64,000 bases of DNA from Deuterostichococcus epilithicus. Taxonomy: Eukaryota > Chlorophyta > Trebouxiophyceae > Prasiolales > Stichococcaceae. Numbering within the stretch: position 1 is the stretch's first letter; every line of letters begins with the position of its first letter. The position numbers were made by a program, and so were the translations under genes. Positions 1 to 64,000 of this stretch are shown here, piece by piece. The stretch covers positions 248,082 through 312,081 of the forward strand of contig JAVTLE010000011.1 of NCBI GenBank assembly GCA_033439295.1. The letters run 5' to 3'. The notes beneath the pieces are model-generated. The model saw nothing but the letters and a program-made list of their open reading frames with translations. It had not been told where the DNA came from and did not search any database.

Positions 1-3000
1 CGCCGACAGCCGCGAGGTCATCGGCTGGGAGAACATCGAGCTCATCAGCGACCGGCCCCTAGAGACGATGCTGGCGGAGTTCACGCGGCTGAAGGAAGAG
101 TTCCCGGGGCGCATCCTGATAGCCTCCATCATGGAGGTGCGGCGCTGAGGCGAGGCGGTGCCCCATCGGCAGAATCTTTGCTCGATGTGTTCCTGGCGGC
201 GGGCTTCCAGCAGCCTTCCAGCATGCCGGCTGCAGTGGAATGGGATCGCTTGATCCGCTGCTCGCAACAGATGGCTTACACGCCCAGCCAGGTGCCTGGT
301 GTTGCTCATACTGCATTCCTTTCACACTCCTTCCTGCTGCATCGCACGTGACGAGGCGCCTGGGCTACACGATTCCCTGTAAACCCTATGATCTGGAATT
401 CCCTGCAAACCTGCATGGTCGCGCCGCAGGAGTATGACCAAGGGGCACGTCAGGAGGTGCTTGCGTAGTTCGAGGGACCAAGAAGCTTTGCGACCCACCA
501 CCCCTGCTAACCCCTGTGACCTCCTTTGATTCACCCAGCCTGGACGCGCCGCAGGAGTACAACCAGGGGGCGTGGGAGGAGCTGATAGCGAGGTGCGAGG
601 ACGCGGGCGTCGACGCCTTCGAGGTCAACTTCAGCTGCCCGCACGGCATGCCGGAGCGCAAGATGGGCATGGCCATGGGCCAGGACTGCGAGCTGCTCGA
701 GGTGCGGTTTCAGGGTTTGAAGGCAGGGGTTTTGAATTCCACCAGCAGCATCGAGGTGCAGAGCGCAAGATGGGCATGGCCATGGGCCGACTGCGAGCTG
801 CTCGAGGAGATATCCGCATGCTAACGACGCTGGTGGTGCCGCAGCGCGCCAGCAGATAACCTGCGCACCCTCGAGCGGATCTGCCATTCAAGCTTTTATT
901 GGTCCACGTGGTCACTCGCCCTTGCTTTGCGTCTCTGCTGCAGGAGGTGTGTGGCTGGATCAATGCAAAAGCCACGATCCCTGTCTGGGCCAAAATGACA
1001 CCGAACATCACGGATATCACCCTGCCCGCCCGCACGGCACTGAAGTCAGGTATGCTGAGGCTGTTGCAGCGCCTGCTATGCATTGGGAACGCCTCCTATG
1101 CACTTGGGCCCGACTGCAAGCGCGCCAGGGCCTGCCGCAACTTGTTGCAAGTCGCTTGTAGCGTCTCTCTGTACTCTGGCGCGGCCTCCGCATTCTATGT
1201 GTTCTGTCTCGGACTACATGCAGCTGTGCTTCCACAGAGAGTCACACCTGCTTCGTGGGTTGTGGCGGCCAACAACAGCAGCATCGTCTCAGCACTCCGA
1301 CACTTTGCTCTGCCAGGCTGCGAGGGCGTGGCGGCAATCAACACCATCGCCAGCGTCATGGGCATCAACCTGACCACTCTGCGCCCGGAGCCCAGCGTGG
1401 AAGGGTACTCGACTCCCGGCGGCTACTCCAGCAAGGCCGTCAAGCCCATCGCGCTCGCCAAGGTGCCCATTTCCACATCGTGAAGTGCTGCCTCCCTCTG
1501 GTGCGTCGGAGCCAGCTAGCCCTTGTGCGCACAGGCCAGACGATGCTACAAGAAAGGGTTTCTGCGGCTCCGCTCTCCTGCAAACCCCATTCACCCTCGC
1601 TTTTCTGCGTGCGGCGCGCAGGCAAGCTTCGTGTTCTCTGCCAGCTACCATCGAGTGCAAGCCGCCACACCGTTGCATGCCGTACACGGCAGACAGGCAA
1701 CACGGTCTTCAGGCTCGACGTACGTCCACATGCCCCTGTCCTCTGACGGTGGCGTCTCTTTTCTGCGGCCAGGTCATGGCGATTGCAACGCTGATGAAGC
1801 AGGAATTTGACGTGAGCCGCTCGCTCAGTGGCATCGGCGGCGTGGAGACCGGACGCGATGCGGCCGAGTTCCTGTTGCTGGGCGCATCCTCCGTGCAGGT
1901 GGGGTTCGAAATCCTGACAACCTCAGAAATCTTTGAATGGAAACGAGTGTGGAGGAGGTGGCTTGTGAGGCCCCCATACCGTGCAGGTACACCCGCACAA
2001 AAGCCGGAATACTGTTTGGGTGAACCGAACAGAGGAGGCTGCACCGGCCAGGCCCCCCTCCTGCCGTGTAAGCCGGTTGCAGGTGCGCATGCTGGCGCTG
2101 ACGGGATGGTCTCCGCTGCAGGTGTGCACGGGTGTGATGCTGCACGGCTACCCGCTCGTCAAGACGCTCTGCGGCGGCCTGCAGGTCAGCACACTGCCCC
2201 ACTTCCTCTTTCCCCGAAGCTACTTGTGCTCTGCCACCGCCTGGAGTGACACTCCAGCTGAATGCACGGGGTCCCCAGAGGGGGCTTCCTCGCTCTGGAC
2301 TGTAGCGAATGCGTGCCAAGCAGAGCACGTGGGTCCACCTTGCCTGCTACTCCCGACAGAGACAGCGTGCCCATGCCCTAGCAAACCGCCCCGCAGCGGG
2401 GCCGCGGGCTGCAAACCTCCGCGGGCACAGCGCCTGTGCTCCTGCCCTGGTCCCAGCTCCCGAAACTCAGTTGTGCTTCGAGGAACACCGTTTCCCCGCT
2501 CCGGCGCGCAGGAGTTCATGTCGGAGCACAGCTTCGCCAGCATCGAGGACTTCCGGGGAGCGGCGTTGCCGTACTTCACCACGCACACGGAGCTGGTGCG
2601 GCTGCAGCGGGAAGCGATTGCCGTCAAGCGCGCCCGCACCGGCCTCGCCAAGGACGACGAGTGGGAGGGTGCGCCGCCGCCGCCCGCATCAATGCTGTCG
2701 CATCCCACTGGCGCATTACAATTGCCAATTGCTTATCCGTGACCATCGCAGCTGTGAGTCGTGCACAACTCAGGCTCGTCTCTTGGTCCGGCCGCTTGGC
2801 GAAGACTGCACAGAAACCATGCACTGCTGGCCGGCGGCCGGCGGACCTTGCAGCAGTCTCCTAGCAGCTCGGCTATGCGTCGCAAAACGACGCCAGATGA
2901 CCTTCTCACAATTTCAAAATGCCGAATTAGCAGCGAATCAGCACTGCGACACAAGTCGACAATGCTGCCCCGGCTGCTGGCACCATGACTGTGCGCAAAG

Positions 3001-3111
3001 TTGGGCAGACGATCGCAGGCTGGGCCACCTGCCTGCTGACTGGGCGTCCCCACTGTGGCTGCAGGCGACTCGTTCGTCAAGCAGTCCGAGTCCATGATCA
3101 GCAACCGCTGA
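1..3111 (+). CDS. PYD1: Dihydropyrimidine dehydrogenase (NADP+), plant PYD1 type, 3' part
   Basis: First and rate-limiting enzyme of uracil/thymine breakdown: FMN-dependent reduction of the pyrimidine ring, plastidial in plants. The 5' end lies outside the window. Exons: 1-136, 555-701, 944-1049, 1317-1462, 1773-1898, 2122-2184, 2512-2668, 3065-3111; all are GT-AG with matching phases. Visible family blocks in order are ENIELISDRPLETML, NFSCPHGMPERKMG, VPVWAKMTPNITDIT-like, AINTIASVMGINL, EGYSTPGGYSSKAV, GIGGVETGRDAAEF (FMN phosphate loop) and a short C-terminal exon ending SESMISNR. The C-terminus matches plant PYD1 in length and lacks the ferredoxin extension of animal DPYD. The loop after CPHGM reads MAMGQDCE, so the position of the animal catalytic Cys appears to be Met (from memory of the family). 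The intron after exon 2 holds a decayed copy of that exon's end. Confidence 0.95.
761..806 (+). repeat. Decayed copy of the 3' end of PYD1 exon 2
   Basis: Inside intron 2, bases 761-806 repeat the last ~46 bases of exon 2 (about 655-701), offset by roughly 105-108 bp. A small deletion inside the copy breaks the frame. It is not a usable exon; it marks a local tandem duplication. Confidence 0.85.
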
Positions 3112-5269
3112 TGAGGAGCCGGCGGTCGTGGTGACACTCATTGGATGCGGCAGTGACGCCTTCATGCTCAGCCGCGCTTGTGCAGTTTGGGCTTTGTGAC
3201 GTCGATCTGCCTGTGCAGTGGCCGGCGCGGCCTGTGTCTGGTAGAATGTGATGTCTTGGACCTGTCATAGTCTTCGTTTGACTTGATGCCAGAGCTGATT
3301 GAACCAAGACAAATTTCATTTCGTGGTGCCGGACCGCTCAGAGGAAGTGTTGAAACCCGCCACAACTGGGCTTCTCAGAACCGCCACCATGGATCCACGT
3401 GGCGCGTTGGCAGACAAACGATTCCACGGTGCATAGAGTGCGCAGTCATAGCAGGCGAGAGCTTGCCAAACATACATATAAACAATGGGCGCTCGCTGGG
3501 GGCGAGACGCGAGTTTGATCGAAAGGGGCCAGCCGAAAGGGGAGCAGCCAGATCGCTAATAAGGCCGGCCGAGGAATGCCAGCACCGGGCAACACCCTGT
3601 AGCGAAGACAGCCACAGCAAAATAACGCATCGCAACATGCAGCAGTTGGTGTGGCATGCTCATGCTGATATGATCGCAGGACTCATACAGACAGCAAACC
3701 AGCATGCTCCAGGACACTCACGGCTCGGGGTGAGGGAAAATTCATGAGATGTGCATGAGAATCAGGGCGACATGAAGTTTCCACGCCGAAAGCGCTCGCA
3801 CATCACTGCAGAAGCCTTTCTGACATCTGCTGGAACAAGCAGGCGCAAGTTGCTGCATGCAGCTCAGACGGCGAACATCCCCAGCCTGGACGTGAACATT
3901 CCCCCCTCGTACTTAGCTGGTGGGCGAGTAAACTTACCCACGAGCGGAAGCTGAGCAAAAGTTACACTTTGGCAAATCTTTCCCTCGTCGTTGATCTCTC
4001 CGAAACGCCCCTTTTGCAACCTACCTCAGCGCGCAGCGGCTGCCAGCTGCAGCAGCCGTGCAACCTGCGTGCGGACTGCTCTGCGGCCGGAAGGCTTTCA
4101 ATCACAGTCTGCGTCTGGCGATCGCGACTACCACCCTCGTTAAAGGACCAGAGGGGTTAGTCCCAGAATCATCCCCCGTTCTATGGAAAATCGTACTAAG
4201 GGCGCGGAAACGATTCTTACATCAACTCGCCAAATCTTACAACGCCGGCTGCCGGGGCGCCGTTCGCACGGCCAGCCGCAGCGCGAGGCGCCTGCCTCAC
4301 GCAAGGTCTGCAGAATGGCCGAAGGAACAGCTGACGGAGCACGGAAGACCTGAAAAGGCAGGGTGACACCGGCAGAAGGCGGAGGAGGTTTCCCGTCGAC
4401 GACTCTTAGGGTTTACTATGGCCAGGCGGAAACTTGAGTGCATAAGTTTGAATCACCGAAGGTGATCGAACTAACATATAAACATTCGCAGGAGGTTAGC
4501 CGTCAACTTATAGCTTGTTTGGCGGGTCCTACTATATTTACAGCCCTGAGCTTGCCTGACAGCTGGACATGTAGTAATCGCCCAGGTCCCGTTGAGGCAA
4601 TGCATAACCCTCTGCTGGAATCGGGCCCCTCCGGCACGTCAACCGGTGACGCCACCGCGCAGTCTTGCTCACCTGCACAACTCGGTACGCGGGCTTTCCG
4701 TCCTCAAACATCGACTTCTCTTCTTTCGTACCGCGCAATGCATGGGGTGCTTCCGTTCTGGCGTGTAGGAGAATCTGTGTGCACGCTGCGGCAATGTGAG
4801 ATGCAGGTCGGTGCAGGAGTTGCGCGACATGCCGGCTTTCCCGTCATGATGTCGTCATGTGCGACTCGAACAGGGCAAGCCGCCGGAGTTGCGTTGTGAG
4901 CGAGGCCCAGTTTGAACAGCTGGCCGTGATACTGGCAGTTGTGCGTCACCGCGGGCAGGCGCCTCAAACCGCATTCGCAGCCCTTGCTGCTACTCAGGTG
5001 TCGACATGCATGTGGATGCATCTTACATCTGCTCCCTGTATTTCCGTTTGCGATTATCCACCAGCGATGCCTCTATGTGATGTACATCGCTTTCCGTTTC
5101 CGTCGCCTTGCCGGTAATGCACACCACCATACAATTCCGAGCGCTCACCACCTACCAGCAAGCGGAGATCAGCTGACCTAGCGTCGCGGGCCACTGACAC
5201 GTTGTATGTTGCCCCCAGGAATTGGTTTTGGGCCAGCACAGCTGTGTGCAGCAGCGGGCGCCGACCGCG
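3112..5269. other. Intergenic region, no gene recognised
   Basis: No open frame here resembles a known protein or continues across plausible splice sites. Composition is closer to balanced than in the genes. It should contain the PYD1 3' UTR and the subtilisin promoter. I saw no tRNA, no clear repeat and no TGTAA polyadenylation word close to the PYD1 stop. A small hairpin (TCACC-GAA-GGTGA, about 4451-4464) is the only structure noticed. Confidence 0.5.
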
Positions 5270-8200
5270 ATGCGGGAGGCCAGTGCGCTGCCACCCCAGC
5301 GGCGGAGAGCACGCTGCAACAGTTCAAACAGCGGCCAACGGCTCGCGTGCGGTCTGCGCGCAGCGTGCCTGCTGATGGCGGCGTGCGCTGCCGCTGGGCC
5401 GATGCCCGATGTGCTCAGTGCTGACCAGGTGTGGAGAATGCAAACAGAAAGCACGAGACTCGCACACGCATGGCCGGTAGCAATGTGACGGCACCATCTC
5501 AGCGTGATTGCCATGTTGCGCCGTGCACGGGCACTGCCCTCCCGCAAGACACCGCACCACGCTCGACCTGGTCCGAAGCCTCCTCTGCATGTTCAGCGAG
5601 CAACTAAATGACGTTCAATGCAGCAAGGCGTGCTGATCGCGGCTGCAAGACTTTCTGACCAGTACCAGCTCGGCACAATCTGGTATCCTCTGGATGTCGC
5701 AGGGCGGCCGAATGGGTGGTCGCATGGCGGGCGCGCTGCTTGGGGAGACGACACGGTACCTTCTAGTGTACGAGTCGGCGCACATCGGCAAGGTGTCGAA
5801 GGAGGAGGTGGCGGCGGTCGTGACAGCAGCCAACGGGCGGCTGCTCGCCTGGCATGACGCCATCGGCACGGCGCTGGCTGTGTCCGAGGACACCGCCTTC
5901 AGTCCAAATGCGGTTGCACAGGTGCGATCTACGCTGGTCGCCTCTACTGGGTCTCCTGGCTCTCGTAGGCTGCTCGTCAGAAGGCAAGAGGGGCCCGAGG
6001 ACGATCTTGGCGCTGCGGACAGGCACAGTCGTTGCAGGGTGGAGGCGGCAAACATGTGTCTCTTGCCGCAGGCATCAACAGGCAACAGCCTCCCAATGTC
6101 GGACGCGCGGACACGTCCCTTGCAGGCTGCTTCAAGCCTGCACAGTCCTTTCACCCTACCAGCAATGCTTCCCTCGTCCCACTAATGGTCCACACACTGC
6201 CGTCCAGGACGTGCGGCTGCAGAGCGTGGGCCCGACTGCCGGCGCCGGCGTGGCGCGGCCGGGGCGCTTGCCCCCATACGAGCGCGGCACGGCCAACGCT
6301 CGGCAAGTGCAGGATGTCAGCAATGCGCGCACGGCGCGGGCGGAGGCCGCCTGGGGCGACACCTTGGCGTCATACCAGTGGTGCGCCTGTTGGGGGCGTG
6401 CAGGGTTACTGCTTAATGGTCGTCGTCCGGCAGATGCTGGCAAGATGAGGGAACTAGAAAGCACTGTCTGTGCCTGCTGACGACCAGTGATCATGAAAAC
6501 GTTCTGTTTCCAGCGTCTGGCCGGTGCACCTGGAGATGGCATCTGCCGGCTATCGTTTCACACCTGCTGGCATGGCTCGCCACAGGCTCTGTACCGCAAG
6601 TCTATAGCTGCTATGAACTTGAGATGAGATTGCATCCTGCTCTGCAGGGACATGGGGCAGATGAACGTGCCGGCGGCACAGGACATCTCCGCCGGCAAGA
6701 CGTCCATCACCATCGGCATCCTGGACACCGGCGTCGATAGCAGCCACCCTGGTGCGCTCCTCGTTGCTGGGGCCTCAGACCTGCCAAGCTGCCATGCATG
6801 TGGAGAGGGGTGACTTGGGTACTGCCCCCCCTGCCCATCTCGATCAGGGTCTAGAGTGTTGCGGACCGGCCGGGCAGGCTCCAGATCGGGTGTGGGCCTT
6901 CAAGCTGCCCTGTTGACGCGGCTGAAAGGCGGTGCAGCCGGCTGGAAGCCTGACGCTGATGCTGTTTGGACGCATCGCTGTGCGCTGCGTCCGCCCGGTC
7001 CCCAAACCCTAAATGCAGGCATCCTGACCGCCGAACCCTGGTCGCCCTGGCTGCGCAGACCTGGCGCCAAACATGGACCTGGAGCGTTCGGTCAGCTGCG
7101 TCGGTGGCGTGATAAACACGGACCCAGCGTCCTGGGTGGACGACAATGGGCACGGCACCTGGTGCGCCTTACGATATTGCCATCGCCGGCGCCCTGTGGC
7201 AGGACCGATTGTTGCCTCTCCCTCAACCGGAACACTGCCGCAATGCCTTGTGTGGGTATGTTGGGGTGCAATGCCAGGGATGCGGCTGCACCGTGGCGTG
7301 TCTGTGACGGCTGCGGCGCAGCCAATGTCAGTGCTGCTTCTCCGGCGGCGCACGTGGCTCGCACCAGCAGGATGAGGCCCATCCAATAAAGTGCAAATGG
7401 CTCACGGCATAGCCGGATGCTATTATAAACGGCAGCATCGCCCGGCAGCATTGCCCGTCAAGCCTGCAGGAGGCAGCAGCACAGCAGGTGCTTGCTTTGC
7501 AGAGCCAATGTACCGTACCTTCCCTTCCTGCAGGTGTGCGGGCGCAGCGGCGGCGGCGCTGAATGGCCGTGGCATAGTGGGCGTCGCGCCCAAGTCCAAG
7601 ATTGCCGCCGTCAAGGTCGGGGACCCGCAGGTGGGTGTCTCGCCCCTACCCCGCCACCGAAAAAACGCCTCCCCCCTCCCTGCTACCTCTCCTTCCAGCC
7701 ATTGCTCAACTCCCATGTAAATCGCCAGGATTGTCAAAACTGCTTATGCTGCAGCCAGTTGTGTGGTGCTCAATCAGCATGCTTTCACACAGAGACCTGG
7801 AGAACATGGTGACATTTGACAAGCCAATGGACGCTGACCATCTGACATGCCTCCTTCGTCTCATGTCCGTCGTGGGCGACTTACGCCTCTTCCCTGGCGC
7901 CGCTCGCTGCAGGGCTTCTTCTATCCGGAGGCGACAGTGTGTGGCTTCATGTATGCGGCGGACAGCGGCATCGCCGTCACCAGCAATAGCTACTACACCG
8001 ACCCCTGGCTGTTCAATTGCAAGAATGACGCCGCCCAGAACGCCATTTTCACCGCTGTCAACAGGCGCGTTGTTGCACCGCCGATATTCCTGCTCGGATG
8101 GGCGGGATGTCTTGCCGGTCACCACAACCTGTCTGTGCTGGCACGCATGCAATCGCGCTGTGCGGCAGCAGCTTCGCCCTGCACCTTTCAGTTGAAGGAG

Positions 8201-11200
8201 TATCGTTCCAATTCTGGACCTGTAGTCTCCTGCCAGTCGAATTGTCGCTGAATGCCTCATCCATCGCCAATGCATGCTTTGAGCACTGCCGGACCGTACC
8301 GGACCGTGCAGCATCTGTTGACATGCATCTTCCTTTCTGACACAGGGCCGTACAGTATGCGATCAGCAAGAACGTTGTCGTTGTTGCCGCCGCCGGCAAC
8401 GAGAACACTAATCTCAATGCGCCAACCACCGACTCCAGAAGCCCCAACAACGGCACCGTCATCCAAAACCGCCCTGTCGATGTGGTGAGCGGCGTGTGAT
8501 CCACTCGCACTGAACTACGAGGGGTTCATCTTCTCAGGTTTTCGGATCTGACGCCGGTTTGGCAAGTGCTGAATTCGCTGCAGGGCGGCCCTTGCAGGGC
8601 GGCCCTTGCAGGGCGGCCCTTGCAGGGCCCAGTACCAAAATTCGGCTGTAGAGTTTCTTGTCGTGTTGCCGGGCATGCGTGTCGCGCTACCTCCTTCCAA
8701 ACCATTTGGCATGCGTGCAAATTGTCCATGCTGCTCGCAGAATTGCCCCATCCTGCCGTCGGAGCTGGACGGTGTCCTGGCAGTGGGCTCTGTTGGCAAC
8801 ACCTCCACAAAGGCCTACTACTCCAACTACGGCTCTCTCTTCGTGGACGTGAGTTTGACCGCTGAGCCCTTACTTACACACGTCTCCTCGTTGTACCATG
8901 TCCCATTGCGCATTTTGTGATGCCTCCTAGTGTCAGAGGCGCCTCAGCAGCAGCTACGCACTCGCCTTGAGACTGTCCACTTGTGCGTCCCAACAGCGAA
9001 GATGTCAAGATGTGCAACAGGCGATGGCGCCCGGCAGCAGCTTTGGGCAGACTACGGCGGCCGCCCTGCCAGGCGCCATTCTGGGCGCCTGGCTTCGACA
9101 AGCTCACTGGCGCATCAAACGCTAGACGGCAATCAAGCTTTTGATTCCAACGACAGGTGGTGGCGCCCGGCGGCGACTTTGGGCAGAAAACAGCGGCAGC
9201 GCCGCAAGGCGCCATCTTGGGCGCCTGGCCGGCCCGCTTCGGCAACGACCTGGGCAGCTTCGTCGTGGAGAACGGCGCCTACTACAGCTACCTGCAGGTT
9301 CGCCTCGAGCACTGCCAGGGCTGGGTAGACCTTTCCTGCTATGTCCTGCAGCGCATGCTGGGGAAGCAGGCGCGCCGCGCAGCGCATACTGGACATGCCG
9401 GTCATGAGCGTGTGACTCAAACACTCTGCCGTGAGCCCGACGGACGCATTGAGCCTGGCGGCTGATGCGCCTTTTTGGTTTCATATTTTAAGAAACGAGA
9501 ACAATTGCAGGGTACCTCCATGGCGTGTCCCCATGTGGCGGGCCTGGCGGCGCTCATCCTGGCGCAGTACACCGCCAGCACACGGCCGACGCCGGCGCAG
9601 GTGTCGTCCACCATCCTGGCGACCGCGCAGCAGCTAGCCTGCCCTGCCAACGTCAACGCCTGCACGTGCGCAGCGTGTCCTGCCCCCCTGTTCCTGTTGC
9701 CACCCGCCAGGCCCTGTGGTGCTGCTATTGAGTGGGGCGGCGCAACACGCAAAGAGGGGTCGCCACGCCAAAGCATGCAGCCATCCCGACGCAGCCGCCT
9801 GCAGGAGTGGCGCGGCAGCCGCTGAAAGCTGAAGCAAAAAAGGCTCGTTCTGAGTGCATGACGCAGAAGAGGCAGGTCCAGCTCCCATTCTAGTCGATCA
9901 GGTCGTTTATTTGTGCCGTGATGCCAGCAGTACTCTACGCTTGCATGCTTGCAACGTACCGCAAAAGTGTACGTCAAGGCAGCCATGCCTATGAACCTCA
10001 AGGCAGCCGCTCATGAGGCTCCAACAGCTGTCCGCCAACGCCTTCCATGCCCCGCTGCGCAGGCTCAACAACGGCGTGTCTTCCTACTACGGCGCCGGCC
10101 TGGCGGATGCACTGGCGGCGCTGCGTGCCGGCCCGGCGGTAAGTCCTGCTACTACTGCGGCCCGCATCGACACCTACTGTTGCATTGACCATTTTCACAC
10201 CCACCGCTGCGCTCTGTTTCGCCCAGTGCTATTCGTGGCTGAGGCCACGGTCGTCCCATGGCCTTGCCCTTGGCACTGCCCGCATTCGTGCCGAGGGGTG
10301 GCCCGACTGCCATGCCGACCCTGCAGCCGACGCCTGCGCACATTGCCGTGCTGACAGCTCAGCCCACTGCGTGGCCAACAGCGCAGCCCCACGGCATGCC
10401 AACAGCTCAGCCCACCACCGTGCCACCGGCTCAGCGCACTGCTGTGATGGCGCAGGGAACGGCAGCGCCCACTGACAGCCCGACAATTGTGCCAACAGCC
10501 TTGCCCACGGCCTCCCCAACTGTTGCACCTACACCTGTCCCCACGAGCAGCCCCACAGCAGCACCCACAGATATGCCGACAGCATCGCCAACAGCCGTGC
10601 CCACAGCGGCACCCACGGCCAGTCCCGCAGCTGCGCCCGAGGCAGTGCCCGTGACCGATGCACCGACAGTGGCGCCCACAGGCGGCCCAGTCACAGCAGC
10701 ACCATTCGCGGCTCCCACAGCCTCGCGCCCCGTGACCGATGCACCGACAGTGGCGCCCACAGGCGGCCCAGTCACAGCAGCACCATTCGCGGCTCCCACA
10801 GCCTCGCGCCCCGTGACCGATGCACCGACAGTGGCGCCCACAGGCGGCCCAGTCACAGCAGCACCATTCGCGGCTCCCACAGCCTCGCGCCCAGCGCCGA
10901 CCCGTGCGCCGACGCAAAAGCCGGTGCGGGCTTGGCGACACTTGGCCGTAGGGCACCCACCGACAGCCTCGTGGCTTTGGCAAGGGCACTGTCGCTGCAC
11001 AGCGACACAGCACCGGCACTGTGCCAAGGGGTGGATGCGGCAGGATTTTCATGCTGCGGTGCGGCAGCAGGGGGCCCGCCAGGAGGAAGGGGCAGCAGGC
11101 GGCCGGCGGCTGACATTGCGCTTGCAAACCTCTTGCCGCCCTGACATGATGTCTTCTAAATTGCAGACCCAGCGGCCAGTGGCGAAGAAGCCAACACGGA

Positions 11201-11391
11201 GGCCCACGAAGAGGAAGCCCACACGCAAGCCGACGCGCAAGCCCACAAGGCGGCCGACGAAGAGGCGGCCGACAAAGCGGCGGCCGACGAAGCGGCGGCC
11301 GACAAAGCGGCGGCCGACGAAGCGGCGGCCGACGAAGCGGCGGCCGACGAAGCGGCGGCCCACAAAGCGGCCGATCACGAGGGCAGGCTAG
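5270..11391 (+). CDS. Secreted subtilisin-like serine protease (S8) with Pro/Thr-rich and Lys/Arg-Pro-Thr tails
   Basis: Peptidase S8. Inferred exons: 5270-5428 (signal-like LACGLRAACLLMAACAAA), 5703-5921 (I9-like propeptide, RYLLVYESAHIGKVS), 6208-6380, 6648-6751, 7059-7161, 7534-7630, 7913-8064, 8346-8484, 8741-8848, 9157-9297, 9511-9665, 10063-10138, 10327-10923, 11167-11391. The triad is complete: Asp in GILDTGVDSSHPDL, His in DDNGHGTWCAG, oxyanion Asn in VVAAAGNENT, Ser in GTSMACPHVAG. After the catalytic domain comes an A/S/T-P-T linker with three 81-bp repeats, then a basic (RPTKR)n tail; both suggest an extracellular, wall-binding or glycosylated stalk. The intron after 8064 begins GC. 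The start codon and the 10138/10327 junction are the least certain points; all other junctions keep frame. The substrate cannot be told. Confidence 0.88.
8581..8629 (+). repeat. 14-bp tandem repeat in subtilisin intron
   Basis: Three perfect copies of CAGGGCGGCCCTTG plus a partial fourth, inside the intron between exons ending 8484 and starting 8741. No function suggested. Confidence 0.95.
9017..9110 (+). repeat. Decayed upstream copy of a subtilisin exon 5' end
   Basis: Bases 9017-9110 repeat the acceptor and first ~90 bases of the exon at 9157-9297 with an offset of 136 bp, including the ACAG acceptor and the block TGGCGCCCGGC. The copy is diverged and its reading frame is not kept. Confidence 0.85.
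10651..10893 (+). repeat. Three 81-bp coding repeats in the Pro/Thr linker
   Basis: Three near-identical 81-bp units (27 residues, starting VTDAPTVAPTGG) begin at 10651, 10732 and 10813. Near identity at the DNA level points to recent expansion. Each unit adds three Pro-Thr pairs, the kind of stretch that is often O-glycosylated. Confidence 0.95.
11253..11370 (+). repeat. 15-bp repeat encoding (RPTKR)n
   Basis: A CGGCCGACGAAGCGG-type unit is repeated about seven to eight times in the last exon of the subtilisin gene, giving a strongly basic Arg-Pro-Thr-Lys tail just before the stop. The charge suggests binding to acidic wall polysaccharide, which is inference. Confidence 0.9.
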
Positions 11392-12993
11392 GAGCCTCGG
11401 AACAGCAAGGCTTAGCTCTGATTCTTGAGTAACATGGCGCCGGCGCGTGCGCTACAGTGGTGGTGGGCGGAGGTTCTCACGATTCTGCGAACCTGCGGTA
11501 GTGCCATTGATGGATTTTTTTTGGGCGACAGCAACAGGAAGATAATGATACTGTTGCCCTCTAGGGTAGCTAGGTGTTCAAGTATGCTGCGCTCTCATAT
11601 CGCGCGTGGTTTCCCTCGATTCCGGTAGCATGATTCGAGATGGTATGTACATCCCATCGAGGACTGTTGAGACGTCCACAGCAGCGAACGGTGACGCTGT
11701 CACAAGGCATGTGACGCGCCAGGCCATCGCTTTAGCCTACCCCGTTGGGGTAGGAAGGTACGGATCTGCAAGTCCCAGCAAGGGATCTGCCACGCAGGGT
11801 GCCAGGCTGCAGTCGAAGATCGCCTGGGTCATGCTTAATCCATGAAACGGCGAATGGCACGGCCTGTTGTCTAACAAGTCAGCGTCTGCAGCTTCGTGGC
11901 CGCCGCCGCCGCCGTGTTGGCTGGTAGATCGACAGCCCGACGGGCTGTGCCAGCCGCGCCACTACTGTACACAGCCAGCCACCGCTTCCACTGCCACGCC
12001 ATGGTGAGCCCACAGACTGGCAATAACTTTCGATGGCAGAAGCAAAGCGGTGGAAAGTCTCCAGCTTGGCCACAGACCTTTCGAACCTAGATATCTTTTT
12101 GGCAGCCGCTCGAGGCGCGGTGCCCCGTGCAGGCCGCCTTCAGCACACGGCTGCAGTAGCGCCAGTCTTGATGGTTGCCTGCTGTTTGAGCTTGCGACCT
12201 GCGGATCATCTGCTGCACTTCGGGCCGCGGAGCCACATCGGTGCCAGCTCCACACATACCCAGCTTGACAGGTTGTACCGTGCATGGCTCAACATTTTGG
12301 CCAATCCTCGTAGTGAAAAGAAGAGAGAAGTGTACTTGGCCTAGGGACCTCTGGGCCCGCCGCGCTCTCCAAAGATGGTGTAGTGATTGCTTGGCGTCAC
12401 CAGCAGCCGGTGACAGTGTGACCCCGACAAAGGCGTAGGTGACCCGTTAAGGTGCCGACTCCAGTCGTGGCCAGCTACTGCTGTTGAATTGACGTCCAGG
12501 TTGTCGAGCATGCATATGCCGCGTTGCCCAGTTCAGATGAGATTGGTGGCGGGTGACCCAAAAAGAGATATTTGTTTTATGCTCTTTGCAAGTCCATTTG
12601 TGCACACCGGTTCCGGCTCCGGACGCAAAACGTTCGAACGTTCCGTTCTTGCACTAACAATTCAGTACTTTACGACGCGGAACGTGGACGTTCCGGGACG
12701 TTTTGCGTCCCGGGCCGGAAGCGGTGTGCCCAAATGGGCTTGCAAAGAGCAATAAAAGCTGTCACGTCGCAGCCTCCTCGAGCGACTTGATGATAAGTTA
12801 GTGACAAACGAAATCTTCTTGCTGTGCCGACAGACTTCCTGCTGTAAGATCCTTCGCCTTCGATATCGATCTGCCGAGCAGGCGTCTTTCGGCGTCTCCC
12901 ATCGGCAACGATGTCATCCGCATGCGGCTCAGCATGCGCGGGACGCTTGGCCACGGACCCTTTGGTTGAGCACCCTGATGGCATTGCTTGCAG
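11392..12993. other. Intergenic region with one foldback element
   Basis: No coding exon is supported. It holds the subtilisin 3' end, the promoter side of the Cys-rich gene and the 183-bp foldback at 12575-12757. The first exon (with the ATG) of the Cys-rich gene probably lies in its last few hundred bases, because the visible exon at 12994 has an in-frame TGA just upstream and no in-frame ATG. Confidence 0.5.
12575..12757. mobile_element. MITE-like foldback element with ~60-bp terminal inverted repeats
   Basis: The left arm 12575-12634 and right arm 12698-12757 are almost perfect reverse complements, both carrying GCTCTTTGCAAG outward of CACACCG and GACGCAAAACGT. The ~63-bp centre carries further short palindromes of the AACGTTC/GAACGTT kind. 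There is no coding capacity and no clear target-site duplication; the ends themselves are TTTTAT/ATAAAA. It is best read as a non-autonomous DNA transposon or hairpin-forming element. Confidence 0.85.
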
Positions 12994-15900
12994 AAAGCAC
13001 AACGCCGGCTGGCTCGTCACTGCGCTGCTGGCCATGCGCGGGCGTGCACTGCCGCCGCTGCCACGACTACTGCCGTGATAACACTGCTGGTGCTGCAAGT
13101 CGGCGACAATGCCGCCGCTCCCACAGCGGGCCTCATTAGCCCAGCCGACCGAGTTGCGCTGGCTCGCGTGTCGGACCCACGGGATCGCAAGGAGCTGGCT
13201 ACGCTGTTGACCGGCGCCGGTGCGCAAGACCCTCAGGTGAGTATCCTCGGCTTGAGTGGGTCTTGCAGGTATAGCTGCGGCAAATATTTAAACTTTTCCG
13301 CCTGACAGCTATGGGGTTGAACGTGCATGGGTCACCATGTTCACTGGCGGGCCGACTGCCTGGCTTGCTGCGGCAGAGGATGTGTCTGCACTAGCCAGCT
13401 GCTGCAGATTTGACTGCAGGCGCCCTCATCCACAGAATTCAGCCACTCCATTGGGCACCCATGCGGATAGTAGTGTCATGACCTTGCAGCATGCGCTGTG
13501 CAGCCGTCATTGGTTGCTGCGCTGCCATGTTGCCGAGCATGAATACGATCAGTGCTGTGTCCATTGCGCCTGCAGGTGCAACAAGTCTTACGCTCCTGTG
13601 CCGCTCAGTCCGAGGCTGGGCTGGGACGCTGTCGGCAGCTCAACCGCTACATACTAGACTGCACCAAGGTAGCAGCTCCGCTGCCTGCTCTTTGTGCATC
13701 GTCAGACAGCGAGCAAGCTCTGGTCACTGCGCAGCAAGCATGCAGGATGCTGTCAGTGTTGCCGCTGCACAAACCTCAGCCACGCGACATTCTCAATGCT
13801 TGTTATTGCCGCCATCTTGTTGCCCGCAGAATGAGGGGACGCGATGTCTGCGCTGCACCTTCAGCCGCATCAAGCACATCGACACGGAAGCAAGCGTCTG
13901 CCTTTCCGTGCGCAACCCCCGGCGCTTCGCCCTCAAGAACGGCACAGCCGGTGGGCTATCCGAACCTCACAATGAAGGTTTTCGAGATAGCTTACTGGCC
14001 CCTTGCCGCCGTCGCATGCTGCTACGCTGCCTTGAATGGTCGTCCGCAATGCTCGAATGTCAAGATATTCAGCAATGCAGCTGCAAGGAACTGCAGTGTG
14101 CTCCAGAGGATCGTGCACCCTGCAGAGGGTCCATACAACTGCCGAATGGTTGACCTTGCCAACTTTGCACTGGCTTAAGGTGTGTTCACCAGCAGAAGTT
14201 TTCATTGTCGCGTCGGCATGTAGCAGCGGAGGGGACAAAAACCATGCTGAGGCGGTGCGGATGTTGACTGCAGTGCCAAAGGCGGGTCTGCAGCCGGGCA
14301 GGTCGCCAGACGGCGCAGTGGACTGCCCAGTCGGGACGGCCAAAAAGAACGCCGGGTCGTACCGCTGCCCGGCATGTACGGGAAGGGGGTATCAGCCCCA
14401 GACAGGCCAGAGCCGCTGCCTCATCTGCCCTGCTGGCTACAGCATCAACGCCGCTCGCACCGACTGCGGTGTGTCTCCCAGTGATTGATTTCTGGCTACA
14501 CATCATGTGAGACAAGTGGTGCTCTCAACTCTGGCTCTGAGGTGGCGCAAAATTCAGCGCGCGGGTGAGGCATTGTCACTGCAGCACAGTAACCTCGCTG
14601 TGCAGGTCTTCAGATTCGAACAGTCTATTTAGCCCCAGACTACATAGTGTGGTCGCTGCTGAGCCAATCATCATCGGCCCACACTGTGCCTGTCCGAGTT
14701 GGCGGCACTCCAACGACCTGAGGACGTTTGGCAAACGCAAAACCGTCTGGCTCTCAAGCCTCACGTCCTGTTCTTGTCGGCTGCCTGCAGTGCCACCGCT
14801 GCCACCTGCGCCGATGTCAATTGTTGCGCCGACTGCGCAGCCCTCGCTCACTCCCGCGTCTCCCCAGTCCGCCGCGCCGCCCACCCACCCACTTTCGGCA
14901 GCCCCAACGGCGGCGCCCGCATCAGCAGGCGCAACTGCGGCGCCACTGCCCACGCCGACCGCCATGCCAGCGGGTTTCCCGACCGGCAGCCCCACCGAGC
15001 CTCCGTCCACGACCTCAACTTTGGCGCCCGCCTTCACGGATCCGCCAAGCATGGCGACTGCAACGCCTTCTGCACCGGCTGTGGAGGGCGCACGACCCTC
15101 CGCCATGCCGATTGCAGCGTCATCAAGTGCGCCTCCGACCGCCCCGCTGCCGCCGATGCCGCTGGCGACCGAGTTGCAGCTGTTCCCACAGTCGCCAGAT
15201 GGGCTGCCATCCGGCGTCAGCGCCTGCGTCTCAGGCCGTGTTTCAGCACGCTCAGCCTCGCAGCCTGGCACTGCTCCAGCGCCGCTGGAGGGCGCGAACG
15301 TGACATGTCAGCTCGTCGACGCCGCCGACGAGGTGGCGCAGCAATCCACCCTGAGCAGCTTGGATGGCGGCTTCACCATTGATTTCGACGTCCGCCCGAG
15401 CCCAGGCCCCGCAAACATCAGCTGCATCGTGCAGCCAGCGGCAGGCGGCGAGTATGCTGGCAGCGCTGCCGCTGGCATAATCATCTTTGTCCTCTTGGCG
15501 CCACCTGCTGGCATGCCTGCTCCATCTAGCGGCCTGCTACCTGCGCCTCCACCGTTCCCACGTCCGACGCCGCCACCCATGCCGCCGCCGGGCCCGCCGC
15601 CCAGCCTGCTGCTTGCGCCTCCGCCGTTCCTCTCTCCAACACCGCCGCTGTTGCCGCCACCCATGCTGCTGTTGGCCCCGCCGCCCAAGCCCGCCACCCG
15701 TGCCTGCGCCGTCCCCACCTCCAATGATGCAGCCCTCGCCGCCACATGCGTCGCCGCCGTCCCCGCCGCACAGCCCGCCGCCCGCGCCTGCACCGTCCCC
15801 ATATCTGATGACGCTGCTGTCGCCGCCACCAGCAGCACCACCCAGCCCGCCGCCCGCNCCTCCGCCGTCCCTGCCTTCGGCAGCGTCACTATCGCCGCCA

Positions 15901-18900
15901 CCAGCCCCGCCGCCAAGCCCGCTTGCGCCTCCACCATCCCCACCTCTGGCGCCGCCGCCCTCCTTGCCACCCGCGCCGCCGTCGCCCCNGCCGCCCCGCC
16001 AGCCGACGTCGAAATCAATCCCACCTCCGACGCAGCNACTGTTGCCGCCNCCCGCGCCGCCGTCATCTTCGCTGCCGAGCCCCTTGCTCGCGCCTCCACC
16101 ATCTCCGCTTCCGGCGCCGCCGCCGCCGCCGTCCCCGCCTCCCAGCCTACCGCCTGCACCTCCACCGTCCCCACCTTCGCCGCCGCTGTCGCCGCCGCTG
16201 TCGCCACCGCCCGCGCCNCCGCCNTTCCCGTCTCCCAACCCACNGCTGGCGCCGCCNCCGTTCCCATCTCCCAGCCCGCCGCCGTCGCCGGCCCCCGCGC
16301 CGCCACCGTCCCCGCCTCCCAGCCCGCTGCTGGCGCCTCCACCATCTCCACCTCCGGCGCCACCACCGTCGCCGGCCCCCGCGCCGCCGCCAGCCTCGCT
16401 GCCGAGTCCCCCGCTCGCGCCTCCACCATCTCCACATCTGGCGCCGCCGCCACCACCGCCCGCGCGCCGCCGCCGTCGCCGCCGCCGCCCCGCCTCCCAG
16501 CCCACCGCCCGCGCCTCCGCCGCCGCCATCGCCGCCGCCCGTGCCGCCGCCATCCCCGCCTCCCAGCCCACCGCCCGTGCCGCCTCCGTCCCCACCTCCC
16601 AGCCCGCCGCCGTCGCCGCCGCCTGCGCCCCGCCTGCACCTCCACCATCTCCGCCTCCGACGCCGCCGCCGTCTCCGCCGCCTAGCCCGCCGCCTGTGCC
16701 TCCGCCATCCCAGCCTCCGGCGCCGCCACCGTCCCCGCCACTCGCGCCGCCGCCGTCTCCGCCTAAGAATCCACCGCCTGCGGCTCCATCGTCTAGCCCG
16801 CCGCCTGAGCCTCCACCATCCCACCACCTGCGCCGCCGCCATCCCCGCCTCCTAGTCCACCACCGCCTGCGCCTCCGCCATCTCCACCACCTTTGCCGTC
16901 ACCGGCTCCGTTGCTCTGCCCCATGAACCTCACAAACAGTGCGAACAACGAGGAGCTTGCAAATCGTGATGTGGCTGCCGGCAAGCTCCGCACTTGCCCA
17001 CCATTGATAACAATTGGATGGCAGGTCTTCCTCACAGCAAGTTCCCTTGTGATTTACTACTGTGCGCAGGCTGCACGGCAAACAATGACGGAGCAGTGTG
17101 CTCCAGAGATTGCCTTACCTATTCGGTAAACGTTGAGGTGCGAAATGGTTCTCGGCTGCAACCTCCGATGCGCATCTATGCAACTCCGCTGGGGAATTCC
17201 CATGAGTCCATTTGCAAGTTACTGTTCCAGCGTTGTGCTTCAAATCGCGCGGAATCGGCACAATACTGCACATAGCCACTCACATCCAAACTAACACCAG
17301 AGCATGTGGTGGCATGCCAGGTACCATACTACGCTGACCCGGCTCAAAATCAGACGGACGGCGCATTTGAGGCTTGGTGCGTGCGCTTGACTCGCAATTT
17401 CACATGGCTTGCCTGCCACTAGGTCGAGCTCTTGTTGCTGAGCGCATCAGGCAGTGCTGCTACTTGGCCACTGGCCAACCTGCGCTGGCCGCCGTGCTGG
17501 TTGCCCTGGCATTGCGGTTTGCCACGCAAAGACAGAGCGCCTTCAGGAGGTGACGATGGGTGTGCCGCTTGCTGCAGCGCCGCGGCCGGAGGAGCGCGAG
17601 GCCAGACCTGGGGAATTGCAATCACAGTCGCTAACGCTGGAGAGCAGCGACCCGACCTTGCTGCGCTCGTCGCGGACTGTGTGGGAGGCTGTGTGCAAAG
17701 CCCATTTGCTAGATCTTACGCCTGGGAAGGGGGCGCAGATCTCCGCTCTTCAGTTAGGTTCCTCTACTACTGCGACGTTGAAGGTGGAGGTGGCGCCAAC
17801 AGTGACACCTGCGCGGCCTCAACGACTCCGGATTTTGGTAAAGTCGCAGTTGATCCTCCGAGCACCCACATGGCAACGGTGCTGTGCGCCGCGTGCCCTG
17901 CAAACTGCCGCTCGTGTGACCCCCGGGCGCCGGGGACGTGCGGCACGTGCACCGCGGGCTCCGTGCTCACGGGCGGGGTCTGCACTTACCCGCCGCCGAC
18001 GCTGCCGCCCTCCCCGCCACCCGCGCCGCCGCCCTCCCCGCCCCCGCGCCGCCGCCTGCACCTCCNCCGTCCGCGCCGCCCGCGCCGCCACCGTCTCCGC
18101 CTCCTAGCCCGCCGCCTGCGCCTCCGCCATCCCCACCACCTGCGCCGCCGCCGTCCTTGCCGCGCAGACCGCCACCTGCACCTCCACCGTCCCCACCTCC
18201 GGCGCCGCCGCCCTTCCCGCCACCGCCCGCGCCGCCGCTCTGCCCCATGGACCTCACAACCCGTGAGTCCGACCAGGAGCTTGCAAAGTTGTGCCTTGGC
18301 CTGCTGGCAAGCTCTGCAGTTGCTGACAGATCGTGACACTACAATGGCAGGGTTTCCTCACAGCAAGTACATCCTATGAATGGCTATTATGCGCAGGCTG
18401 CACGGCTTGCAACGACGGAGCAGTGTGCTCCAGAGATTGCCTTTATTTCTCGGTGAACGTTGAGGTGCGAATTGGCTGTCGGCTGCATCACATGCACATT
18501 GGCTGCATGTGCAACTTTGCGCCTCCGCCGTGAAACTCTCGCTAGTCCATTGTCATGCAGACAAGACACTTTTGCGGTGTCGATATGTTGTGGAATATGA
18601 CACACACCTGCGTTCAGGTGCACACAGGCGTTGTTGGCATTCATGTTCAAACCAATAGCAAAGCTTGTGGTGGCATGCCAGGTACCCTACTACCCTGAAG
18701 AAAGTCAGCCGGTCGGTGCGTTTGAGGCTTGGTGCGTGCCCTTCATTCACGACTGCATGTGGCTTGCCTGCAACCAGGTCGAGCTGTTGAGTGCTGAGGG
18801 GATCAGGCAAATCTGCTGCTTGGCTGCTGGCTGCCGTCTGCCGGCCGCTGTGCTGACTGCCCCGGCATTGCAATGTCCCACCTGAACATGGAGCGCCTCG

Positions 18901-20613
18901 AGGCGGAGAAAGTGGGTTTTCCATTTCCTGCAGCGCCGCGGCGGGAGCGACGCGATCCCAAAACTGGGGGATTGCGATCGCATACGCTGACATCTTCGTG
19001 GAGCAGCGCCGCCTGGACCTTGCTGCGCTGGTAGCAGATTGCGTGGGAGGCTGTGTGCCAGATTCCCGTTATCTTCAACCACTTGCTTGGGAAGGGAGTG
19101 CAGATCTTCAATATGACAAAAGTGTCAGCGGCGCCCTACTGTTCTGCGGCAGCGGCGTTCTAAATGGAACCGCCAATAGTCAGACCTGTGCGGCATCACT
19201 GCCCCCTATTTTCGACATATCTTCAAGCGGTTTGAGGCTCCTTACCGACACCTCCCTCACGGTCACGGTGCTGTGTGCCGCGTGCCCTGCAAACTGCCGC
19301 TCGTGCGACCCACGGGCGCCGGGGACGTGCGGAACGTGCACCGCGGGCTCCATGCTCACCGGCGGGGTCTGCACTTACCCACCGCCTAAGCCGCCGCCCT
19401 CCCCGCCACCGCCTGCGCCGCCGCCCTCCCCGCCNCCGCTCGCACCGCCGCCCTCCCCGCCTCCCGTGCCGCCGCGTGCACCTCCACCGTCCCCACCTCC
19501 GGCGCCGCCGCCCTTCCCGCCGCCCGCGCCACCGCCCGCGCCGCCGCCACACCCGCCACCTGCGCCACCGCCAGCGCCGCCGCTCTGCCTCATGGACCTC
19601 GCAACCCGTGAGTCCGACCAGGAGCTTGCAAAGTTGTGCCTTGGCCTGCTGGCAAGCTCTGCAATTGCTTGCAAATCGTGAATCGACATTGGCAGGGTTT
19701 CCTCACAGCAATAAGTTCCTGTGCTTGGCTATTATGTGCAGGCTGCACGGCTCGCAATGACGGAGCAGTGTGCTCCAGAGACGGCCTTTACTTCTCGGTG
19801 AACGCTCAGGTGCGAATTGGCAGTTTGCTGCAATTCGAATGTGCATCTGTGCAGTAACGGGGTTGGCTAGCATTGCAGTCTCATATTGTGTGGAAGTGGC
19901 AGTCGCACTTGAAGCAACAGCCACACCTTATCATGACATGCCAGGTACCCTACAACCCTTCCGGCAATCAGGTCAACGCGTTTGAGCTTTGGTGGGTGCG
20001 GTCGACTCACAAATGTATGTGGCTTGCCTGCCTCCGCGTCGAGCTCTTGAACGCTTTGGACATAGGGTAGTGCTGCTCCTTGGCTGCTGACTCGCGTTTG
20101 CCAGCTGCTTTGTTGATCGTCCCGGCGTCGCGCTGTGCCACACTGACATGGAGCGCCTTGATGCGGAAACGATGGGTGCGTCGCTTGCTGCAGCGCCGCA
20201 GCGGGAAGTGCGCGATGCCAAAACTGGGGGATTGCGATCGCGTTTGCTTTTCACTCAGAGCGGCGTCCGGACCTCGTCGCGCTGGTAGCAGACTGCGTAG
20301 GAGGCTGTGTTGACGTGGGGTCCTATTCGACAGTTTATGGGAAGGGAGTTTAGATTATGGTGATGATTCGATGACCCAAGGTGTTCTATTCTACTGCAAT
20401 CTCAACTTCGGTGCTGGCAACAGTCAGACCTGTAGGGATTCACTGGGTGGGGATTTTGGTGATGCGGATATTGAAAAAGCGAGTATGTTGTTGACAGTGC
20501 TGTGCGCCGCATGTCCGGCAAACTGCCGCACGTGTGACCCCCGGGCGCCGGGGACGTGCCACACGTGCACCACGGGCACAGTGCTCCCCAACGGGGCCTG
20601 CCCACCGAACTGA
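12994..20613 (+). CDS. Large modular secreted Cys-rich, polyproline-rod protein; family unknown
   Basis: Visible exons: 12994-13236 (hydrophobic TTTAVITLLVLQVG, signal-like), 13576-13668, 13830-13907, 14294-14468 (GCC2/GCC3-like Cys domain, CPVGTAKKNAGSYRC), 14791-16938, then module exons 17070-17137, 17321-17376, 17578-18262, 18397-18464, 18682-18731, 18934-19607, 19742-19809, 19945-19991, 20194-20613. Exon 14791 encodes Pro-Thr linker, a beta-sandwich-like stretch (PLEGANVTC..LDGGFTIDF, carboxypeptidase-regulatory-like) and a PPSPPP rod. Three Cys-rich globular modules alternate with rods; each ends CAACPANCRSCDPRAPGTC. Rods contain several N calls and frame slips (near 15690, 16470, 16640, 18045), probably sequencing errors. 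Module 3 has a one-base slip near 20336. The start codon is not located. The architecture recalls pherophorins, but the globular domain does not match the pherophorin domain. Confidence 0.75.
15540..16910 (+). repeat. Polyproline rod coding repeat (PPSPPP/PPAPPP)
   Basis: About 1.37 kb of CCG/CCT/TCC repeats encoding Pro-Ser-Pro and Pro-Ala-Pro runs. The Pro-rich frame changes about 15690, 16470 and 16640, and at least eight N calls occur, so the true length and frame are unreliable. Pro-Ser-Pro runs of this type are hydroxyproline-glycosylated in algal wall proteins. Confidence 0.85.
16939..18262 (+). repeat. Tandem module 1 of the Cys-rich protein (about 1.32 kb)
   Basis: Runs from the intron after the first rod to the end of the second rod. 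Contains exons 17070-17137 (NNDGAVCSRDCLTYSVNVE), 17321-17376, 17578-18262 and the same intron positions and phases (1, 0, 2) as modules 2 and 3. It is the most diverged of the three, including in its introns. Confidence 0.92.
18263..19607 (+). repeat. Tandem module 2 of the Cys-rich protein (about 1.35 kb)
   Basis: Same exon-intron order as module 1: exons 18397-18464, 18682-18731, 18934-19607. Its first intron is close to 90 percent identical by eye to that of module 3, so modules 2 and 3 separated last. Confidence 0.92.
19608..20613 (+). repeat. Tandem module 3 of the Cys-rich protein, terminal and shortened
   Basis: Exons 19742-19809, 19945-19991, 20194-20613. It lacks the trailing polyproline rod and ends CHTCTTGTVLPNGACPPN then TGA. 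Relative to modules 1 and 2 a single base is missing around 20336 (where both others read TGGGAAGGG in frame), which would shift the frame unless it is a base-call error. Confidence 0.9.
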
Positions 20614-21378
20614 CGAGGTTCGAGAGCTGTCTGGCATCATTGCACCGTTCCTGTCCTCGCCGCATGTGCATGTCAAAACCCAATGCCGATGGGGATGTGG
20701 CGAGCGGCAACGATTTGCAGCACCGTGTTTGCAGGTGTGACAGCGGCGCTGAGGAGGCGTAAGCCGCTGGCAGACCATGCTTGGGCACCAGAAACGACCT
20801 GCAAGTCAGACCAGGCACGAGGCGGCGTAGCCTGCTGCATTGACCGGCGGATGGAGCAGCCGGGCGGTGCTGTGACGCCGCGGGGAAGTATGGCGTTGCC
20901 GGGCGCGCACATGGGCTGTAGGCCAGCCACTTGGCGGAAGCGCCGGGCAGCGTGGCTAGCGCTGGGGCTGCCATCGCAGACCAGCAGCAAGTCACAGCAT
21001 ATCTAGAAGAACTAGCATTTGGCTTCCTGGCCTGTCGCGACTTCATGTGCTGTCAGGTCAGAATTGATTGACCAGTGCTGTTAGAACAATTCAGTGGATT
21101 GTGCAATCATGTTCCAGTGAGCCAGCAGCAGGTGTGCACCAGCAGCCAGTGTCCACTTTGTTGCACCGTAGCTCGGATAGCCTCGAAGGCCTGGGAGGCC
21201 ATTTGCCTCCAGACGCAGTCGTGTGAGCACTGCCGAGGCCCAGCGGCAGATGTAAAGAGCTCTGACAACCATTTTCTGGGGTCTCCAGTAGCGCGGTTCA
21301 ATACGTCAAGGTCCAACGCCCCTTCCCATCCCTCTTCTTCCGCCCACAGGCACCAGGCGGTTTCCTGGCTAATGCGTC
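20614..21378. other. Convergent intergenic region
   Basis: Lies between the stops of the plus-strand Cys-rich gene and the minus-strand 21379-29398 gene. No coding exon recognised. It holds both 3' UTRs; a TGTAA word on the plus strand sits at 21251-21255, 638 bases past the plus-strand stop. Confidence 0.5.
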
Positions 21379-22481
21379 TCACTTCGGCGCCAGCACCTCG
21401 TCCTTCAGCCCCTCATCCTTGAGCACCCTGCCGGACAACGGCTTCAGCTGGCTAGGCTCCGTGACGACGCCGCCGCCACTCCTGCCGCCCCTGCCGCCGG
21501 CGGAACCGCTCAGCAAGGGACCCCGCGGGCCGCCAACACCGCGATTCAGTGCTGCCCACGCCGCGGCGGCGCCCGCTGAGGCGGCGGCCGGCGCTTGTGG
21601 GGCGGCGGCCGCGACGCCTGCCGCCGCGAGGCCGGCGGCCACCAGCGCCGTGCGCCCAGGTAGTCCTGCAGCGAGTTATAAGTACGGAGTCGAGAGTGTT
21701 GACGTGCATCGTCGGCGTGTCGTCAGGAACCCGTCTGCAAATCTAGCAGTTCCCAGTGGACGCTGCGCCGGGGGGGCTCTCTNGGCGTCGGCATTTGCAG
21801 GGCCGCATGTTCCTCGGAATACAACGTTGACACCGTCTTGAAGCAGCAGAATACTGCACGCTGCGGGTCTACCTCCACAACTCCAGTGCATGAGCTGTGA
21901 CTGAAAACCCCTGACGCGTGCTCACTGCAACAGGGCAGGGCCGCAGAACCATGCCAGACCGACCAATAGAGGCATATGCACGCGCTGCTGCGGTAGCTGG
22001 CGTCCCTCGATATGCCACGCCATCACCATTGCTTCAAGAATTGCGCTCAGGACTCCACAGCGCACCGGAGGTAGCCCAGATGTGGGGCACGGAGCCATGA
22101 CGGTGGGCTGCCAGCACGGCCGCGGCGCCCGCCGCTGCCGCCAGCGCCAGGAGTAGCCACTGGGCCGCGTTGTTGCCATCGCTCCCGGAGCCTTTGCCAC
22201 CTGCGGGAGGAGCCACATGTGCAAATTGTGACCTTGGTGGTCGTGCTTGTGCTGAGAGATGCTGGCTCGATCTCATTCAAGGCACGGTGGTATTCCGATA
22301 ATTTGCATCAGAGCAAGGAAAACCGACGACAGGCTCAGTATCCAGGGTTGAGGATGCCAGCTCATTAGCCAGCAGATCGCATGGCGCATCCGCATGGGCC
22401 CGCACAGCAACGCTTGCCCAACAGCTCAACAGCCAAGGCATGTCTGATTGTGCGAACAGCCAGATCCGCACCTGAGCCACT

Positions 22482-22529
<48 letters not shown>

Positions 22530-25500
22530 TGCGGCCGCCTGATCGGCTGGTACCCCGAGCGATGTGGGGAAGCCGGCGCCGGGCGAGCTGTCATTTTGAT
22601 CGCGGTTGCTGCTGCCGCCGCCACCGCCGCTCCTGTGGAGGGCAGGCGGCCTATTCTGTGATGCCGTTAAGAGCGATTTGTCCAGCACAGCGGCTGCCTG
22701 CGGCCGCCAGGCGCGCAGCAACAGGTCGCACTGTGGACGAGCGTGTTCCTGGCGTGGCAGAATGCTGGACTGTGCACGTTTATGATTTGCGTGGTCGAAG
22801 TTGGACGATCGCACAGACCGGCCTTGGACGCCGCTCTGGCCAGCTTCGCATTCGATGGAATCATCAAATGGCCCACGACACACATGGCCATGCGGACATG
22901 ATATACCATTGCGGCATGAGCGGCGCTCTGTGGCGCTGCACAGGCGCCTGCTCGCCTCTCAGGTCGGGGGCGCAGCAGTCTTGAACCCTAAACCCTGCAC
23001 AGGTTCCGAGACAGTGGTGTCAGGATGCAAGGAGTTTCAGCCCACCTGCTGGCAGCGGTGTTCGCGGTGGAGCGGCCCACGTCGTACACGGACACGCCGA
23101 AGCCGGTGCCGATGGAGGCGCCGTAGGTTTTGGGTCCCTTGGTGTCGCCCTGCCTCCGCCTCTGGGCACCCACCCTGGCACCCTGCAGTGTTGGAGGACA
23201 GCGTGGTGTCACGGATTTGTCGCCGCAGCTTGCAGGGCCTTCCGCGCAGCGGCGCCCTCACTGCAGCAGCGTCGCTTCTCTCGCAGGTGCGCTGTGCTCA
23301 TGCGTGCACGAAAGTCGAGGTGGCAGTGCAGATCAAGCTCTCGAGCACTTCCGCCAGCGCCGCGCCCGCGCCCCTGAGCGACTGCTGCAGTGCAGACAGC
23401 AGAAGAAGTGCAGTGCCCAGGGGTAGCCGCACCTGCGGTGCCGATGCCGCGTCGTCGCCCGAGGGCGGCTTTGGCCCCGCAGACTGAGTTGCCGCCTTCA
23501 CCGCAGCCTCTGCCGCCGCGCGGTCGAACGCAATGCTGCCAGCCTGCGCATGAGAGGTGAAGGCCATGTCTGGCGCAATACCCTGCTCGACAAAACCTCC
23601 GGTCAGCTTGGCCGAAAATCCGTCAGCATTGCATTGACATTGCCTGTGGATAAACCACAACTGGCTGCACTGAGCCTGCTGCCTCCGAGCCCGGATGTCA
23701 CACTGTGTGTATTTTCCCCCGACACCGCCCCGCCGGCTGCTTGACGCCGTCAGCGGTGGCGTCGCAGCCAGACAGCACCAAGCCAACTCCCAGCGCCCTT
23801 TGCGCTGCTCACTGCCACATGCATTGCTCCAACGTGGCTCTGGACGTGGCTCATTTCTGGGATTTGGACGAAGGGAAGGGAGCATCGATACGCGCCTGTC
23901 CAGGCTCGATCTTGGGCGTAGGCCGCAGCGGGCTGCGGTCTGGCTTGCGCTGCACCGGCGGCTCCGGCTTGCGGGCGTCCCGCGGCGGCAGCGGCGCCCG
24001 GTTGCGTTCCCTGCGGTGCCAGGCAGGGAATTAGGATCAAGGGTTCAGGGAGGCAGCACTTGCATGGCAGGTGAGATGCAGGCGATACCAGGCGCGCAAC
24101 GCCAGGCCTGCCGAGGGCGACGCTGCTGCCATAAAGTGCCAGAGGCGCGAGCGCCTGGCCGGCCTGAGTCTGCGGCGCGGCCCCTGCCAAGCGGCCGCCG
24201 GCGCTGCAGGGCCGCAAGCACTGCTGCATGCTCACAGCTGGCCACGCCGCCAGCAGACCCTGGCCCTGGCCGGCAGGACGGCATCAGACACCGCCTCCCA
24301 ATACAGGCCCTTCACGCCGCAGACAGGCCAAGATGCGTCGTCAGCGAGGCACACCACGGCAGCATGTCGGCCGCGGACGGCGCGCCGCCGCCCGTTCCCT
24401 CCAGGTCCCGTGCCTCCAGGGACGCCCGCATGCGGTCGGACAGCTGCGGCTCCACCAGCAGGAAGCGGTCGTCGGGCTGCCTCGCCTCGCCGCCGGGCTG
24501 GTCGGATGTGGCCGACTTGGGCGCGGACTCCGGCTCGGGTGCCCCGGGTGGCTTGGACGGCCTTGGCGTGGCGTCCGGGCTTGTCAGGGGCTGCGGCTCG
24601 GACGAGGAGACCGGCTGGGGGGGCGCCTCGTTGGGAGGCCTGGAGGAGGCTGGCGGCTCGATGCGCGACGGCCTGCTTGGCGGTGCCTGCGCCGGCGGCA
24701 TCGCCTGCCGGTCGGGGGCCGGAGGCCCCGCCGNGCGCTGCCCGCCGAGCGAGGTGTTGCGCTGCGGCAGCGGCGGCGCCGCCTCCTTCGGGATGCCCGG
24801 CTGCGAGAATGCAGGCGCCTTAATGTCGGGCCCCGCGGCCGGCGAGCCGGCCAGCGGCGGCGGCGGGTCTCCGGCGCCCACGGCGCCGCCCACCGCTGGC
24901 CCCGGCCGCCTCTGCTTCTCTGTCAGCTCGACTTTGGCGGCCTTGGTGGCCTCAGGCTTGGGCGGCGGCGGGGGTTTGGTGTCAGGGCGCTTCGAGCTTT
25001 CCTCCGGCGGCCCTGCTGTGGCCCTTGCGCCTTTTGGCGGCGGCTTCGGCTCCGCAGGCTTGGCACTGTTGCCCTCCGGCGGCGGCGGCGGTTTCACCCC
25101 TGTCGCCGTGTCCGTTTTGAGCTCAGCCTCAGGCGGCGGCGGCGGCGGCGAGGCCTGGAACTCGCGCAGCGCCGCTGCTGCCTCCGCCTGCTGCGTCTGC
25201 TGCTGCAGCAGCTCGGCCTGCGCCGCCGAGGGCTGCTCGGGACGCAGCGGCGTCCGCGGAAGCGGCGGCGGCGTGCTGTCAACATCCTTGGCGCTAGCCT
25301 CTGCCGGGCCTGCGGCGCCCCCGGCCGCTGACGGCGACTTCGGCCCCGCTGCTGGATTCTCTGTGGCGGCCTCAGCCGCTGGCGGCGGCTGCTTTGGCCC
25401 CGCAGGCTCGGCCTTGGCGGCCTCAGCCGCTGGCGGCGGCGGCTGCGGCCGCGCTGGTTCAGCGTTGCTGCCCTCGACCCGGGGCGTCGACGGCGGCGGC

Positions 25501-28500
25501 GAGCTCTGGATGTCGCGCAGCGCCGCCGCCGCCTGCGCCTGCTGCTTCTGCTGCTGCAGCAGCTCGGCCTGTGCCGCCGGGGGCTGCTCGGGCTGCCGCG
25601 GCGTTTGCAGCTTGGCTGGCGGCGCTCTCTTCGGCGGCGGCTGCTCACGTCGCCGCCGCGCGTCAAGACCCCACTCGGGAATCTGCTTCTTGGGTGGCGC
25701 TGCGCCCTTTACGTCTGCAGCCTTGCCGCCAGCAGAGACGCCAAAGTCGGCAGACTTCTGCTCTGCCGCCTGCTGCTGCTGCTGCTGCTGCTTGCCGCTG
25801 CTGGGCTGCTGACCCTTCCGCTCCTGCTGCTCCTGCTGCTGCTGCTGCTTGTCAGGAGACTTGGCTGGCGGGCTGGCGCCCGTGCTTGTTGGGGACTTGG
25901 GCGACGCCTGGCCGCCACCAGTGCGGGTGTTGCTGCTTTCAGCCTCCGCCTGCTCGCCGCCGCTGCCGACGAGCTTGGACGCCGCCTGCTGCGCCGCAGC
26001 CTTTGCGCCTGACGTCACCTGAGCACAGGAGAGCGCACATGCATGTACACGGGTACGTCAGACGAGACGTGGGGCACTACGTCAGGCACATATCGTGCTT
26101 GTAGAAACAGTCCTCAGACCGTCCAAAGATGTCGTGGCCACATGCAACGTTCAGATTCACACGCCAGCTCTGAACAGTCCACAGCACATCCCAGCACAGA
26201 ACGATCAATGCAGCATTGGGAGTTGCAGATGCCCCAAAACCCTGAACCCCCGTGCACCTTTGCCTGCTCCTGCGCCAGAAACTCCGCCTCGGCCTTGACC
26301 TCCTCGACGGTCGGCGGCCGCAGCGCCGCCGCCGGCGGCGGCTGCAGCGCTGCAGGCTCGTCCGCGCCGCCCACCGGCCTGCGCACACGGTTGGTCGCTT
26401 GGTCGCGACAGGCTCGTCAAGCAGGGAACGCAAGCACTTCTCCGAGGCAGAGACACATCTGCTGCACACAGTGCTGCGCCCTTCCACCCGCGCCCTCCCA
26501 ATGTTTGGCTGGACTCCTCTGGCCTGCAGGTATGGGTCATGCTGCCAGCAGGCAGGGGCGCCCCGACCCGCAGCCTGCGCGACTGCAGCGGCCAGCCCAG
26601 AGACGGCACAGCCGCACCCCTCCCCACGCAGCTGCGAACCCCCATCCTCAGGAAGGGCTGGACACAAGTGATGGTTGGGCAGAACCGGAGCACAGGCAGA
26701 AGCTGCATCCTAGCATATTTCAAGTGCAGCCACCTAATGGGGGCCCCCCTAACCAGCGAGGGTCGCACCTGACGGCCCTGGGAGGGTTGTGCATGGCGGT
26801 GCCACACGGTATGACGGGAAGGAACCGGAAGGGAGGTGCCACGGTCGCACCTGACAGGCTTAGGAGGGTTGTCAGGGCGGCGCCACATGGTCTCGCGCCG
26901 CTCCCGGCCGGGCACCGCACCCGGGCCACCCCTGGCCACCTCCTCAAACGAGCCGCTTGCAGAGCGGACCAGTGACTCTGCCGCGACGGCCGCGCTGTTC
27001 GCTTGCTCTGCAGTGCAAGGCGCCTGTGCTTCGCCCTTGGGTCTGACTGACACAGTGCCGGTCAACAAGCAAGAGGATTCGACACGATGCAGGAGTCCTA
27101 GGCGACGACAGTGGGATGTTGGCAGGGCCAGGCTGCACATGCAGACAGCTGCAAGGCGGCGCCTTCCTGCAGCAGCAGCTCATGCACACATCTCAGGTTG
27201 CAAGACGGCACATGCTGCTGGCATGGCGAGGCTCCAATGGAAGTGGTGATGACCCTGCAGCCCTTGGCGTTGCCTTTTCGGATAACCCACACTGCCTTTA
27301 CCTTGGACGGCGCGGTTGACGTTGGCCGCCCACTCCCCGAGATTGCGGCCGATGTCCTCCGCTGCCTCGGCGTTACGTCGCGTCGCCGCCTCCGCTGCCG
27401 ACCACACCTGCTGCCGCCACTCCTGCCGCCAGCAGCTCTAACCTTTTAGGCACGAACGAGTCAGCCCCCAGTTCGTGGCTTGCATCTCCAATACCAATGT
27501 ATCAAGGAACACATTACAGCCGATAGCCGGGAAGCACCTTCAGCCAGAAACTGTAGCAGCAGCTGCTGCGGCTGCAGCGTCCTTGCCACGAGGCCTGCGC
27601 GGCCAACGGCTCCCAAAGCAGGGTGCAGCTCCCTGCTCAATGCAGGCACACGGACTCGCAACCCGAGACAACAGCAGCTGAGCCGATGGCAATCCGGGAA
27701 TCACGAAAGCTATGGAATCCAGTCACGCGCCTCGAAGCTCTTCGCCTGCACGTCGCTTGGCGGCAGGTCCGCCGTCGCGCCGTCCAGACTGCGCCGCAGT
27801 GCGGCGCCCGATGGCTGCACGGGCGCCGGTGTGGGGCCGNNGCGCCTGCCGCTGGCTGCATCGGCGCCGGTGCCGGCACTGGTTGCCGGCACCGTAGGGG
27901 GCAGCGGCTCCGGCAGCGGCTCGCGGTCTTCCGCGTATGCCGCCGGGTCGCCGCGGGCAGACGTCGGCACCGGCGACACGGGTGACGTGGTGTCCTCCCT
28001 GTCGCAGGTGTGGGCGAGGCTGGTTCAGGAGCCGGTCTCTGCAAGTCCTGCACTCGGTGGGCGGTTCCACAGGGGAGTGCAAAGGATGGCAAACAGGCAG
28101 CCGCCTCGCACAGAAACAAACAACCCTCAGCGATGACTCAGCAGCTCCCAGCAAGATGCACCTCGAGGTCGGCCGGGCAAGGTCGCTGCCGTCTGGCAGC
28201 AGGGGCGGACTGCGGTTGCGGGCGCCCGCCGCCGGCGAGGCACTGCGGCTGCGCGCCTTCTTCGTGCTGTCCACCACAACGCCAACGACCTGGCGAAGGG
28301 TGAAAGGGTTTATTTTGCTCCAGCTCTGGACCTCTGTCGTGATCCATTCTGATTGAAGAGCATAGAGAGTCTCCGGCTGTCGTGTAAAGTTGTGGGGAGC
28401 AAGGCGCTACACGAGCTTGGCAGTCGCACAGACTGAAGCTGGCACGCACGGCAGCCGGCGCCAACGAGAGGCACCAGCGCGGACGGAAGGCAGGAGCTTC

Positions 28501-29398
28501 GAGACGGCACCTGCCCCACGGCCACCGCGCCGGCTGTCAGCGCCGCCGTCACAAGGATGCCGGTAGACTTTGCGTCCTTGAGGGTGGAGGTGACTGCCGC
28601 CCGATCTCGCCGCACTCGTGCGCCGGCCCGCCTGGCGCCCCTCTCAGAAGCTTGCAGCGACGGCAGGCCGCCCTGCAGGGCAGCAGGGGGCTCGCAGCTC
28701 TTGCACGCTCCTGCGACCGGTGCGCGCTGCAGCTGCGGGGCAGCTGCGCCCTGGCAGTCACTGCGCCGCCTCCGGCGTCTGTGCAAACGGTTGGCAGGGC
28801 ACGCTCCATCAGCAGCGAACTATATTGGAGGAGTGGTGCGGTCGCAGTGCTGGGCTGCACATTGAAACGACAGAGGGCATCTGGTGCATGATCTGTTACT
28901 GGTCATGCTAACTGGAAATGGGAACAAGAGGCCTTCAGCTTGTAATTAATCAGAAAGGTGTTGCAGGAGGCGAGAATGGCCCACCTTCCCGCTGCTGGCT
29001 CCGCCAGTTTTGGGTGTAGCTGCCGCCGCGGATGCGAGGTCCTGCTCTGGTGCTGAACCGATCTGATCATCGCCGGTTGAGCCCGGGTCCGATGCCGTGA
29101 CTGTGCCCTCGCCTGCTTTGCTGAGGCCGTCCACGGTGGATGGCACGCTGAAGCCGCCTGCTCCGGCTTTGTCCTCTGTTTGCTCCGAGCTGGACGCAAC
29201 CTGCTGCTTCGCGTCGTTGCCGCCTGCCAGATCCTCAGGAGCGCTGCCAGGTACGTCGCCAGCATGCACAAATGTGCGGCGCCGGTGCTGGCGGTTCCGG
29301 GTCGGCGCGCTAGACCTGTCGGCGATAGCTGCTGCACGTGATTTGTTGCCGGCTCTTGACCAGGGCTGATGCCCAATCAGGGATCCGATCGCAGACAT
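21379..29398 (-). CDS. Large low-complexity, probably plastid-targeted membrane protein, function unknown
   Basis: Transcribed from 29398. Exons (genome order reversed): 28985-29398 (Arg/Ser/Thr-rich start, RSSAPTRNRQHRRR, plastid-leader-like), one near 28520-28640 (hydrophobic GILVTAALTAGAVAVGQ), 28161-28289, 27731-27998, 27302-27407, 26851-27007, 26258-26378, 24355-26018, 23896-24010, 23310 to about 23582-23606, 23046-23150, 22472-22632, 22066-22200, 21379 to about 21673. The 1.66-kb exon is Pro/Gln/Glu-rich with two copies of a coiled-coil-like QAELLQQQ..QAAAALR block. The C-terminal third has GASIGTGFGVSVYDVG, a poly-Gly run and a membrane segment (QWLLLALAAAAGAAAVLAA), then a second hydrophobic stretch, ending KDEVLAPK. 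Two donors are GC. I recognise no family. Most junctions agree in phase, which supports one gene. Confidence 0.7.
22482..22524. repeat. CCG/CGG microsatellite encoding poly-Gly on the minus strand
   Basis: Uninterrupted-to-near-perfect (CCG)n within the exon 22472-22632 of the minus-strand membrane-protein gene. It encodes about 14 glycines and is a likely site of length polymorphism. Confidence 0.9.
26763..26805 (-). repeat. Decayed copy of an exon 3' end with its donor (minus-strand gene)
   Basis: The plus-strand block TCGCACCTGAC plus about 35 following bases at 26763 repeats the block at 26845, an 82-bp offset. On the minus strand this is the end of exon 26851-27007 with its GTGCGACC donor, copied once further into the intron. 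Confidence 0.8.
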
Positions 29399-30052
29399 GA
29401 TTGCAGGAATGTTCCTTCCTCGCTGTCTGCACAGCTAAACTTGCAGGTCGTGCAACTGAGGGCTGATCATGCAAGGATCTAAACCCCTATCGGGAACCTG
29501 GATTGCCGTACAGGCAATTGGGTATAAGTATTGCGAGCTTGCACCAAAACCCTGCCGTGTGTGAAGTGTAAGGGACGCCCAAGAAGCCCAGCAAACAACA
29601 AGTTGCTCTCGTGAGCTCTGCACTTGCAGCACTGACGGGGCGGTCGCCAACAGTCTACGATTTCAGAGTGCATAGCGGGAAGCTGGAACTGCGGTGCGGC
29701 GTTCGGCGAGTAGCGCTGCAACACAGCACTCGCCAGTTATTGCCGGCTAGAGGCCGGGGATTGGCCTGCTGGGACCCGCACGCCGTGTGCTTAAGCGAAC
29801 TGAACTGCCTCGATTGCTGTTTGTCCCGCCAGCTCTGTGAGGTGCGGCGGTAGGCTGGCCTGAACTTGAGGTGTCAGAATCCAGCTGAAGACAATGAGCA
29901 AACCATTAGCTGACAAGCAGAGACAGGCACGCCATCGCAATGGATACCAACGCTTTATGCAGCGGCTCCTGCCGTGTATGCCTCCTCCGGAACCAGGAGT
30001 TGACATACTTTGCAGGCGCGGCACTTACGGGATGCGCTGATTCGCGACAAGA
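29399..30052. promoter_or_regulatory. Divergent promoter region
   Basis: 654 bp between the start codons of the minus-strand membrane-protein gene and the plus-strand YLPM1-like gene, so both promoters must lie here. No TATA box or named element stands out. Confidence 0.6.
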
Positions 30053-35425
<5,373 letters not shown>

Positions 35426-36529
35426 CGCGCCCCTCTCTGAGAGGCCAGCAGCTGTCGCCGCCGCCGCCGCCCGCCGCTGAGCGGCGCGTTGCGGGGGCCT
35501 GGCGCTGTCGCATGTCCCGCGCGCGTGTTTTGTTCAGCGCCGCCAGAGTTTGGGACAGCTGCATGCAGGATGCAGGTGGTGGCCACTGCAGTGTGGGGCT
35601 GCCTCCATCGCCCCACGTCCCGCCATACAGGCTGTGAGGTATCACGGACCCGTTGCCTGTGCTTGTCGCCCCGCAGCTCGGCACCTCCGGCCGCTCAGGT
35701 AAGAAAAGCCTGTGCCAGTTTGTGACTGCTGTGCTTTTGTCGTGAGAGCATGTCTGTAAATGGCGGTGCGTGTGCAGCTGCCTGGGCGGCCCTCGGTGGC
35801 TGCATGTCGCAGTTTCCGTGGGTCGCCTGCGATCGACTGCAGTGTGGGCGCCCTGGCTTGCGCCTCTTCCTGACCATGTTTGGGCAAGGGCAGAAGGCAG
35901 CACTTGACGTCATGTCGACATGCGGAAGTGGTAGTGGCTGAGTGTGCAGATGTTGCAGCCGCCACGCGCGGCTCGCAGGGGCATGGCGTGGGAGGAACAA
36001 AGGGGCGAGTTTAGGACAGACAGCAGCATGGACAAGCATCCTCATTTGTGGTTGTACCTTTGAATTCAGACCAGGCCTCGAAGTTGTTACAGTATAGGTT
36101 GCAAGACGTCTGGACTGTGGGTACTCACGGGGCAGGTAGACGCAATATGTGCTGTGTACAAGACGCATGCAATTTGTGTTTCCATTTTTATCCATGAGGC
36201 AGCTTTCCTCCCTCAGTGGCGCCTTGAAAATTCCCACTTGCACCTCTCCGACCTGAAACGTACTCGGATCCAATCCGCCAATGCACGGAGTGGAAGACCT
36301 GTTTCACGACACTACCAGAAGAGGCACGCTAAGCTCGGCTGTGACGTTGCCAAACAGATTCTATCACCCTGCGCCGCCGTCTGCACACCACTGTACCGCG
36401 TTGGCTTCTTCATACACTCACGCAGACGTCGGGCTGTCTGATGTGCACAGAATGTAGGTGGCGGTCAATGCCCCCGAAAGTCGTGCGCCGAATCACATGA
36501 GCCGCAGGTAAATGTTGCGCTGCTAAAGA
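35426..36529. other. Convergent intergenic region
   Basis: Between the YLPM1-like stop and the F-box/LRR stop on the other strand. No exon recognised; the first 330 bases are probably YLPM1-like 3' UTR ending near a TGTAA word. Confidence 0.5.
35755..35759 (+). terminator. Possible TGTAA polyadenylation signal of the YLPM1-like gene
   Basis: TGTAA, the usual green-algal polyadenylation word, 330 bases past the stop at 35425. A five-base word alone is weak evidence. Confidence 0.4.
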
Positions 36530-39500
36530 TCAGTACTCCACCCCATCCTCCTCCTCCGAACCACAATCATCCTCGTCTTCCTCGAGGCTTGGCAGCTCGC
36601 CAACAGTGTCCAGTTGCTGCAGCCCGCCCGCGCGCAGCCGCGGCTGCACCCGCCAGAAGCCGGAGCCCGGCTCGGGCAGCAGCTGCAGCCGCCGCATGCC
36701 CGTGAGGCGCGTCAGGTGCGCGAAGCAGCAGTGGCCTGCATGCAGAAGCCGTGCAGTCGGGTACCGGGCTCTGGTGCTAACTTTTGGACGAGAGGCATGC
36801 ATCGTGGCTCATTTCGACACAGTACTCCTTCTGCCGCACAGCGTTTGGCAGCCCTGCTCTGAAGCAGCGAAACCAGGGATGTACATTTAAGAGCAGCCAG
36901 CGGCTACATGAGCTGCAAGAGCTGCTGCGCAGGAGCTGAAACAGCATCCAGCTGCTGCACCATTGGCGAGGAAGATGGCAGGGCCGCAGTGCGCGAGGCT
37001 CAGCGCCTCCAGCCCGGCCGGCAGCTTGCACAGCAGCGCCGAAGCGGAGGCGTGGCCCCTGAACCGGCAGCCTCGCACCTGCGATCAGTGCGGCTCACTG
37101 ACGAGCGGATCTGCTGAACAATCTGCTGAACAATCTAGATTGTGCATACGCAGGCTTCGGATCGTGTGCATATGCAATGCCCGGGCGGTCCTGCAGCATG
37201 CACAGTGCTGCTGGACGGGCAGTCCGACGCCAGCACGAGCCTGCCATGCCAGCATGAGCCGCACGGCCTGGACATGCATTGGCGAGGGTCTTGATCGGAG
37301 ACAGCTGGTGGGGGCTGAAGCATCTTTGCCTCGAGGCGCTTCAGTCCTGGCGACAGCAGTGGCGTCAGCTGCGCCTGGCTCTCGATCTGCGAGGCAGACT
37401 CCAGAGTGTGCAGTCGCTTTGTTTGCAACCTGCTCACCGGATCAATCGTCGAGTTGGGCAACTGGCAGGACGTCAGTTGCACATCAACGTTGTTGAACGG
37501 GCTGCAGCGCCACTGTGATGTGCCACGGCGCGACACCTGACCTTCAGGCGGCTCAGGCTCAGGCGGGTGAGGGCGCCGCCCGGCGGCAGCCTGACCGATT
37601 GCGCCGACAGCTCTCCGCCGCCTGCGAGCAGGGGTGTTCTGGTCGCCGAGAAGCTCCTTGCCTCAATGCACTGTGAGCAATCTGACCTCGCATACTGTGC
37701 ATCTGCCGGACGGCTGGGACTGATGGAAATGGCATACCCTCTTCGCATGCAGCAGCCGACTGGATGGGTGCCAAGCCATGGAGCGGCGCACTGCTGGGAT
37801 CAGGCACACCCCGCAGGTCCAGCCGTCGCAGGGCGATGCAGGCGCCGGCGTCGACGAAGATGCCGGACCGCCACGCCAGGGTGAGCCGCGTGACGCCGGC
37901 TGCGGCGCACGGGAAGGCGGCGCCGAGGCGGCAGCTGTTCCACGGGCCGCGGCCGTCGCAGGGGTCGATGCTGCGCACGTTCAGCGCCGTCAAACGCGGC
38001 AGCGCAGCGCCCCATGCCTGAATGATGCATGATTCTTCAGTGCAGATATTGTTCAGGTTTCTCAGACAGACAGAGGCTGCAGTAGTCGACCGAAGCTACT
38101 GAAACCTCGGACCTGCGCAGTTGCCCAAGTGACGTCCTGTTTAGCTGCGGCGCTGCTTTTCCAATGCCCGCTGTACATGCGGCGAGCTCTGAGTAGGGTT
38201 TCATATGCTGTGCATGTCAGTGCCGCTGACATGTGGCGTTCCGCAGATGACGCTGAGCTGCACGCGACCCCACCTGCTTCGCAATGAGCGGCAGCGTGAA
38301 GCGCAGGCTCGTGGTGTGCGGCGCCAATGGGTGGCCCTCGAGGCCTGAGGCATCGGCGACCGACAACGGCGAGCACCGCGTGTTCAGGTCCAGGCACACC
38401 TGCAGGGGCGTAAACCCTTGATTCATTCGGCGCTGCGACTCACAGGTTCCGCCATGCAAAGCACGTGTGCTGCTCGACTCCAGGCACATCTGCGAGCCCC
38501 GGTACCTGCCTAACTGCAAGCTGCTGGCGCTGCATTCCAGCATTTCTGCCTATCCATGCCGACCAGGGGCGCCGTCTGCCTGCATGCAAGCGCCAGTACG
38601 GCAGGCGCAGGTCAGCAGGCGGCCTTTTCACGGCAAGTCATTGTCAGATGCGTGCGTCCAACTGCCAGCTCTCACCAGCAGGTCAGGGTGCACCCACGGG
38701 ATTGGCGCGGCGCCGGCTCCGGCGCCAATGCTGAGCCGCCGCACCCCGGACGGGACTTCCCGAAGCCAGTTGTGACCCAGTGGCATCGCACAGCCCGCCA
38801 GCCGCAGCTCCTGATGCAGCAGAAGAAAACTTGCATATATGATGCCGGGATGATGTGTCTGGTCACAGGGTATCGGGTCGCAGCTGCTGCAGCCGGTCCG
38901 GTCGAATCCAGTCCTGGAGAGCGCTCGCGGCACTTGTGTCGGACCGAGCATCCGTCGGAGCAAACCGTGCTGAGTGGGCCAGCATCCAGCGTGGCCATTA
39001 CGTCGATCAAGACAGTGGCTTCTCCGACCCCAAGCAGCAGCCAAGCTGGGCAAAGCATGCATGCAGCCGTCCAGCATTCTGCAGATGGGACTGCGCTCCT
39101 CGAAAGCAGCCACTGCCTTGCTGCGCCTTCCGGAAGGTCCCTGCAAACCTGCAGGTTGGGCGGCACGTCGAAGAAGCTGGCCGGCGCCATGGCATTAGGG
39201 TCCTGTACCGCCGGCGCCGCCCCCACGGCCGTCAGCAGCATGTTGGAGCCGCCCAGCCGCAGCGCCTTCATGCGCATCGCGCCCGTCAGGTCGATGCAGG
39301 GGCCGCGGAAGAAGCCCGCCCCGTCAGCCTGCTTTGTACCGCCTACGAGGTGCAATGCCCCAAAGTAGGGGTTGAAATGCGCTGACTTCACACGGGAACG
39401 TCGTGCATGACTCGAGAATGCTTGAGCGGCCTGGCCGCAGCGCCGTCAAGCTGTTGTGACAGCAGATCGCAGGACGGGCGCGTCACTCCATGGTGGAGTG

Positions 39501-42176
39501 ACGCGATTAGGAATAGCGTAACCATCTGCATGCTGTCTTCTGCGGGTGCAGTGCTCAGTGATGCGAGCCCGGCAGATCATCCTCTGAAAGCTGCTACAGT
39601 AGATGTCTCACTCAGGTCAAGGCTGGTGAGGCGCTCGCACAGCCGCCGCAGTGCGGCGCGTCTCGGCGCATCCGCCACATTGAAGCGGCTCCACCGGCTG
39701 CGCAGGCGACTCAGGTGCGGTAGCATTTGCTCCAGGGTTTCGAGGATGCTGTAGCCAACCCTGCATGGCACGGAAGGATATCCTGCTGCGCCAAGTCAGC
39801 ATGTGCGGGCTGAGCTGTACAGCCAGCTGGCAAGCGGCAAGGTGCTGCCCCGCCCCTGTTGACAGTACCGGCAGTGTGGCAGGCAGGTCTCTCTCTGTCT
39901 AGATTCCGCGCACTGATGACCAGCCAACAGATGCAACGTTCCCAAAACGACCCGCATCTGAGATGCCAAGCACATATAGACTCGCATACAAGCACCATAC
40001 AATGCCATGACGAGCAGATGGGCCGACTCCCCCAGACAGCCCAGACAGCACGACAGGGCTGCAGAATGGCATGTTGGGACGACTTACACGCACCCGACGC
40101 TCGTGTCAATGACGCCGTCGAGGGTCAGGCTGCGCAGCATGCCAAGCCGAAAGCAATACAGCGTCGCCCACACCAGGTGTGAGGCCTGCACATGCGGGCG
40201 GCAAACCTCACGCACAACTGTGTTGTGACCTTCCCAGCCTGCCTGACAGGCGATGCCTTGGTCAACCCACAGAGGTGCATGCAGGAGAGAGTTGCTGCAC
40301 GTCTTATTGTCTCATGTCTCTCCTGACCACAGGATGGCCGCTACTTTGGGCTGTTCGTGTTGCCCCATGCATGCATGCTACGACCGGTAGCAGGCCTGCT
40401 TGCCGCATGGCAGTTTGGCCCTCAGGGCTGATGGCATTTCGTCCCTCGAGTGCTGATCACCTGGCATGCTGAACTGCCGGAGGAACTGCCGGAGATCTCC
40501 AGAGCAGTCGGCCCCCCAAGGGACGCCGGCGCATCCAATTTGCCAGGCGCAGTGGCACAGCAAGCGCGACTCGGCCTCAGGCCCAGCAGGACCAGCGCCG
40601 CCTGCCATTCGTCGTAGTCAGCATTGGCGGGCCATTCCAGCCGCAGGCGCCGCACGGAGCTGGGAAGCAGCGGGCCACCACTGCCTACAGTGCAGCATGC
40701 ATGATGTCAGTGTGCAGCACGGGTGGCGCTTGTGTGCACAGTGAATCGCACAGCGTGAGGCAGTCCGTGCCATGTTCGAAGGGATGCCTGTGGCGGAGTT
40801 TGCATTTAATTTATGCTCAGGCCATCGCATGCGCCAACTTGGAGCCTTGCGAGAGGGTTGACATGCAGAATGCAGCTCGTGAGGCATGCTGTCGTCTCAT
40901 GCGAACCACACATACCAGGAGCGGTCTGCAGTCTTGCGGTGGCACGACACAGCGACTCCACTGCTGTCCTACCGAGCGCCACCCGCTGGCAGCCTGGCGG
41001 CACCTGTGGCAGCAGTGCCGAACACAGTCTGCATGCAAATGACCCAGCAATGTGCGCAGTCACGACAGCACAGATCAGCCTGTCAGCTGAGCAGCCACAC
41101 TGTGCGTTCCCCTCCCCTTGTCGCTGGTCAAATCGCTGGTCAAATCGGAAACCCCTTCCTTCGTGTCAGATGCGTGTGTAATATCGGGATACAGCAGCCC
41201 GCAGTAGAGGCCCGAGCCCGTGGACAGCCCGAGCTCAGCAGCGCACCGCAGACAGTGCCGATACCAGTGCCGCCCTGGCATTCTTCCGCGCTCGTCTGCC
41301 GCCGCGATGCCACAGCAGCACCTCGCCTCTAGGCGCAAAAGAGACTGATAGCAGGCCGCTGCTGCCGCTCTCTGCCACCTGGCAGTTGCTGCGATGTGTG
41401 AAGTGTGACGTCATTGTCGGCTGGCTGCTGCAACCACTGGGACAGAGCTTCTCTATGTGCTTGAGTATTCAAGTAAGGCCTCCCGCTCATGCGGCCCCTC
41501 AGCATGCTCGTGACAGGTGTGGGCATCAGATCACACCACTCTGCGGCATCGAGGACTTGCCTGAGGCACGCCTCAAAGCCGCGCAGCTGCGCGGCTGGCG
41601 CTGGCGCGGCACCAATGTGGCTGAAGGCCAGTTCTGGAAGCTCTGGGGCACAGTTCCACACATGCTTCCGCCAGCCTCTGCAGTATAACAAGCAGCAATA
41701 ATTAATTCTGGAAAGCAGTGGTGCGGCCGAAACAGCAGGGTTGTGGTGCGGCCAGAATGACGGGGCGTCATGACCATGGCAGCATGGCTGCCTGGAAACG
41801 ACCCACTGATAGGCAATTTCGCACGATGTTCAAAAAGAAAGCGTTGCCAGCTATTGTCCCTCAGCGATGCTGCTGTCGCTGTCCAACAAAGCTGCGGCAC
41901 TCACCTGCAGACGGCCGCGGCGCTCATGACGTCTGCAGCTGCCAGCAGGCTTGGTCTCTGTGCAAAGACGACAGCCACTGCATCCTCGCACACGGCTGTG
42001 CTCGCTGCATCAGCGCGTGTGTTGTGAAAGGGTGATGCAGTACCGGCCTGCATTTGGGTTCGCACTGCTGACGGTCCCGACAAGAACGGATGGTCCGCCC
42101 CACCAATCTGAGGCGGTTTATGCGCTGCTTCACTGACGGCCGAATTCTGCTGATCACGGCGTTGTTGACGAAGCAT
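36530..42176 (-). CDS. F-box / leucine-rich-repeat protein
   Basis: Likely substrate receptor of an SCF ubiquitin ligase. Transcribed from about 42176 (MLRQQRRDQQ). Exon 1 is 41905-42176 and ends VMSAAAVC; exon 2 begins at 41677 (GWRKHVWNCAPELPEL); the joined LCEDAVAVVF...AVCRGWRKHVW fits the F-box pattern in phase. LRR-like exons follow, seen around 40430-40680 (VRRLRLEWPANADYDEW), 40085-40150 (MLRSLTLDGVIDTSVG), 39580-39770 (LTSLDLSETSTV), 39150-39390 (MKALRLGGSNMLL), 38680-38790 (VRRLSIGAGAGAAP), 38260-38430, 37770-37990 (RLTALNVRSIDPC, LRRLDLRGV), 37320-37620 (ALTRLSLSRLKV) and 36960-37080. The last exon, about 36530-36735, ends in an acidic tail rich in Glu/Asp. Individual splice sites in the LRR part were not all resolved; a single gene is inferred from strand and repeated LRR content. 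Confidence 0.7.
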
Positions 42177-42668
42177 ACTGTGCTGAGAAACTGAACGAGG
42201 CTCTGCAGTTACCGTCGAGAGCACGCAAGGACCGAGGCACAATATGTGCCTGGTAAAGCACCGAAGTGCTTGCAAGACCCCACATGCTCCTTACAAACGA
42301 TGTGTTCACGATAAAACCAGGCACCTAACACGCAGGGGGGACCCGTTTAACGTGAAAAGAGATCTGACTGTGGCTCGTTTGTCCATGAATCCTTCAAATG
42401 TGGCGTCAAATCTGGCGGTCGGCGAAGTGAGGCCAGACAAAAGAATGAACCGAGATACCCTCCAGATCCTTTGAAGAAAGGTCGGTTCTGGCACCATTTG
42501 TCACTGCTTTTGAACCTTCATTATCACCGCTTGCACCAAGAGTGATCCTGCAGTCTGCAATGCCAAGCTGCAGCTCTGCAATTTGCGCGTTGCTGGCGCC
42601 AGTGGCGCGACAGCGACTTCACATCTTTGCCCAGCGTCCATAACGCGGCTGCTGGGTGCGCACCACCG
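42177..42668. other. Intergenic region between pyridoxal kinase and the F-box gene
   Basis: Lower GC than the genes. Holds the pyridoxal kinase 3' UTR (TGTAA on the minus strand at 42291-42295, 374 bases past its stop) and the F-box promoter. A 9-bp inverted repeat (GTGCCTGGT / ACCAGGCAC) spans about 42246-42327. No tRNA fold was found. Confidence 0.5.
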
Positions 42669-45313
42669 TTATCTCTGTCGCGACAGTGGCACTGGCATGA
42701 TGTCGAAGGTGTCTGGTGACGGGTCCGCAATGTACTGCTGGCTCTGCACCAGCCGCAGCTCCCGCTGCCGGCAGTTCTGCACAACAATACCAGGAAGGAT
42801 TTCAGGGAGGAAACTGGCCTGCACACCCAAGGCTGTTATGCTGGGCTGGGCCGGGTTTGTAGCAATCTGCACAGACTGCATCGGCAGGACCAAGCATCCA
42901 GCAGACGAAAAAGCAGCTTTTCTTGTGCAGCTCGGCAACATGTGGCCGGTCCAGTGGCACCGGCACTTAGAGGCACCCTTCCAAAGCGTTTGCAGGACAG
43001 GCGTCGCAGCACGCGCCAGCGGCGGGCACTCCTCGTTCCAGCAGTCACCCGGGCAACTCCAACTGCAGCTGAAGGTGACTTGGGGCAGAAGAGCAGCCGC
43101 ACCTGCGCGGTGCGCTCTGCGGAGAGCGCGGCCGGGCCGGCGGCCGCGGCGGTGATCTTCAGGACACCCTGCAGCGCCGCGACCGCGTGCACCACTGCTT
43201 CCTGCAGCCGTCCCGGCCGGCGATGCGCCCAGCCCAGCAGCAGCGCCGCCATGGCGTCGCCTGTGCGCAACAGGCAGCCCGTCTTGCGATGGTGAAGCTG
43301 CCGCACTGTGGGCAACAACGCAGGGTGTTGCAGTTTTCTAAGATAGCCGGTGGCAGCACAGGTTTCCGTGGAGCCGATGCCCCAAGTAGGCTCCGTAGTC
43401 TCGTATGCCGCACGCCCTCGGCACAAATCCGCAGGCACGTGAAGACATGCGCAACCCGGTCGTCGTCCCTGAGAAGCGGCTGCAGGGGGAATCCCATCAT
43501 GTGCCACACTCGCTCCTCTGCAAAGTGATTCTTGGGCAGCAAAGCACACCTGGACCAGCGAAGTCGGGCACAGCCAGGCGCCTAATGAGCAGCTTGAAGC
43601 GCTGCGGACTGCCGTTGTTCTGCGGCAGCGTGGTGCTCGCCACTAGTAGCAGGTGCTCTTCGTCCGGCGCTGGCATGCTGGTGATGATCTGCGGCAGGGA
43701 AAGCAGGGAATGGACTGCGGATGCACATGCAGCCTTTGCCAGTGATTGGATGCCGTCAAAGCAGACATGCGCCTGCTGTAAGCCTCAATGTTTCTGACGC
43801 TTAGCATGGCAAGAACTCAAGGCCATAGAAGGCAAACCCTCGTTGACTGCTGCGCCCTTCCGGACCATGGAGTGTGAAGCATCGCTGACATGGACCCAGC
43901 AGCAGCGCGTCCACGCTCGAGAGACGGCACCAGCGCAACGCTCCCGCAGCCGCAGCATTGGACATGATCTTTAATCCAACTTCGAGAGAAACAAGAAGCC
44001 AGACAGCGGCGGAAAGCCGGGGCGCACCACGGTATTTGGCCCCAGTTTGTGCAGCTCCCGGCAGGCCGCCAGCGCGTCCGCTTCATCATTTATTCGCATT
44101 CCCGTCAGCTGCTCCGCTTCAAAAGCGTTGGGCGTCAACGTCGAAGCCAGCGGCGCTATCAAATTGCGGTACAGAGGGACCAGCTCCGCCGGCAGGAACA
44201 GCTTGCCATTATCGCCCATGACTGGATCGCACACTGTGGGGCAGACATGAAAAGCAGTGTCGATCTGGCCTCTGGCCTCACACCATGCTGCTGCCGATCC
44301 CCAGTCTTGGCTGCAGGTGCTGTGGTTAAAGTCAGCCGTCTACCAGCATCCAGGGGCAGTTGCACCATTGCAGCCGCTGCAGCCATGAGGCGCTGGCAGA
44401 GTGCCTGCAAGAGGCAGCAAATGGCAGGGAGGTCAATCGGTACACCCATTCGAGAGCTGAAGGTCAGAGCTCACCGTACTGCAGGTCAGGATTTTGTTTC
44501 CGCAGACGCTGCACAAGGTCTGCTACAGCCTCCAGCATGCTTGCTGTTCCGATGTAGCCTGCAAAGTAATAAACAAATAAAAGACAAAGTCGCTGCAGGG
44601 TGGGAGGCGGTCGCTGTACGAAGTTTGGCAAACCTGCTGCCTCATCACAACCTAGCAACACCACGCGAAGGTTACACCACTGCGGAAGAACCACTCAACA
44701 GCATGTTCCACTGCAGCAGCCTCAATGACCGCCTTCCGCCACACACCACCCGCCGCCGCCATCTGTGCCGTGGCTCACCGACAGCTGGAAGATGCGCATG
44801 CACTGCTGCCCCTGGTCCCAGCGTAAAACGGCCTTTGCACCGTTCCAGCACCTGTGAGTAGGTAGTCGTAGTGCAGCAGCCCGTTGTCGGCCATGCCATC
44901 GACGAGCTCCATCAACTGCTCCCCATCCAGGCGCTGGCCTTTCACCACAGGGTACCCGCCATGGTTGGAGAACTGCACGCTGTTGATTGCGTCTGCCTCC
45001 AGGCCCAGCAGCTGCGCGTGCAGTGAGGTGCAGGGTTCAAGCGGCGTCATTGGTCACGTGCCTTGGGAAGTGGCAGTGGGCGCATGGCGGCAGCACCGGC
45101 GCCGTCACTTCGCGATTGCAGCTGCTTGCAAACAGTGCTCTGACACAGAGATTGGGGCTTTGCTGCACGTCTCAATGGAGGATCATGTCTCAATCGCTGC
45201 AGTGACGACATTACCTGCAGAATGAAGACCGCACATCGGTTTCCAACATATCCGCTGACTGTGTGCGACTGGACGCTCAGCACGCGGGGAGTGTCTTCCA
45301 TAGCGTCCAGCAT
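42669..45313 (-). CDS. Pyridoxal kinase
   Basis: Phosphorylates pyridoxal, pyridoxine and pyridoxamine in the vitamin B6 salvage route (PfkB/ribokinase superfamily). Eight exons, all GT-AG with matching phases (in order of transcription): 45215-45313, 44852-45011, 44475-44558, 44028-44233, 43550-43688, 43103-43260 and 42669-42776 were placed. The product reads through VLSVQSHTVSGYVGN, NSVQFSNHGGYPVVKG, HYDYLLTGYIG, YVCDPVMGDNGKL, LTPNAFEAEQLTG, and the active-site block GPGDAMAALLLGW holding the catalytic Asp. About 300 residues, as usual. The start MLDAMEDTPRVL at 45313 matches cytosolic kinases. An Arg/Ser/Ala-rich stretch runs in frame upstream, with an in-frame ATG at 45604, so a plastid- or mitochondrion-targeted longer form is possible. 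The seven placed exons already give a continuous protein; no eighth is required. Confidence 0.94.
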
Positions 45314-45751
45314 ATCCGGAGGTTTGTTGCCACTCCCTGCTGCGGCTGCAGCGGAGATAATCTGCCTGCCGCGGCGCCGTGCTTGGAGGACGCCGTGTGC
45401 ACCGCCTCTGGCAGAGGTTGCCCGGCAGCAGCGCGATGCGTGACCGAAGGTAAATGTCGATGTCCGCAATGGACATACCTGCTTCTTACAAGGTGGAACG
45501 GCGCACAGCGCAGCTGCACCGCGTCGGAGAATTGGGTCAATGCCACCAAGCGAATCAATGTCCTTCCGTCCGCACGGTGGCTTTTTATTGACGCCGAATA
45601 ACATCAATTCGCCTCTTGCTTGCAATAGGATATTGTGTTTCGCAGCAGAGAAGCTCTGGAGCAGCTGGGCGCATACCCTACGGCACGTGAGCGAGCTAGC
45701 ACCGGATGTGCTCAGCAGTCCAGCATATGCCAGACTCTACATTCTGTCGCC
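45314..45751. promoter_or_regulatory. Divergent promoter between pyridoxal kinase and the R3H/G-patch gene
   Basis: 438 bp separate the two start codons on opposite strands, so the promoters must share this space. If the pyridoxal kinase start is at 45604, only 147 bp remain. No specific element identified. Confidence 0.6.
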
Positions 45752-48700
45752 ATGCCGCGCAAGTCAAAGTCGAGAGGCGACAAGTACGGACCGGTGGCCC
45801 GCCGACGGCGTGGCCGGCCAGCAGCGCCCAAGGCCCCGGAAGCTCGTGCAGCTAACAAAGGCCCAGCTATCACCCTGGACGAGCTCATGGTGTGTCACAT
45901 GTCAAGAGACGCAGACATCATCAATAAGAAAGAGGACACCACATTGCTGCACTACTCTGCGCTCGCTCGGGGTTCGTATCAACTTGCTCGGCGACGCGAA
46001 CCCGTGCGCCAGCACCTGTTTGGCAGTATCTGTAGCACCACATCGTCTGCTGGCGCAGCCATGGACACGTTCCAAACACATTGATACAATGATCAAGCTG
46101 GACAGCAGGCGCCCTGACTTTCTGAAGGGTGCGGCACTGTGCCCCCTGGCGCTGCACCTACATTCGAAGACCATTCGCTGCTCAGGAGGGCTACAGCGAC
46201 GAGGGAGATGGCGGTGGCGTGCTTCGAATCGGCGGCGTGGCCATTCGGACGCAGGCAGATGGCGCGGTCCAGCATGTCAGGCGCCGTGGTGCCCGACCGG
46301 CGTCCCCGACAGCGGTGCGCATGGCATGGCAACCTTCTGCGTCAAGCTGCGAGCACTCGGGTGTCACCTCTTTCCCAGCACAGCGTCCACAACCGTCGCG
46401 GCGGACGGCCACAGATGCAAGCGTGGAGGAGCATACCACCCGCAGGGGCAGCAGGCGGTGCTGGGTTCGCCGCAGGGCGGGCTGACGCTGGAGTCGGGCG
46501 CCTGGGGCGAGCACAGCGACTCGTCGAGCGACGGCGAGGAGTCGGGGCTGCAGGACTTCATCGCCAACCTGGCCGCCCAGCGCAGCAGCAGCGGGGTGCG
46601 CATTTGGTTTGCAAAGGTGCAGGTTTGACAGCATGACTTCCAACGCTGCAGCAGCGGGTCGCTGCAGGGTTTCACCGCCAAGCTGGCCGCCCAGCGCAGC
46701 TGCAGCGGGGTTTGAGACACTGCGTTCACATGAACCCAGCCAGAAAGACAGGACGTGGCTTCGATTTGATATGCACGTCTCGCCGGTCGAGAGGGCCATA
46801 CTGCATCCCCATGCTGTGGTATTAGGCAGACAAGCACTTGCTGGTCTTGGGTTTGCGCAGACGCTTGGCTGGCGTCACTTTGATCCTACTGCTCGAAGAC
46901 CTCGGCTCACTTTCGCGGCAAGCTCCCCGCCCTGCAACCCGCAGCAGCACCGAGGGCCTGGTGTACGCCATGGACGCCCTCCGGATCCCATTCCGCTCAT
47001 CCATGAAGTGTTCGACACTTGCCAACTTCACGGTGTGCAGTGCCGCAGGAGTTCGAGCTACGAGGGCGTGGCAGAAGCCGTGGAGCGCTTGGGGCGCTCC
47101 GACATCATTTCCCGGTCCCTGTTCCGCCTGTCTGAGCCCGTCTTGACGTCTTTGTCACTCTGGGCATGCGAACCGCAGGAGTACGAGGGCCTGGCGGATG
47201 CCATGACGCGCTTTGCACGCACCGACATCGGCGACGCCGGCGCACCCGAGGACGTCTGCGGTGAGTTTCATGAATCGCTTTAGGGTTTAGAGTTAGGCTG
47301 AAGCACAGCTGCCGCCGAGGCCTGCTGCCTCAGCATCCGTCACACCAGCTGCGGGGCAGGGCCTGTGGCGTCAGTCTGAAGGGCGCTTCCACACGAACAT
47401 TTGCATGAGCGGGCCGTGCAGACGAGCGGTGCAGACGGCGGCCGCCAGAGCCAAACCAGCCACTTCAGGGGTTCTGCCGCCGCTGCAGCTGCGGGGGAGG
47501 AGGCGGCCGGCGGCCTTGTCGGCGCCGGCAGCAGCGACTCGGGCGACGACACCTCGACAACGGAGGCGGCCTCCGACGCCGCGTTCAGCCTCAGCGACAG
47601 CGACGGCGGCGGTGGCGGGCCTCGCGGCTGGCCAGCAGACATCGTGGACGCAGGCTTCCCAGGTCTGAACTTGTTAAGTCAGGTCTGTGGACGTGTTCAG
47701 TCGGGCCTTCTTCAAGCAAAACCTGTTCTCACCAGCCCGGCAGCGGTCTGGCCTGGCAGCGACCGGGCACGCCGGAGCTCGCTGGCAGCTTTAGGTCGCG
47801 CGCAGCAGTCCTGACAACACCGTTCTGTGCCACTCACCGCAGGCGGCGCCTCAAAGCGGCGCAAGGCGGACCGCGGCGGCGCCGCGGGGNGGGGGNCGCC
47901 GGGGGGTCGGGGGCAGCCAAGAAGGCACGCAAGGCCGCGCTGCGGGCTGCGCGCGCCGAGCGCCGCGGCTTCGACCTGGCGGCCGTCGACGGCCTGCTTC
48001 GCGACTTCGTGGCCATGGACGGCGACCTCATGGTGGGGACTGCCTGGCACATTTTGTGCAGGTCTCAGGCTCCGCTGCTGGAACGCCGCGGCGTCGACTG
48101 GCGGCATTCGACGGCCTGCTTTGCAGCGTTGTCGCCCATGGACGGCGACCCCTGGCGGATCCCGGGCTGCTGTGATTCCTTACTGTGGGCCGATTAGCAT
48201 CTGGCATACGCCCGCACCGTCTGGAAGCACAGAGCACCTGCGGCTCCAGATTGCCTGCTTCTACCGACGCGGCTGGAAAGCGTCCCAGGTACAGCGCATG
48301 TCGCCACTCCGTGGCCAGCAACGACTCAGGACAGCGCCATGACGGCCCAGCTCACATGTGCCTCCCACTTCCCGCGCAGGGCCTGGCGACAAGGGCGGGC
48401 AACCACGGGGTTGCCTCGGCCAGAAATCCTTGCCAGAGAGCGCAATAAGGTGATGCTTAGCAGAGTGTAAAACGTCCTCTGACCCTGCAGCCCCCACCGC
48501 GCAGGGCCTGCCGACCAAGGTGGGCAAGCACGAGGGCGCCGCGGTGCAGCGGCTGGCGGCGCTGTACGGCCTCAAGTGCAGCACGCAGGGCTCTGGCAAA
48601 AAGGCGACGCTCATGGTGACTCGTGTGCACCCTGAACCCTCCCCAGCCCGCCGCTCGGCGGGCTCCGGCTCGCGCATCTGCGCTGGCATCCAGGCCACAC

Positions 48701-51700
48701 ACCCTGCACGATCATGCTGGCCTTGGACGGTGGTGTGGCCCTGCGCCACTGCGCCGGAGGCGCTCCGGCGGGCACAGGGCGCATTGCAAATCTGCTGGGA
48801 CACATGCAGACAGCATTTGCAGCATTGCGCAGCTCTGAGCTCGGTCCGCGTCGACCGCGCCTCTCAGGCCACCCGAGTACCGAGCCCTACACATGCCTTG
48901 ATGGACCCGGGATGGTCACGTCGCAGGTGGCGTCGACGCGGCACACGGCGATGCCGGAGGGCGAGGCGGCGGAGCGCGTGCGGGAGATGCTGCGGCGGGA
49001 GGCGGCGCTGCAGACGCGCGGCTCGCGGCTCGGCAGGCTGGCGCCGGGCACGACGCCCCCCGNGCAGCAGCAGCAGTATGCTGGTGGCGGCAGCGGCGGC
49101 GGCGGGCGGGGCGATGGCCGCGGCGGCCGCCGCGGCACGCCCAACTCTGGCGGCGAGCTCTCTGGCGCTCGTTGTGCGGGGCAAAGCGCCCTGAGTCTCC
49201 TGGCCGCAGGCGATGCGTGCCCTTTGCTGGCGGCATGTCGTGGCGGCCGGTTCAAAGGCCCATGCTGCGCTCCTGTTGCATGCAAGCACACGATGCAGGC
49301 GCCGCGCTTTCTATCAAGTTCCCAACCAGCCTCAAAGTCCGACCGTGTGCTGCAGGTCGCGGCGGCGGCAGCAAGGGCAACTGGAGGGCGCGCTTTGGGG
49401 TGCACCCCAACGGGGCGCCGCCTCCGACGCCGGCGTACCTGCAGCCCATGAACTTCGTGTCCAGCGGCACCATGCAGGTCCGCTTGTCTCTGATATAACA
49501 ACTAGTCCATCGCCGATAAACCCCTCTATATTCCTCATTGAGCTTTCAAGCCGCAATGCATCTGCTTCCATGTTCCTGTGGGCATGGTGCACCGAAGCCG
49601 CGCCAGCCGCCATGCCCCTGCACCTGCAGCTGGCTGGCTGCTGTAGCCCTCCGAGCGTTGAGGTGCTTCATGCTGCTCGGATCTCCACGGTGCATGCAAG
49701 GCCTGATGCATGATGCGGGCATGCTGCTAGCGATGCTGACGTGTGGGCATTGCGGCCGGTATCTGCACCAGATGCACCAGCATGCCTGTTGCTGGGGAGC
49801 CGCCCTCTGCGGCGCTGGGAGGGAGCCGTGTTTTGCGCGCTACCCTGAAAGCTGATCAGCGCCGGCCCTTCTGCGCTGCACAGCCGACTGAGGAGCGCGT
49901 GGTCAACTACACGTCGAGCTTCAGGCAGCAGGAAGCGGCGGAAGCAGGCGCCGACGCCCCGCCACTGCCCATCGCAGACAACCCGATGGCCATCGCCGAC
50001 GAGGGTGCATTGCTTGGTGCTGCCCCACACTCAAATGGAGGCTGCAAACCCGCACAGGCATGCAGCTGTGCATGTACTAGGTATTCCAGGACCAGAGGCG
50101 AAGGCAGCCGTCCGGCCTGCTGTCCTGCCATCTGTCTGCTCAGCGCCTTCCATCGAAGCTGACTCCCCGTGCATCACAGTCGCACTCCCTGAACTGCCAA
50201 TGCGCTGGCTGCGCTCCAGGCGTCTCACCTCAGACGCGTCACCATGTGACTGCTCCCCGTTGGTGTGGCGCAGGCGACGCGGACGCCGTCACGGACGTCA
50301 CTCACGGCATGGGGCTGCACCGAGGCCTCGGCTTTGCAGCGACGGACCTTGCGGCAACCGACCTTGCGGCACCGGCGGACACGCGAGGGGCTCCGACCTT
50401 CACGCCATCCGGCTCGGCCTCCGCCCGTGCTGATGCCGCTGACGGCGCCGCGATGCTCACAAGCGCCGCAGAGTCGATCGGAGGAGACAGCAGCGGCGGC
50501 GGCTGCTGCGGCAGCGGAAGCCCCGCCAGCAGTGCCGCCGCGCCGAGCAGCGACACGGGGGCCGCAGGCGGCGCGGCGCCGCAACCTGACGCAGCGTCCC
50601 ACGGCAACGGCGGCGGCGGCGGTGTGCCGCGCTTCCTGTATGACGTCGCCTTCAGCCCCGGCCTTGGCTTTGCGGGCCTCGCCTTGGGGGCGGCGGCGGA
50701 CGGCGCAGCAGCGGACGGCGCGGCCATGCTTGGAACAGAAACTCCTCCTGATACCATAAATCCGTCTCAGCCGCCGCTCCTGCGGCAGCCATGGCTGGGC
50801 ATAGCGGAACCGGCCGCGGCGGCGGCCGTGGCCGCGGCGCTCGCGGCGGAATATGCCGGGGCAGACGCCTAGGCGGCTGCGGCAAAAGGCCGCAGCGCGC
50901 CGCTGCCGCCGCGGCCGCACGGTGCTGTCGGGGGCCGGCCGTCAGACATTGCACCGCCGGCCGTCCCCACGGCAGCTCCGGCCGCGTCGCTGCGCTGGTT
51001 CGACGACGACGCCGCGGTGGCGGACTCTTGCACTGCAGCGCAGCGCATGGAGACGGGGGCCGCTGCAGCAGTAGCGGCGGCGGCGTCGCCAGACAGCGGG
51101 ACGACCGCCGCGGCGCTGCAGCGCGACCTCTCGCGGGCTGCTGCGGAGCGGCGCAGCATCGGCGCGTCGCAGCCGATGGAGGTGGCCGCGTCAGAGGAGG
51201 CGCAGGCGGCCGGCCGGCGGCCGGCCATCGGGCTCATGACGCCCAACGAGACCGCCGCTCAGGTTTTTAAACCCTACACCTTTAAACTGTTTCCAAGTTT
51301 GCATGTTCACCCAGTTGAGATTGGGACCCTCCCAGCCTCTGACGTCCGACCGCAGCTGCAGCGCACACGCGCTGCGCCTGCTGCAGGGTGAAGCTTCACC
51401 ATGCCTCGACGAGGGCCGGGCCGCACGGTGCCGCGCGCCGCGCAACCGGCGCGCCTCCCTGGTCGTCTCGGTGCATCGCGGTGGCTCAGGCGCTTCCCCT
51501 CCAAGGGGGGATGCACGGCAGGCGAGAAGACAGCGGAACCGGGAGAGACAAATGAAGTTCCAAATGTCCAACCGCCTGTCTGGCTGACGTCCGAAATCCT
51601 GGTCGCCCTTTGCTGTGGAAGGTGCGGAAGGCGCGGAAGAAGGAGCTCAAGCTGGCGCGGCGCGCGGCGCGCGAGGCCAAGCTGCCGGGCGGCCCGCCTT

Positions 51701-52129
51701 CCCCTGTCGCGCCTGATGCGGCCGCCGATGAGCAGGCGCGCTCCTCGTGGTGCCGTCGCTCAGGCTGCCGAAGACTGCACACCGAGCCGACAGAGCGGCT
51801 CCGAGCGGGGCCTGCTGCTCTTGCGCTGGGCAGCCTCCTCCCCTGCAGCAGGATCGGCCGACGCCCATATGCTTCTGCAGGTTCTTTCACCTGCTCCACC
51901 GCTTTCGCACCGAAGCCATCATCCGTGTGCCGAACCTTTGGAGCAGAGGCGCGCCGTGGCGGCCAAGTACGGCGGCTTCGAGGCGCACACCACCGGCTTC
52001 GGCTCGCGCATGATGGCGCGCTGGGGCTTCGGCGGCGCCGGCGCGGGCCTCGGCGCCAGGCAGCAGGGCATCGCGGAGCCCATCGCGGCGGTGCGCCGCG
52101 GCAAGGGCGTCGGCCTCGGCGCCGACTGA
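45752..52129 (+). CDS. R3H and G-patch domain protein, Sqs1-like
   Basis: Sqs1/Pfa1-type proteins stimulate the helicase Prp43 through the G-patch, in splicing and ribosome maturation. Exons: 45752-45889, 46186 to about 46287, 46446-46595, 47179-47260, 47489-47662, 47843-48032, 48505-48615, 48927-49083, 49356-49477, 49886-50004, 50274 to about 51262, one near 51625-51700 (KARKKELKLARRAAREAKL), 51947-52129. R3H: KHEGAAVQRLAALYGLKC, GSGKKATLM, VASTRHTAMP across exons 48505-49083. G-patch: HTTGFGSRMMARWGFGGAG, then GIAEPI and GVGLGAD at the end. The N-terminus is basic (MPRKSKSRGDKYGPV), nuclear-like. Oddities: an in-frame TAG at 50870-50872 followed at once by AG|GCGGCT; an apparent frame slip at the N calls 47890/47896; and five decayed exon-edge copies, more than any other gene here. 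Confidence 0.87.
46661..46715 (+). repeat. Decayed copy of R3H/G-patch exon 3 end
   Basis: GCTGCAGG at 46661 restarts the sequence found at 46547 (offset 114 bp): TTCACCGCCAAGCTGGCCGC against TTCATCGCCAACCTGGCCGC. The copy ends in GGGGTTTGAG where the exon has its GGGGTGCGC donor. Confidence 0.87.
47044..47110 (+). repeat. Decayed copy of R3H/G-patch exon 4 start
   Basis: CCGCAGGAGT at 47044 repeats the acceptor and exon start at 47174 (offset 130 bp), with a 6-base insertion after GAGT and then TACGAGGGCGTGGCAGAAGC matching TACGAGGGCCTGGCGGATGC. Confidence 0.87.
48084..48157 (+). repeat. Decayed copy of R3H/G-patch exon 6 end
   Basis: CGCCGCGG at 48084 and CATGGACGGCGACC at 48137 repeat the same words at 47961 and 48014, a constant offset of 123 bp. 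Substitutions break the protein sequence. Lies just after the exon's donor at 48033. Confidence 0.88.
48374..48410 (+). repeat. Decayed copy of R3H/G-patch exon 7 start
   Basis: GCGCAGGGCCTGGCGACAAG at 48374 matches the acceptor and start of the R3H exon at 48499 (offset 125 bp), where it reads GCGCAGGGCCTGCCGACCAA. Confidence 0.85.
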
Positions 52130-53485
52130 TTCGGAGCGCCGACCGATGCGAAACGGTGCAGCCCAGGTCTCACACCCGGCCCGGGATGTGCGGTCCTGGG
52201 TCCCTCGGCGGCGGCGGCGCGCTGTCGCGCGCCCAGGGGGCCGGCCTCGGCGCCGACTGAGGGGCGCTGGCCATGCGCTGGCTGACCGTGGCGGCACCCC
52301 GCTGTCGGAGGGAGAACCATCTGGGACCAGGTATCTGTCAGCAAGGGTTGCATCCCACGTCCACTCTCGTCAGCCCGGCCGGCCAGCAGGACGGGCGGGC
52401 AGGGCACTGGGCAGGCATTGCCGCGGCGCCAGGCAGGAAGTAGGAGGCGAGGCACCGGCCTGGCAGGCTCTCCGGGCAAGCAGCATTGCAGGCGTGGTGC
52501 AGAGGCGATCCGTGCAGGCGGCCCGTTGCATTGCTTGTTGGGTGGCGGACAGATTCAGGCGACCATGCACTCAATGCCTCAAGCTTGCCTCTGCTTGGCC
52601 GGCATGGTCTTAGGTTTGAATTGCTGCTAGGACGTTGAAGCTGTACATAATGACGTTCTGTGTGGCAAGAGCGGCACCATGCTGTGGAACCAAGAGGTAT
52701 ATCTACCGTCAAATTATCGGGTTGCTCTCCTTACAAGACAGCTACTCTACGTACTGGGTACCTAGGCAGATAATTACCGACTTCTGCACAAAACGCCTCC
52801 GACGGCGCCCGGACCGGGATTGTTGCTTTTCAAAGGTAGGCAGCACAAAAGACACGCGCCGTTGCAGTGCATCCTCGCACCGCTGCACACACACCCTCCT
52901 GCGGGTTCCCAGCAGCAGAGAGGTCCCTACTCGCATGCCGCATATGTGCCGCTCCAAACAAAGGTAACATACGAACCAGAAAAGCCTGTGAAACTAGAAG
53001 CTCTAGAGGTGGCACTGGTCCGCCCAACAGCAGGGCAGCAGGCCCAGCTCAGTCGTTTGTGCTCAGTCGCCAGCGCCCCTGCGTCACATTGCGGCCTCAA
53101 GGCGCTGGCAGCGCACCACCACTCCAACGTGCTGTCTGCCAGCCGCCTCAGCAGGGCTGCGCAGCCTTTCTTGGGGGCCGAGCCGTCGCTCGCTGCTCGT
53201 GGCAGCTGCACGATCCCGTGCCGCAGCGCCATCGATGCCGCGACCGGTCACACCTTGCCACGAACCTGATGCTCCCATCTCATGTGAAAGCGGCTGGTGA
53301 AGGTGTCGAGAGGAGCACCGCCGCCGCGGCAGCTGCCATGCTGCTGTGTCGAAGGCGCCTCGCGGCGGCGGACGCTCCATGTTATGGCCCGGTCAGATCC
53401 CTCCCTTATTGACGCCCGGCGTGCGTCAGCCGGAGGCGCAGCACAGCGCTGCACCACACGGGCGCGCGGGCAGGCGGCAGCCGCG
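52130..53485. other. Convergent region with unresolved SBP gene 3' end
   Basis: Between the R3H/G-patch stop and the last clear SBP-gene exon. Minus-strand frames at 52927-53232 and 53248-53619 are open but show no recognisable domain; one may be the true C-terminus. 52620-52800 is AT-richer and unlike a gene. TTACA at 52732-52736 (TGTAA on the minus strand) could be the SBP polyadenylation word. Confidence 0.4.
52242..52260 (+). repeat. Copy of the R3H/G-patch gene's last codons and stop
   Basis: CGGCCTCGGCGCCGACTGA at 52242 is identical to 52111-52129, the final codons and stop, offset 131 bp. The preceding ~40 bases are more weakly similar. It lies past the real stop, so it is not part of the protein. 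Confidence 0.8.
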
Positions 53486-56400
53486 TCAGGGCGACTGCCG
53501 CAGCGCGGGCGGCGCGGCGGAGTGCACCTGCATGCGGCAACTCCAAAATCTCCAAGCCGTGCCGGCGGCAGGGCATGTAGTACATTGGCGACCTGGAGCA
53601 GCGCTCCGAGTTGCAACACTGCCTGATGGCAGCAGCTGCTTCTGTCGCATGTTCGGTGGAGTACACACAGGTTCCGAGGGTTGGTGGTGCGTGCGCGCCT
53701 GCATCAGTGCCGCGTGCCACAGCTCGCTGGCGGACGGCATCGAGGAGGTGCTCAGCGCTGACGGCCGGCGCAGCGCGGCGGCAAACGCCTCTGCGGCAGC
53801 GGGGTCGCCGCGCGCCTGCGGCATCGTCAAGAACAAGTTCAGGATGGAGAGGTCGTCAGTCAGCAAGCCATACTTCACTCAGCAAACGTGGCGGCGGCGA
53901 ATTGTCAAGCATGCTCGAGTAATGTCCTGAAAGCAGGACGCAATCTGTTGCCAATGACCGCTGCAACAGGGCCGGTGGATCGGGGCGGCCGAGCCTCCAG
54001 CTGGTGCGGCAGATTTGTCGAAACATCTGCACAGTGCAGCCTCTGAACTGGGGCGCATCCAGAAGGCAGCCATACAACCCGTTCGCAATTCCGGTGACAA
54101 GAGGCTGCTCACCGCAGCGGCGCGCGCCAGGCTGAGCTGCAGCTGGTCCATTGCCGGCCACTGCGGCGCGGCGCCGCCGCCGCCGCCGCCGGGCGGCGTG
54201 CTGCGGCCGCCGCCCCCGTACGGCTGGAAAGCCGAGTTCCTTCGCGCAGCAAAGACTTGTCACCATTTCAACATGGACGATACAGCATGGACGGCGGCAC
54301 TCTCGAGCAGCATCGGCTTGCCCGTCAGTGCGCGAGGTTGCCAGAGGCATCAGAGGCTCGCCGGCTGGCGCAGCACGTGCCGCTGCCTGGAGCAGACCGT
54401 CTGCTGGCTCGACTGGTGGGGTCGTCTCATGCGGCAGAGGGTGGCCTTCCCCAATTGAACCAACAGGGGCTGGCGCTGGCGCTAGAAGGCAGCCCCCTAA
54501 GGCGGCAGCACCGCCTGTCCACCCTCTGCGAGCAGAGCCGTCAGCTGCACAGATCGGGCCGGCGGCTACGCGGCAATAGAGTTGAGGGCGCTCGCCAAAC
54601 GTTTGCAGGCGCGGCTACCGCAGGCGCCCGGACGTCAGCGAGGGGTACGATCAGGGGGATGCAGGTATGTTCAACACTATGATCAGACAGTTCCAAATGC
54701 TAATGAATGCACCTGTTGGCGTCGCCGCTGCCCCCGCTGCCGCCGCCGCCCTCCCCCGAGGCGCCGCCCGACAGCAGCTGCAGCGAAGCCGCGACGTCCG
54801 TCAGCTGCCGCCCCGCGCTGGTGCGCGCCCGGTGCGCCCGCACCAGCTGCACTTCCTCTTCCGTCTGCGAGGGGATCCAGCAGGTTTTGATCGGATCGTT
54901 TTCATTGTTTTTATTTCAAACGGGTTGGTGCGCCTGAGCAGCTCCACCTCCTTCTCCGTCTGCAGACATTGCCACACGAGCTTGAAGGAACAGGGTTTCA
55001 GGAACGGCAGGGATCGCCGGTGGGCGTGGGACAGTCGGCAGCGCAGGGGCTGAGTGCCACACAGAGCCGGAGGGGCCGAAGTGCGGTGGCAGAGGACAGG
55101 ACCTCGGAATGCGACAGCGACTGCTCCCGCTGGCCCAACATTGTGGTCGTGGTCAACGGGTGTATTACATGACACCCGTCATGTAATGATGTGATCGAAT
55201 ATGACTCAGTCCTGACTCAGTCCAGACTTTTTGGGGCGCTCCTGCAATGGTCACTACACTAATAGAGGCTCTCAGCACGTGACTGCAACCGGTATGATGA
55301 CTAATTACTCATCGACAGAAGGGTTGTACTGCTCTTTGTCATTGGATAGCCCTAGAGCAGCTGATGATATTTGCGCTGACAGCTGTGACGGGTCCCAAGG
55401 CCGCAGCTGAGGTTACCGCGGCTGAGACTGCAGCAGTCGCTACACAAACGTCGCAGCAGGCGCCGTAGCAGGCGCAGCAGGCGCAGTAGGCGTCGTTCGC
55501 AACACAGCATGACTGATTGCCCCGGACCTTGGTGCGACGAAATGTCACCTTGATGCAACGGTTGGGTTTATGTCCACAATGTTGGGCTGGCCGCGACGCC
55601 ACAGCATACATACCAACTACTGCCGTGCAGGCGCACTGACAACCAACCCCGACCCGCGAGCAGCAGGGAAAGTAACGACTGCTGGCGGGCGCCGCAGCTG
55701 TGTTGAGCGAGGGCAAGTGTCCCCCCGGGCGCAGGGAGATCACAGACCCCCGAGGCGCGCCTTTCACTTGCTGCAGCACGCCGACGAGGCGCACTGCTCG
55801 AGGGGGCAGGTACTTACAACAACCCTCTAGTGGGAATGCTTCGCACCAGATCGAGCGACGAGACGGTGCCGCCGCCCGGCGCAGCTGGGGGTTTGGCGTC
55901 CTCAGAGCCAACGCCGGCGCCGGGACGCTGATGTTCCTGGCTGCCCCCGCCGCCGCCGCCCTGGCTGCCTTCGCTGGAGCGAGACAGGCCGCCCTGCTGC
56001 TGCTGTTGGTGCTGCTGCTGCTGCTGCGCCGCTGCATTCGCCGCGGCGGCAATTGCGGCATAGTCCTCGGCTGCAGATGCGAGGCACGCCAGGCGGTCAC
56101 ATGTGTAGCCTTGAGTGTCACCACCGCAAGCGGTGCCAAGCTTCTCAGCAGATGAGATACGGACACCGGCACGATGCCTGCATGCTCACTCAGCAGTGAC
56201 AGAGCTGCGGAACGGTCGCAAGTGCGAGACACAAGATTTTCCTCAGCGGAGAAAATCTGCTCACCGCTCATGCCGCCGGGCATGGAGGGGCTGGACAACG
56301 CACGGAAGAGGCCGCGGCCGGGCTGCAGCTGCGCCGGCGGCGACGTCGCGGCTGCGGCTGCCGCGCTCGCCGCGGCGCGCTGCATCGCCAGCGCCGCGGG

Positions 56401-58311
56401 AGCGTACTCGGAGGCGGCAAACTCGGCGACCATGTCAGCCATGTTGGGGTGCGGCGCGGAGGAGGTCAGCAGGCGGGCCGGGGGCTGGTAGCTGCCGCCG
56501 CCGCCGCTGCCGCCGAGGGGCCGCCAAGCCGAGGCCGCCGTATGGCGGCGGCAGAACGCTCGGCGGCAGGTAGCCCGCGGCCAGCGCCGCGGCGGCGACG
56601 CGGGCGGCGGCCTCGCCGCTCAGCCCCGGCTCGTNGCTCGTGGAGCGGAACAGGCCGCCGCCGTCGCCACCGCCGCCGGAGCGGGCCGGGTCCCCGGACG
56701 AGCCGGACCCCCCGGAGGAGCGGTCGAGGCCGCCGGGCACGCGCCACCGCGGCGGCAGGCTGGTGGTGTTGAGGCTGGTGTGCTGGTACTGCCCGGGGCC
56801 CGTGGGCGCCGGCGGCAGCAGGCCCGGCAGCCCCTCCCCCCTTCGCAGCGCCGCGGCCGCCCCCTCGAAGCGCGCCGCCGCGTCGAGCCGCGCGGCGTCG
56901 TAGGGCGAGCCGTCCGCATGGCTGCACGGCAGGGCGGGGGGAGCAGGGTGTCAGAAGCCCGGGAAAGACGGACCTGCAGGCGGGCTGCATGCGGCGGCGG
57001 AGGTGCGGCAATGCCGCAGAGTAACATTGCTTCAGAGTAACACATGTACTTCATACATGTGTGCGAGTACTGCTTGATAGGGGCTGGAAGTTCAGCAGCT
57101 GCGGTGCGGTGATGACATCATGCGGGACGCGGCCACTACTACGGTGGTACAAAGCAATCAGTCTGCAAGTTCTGAGCAAAGGGCATGGCCGGCCAGCTAG
57201 CTGCAGCAGGCACCCTCGGGGACAAGCCACTCAGGATCGAACCTAGCGCGTATGACAGGTCCCGGGCCATGTGCAGGCAAGTGGGGACAGGACTCAGAGG
57301 GTGCTGGGGGCTGGGTCCCGAGCGGAGGGCCTGCATGCACAGGACCGCCGGCGTCCGCAGGCCCAGCCGGAGGATGCAGCACAGGCGGCGCCGAAGGCAT
57401 CAGCACCAGCATCATGGAAGCAGTGGAAGCAGCTCGCACCTGTTGTCGACGTCCATGTGGGTGGCGCCGCCGGAGGCGGCACCTGCACCGCCCGCAGAGG
57501 CGGCCGCGCCGCTGTAGGTGGCCCGCCGCCGCTGCGCAGCGGTCGCGGAGCTGCTTGCCTGGCCGCCGTTGGCGGGGCCTGAGCCGTCTGGTGCGCGCTT
57601 GCGCCGCTTGATGTTGTGCAGCGACAGCGCATGGCGGCAGCTCCTGCGATGCAAGCACGTAAGCTTCAAATCTGTTAGCGTTTGTGCCGCGATGACTTGC
57701 ACCGCAACCGAGACCGAGACGCTGGGAGTCGGGCTGCTGCTGGGGGCGGTGCACAGGCAGCGGAAGCACACTGCACAATTCCGGGCGCAAAGACACAAAA
57801 TGATACCTGGTCACGCAAGGGACCGCGCCAGCCCTCGCGAGCGCTGCAGCAAGCTGTGTGCGCACCTTTTGTCCAGGTCGAACTCGGACACGGCGTGGAA
57901 GGTGCCGCACTGCTGGCAGAAGCGCTGCTGCGCGCCGCGCACCGTCACGCACGGGTCACTCGCATGCGCCTGGCACACCTTGTAGCGCCTGTAGTAGTCC
58001 TTCTCCTCAGCCAGGTCCCGGCCGCAGCCCTCGACCTGCGGCGGGAGGGTGGCCGTGAGGGGCTTGCACAAACGGAAAGGTTGTGTTCCTGTAACGTGAC
58101 TTGTGAATCAGGGGGCCGGCGGCCTGGGGCCGCCTTGCCAGGCGGGCGACCGCCTGCCTTTGCTGCAGCACACAGCCCTCATACGAGTTGGATTCTGTCC
58201 GGCGCTGGGCGCGCAAGCCGTCAGCGGCCCAGGGGCCTGACAGGCACTCGAGCACACCTTGCAGACCAGGCGGGGTTGCTGCGAGCTTCCACGCGCGGAG
58301 CCGCCTGACAT
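53486..58311 (-). CDS. SBP-box (SQUAMOSA promoter-binding-like) transcription factor
   Basis: DNA-binding zinc protein recognising GTAC-core sites. Exons from the start: 58258-58311 (MSGGSARGSSQQPRLVCK), 57866-58035, 57440-57643, 56265-56921, 55847-56070, 54713-54864, about 54113-54239, about 53690-53870 (YGLLTDDLSILNLFLTMPQ). The SBP domain is complete: C-x4-C-x16-C-x2-H then C-x2-C-x3-H-x11-C, with HNIKRRKR as the overlapping nuclear signal; its spacing is exactly canonical. The rest is Gly/Ala/Ser/Gln-rich with short polyglutamine runs. A one-base frame slip appears near 56515 in a GC-rich stretch, close to an N at 56636. No ankyrin repeats were seen, so it differs from the longer copper-response regulators as far as visible. 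The C-terminal exon and stop are unresolved. Confidence 0.85.
54920..54970 (-). repeat. Decayed copy of an SBP-gene exon start
   Basis: On the minus strand the acceptor and start of exon 54713-54864 (GCAG then ACGGAAGAGGAAGTGCAGCT) recurs 96 bp upstream as GCAG then ACGGAGAAGGAGGTGGAGCT. The copy runs into AT-rich intron after about 40 bases. Confidence 0.87.
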
Positions 58312-60174
58312 GTTACTCAACGAGCAGCGCTATGGGCCTACTGGCGCTGTGCCTGACTGCCTGCAGCGCGCGGCCATGGAGGGGGCAACGGCCCAACAAC
58401 AGTCCAAAACGACCAGGACCGCCGCGACCGGGCCAGCAACTGTTCCAAGGCGTTGTGCTTCGGCCAGCTCCTCGGCAGGGTTGCGGGTGCGCATATGCCG
58501 GGCCGTACTGGCGCAAGACAGCAGGGGCGTCCGGGCGTTGCAAATGCAGGAATGCCGTCTCGAATGTACGGCTTTCGACCAGTTGCCGAATAGCAGGATT
58601 TACGACAACCCAGAATCTACTCCCACACACACGCCCTGCTGTTTAGAATGAGTTTCCAGCGATGGACGTGAACACAACGGCTTCAGGCGTATGGGACAGG
58701 TGCGCAAGTGCTGCCAACGCAGGCCCTCCGAGATGACGAGGCCCTGGGACCAGGACCTCGTACTGCAGCAGGCTCTACATCGGCGGTGCCCGACGCAGAC
58801 ACAAGTACAGGTTGCATTTGCATCAAAATGCGCAAAGGCATTGATACACGCCGCCAGCACGTTCAGATGGGGTCACGGCCCCGGCAGCCAACAAACACGA
58901 GACTGAGGCCCAGCAAGCATGATTTGCCACCACGCACCTGGCAGAACACAGACGTGACCGCCCGCTTGCTCGGCCGGCCGTACATCGAGCCGGGCCTTGG
59001 CGGGTGCCCGGCCTTGCGATCCTTGACGCCTGGCGGTCGACCGCAGGTGTCAGACGCGGTGTCAGACTCGCTTTTCAACGGGGATTCATCCCCGAGTTGC
59101 GCTGCCGTCATGCCGATGCCGGAGCGGCTGATCCCTTGAGCGAGCGTCTGCACCGTCGACCGACGCCAGGTGGTTGCCGATTCAACCCGGGTGTTTGTGG
59201 ATTGCGAAGCTGCAGACCAGGTCCGGTCCGGCGGAGCTGACACAGCGCGGTTTGGTAGTTGTAAAAGTGCAGGAGCTCCAGGGCCTGTTGCGTCCTGCAA
59301 ACGATGTACAAGCGTGTCACTCTCGGTATCTGGAGTCGACAGGTCACACATCCTCCAAACATGCACAGTCTGTGGCGCGACACCGGCCTCTGGGAGACCG
59401 TTACCGCAATCTTATTCGTACAAGAGAAGCGACTTCTAAACTGACAGACAGTTTGATATTGCAGGTTGCACCTGCCGCATGCACTGTTGGCGGAGGACTT
59501 CTAGTACAATTTGTACAGCAAAAGCTAATTCACCCAGAGATAGCCTGCAGCTGACCGGCAGAACAGTACTGCTAAATGTTACTGAAGCAGAAGCAACATT
59601 CAGACGACGGGCAGCTGTCGAGCGCAGGGCGCCTGGCCACGCAAGCTCAGGGGCAATGCAGTACTAGAGTCTCTTACGCCCGGTACTTTTGGTGAGATTC
59701 TAGCATCACAAAAAGTGTTGCGGCCGGAGCTGTAGCCTGCCCTTACGGTCGACTTTACCGACTGTTGAGAGCGTCAGTCATGCTGCGCGACTTACTGGAG
59801 CGATGCGGGCGTGCCCGCAGCCCTAATCACGGGCACGCTTCGTGGGTGTACCAGGTGTTATGTCAACAACAACAAAGCCGGACGCTCAACTCAGCATTTC
59901 AGGGAATCGAGCGTTCATTTGGCACAGCGTCCGTCATTCCCCTGCGCAAGCGCACTTGGATTTGGATCGCCCCGGTCGAGCCGATGCATAGCTGACTTTG
60001 TCAATCTCAATCTCTGATTTAAGCTATCATTACATGCGGCAAGTGACAGACTGAAGTTGGTATCGAGTTCAGTCTTTTACTTGCCAAAAGCCCTCCGCGC
60101 AACACAGCAACAAGCTCTGCTTCGATCCAACGCTGCAACGAGTGTTCGAGAACTCTTGAACCACCTCCAGAGCG
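58312..60174. promoter_or_regulatory. Divergent promoter region of the SBP and CbbY-like genes
   Basis: 1.86 kb with no supported exon. Must hold both promoters and 5' UTRs. GTAC, the SBP target core, occurs about nine times here, which is near random expectation (about seven), so autoregulation is not argued. Confidence 0.5.
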
Positions 60175-63100
60175 ATGTCGCAGTCGATGTCGCCAGTGGC
60201 TCGCCCGCCTTCAGCTGCACGTCCATTCACCACAGCGCAGCCTCGCCATGGCTGCGGCGCAGCTCCAGCAGCGTCTGTTGTGCAAGTGCCGGCAGCAACG
60301 CTGCACAGCACCGGCGCTTTCCAGCCCTCCAGCCGCACACCCAGGGGCTGGGGTCGGACCATCAGGCAGGGCTTGGCCCGTCCGTCGCCTGGTTCCACGG
60401 CACGGCCTGCCACGGCAGTGTACAGCCTGCGTAACTTCGACTGGCCGGAAGTGCGTCGATCGAGACAACGTATGCTGCATTCAATTGTGTCCTGTGGAGC
60501 TTGCTGATCCCACATTCCTTTGAACAGATCCAGCCATGAAGCAGTGCCGCCCCTCAGTGTGGCATGCGACGCGGCCGCTGGCCTCATGACGTGCGCTTGA
60601 ACCTGCGCTGAACCTGCGGTGGCAGGCGCTGCTGTTCGACTGCGACGGCGTGCTCGTCGACACGGAGCGCGACGGCCACCGCCTCGCATTCAACGAGGCC
60701 TTCAAGCGGAAAGGTTCGCACTCGCCTGCGCCCTGGTGCAGGATCATGCCCCCAGTGGCGCAGGCGACGTGCGACGCATGCACACACGCGCGGAGCTGAG
60801 CGTTGAGCAGGATCAGCGCGAGGCCCGAGGATCCGTGGACGCCTCCTGACTCCACACTGACGCCTGTGCACAAGACTGCAGGAGTCTCCGCTTGGGTCAC
60901 TTTCCTGCGCTCTGCCCAAACCGACGACAGGGTGCCCACAGTGCTTTCTACCCGATGCTGCAGGGCTGCAGCACGAGTGGAGCGTGGAAAAGTACGGGGA
61001 GCTGCTGGAGACGGGCGGCGGCAAGGAGCGCATGACGCGCTACTTCACGGCGAGCCATTGCATCTCGCTTGTGGCTCGTCCCGCAACAGTCCCCGCCGCG
61101 TGCTCGGCCACCTTGCCGCCTGCACCAGTGCTGGCGGGCCGCTGCCTGGTCCCTGGTGCTGCTCGTGCCAGGCTCGCCGGAGCCGCACGGCGCCTGTGCT
61201 TAAACACCTCACCGAGCGCCATCCGCAGCGGCCCTGTGAAAGGCGGCCACCACATGGCGACTCACAATCATACGCTGTGACACGCAGGAAGTCGAGGACC
61301 AGGAACCCTTCAAGTCCATCAAGGTGCGACTGCCCCCGCTGCTGGCCACACATGAAACAGTGTAAGAAAAAAATGTCGAAGTGCTCACAGCGCCCCCGTG
61401 CCCGCTGGCAATCCCCGACAAGTTCTGCACGTCGCAATGCATTTGCGGGCCAGAAACGGGAGTATACTGCCTTGCGAATGGCCGCGGGCGCCTCTGCACG
61501 CACACACCCGGCACAGGCAGGGCCGGCGGGCGCATCAGTGCATTTTGGGGCTGCCACGAGCTCACATGACGTTCTGGTGTAAGGGTTTAGGGTTCAGGCA
61601 CTGTTCAAGACCCGGCCCTGTGTAGCGGCGCTGCTGCAACTTGCAGGACAGTGCGGGGGCGCCTGGAGCCAGGGTTCAACATGTGGTAGCATCGGCGAGC
61701 GCACCACACCACAGGCACCACACGGCGCGAGTCTTGCGGAAGCTGGGTCTTGTGCGACGGCTCTGTCGCCGATCGCAGCGCAGGACGAGGCTGCGCGCAA
61801 GGAGCTTGTCGCCGAGCTGCACAGGCTGAAGACGGACATCTTCATGGAGCTGGTCGAGGAGGCGACGATGCCGCTGCGGCCGGGCGTCAAGCGCCTCGTG
61901 GGTGAGGGGGCCACCACCGCGCCCCTCCCCGTGCACTGTTCCTCTCGCCGCGCGCTTGTTGATCCGCCTCGCAGTTGTGAGGCCATCTGCCGGCACGCGC
62001 GGATCCGCACCTGGAAAGGTTGTTGGGTGTAGGGTGTGGGCGCGGAGGCGGCAGATGAAGAGCACTTTTTGGGCTTTGGATGGCACGTCGGCGACCTCAC
62101 CGGTAACCAGAAGTGGGCTCGTCTCGTCCAGCAGTCGTCTAGCCTCTGAGGGGGGCATGGTGAACACCTCGTCAAGTCGGCCCGCTGGAGCGAGACAGTG
62201 CCTGAAAGTGCTGACGCCCGGCAGACAAGTCCTCCGCCACAAAGCGTCAGCGCACGTGGTATTGTGTCTCAGGGGGATTACTGGCGACGCGCCAGCGGCC
62301 GGCTGTTCCAAGCGAGCCGCTCGTGACAGCTCTGACGTTGCACACGCCCAGTCCCGGCGCAGCAGTTCCATTCCCTGACCTCCACCGCTTCACGCCCTCT
62401 TTCAACCCAAAAAGAGCTGACCCGCAGGCGAGGCCGTCGACGCGGGCATCCCGGTGGCGGTGTGCTCGACCTCCAACGAGCGCGCTGTGAGCACCATCGT
62501 GCGGGTCATGCTGGGCGCGGAGGTGGCGGACCGCATGCGGGTGTTCGCCGGCGACGTGGTGCCGCGCAAGAAGCCGGACCCGGCGATCTACCTGCTGGCG
62601 GCGCAGGAGCTGGGGGTGGACCCTGCCAGGCGAGCTGTCTCGCAACCCTGCTGAATACCTCAGAGCCCTGAACCGTGATCCTGCTGGCGACGTGGCGACG
62701 CTGTCAAATATGCCAGCCCGGGGGTCCGTTGCTCTCTGACGCCGCTGGCAGGGACCCAGAGGGGGGAGGGGGGGGTCGATCCTACCAGGTGGGAACNTGG
62801 GGGTGACTTCGTCAGACATGGGCCGAACCCTGAAGCCTGCAGCGCGAACCCGTTGACATAGCTGTGCCCTTGTCGACTGGGCGGTGGGATGCTGTACGGC
62901 GTCTGGTGATTACTTCAGCTAACTTCAGCGGCCTGAGCATTGACGCAGCGCTGCGGCGTCTCACCCGCAGGTGTGTCGTGATTGAGGACAGCCACATCGG
63001 CGTGCGCGCCGCCCGCGGCGCTGGCATGAGGTGAGGCAGAGCGGCGGTTTGCCAGGCATGCCGGTCCTGCAGCCCCTGCAGTACCTGTGCCACCCTCTGC

Positions 63101-63702
63101 AGCCGGTGGCGTCGTGCAGCTGCCGCCTGCCACTTGATGTGTGTCATGTGGCGCGGAAGCACTGCTGTGCGCCTCGCCTGGCTGTGCTGGCCTGAACACA
63201 GCCTGCAGGAGGGTATGCAGACAGGCACATCGAGGACAGCTCCATGCCATCTGGCTGGCAGGTGCGTCGTCACGCAGAGCAGCTACACGGCAGACGAGGA
63301 CTTCTCGCTGGCGGACGCGGTCTTCGATGCCATCGGCGACGCCGGGGATGAGCGCTTCTCGCTGCACGACCTCACCACGCCGGGTGTGGCCCTGCTGGCC
63401 CCGCTGCCTGCCTCTGTGTCGGTGCGCTGGTTTCGCAGGGCCGGTGCGACGCTGTGACGCCGGTGCAGACCCCTGTTCAGGTGCATTGACGCGGCCGCTT
63501 GCCAAGGAGAAGTGCGATGAGCCTGCACCAATGCAGCGTTCGCCTGGAACGTGCGCGGCGCGGCGCACCAGGCGGTGTCCGGCGCCGCCCGCACGCCTCC
63601 TCACAGGCTGAGCTGGTCGGCATGCTCGTCTGCACAGGCAGCTTCTGGGTGAACGCGCCGAACCCAGTGGACAAGGACGGCAACCGCATTGCGGCGCAGT
63701 GA
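60175..63702 (+). CDS. CbbY-like HAD-superfamily phosphatase, probably plastid-targeted
   Basis: Plant CBBY-type enzymes are plastid phosphatases of sugar bisphosphates such as xylulose-1,5-bisphosphate. Exons: 60175-60417 (Ser/Ala/Pro/Arg-rich leader MSQSMSPVARPPSAARPF), 60626-60713, 60964-61049, 61288-61323 (36-base microexon), 61794-61901, 62428-62629, 62971-63030, 63262-63383, 63638-63702. All four HAD motifs are present: FDCDGVLVDTE (nucleophile Asp), VCSTSNERAV, the Lys of RKKPDPAIY, and VIEDSHIGV. The cap block GLQHEWSVEKYGELL and GGGKERMTRYF is typical of the plant group. The exon ending 62629 is followed by a GC donor, and the one ending 61049 probably is too. The leader exon joins in phase (…TA then ALLFDCDG), which supports the start. 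Confidence 0.92.
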
Positions 63703-64000
63703 AGGAGGAATATGTAGCATGACAGCAGCATTGGTGTGGTGTCGCCACGCTCATCGGGCTGAGGACCAAGCGCTGGCGGGGTGGCGACGAGATCTGAGCT
63801 CCTTGCCATGTTTACGGATTGGACTCGGAACACTTTCCAGCAAGGCATCAAGTTCTAAGACTTCTGCATGCTAATCTTATACCGCTTGGACTGCGGTGCC
63901 TTTGTTGCATTTCTTGAATGCAATGCTGCCGCTTCGGAAGATGGCGAAACGAAGTTCAAGCTGCGTGCACATAGGTTTTCATGTGCAACAACTAAGCTGG
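63703..64000. other. 3' flank of the CbbY-like gene
   Basis: 298 bases after the stop, presumably 3' UTR. No TGTAA word and no further exon seen before the window ends. Confidence 0.5.

Follow-up and report, generated by a model that had tools for sequence, protein, structure and literature searches.

Sense-Strand Copies of Exon Edges at Steps of About 120 bp in Adjacent Introns of the Green Alga Deuterostichococcus epilithicus

Introduction

Paired nicks in plants give rise to small tandem duplications by fill-in at staggered breaks. Staggered-break fill-in is described as making small tandem duplications in which the two copies are directly adjacent (PMC8355091). In tandem genomic duplication, two AGGT copies in an exon delimit the unit that becomes the new intron (PMC3443670), and introners are characterized as a shared sequence family among introns, found chiefly in lineages that evolve fast, green algae among them (PMC9860276).

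Here, we describe copies of exon edges in the adjacent introns of the green alga Deuterostichococcus epilithicus, which we call echoes. As in the intron gain described in PMC3443670, exon sequence with a splice motif is duplicated and would be tolerated as splicing restores the mRNA; unlike in that system, an existing intron seems to grow, mostly the exon edge alone is recognizable, and the copies stand in phased rows. The echoes resemble fill-in duplications (PMC8355091) in being sense-strand, short-range, and tens of bp long, but they differ in their unrelated spacers (median 55 bp), 120-bp step, and location at exon edges. They share with introners (PMC9860276) the genome-wide intron changes, but the spacers are unrelated between loci and each echo is specific to its exon. 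In the literature searched, which consisted of open-licence papers, no description of such exon-edge echoes was found.

Materials and Methods

The window is the whole stretch of 64,000 nt of D. epilithicus that was analysed (assembly GCA_033439295.1, contig JAVTLE010000011.1, 248,082 to 312,081, forward strand), and the sample of 314 kb consisted of this window and 25 other 10-kb stretches. Exon borders were predicted, without RNA, by a gene finder for which the same sample had served as training set and which errs in places: retraining shifted an exon edge from 26851 to 26887, and the gene finder took one echo for an exon, so echoes may mislead gene finders. Gene names other than PYD1 (subtilisin, YLPM1-like, R3H/G-patch, and SBP) were taken from an initial annotation of the window. 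A Pfam search of 10 exons gave 2 that passed the cut-off and 4 without a match; family and homology searches placed exons in the known families DPYD, 6-phosphogluconolactonase, and Fcf2.

In the alignment of exons with adjacent introns, 36 bp at each intron end were excluded by design, and distances from splice sites were therefore taken from separate comparisons. The low-complexity exons at window 10631, 15562, and 16436 were excluded by hand from the echo count, the offset steps, and the intron-length analysis; exon 50274 was additionally excluded in one comparison, and window 10631 from the flank-homology and spacer versus exon-interior comparisons. L018 and the L020 8200-8900 array were excluded from the comparison of lag classes (exon-intron, II, and NN). 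Echoes short of the junction were excluded from the flank-homology, tandem-duplication, and AG/GT tests, and the tandem-duplication simulation covered 18 of the 26 one-step echoes.

Results

All copies named in the initial annotation were recovered, and two unlisted ones, in PYD1 and R3H/G-patch, were added (Table 1). The offset of 130 given there probably corresponds to the 47059/47182 pair at 123, and that of the SBP echo is 95.

Table 1. Exon-edge echoes in the window and the sequences with which they were compared (window coordinates).
Feature	Position	Compared with	Strand	Offset (bp)	Remarks
PYD1 exon (dihydropyrimidine dehydrogenase)	539..701		+		Gene-finder exon; source of one start and one end echo
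PYD1 exon-start echo	410..475	535-600	+	125	66 bp, 76%; upstream intron; not in initial annotation
PYD1 exon-end echo	761..807	654-702	+	107	96%; one 2-bp gap
Subtilisin echo, start of exon 9157-9297	9017..9093	9153-9229	+	136	ACAG kept
21-29 kb gene echo, exon end	26756..26810	26838-26891	-	82	
YLPM1-like first echo, start of exon 32582	32474..32503	32575	+	101	
YLPM1-like second echo, start of exon 32582	32337..32375	32576	+	239	
R3H/G-patch echo, end of exon 46446-46595	46635..46710	46547/46661	+	about 114	
R3H/G-patch first echo, start of exon 47179-47260	47038..47106	47059/47182	+	123-124	
R3H/G-patch second echo, start of exon 47179-47260	46909..46980	46933-46980/47167-47212	+	234	Not in initial annotation
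R3H/G-patch echo, end of exon 47843-48032	48068..48150	47945/48068	+	123	
R3H/G-patch echo, start of exon 48505-48615	48372..48419	48372/48497	+	125	CCGCGCAG kept
R3H/G-patch stop-codon-end echo	52219..52260	52088	+	126-131	Match stops at TGA
SBP echo, start of exon 54713-54864	54926..54963		-	95	Position derived from offset

The PYD1 exon is homologous to residues 644-691 of 1gt8, and the DPYD homology reaches residue 53 of the exon's 54; both the start and the end of this one exon were copied. Its end echo is the best-preserved copy; it carries GAG at each of its ends, its flanks are unrelated (the donor-side flank is without homology), and even here no duplicated intronic half can be recognized. 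The source border of the echo at 26756 is uncertain (26851 in the first gene model, 26887 in the retrained one), and under the first model the match continues on the donor side for about 13 bp. The gene finder placed a 30-bp exon at 32481-32510, in overlap with the first YLPM1-like echo, and the stop-codon-end echo lies inside a minus-strand exon predicted at 52170-52301, which may be false.

Exon-edge echoes are confirmed as real, and they are present beyond the window. Over 890 exon-intron pairs in 314 kb, 50 echoes were found, about one per 6 kb; in the controls, a single pair matched in antisense, and a single match was obtained with one random intron per pair. At a score of at least 18, there were 40 sense matches versus 1 antisense match in the 890 pairs, in line with the single orientation reported in the initial annotation. 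At a local score of at least 24, matches were found in 28 of 892 adjacent pairs, whereas none of 3150 randomly chosen introns matched and, among other introns within a gene, 4 of 708 did, so that the recurrence it had reported does exceed control levels. The corresponding numbers were 26, 0, and 0 at a score of at least 26, and 42 versus 7 and 6 in the controls at a score of at least 20. A lag scan without gene models (234 kb) detected 50 pairs within lags of 20-619, whereas two ranges of far lags gave none; with other settings (314 kb), 63 pairs were found versus 2, 9, 2, and 2 in controls, and at 24/40 bases (234 kb) 109 versus 43 and 30.

Start echoes lie upstream of their source exon and end echoes downstream, as the initial annotation had stated, with AG kept in 13 of 18 scorable start echoes and GT in 4 of 6 scorable end echoes. 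Long introns are enriched: 16 of 88 introns of at least 400 bp contained an echo, compared to 10 of 408 shorter ones. A scan of CDS ends (47 starts and 50 stops) gave one clear case, the stop at 52129, which the minus-strand stop at 52170 overlaps. In the same scan, an L018 start and stop resembled each other, and a match at an L014 start perhaps reflects a wrong gene model.

The offsets of the 50 echoes fall into steps, with 36 at 63-144, 11 at 200-266, 3 at 338-384, and none at 145-199 (8.8 expected). The period is 121 (R 0.70, compared to a null mean of 0.23), and 0 of 2000 null draws were as high. The regular spacing that the initial annotation had noticed is therefore confirmed and extends to one, two, and three times about 120 bp; we know of no factor that sets such a step. 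At thirteen examined edges, there were rows of 2-4 echoes, mostly closer to the exon than to each other. The L014 row has offsets of 104, 219, 340, and 463, each echo being 72-73% identical to the exon with lower scores among themselves, and the L025 echoes are 87% identical to the exon versus 77% to each other. The 26 one-step echoes have a median exon part of 55 bp and a median spacer of 55.5 bp; the spacer is 22-92 bp in 25 of them and 1 bp in the remaining one, so that the spacer-free copies of break repair are not what is found in 25 of the 26.

The echoes, several of which adjoin exons of conserved genes, decay as noncoding DNA. Mismatches at codon positions 1 to 3 were 106/597, 127/593, and 147/591 (17.8, 21.4, and 24.9%), and 42 of 43 gaps were not a multiple of 3; a weak point against this reading is that 18 of 36 offsets are divisible by 3 (12 expected). 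The pooled identity of scored echoes was 79%, with a standard deviation of 0.066 versus 0.056 expected (heterogeneity p 0.023). Identity exceeded 90% in just 1 of the 36 scored echoes, and most echoes are therefore old, which does not support the view of the initial annotation that the window looks like a snapshot. Within echoes, no clustering of mismatches was found, and there were no gene-conversion mosaics and no conserved core. Base-specific mutagenic copying was rejected, as all bases are affected (213 transitions, 193 transversions). In three regions searched for paralogues usable for dating, none was found beyond the same stretch.

The spacers are without homology in most tested cases. 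When 24 spacers were compared between loci on both strands, the best score (13.0) equalled the shuffled level, which rejects a single family, introner-type or other, and a genome search with the PYD1 spacer matched only itself. As copies of the exon interior (34 events), spacers scored strongly in just three events (two in L018, one in L005), in each of which the spacer is multi-step and contains further echoes. Testing the other intron, the other exon, the start of the intron, or antisense pieces as the source gave no clear mean shift, and a shift of 0.53 for the same intron was due to two high values, which match L003 and L018. No spacer source was thus found except in the L003 and L018 rows.

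Discussion

Our tentative explanation, which we put forward as possible, is that short-range duplication of exon edges into the adjacent intron lengthens introns stepwise, probably by break repair. Exon edges would repeatedly be duplicated over a short range in the sense direction, each step adding about 120 bp, made up of an exon edge (median 55 bp) and an unrelated spacer (median 55 bp). Splicing would retain whichever copy restores the old mRNA and the other would decay as noncoding DNA, leaving the protein unchanged and the intron longer; repeats at one edge would produce rows at one, two, and three times the step. The likely cause would be break repair at exon edges, by staggered-break fill-in or template switching, with filler left between the copies. 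The mode of repair, the outcome at splicing, the copying order, and the identity of the ancestral copy are inferred.

Some observations stand against this explanation. General short-range duplication should also strike introns and intergenic DNA, and lags 80-150 show no clear excess there: at a threshold of at least 22/40, II pairs were 33.6 per Mb versus 23.9-44.4 at other lags, and NN pairs 20.3 per Mb versus 15.1-24.6. At a threshold of at least 21, II (109.8) and NN (81.1) were both slightly the highest of the lags, and exon-intron pairs were 209 versus 82-168 at other lags. About 7-15 intron-intron pairs of at least 24/40 would be expected by calculation, whereas 2 were seen. In the 314-kb scan, there were 3 intron-intron pairs at lags 80-150 without L018 and 5 with it. 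The scarcity of young copies does not fit a steady process; the lack of a spacer source outside the L003 and L018 rows, the 120-bp step, and the one echo with a spacer of just 1 bp also stand against the explanation. A more far-reaching reading, which we consider rather unlikely, is that an exon-specific process, advancing by about 120 bp per step, bounded by coding or splice borders and active during a restricted time in the past, wrote the phased echo rows genome-wide and built much of the intron length, and was neither tandem duplication, transposition, nor retrocopying.

The initial annotation proposed tandem duplication of splice junctions, and in its plain form, with all duplications of about 120 bp old, this seems unlikely. 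The intron half would have faded because both of its copies drift, whereas the exon half would remain visible because coding selection holds one. The step and the rows are as tandem duplication gives, L003:7005 is a true junction duplication with the whole unit copied (108/120 bp), one L018 row and one L008 row retain some spacer similarity, and the match that ends at the stop codon at 52129 suggests that the border tracks coding constraint and not splicing. However, the adjacent complete unit expected of a tandem duplication was not recognizable, for lack of the intronic half, in most of the 18 events tested. Simulated tandem duplication was rejected at each echo's own divergence (p=4e-12), with one-sided K=0.28 over 17 events (p 1e-5 to 7e-4), and over K 0.20-0.28 (p 1.7e-15 to 7e-4), whereas K of 0.35 and of 0.45 gave no rejection (p 0.13 and 0.85), so that the model fails unless divergence is at least 0.35 per copy. 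At PYD1 and at five places with echoes of 83-88% identity, the spacer shows no relation to the flank. For L025, the echo-echo score was 22.5 and the spacer-spacer score, for an equal two-sided age, 5.0, the shuffled level; nor is there an intron-intron excess that is clear. What stands of the proposal is sense-strand, phased duplication of exon edges and its link with long introns, whereas the intronic half is mostly not recognizably duplicated, L003:7005 excepted. As for its intron gain and growth, the introns appear lengthened, but they already exist and no new intron is shown. Intron length equalled the offset in 0 of 35 listed events (introns of 150-982 bp), as in 46596-47178, which is 583 bp with an offset of 117.

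It appears quite improbable that the echoes are functional, selected as decoy or pseudo-exon edges in long introns on old tandem arrays with free spacers. The narrow spread of identity, the near absence of young copies, and the concentration in long introns are consistent with selection, as are the acceptor-like pyrimidine at -5 (15/18) and purine at -4 (16/18), since just 8 and 12 of 18, respectively, equal the present acceptor. Against this, mismatches are evenly spread without a conserved core, AG (13/18, p 0.23) and CAG (11/18, p 0.18) are retained no more often than expected from decay, most rows have a star-like structure centred on the exon, and a search within the intron itself gave no clear complementary partner (mean z 0.38, n=36, a weak positive shift). 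A better preservation of CAG than of the rest of the echo failed in a stricter count.

Insertion into introns of copies from spliced mRNA or cDNA is highly improbable. The matches do stop near exon borders, and both exon edges seemingly lie side by side in 46909-46980, which has weak similarity to the adjoining upstream exon end. Against this reading, it is one of just 2 of 32 echoes in which adding the other exon improved the match (p<=0.05; mean gain -0.02), and an acceptor-like CAG precedes 11 of 18 start echoes. The PYD1 echo was outside these 32, since its next exon is 7 bp long in the gene model; in this case, 3 bp of match are gained. An artefact of coding repeats, wrong gene models, or assembly errors has an equally slight chance: the three hand-excluded exons have low-complexity coding repeats, L018 is repeat-rich, N bases are scattered, and some gene models are wrong, but the echoes have frame-breaking gaps and differences at all codon positions, without the frame retention and the variation mainly at third positions of protein-repeat exons, the model-free lag scan detects them, about 21% divergence is not sequencing error, and the family-matched exons lie in domains that, to our knowledge, are not known for such repeats.

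Returning to break repair at exon edges, polymerase theta end joining makes templated insertions in which nearby sequence is copied with short microhomology, and the GAG found at either end of the PYD1 echo is similar to this. Such insertions tend to be shorter, occur in inverted form as well, and are not known to be tied to exon edges, whereas the echoes are exon-edge-bound and almost exclusively sense.

The phased echoes are a trace, which can be counted and dated, of the way in which introns may have become longer, and the question of intron growth is testable in any genome by a scan of exons against their adjacent introns.

Distribution of exon-edge echoes

An echo is taken here as a diverged copy of an exon edge inside the adjacent intron, with start echoes copying exon starts and end echoes copying exon ends. 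Self-comparison of the window gave short repeats in the sense orientation, offset by 82-136 bp, and a finer search combined with gene models recovered every place at which the initial annotation had reported copies, plus two places absent from its list. The genome assembly amounts to 46.8 Mb in 21 contigs, one of which, 2.58 Mb long, contains the window; its gene structure makes the green alga of the initial annotation plausible. The wider sample comprised 17 + 3 + 2 + 3 further 10-kb stretches (250 kb; 314 kb with the window). Exon and intron borders were predicted by a small gene finder trained on the sample itself, from which GTGCG emerged as a clear donor motif and YGCAG as a clear acceptor motif, with median lengths of 129 bp for exons and 242 bp for introns.

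With predicted gene models for the sampled stretches, 28 of 892 exon-adjacent-intron pairs scored at least 24; none of 3150 random introns reached that score, and 4 of 708 introns from the same gene that do not adjoin the exon did. At a score of at least 18, 40 of 890 pairs matched in the sense orientation and 1 in antisense. A model-free scan (234 kb) yielded 50 repeat pairs at lags of 20-619 and none in two far lag ranges; other settings (314 kb) yielded 63, versus 2, 9, 2 and 2 in controls. Therefore, echoes are not confined to the window but occur well beyond it, at about 50 per 314 kb.

Known relatives of some echo-bearing exons were dihydropyrimidine dehydrogenase (PYD1), 6-phosphogluconolactonase and Fcf2; another exon had a Helicase_C-like Pfam match below the cut-off. 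Four of ten exons submitted had no Pfam match, and no paralogue was found for the three echo regions checked. A search of the genome also located at least 15 5S rRNA genes, scattered on nine contigs rather than in a single array.

Anatomy and spacing

Start echoes mostly lay upstream of the exon and began near the junction, and end echoes mostly terminated at +1 to +6; exceptions started as far as 44 bp into the exon or stopped 14 bp short of it. In 26 one-step cases, the echo took in about 34-78 bp of the exon, with a median of 55; the spacer to the real exon had a median of 55.5 bp and ranged from 22 to 92 bp in 25 of them, so that echoes mostly spare the sites that splicing requires. Offsets grouped at single, double and triple steps of about 120 bp, and none fell at 145-199; multiples of three were in weak excess (18 of 36, versus 12 expected).

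Besides the rows of several echoes in the table, ten further rows had two echoes each; some outer echoes were weak. Because each echo in most rows was nearer to the exon than to neighbouring echoes (exceptions: stretch L003 and the outermost L004 echo), and echoes within one row were about equally diverged, the exon looks like their source.

Coordinates of echoes and other repeats (L, sampled 10-kb stretches; offsets and lags in bp)
Location	Feature	Offset or lag
Window 761-807	Echo of the end of PYD1 exon 539-701	
Window 10648-10892	Coding repeat of 81 bp in three perfect copies (100% identical), much younger than the echoes	
Window 14761-20600	Low-complexity glycine/proline-rich reading frames, mutually similar over several kb; possibly pherophorin-like or antisense to such genes	
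Window 32481-32510	Predicted 30-bp exon, really an echo	
Window 52088-52129, 52219-52260	End of a last exon, at its stop codon, and the echo of it	
L014	Row	104, 219, 340, 463
L004	Row	117, 234, 381
L018	Row	132, 266, 384
L018 (C19:200001-210000)	Dense short direct repeats, 79-93% identity, some intron-intron	109-163
L020 8274-8815	Diverged array in predicted intergenic DNA, resembling a decayed minisatellite	41-222

Divergence of the echoes

Pooled identity was 79% (36 echoes), mismatches at codon positions 1-3 were 17.8, 21.4 and 24.9% without clustering, and 42 of 43 gaps broke the frame. The echoes are mostly old noncoding copies. The PYD1 echo alone is young (the only one above 90%; one 2-bp gap in 49 bp), and its flanks are unrelated.

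Alternative origins

The initial annotation favoured tandem duplication of the splice junction. Under this main rival, plain duplication of the whole junction, the spacer adjoining the exon ought to be similar to the sequence on the far side of the echo. Such resemblance was present at L003:7005 and partial in L018, but absent in most events, whose intron sides are unrelated. For 20 start echoes, ungapped identity on the intron side was 0.74 at -1 to -5, 0.38 at -6 to -10 and about 0.3 further out, and on the exon side 0.61-0.75 across the first 40 bp. For ten end echoes, the values were 0.56 then about 0.24 (intron side) and 0.82 then about 0.5 (exon side, where gaps shift the register). Simulations of neutral tandem duplication rejected this origin at each echo's own divergence (p=4e-12, 18 events) and at a common divergence K of 0.28 (p 1e-5 to 7e-4, 17 events), whereas K of 0.35 and 0.45 gave p of 0.13 and 0.85. 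The result thus depends on the divergence assumed, and old tandem duplication is unlikely.

Retention of echoes as functional decoys is less likely, since they lack a conserved core and their AG survives no more often than expected from decay. Copying from spliced mRNA was not supported in a test of that template.

Link to exon edges and proposed intron growth

Duplication striking all DNA alike should leave pairs at the same lags in introns and intergenic DNA. With loosened thresholds, neither had a clear excess at lags 80-150 (this bin was slightly highest at >=21/40, but not at >=22 or >=23), whereas exon-intron pairs did; at >=24/40, 2 intron-intron pairs were seen versus 7-15 expected by our own arithmetic. 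This points to a process, or survival, linked to exon edges. In the last-exon case, similarity stops exactly at the TGA with no intron involved, which suggests that the echo border is set by coding sequence, not the splice site. The L018 direct repeats may represent a more recent stage of the process behind the echoes.

We propose that introns were lengthened stepwise as exon edges were duplicated over a short range, with unrelated filler between copies, and that these steps would fall mostly within a limited past period. No common element was found among the echo spacers, nor any description of phased exon-edge copies in the accessible parts of the open-licence papers searched. Echoes were carried by 16 of 88 introns of at least 400 bp and 10 of 408 shorter ones, long introns also having more room. 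As the predicted 30-bp exon illustrates, echoes may produce false exons in annotations.
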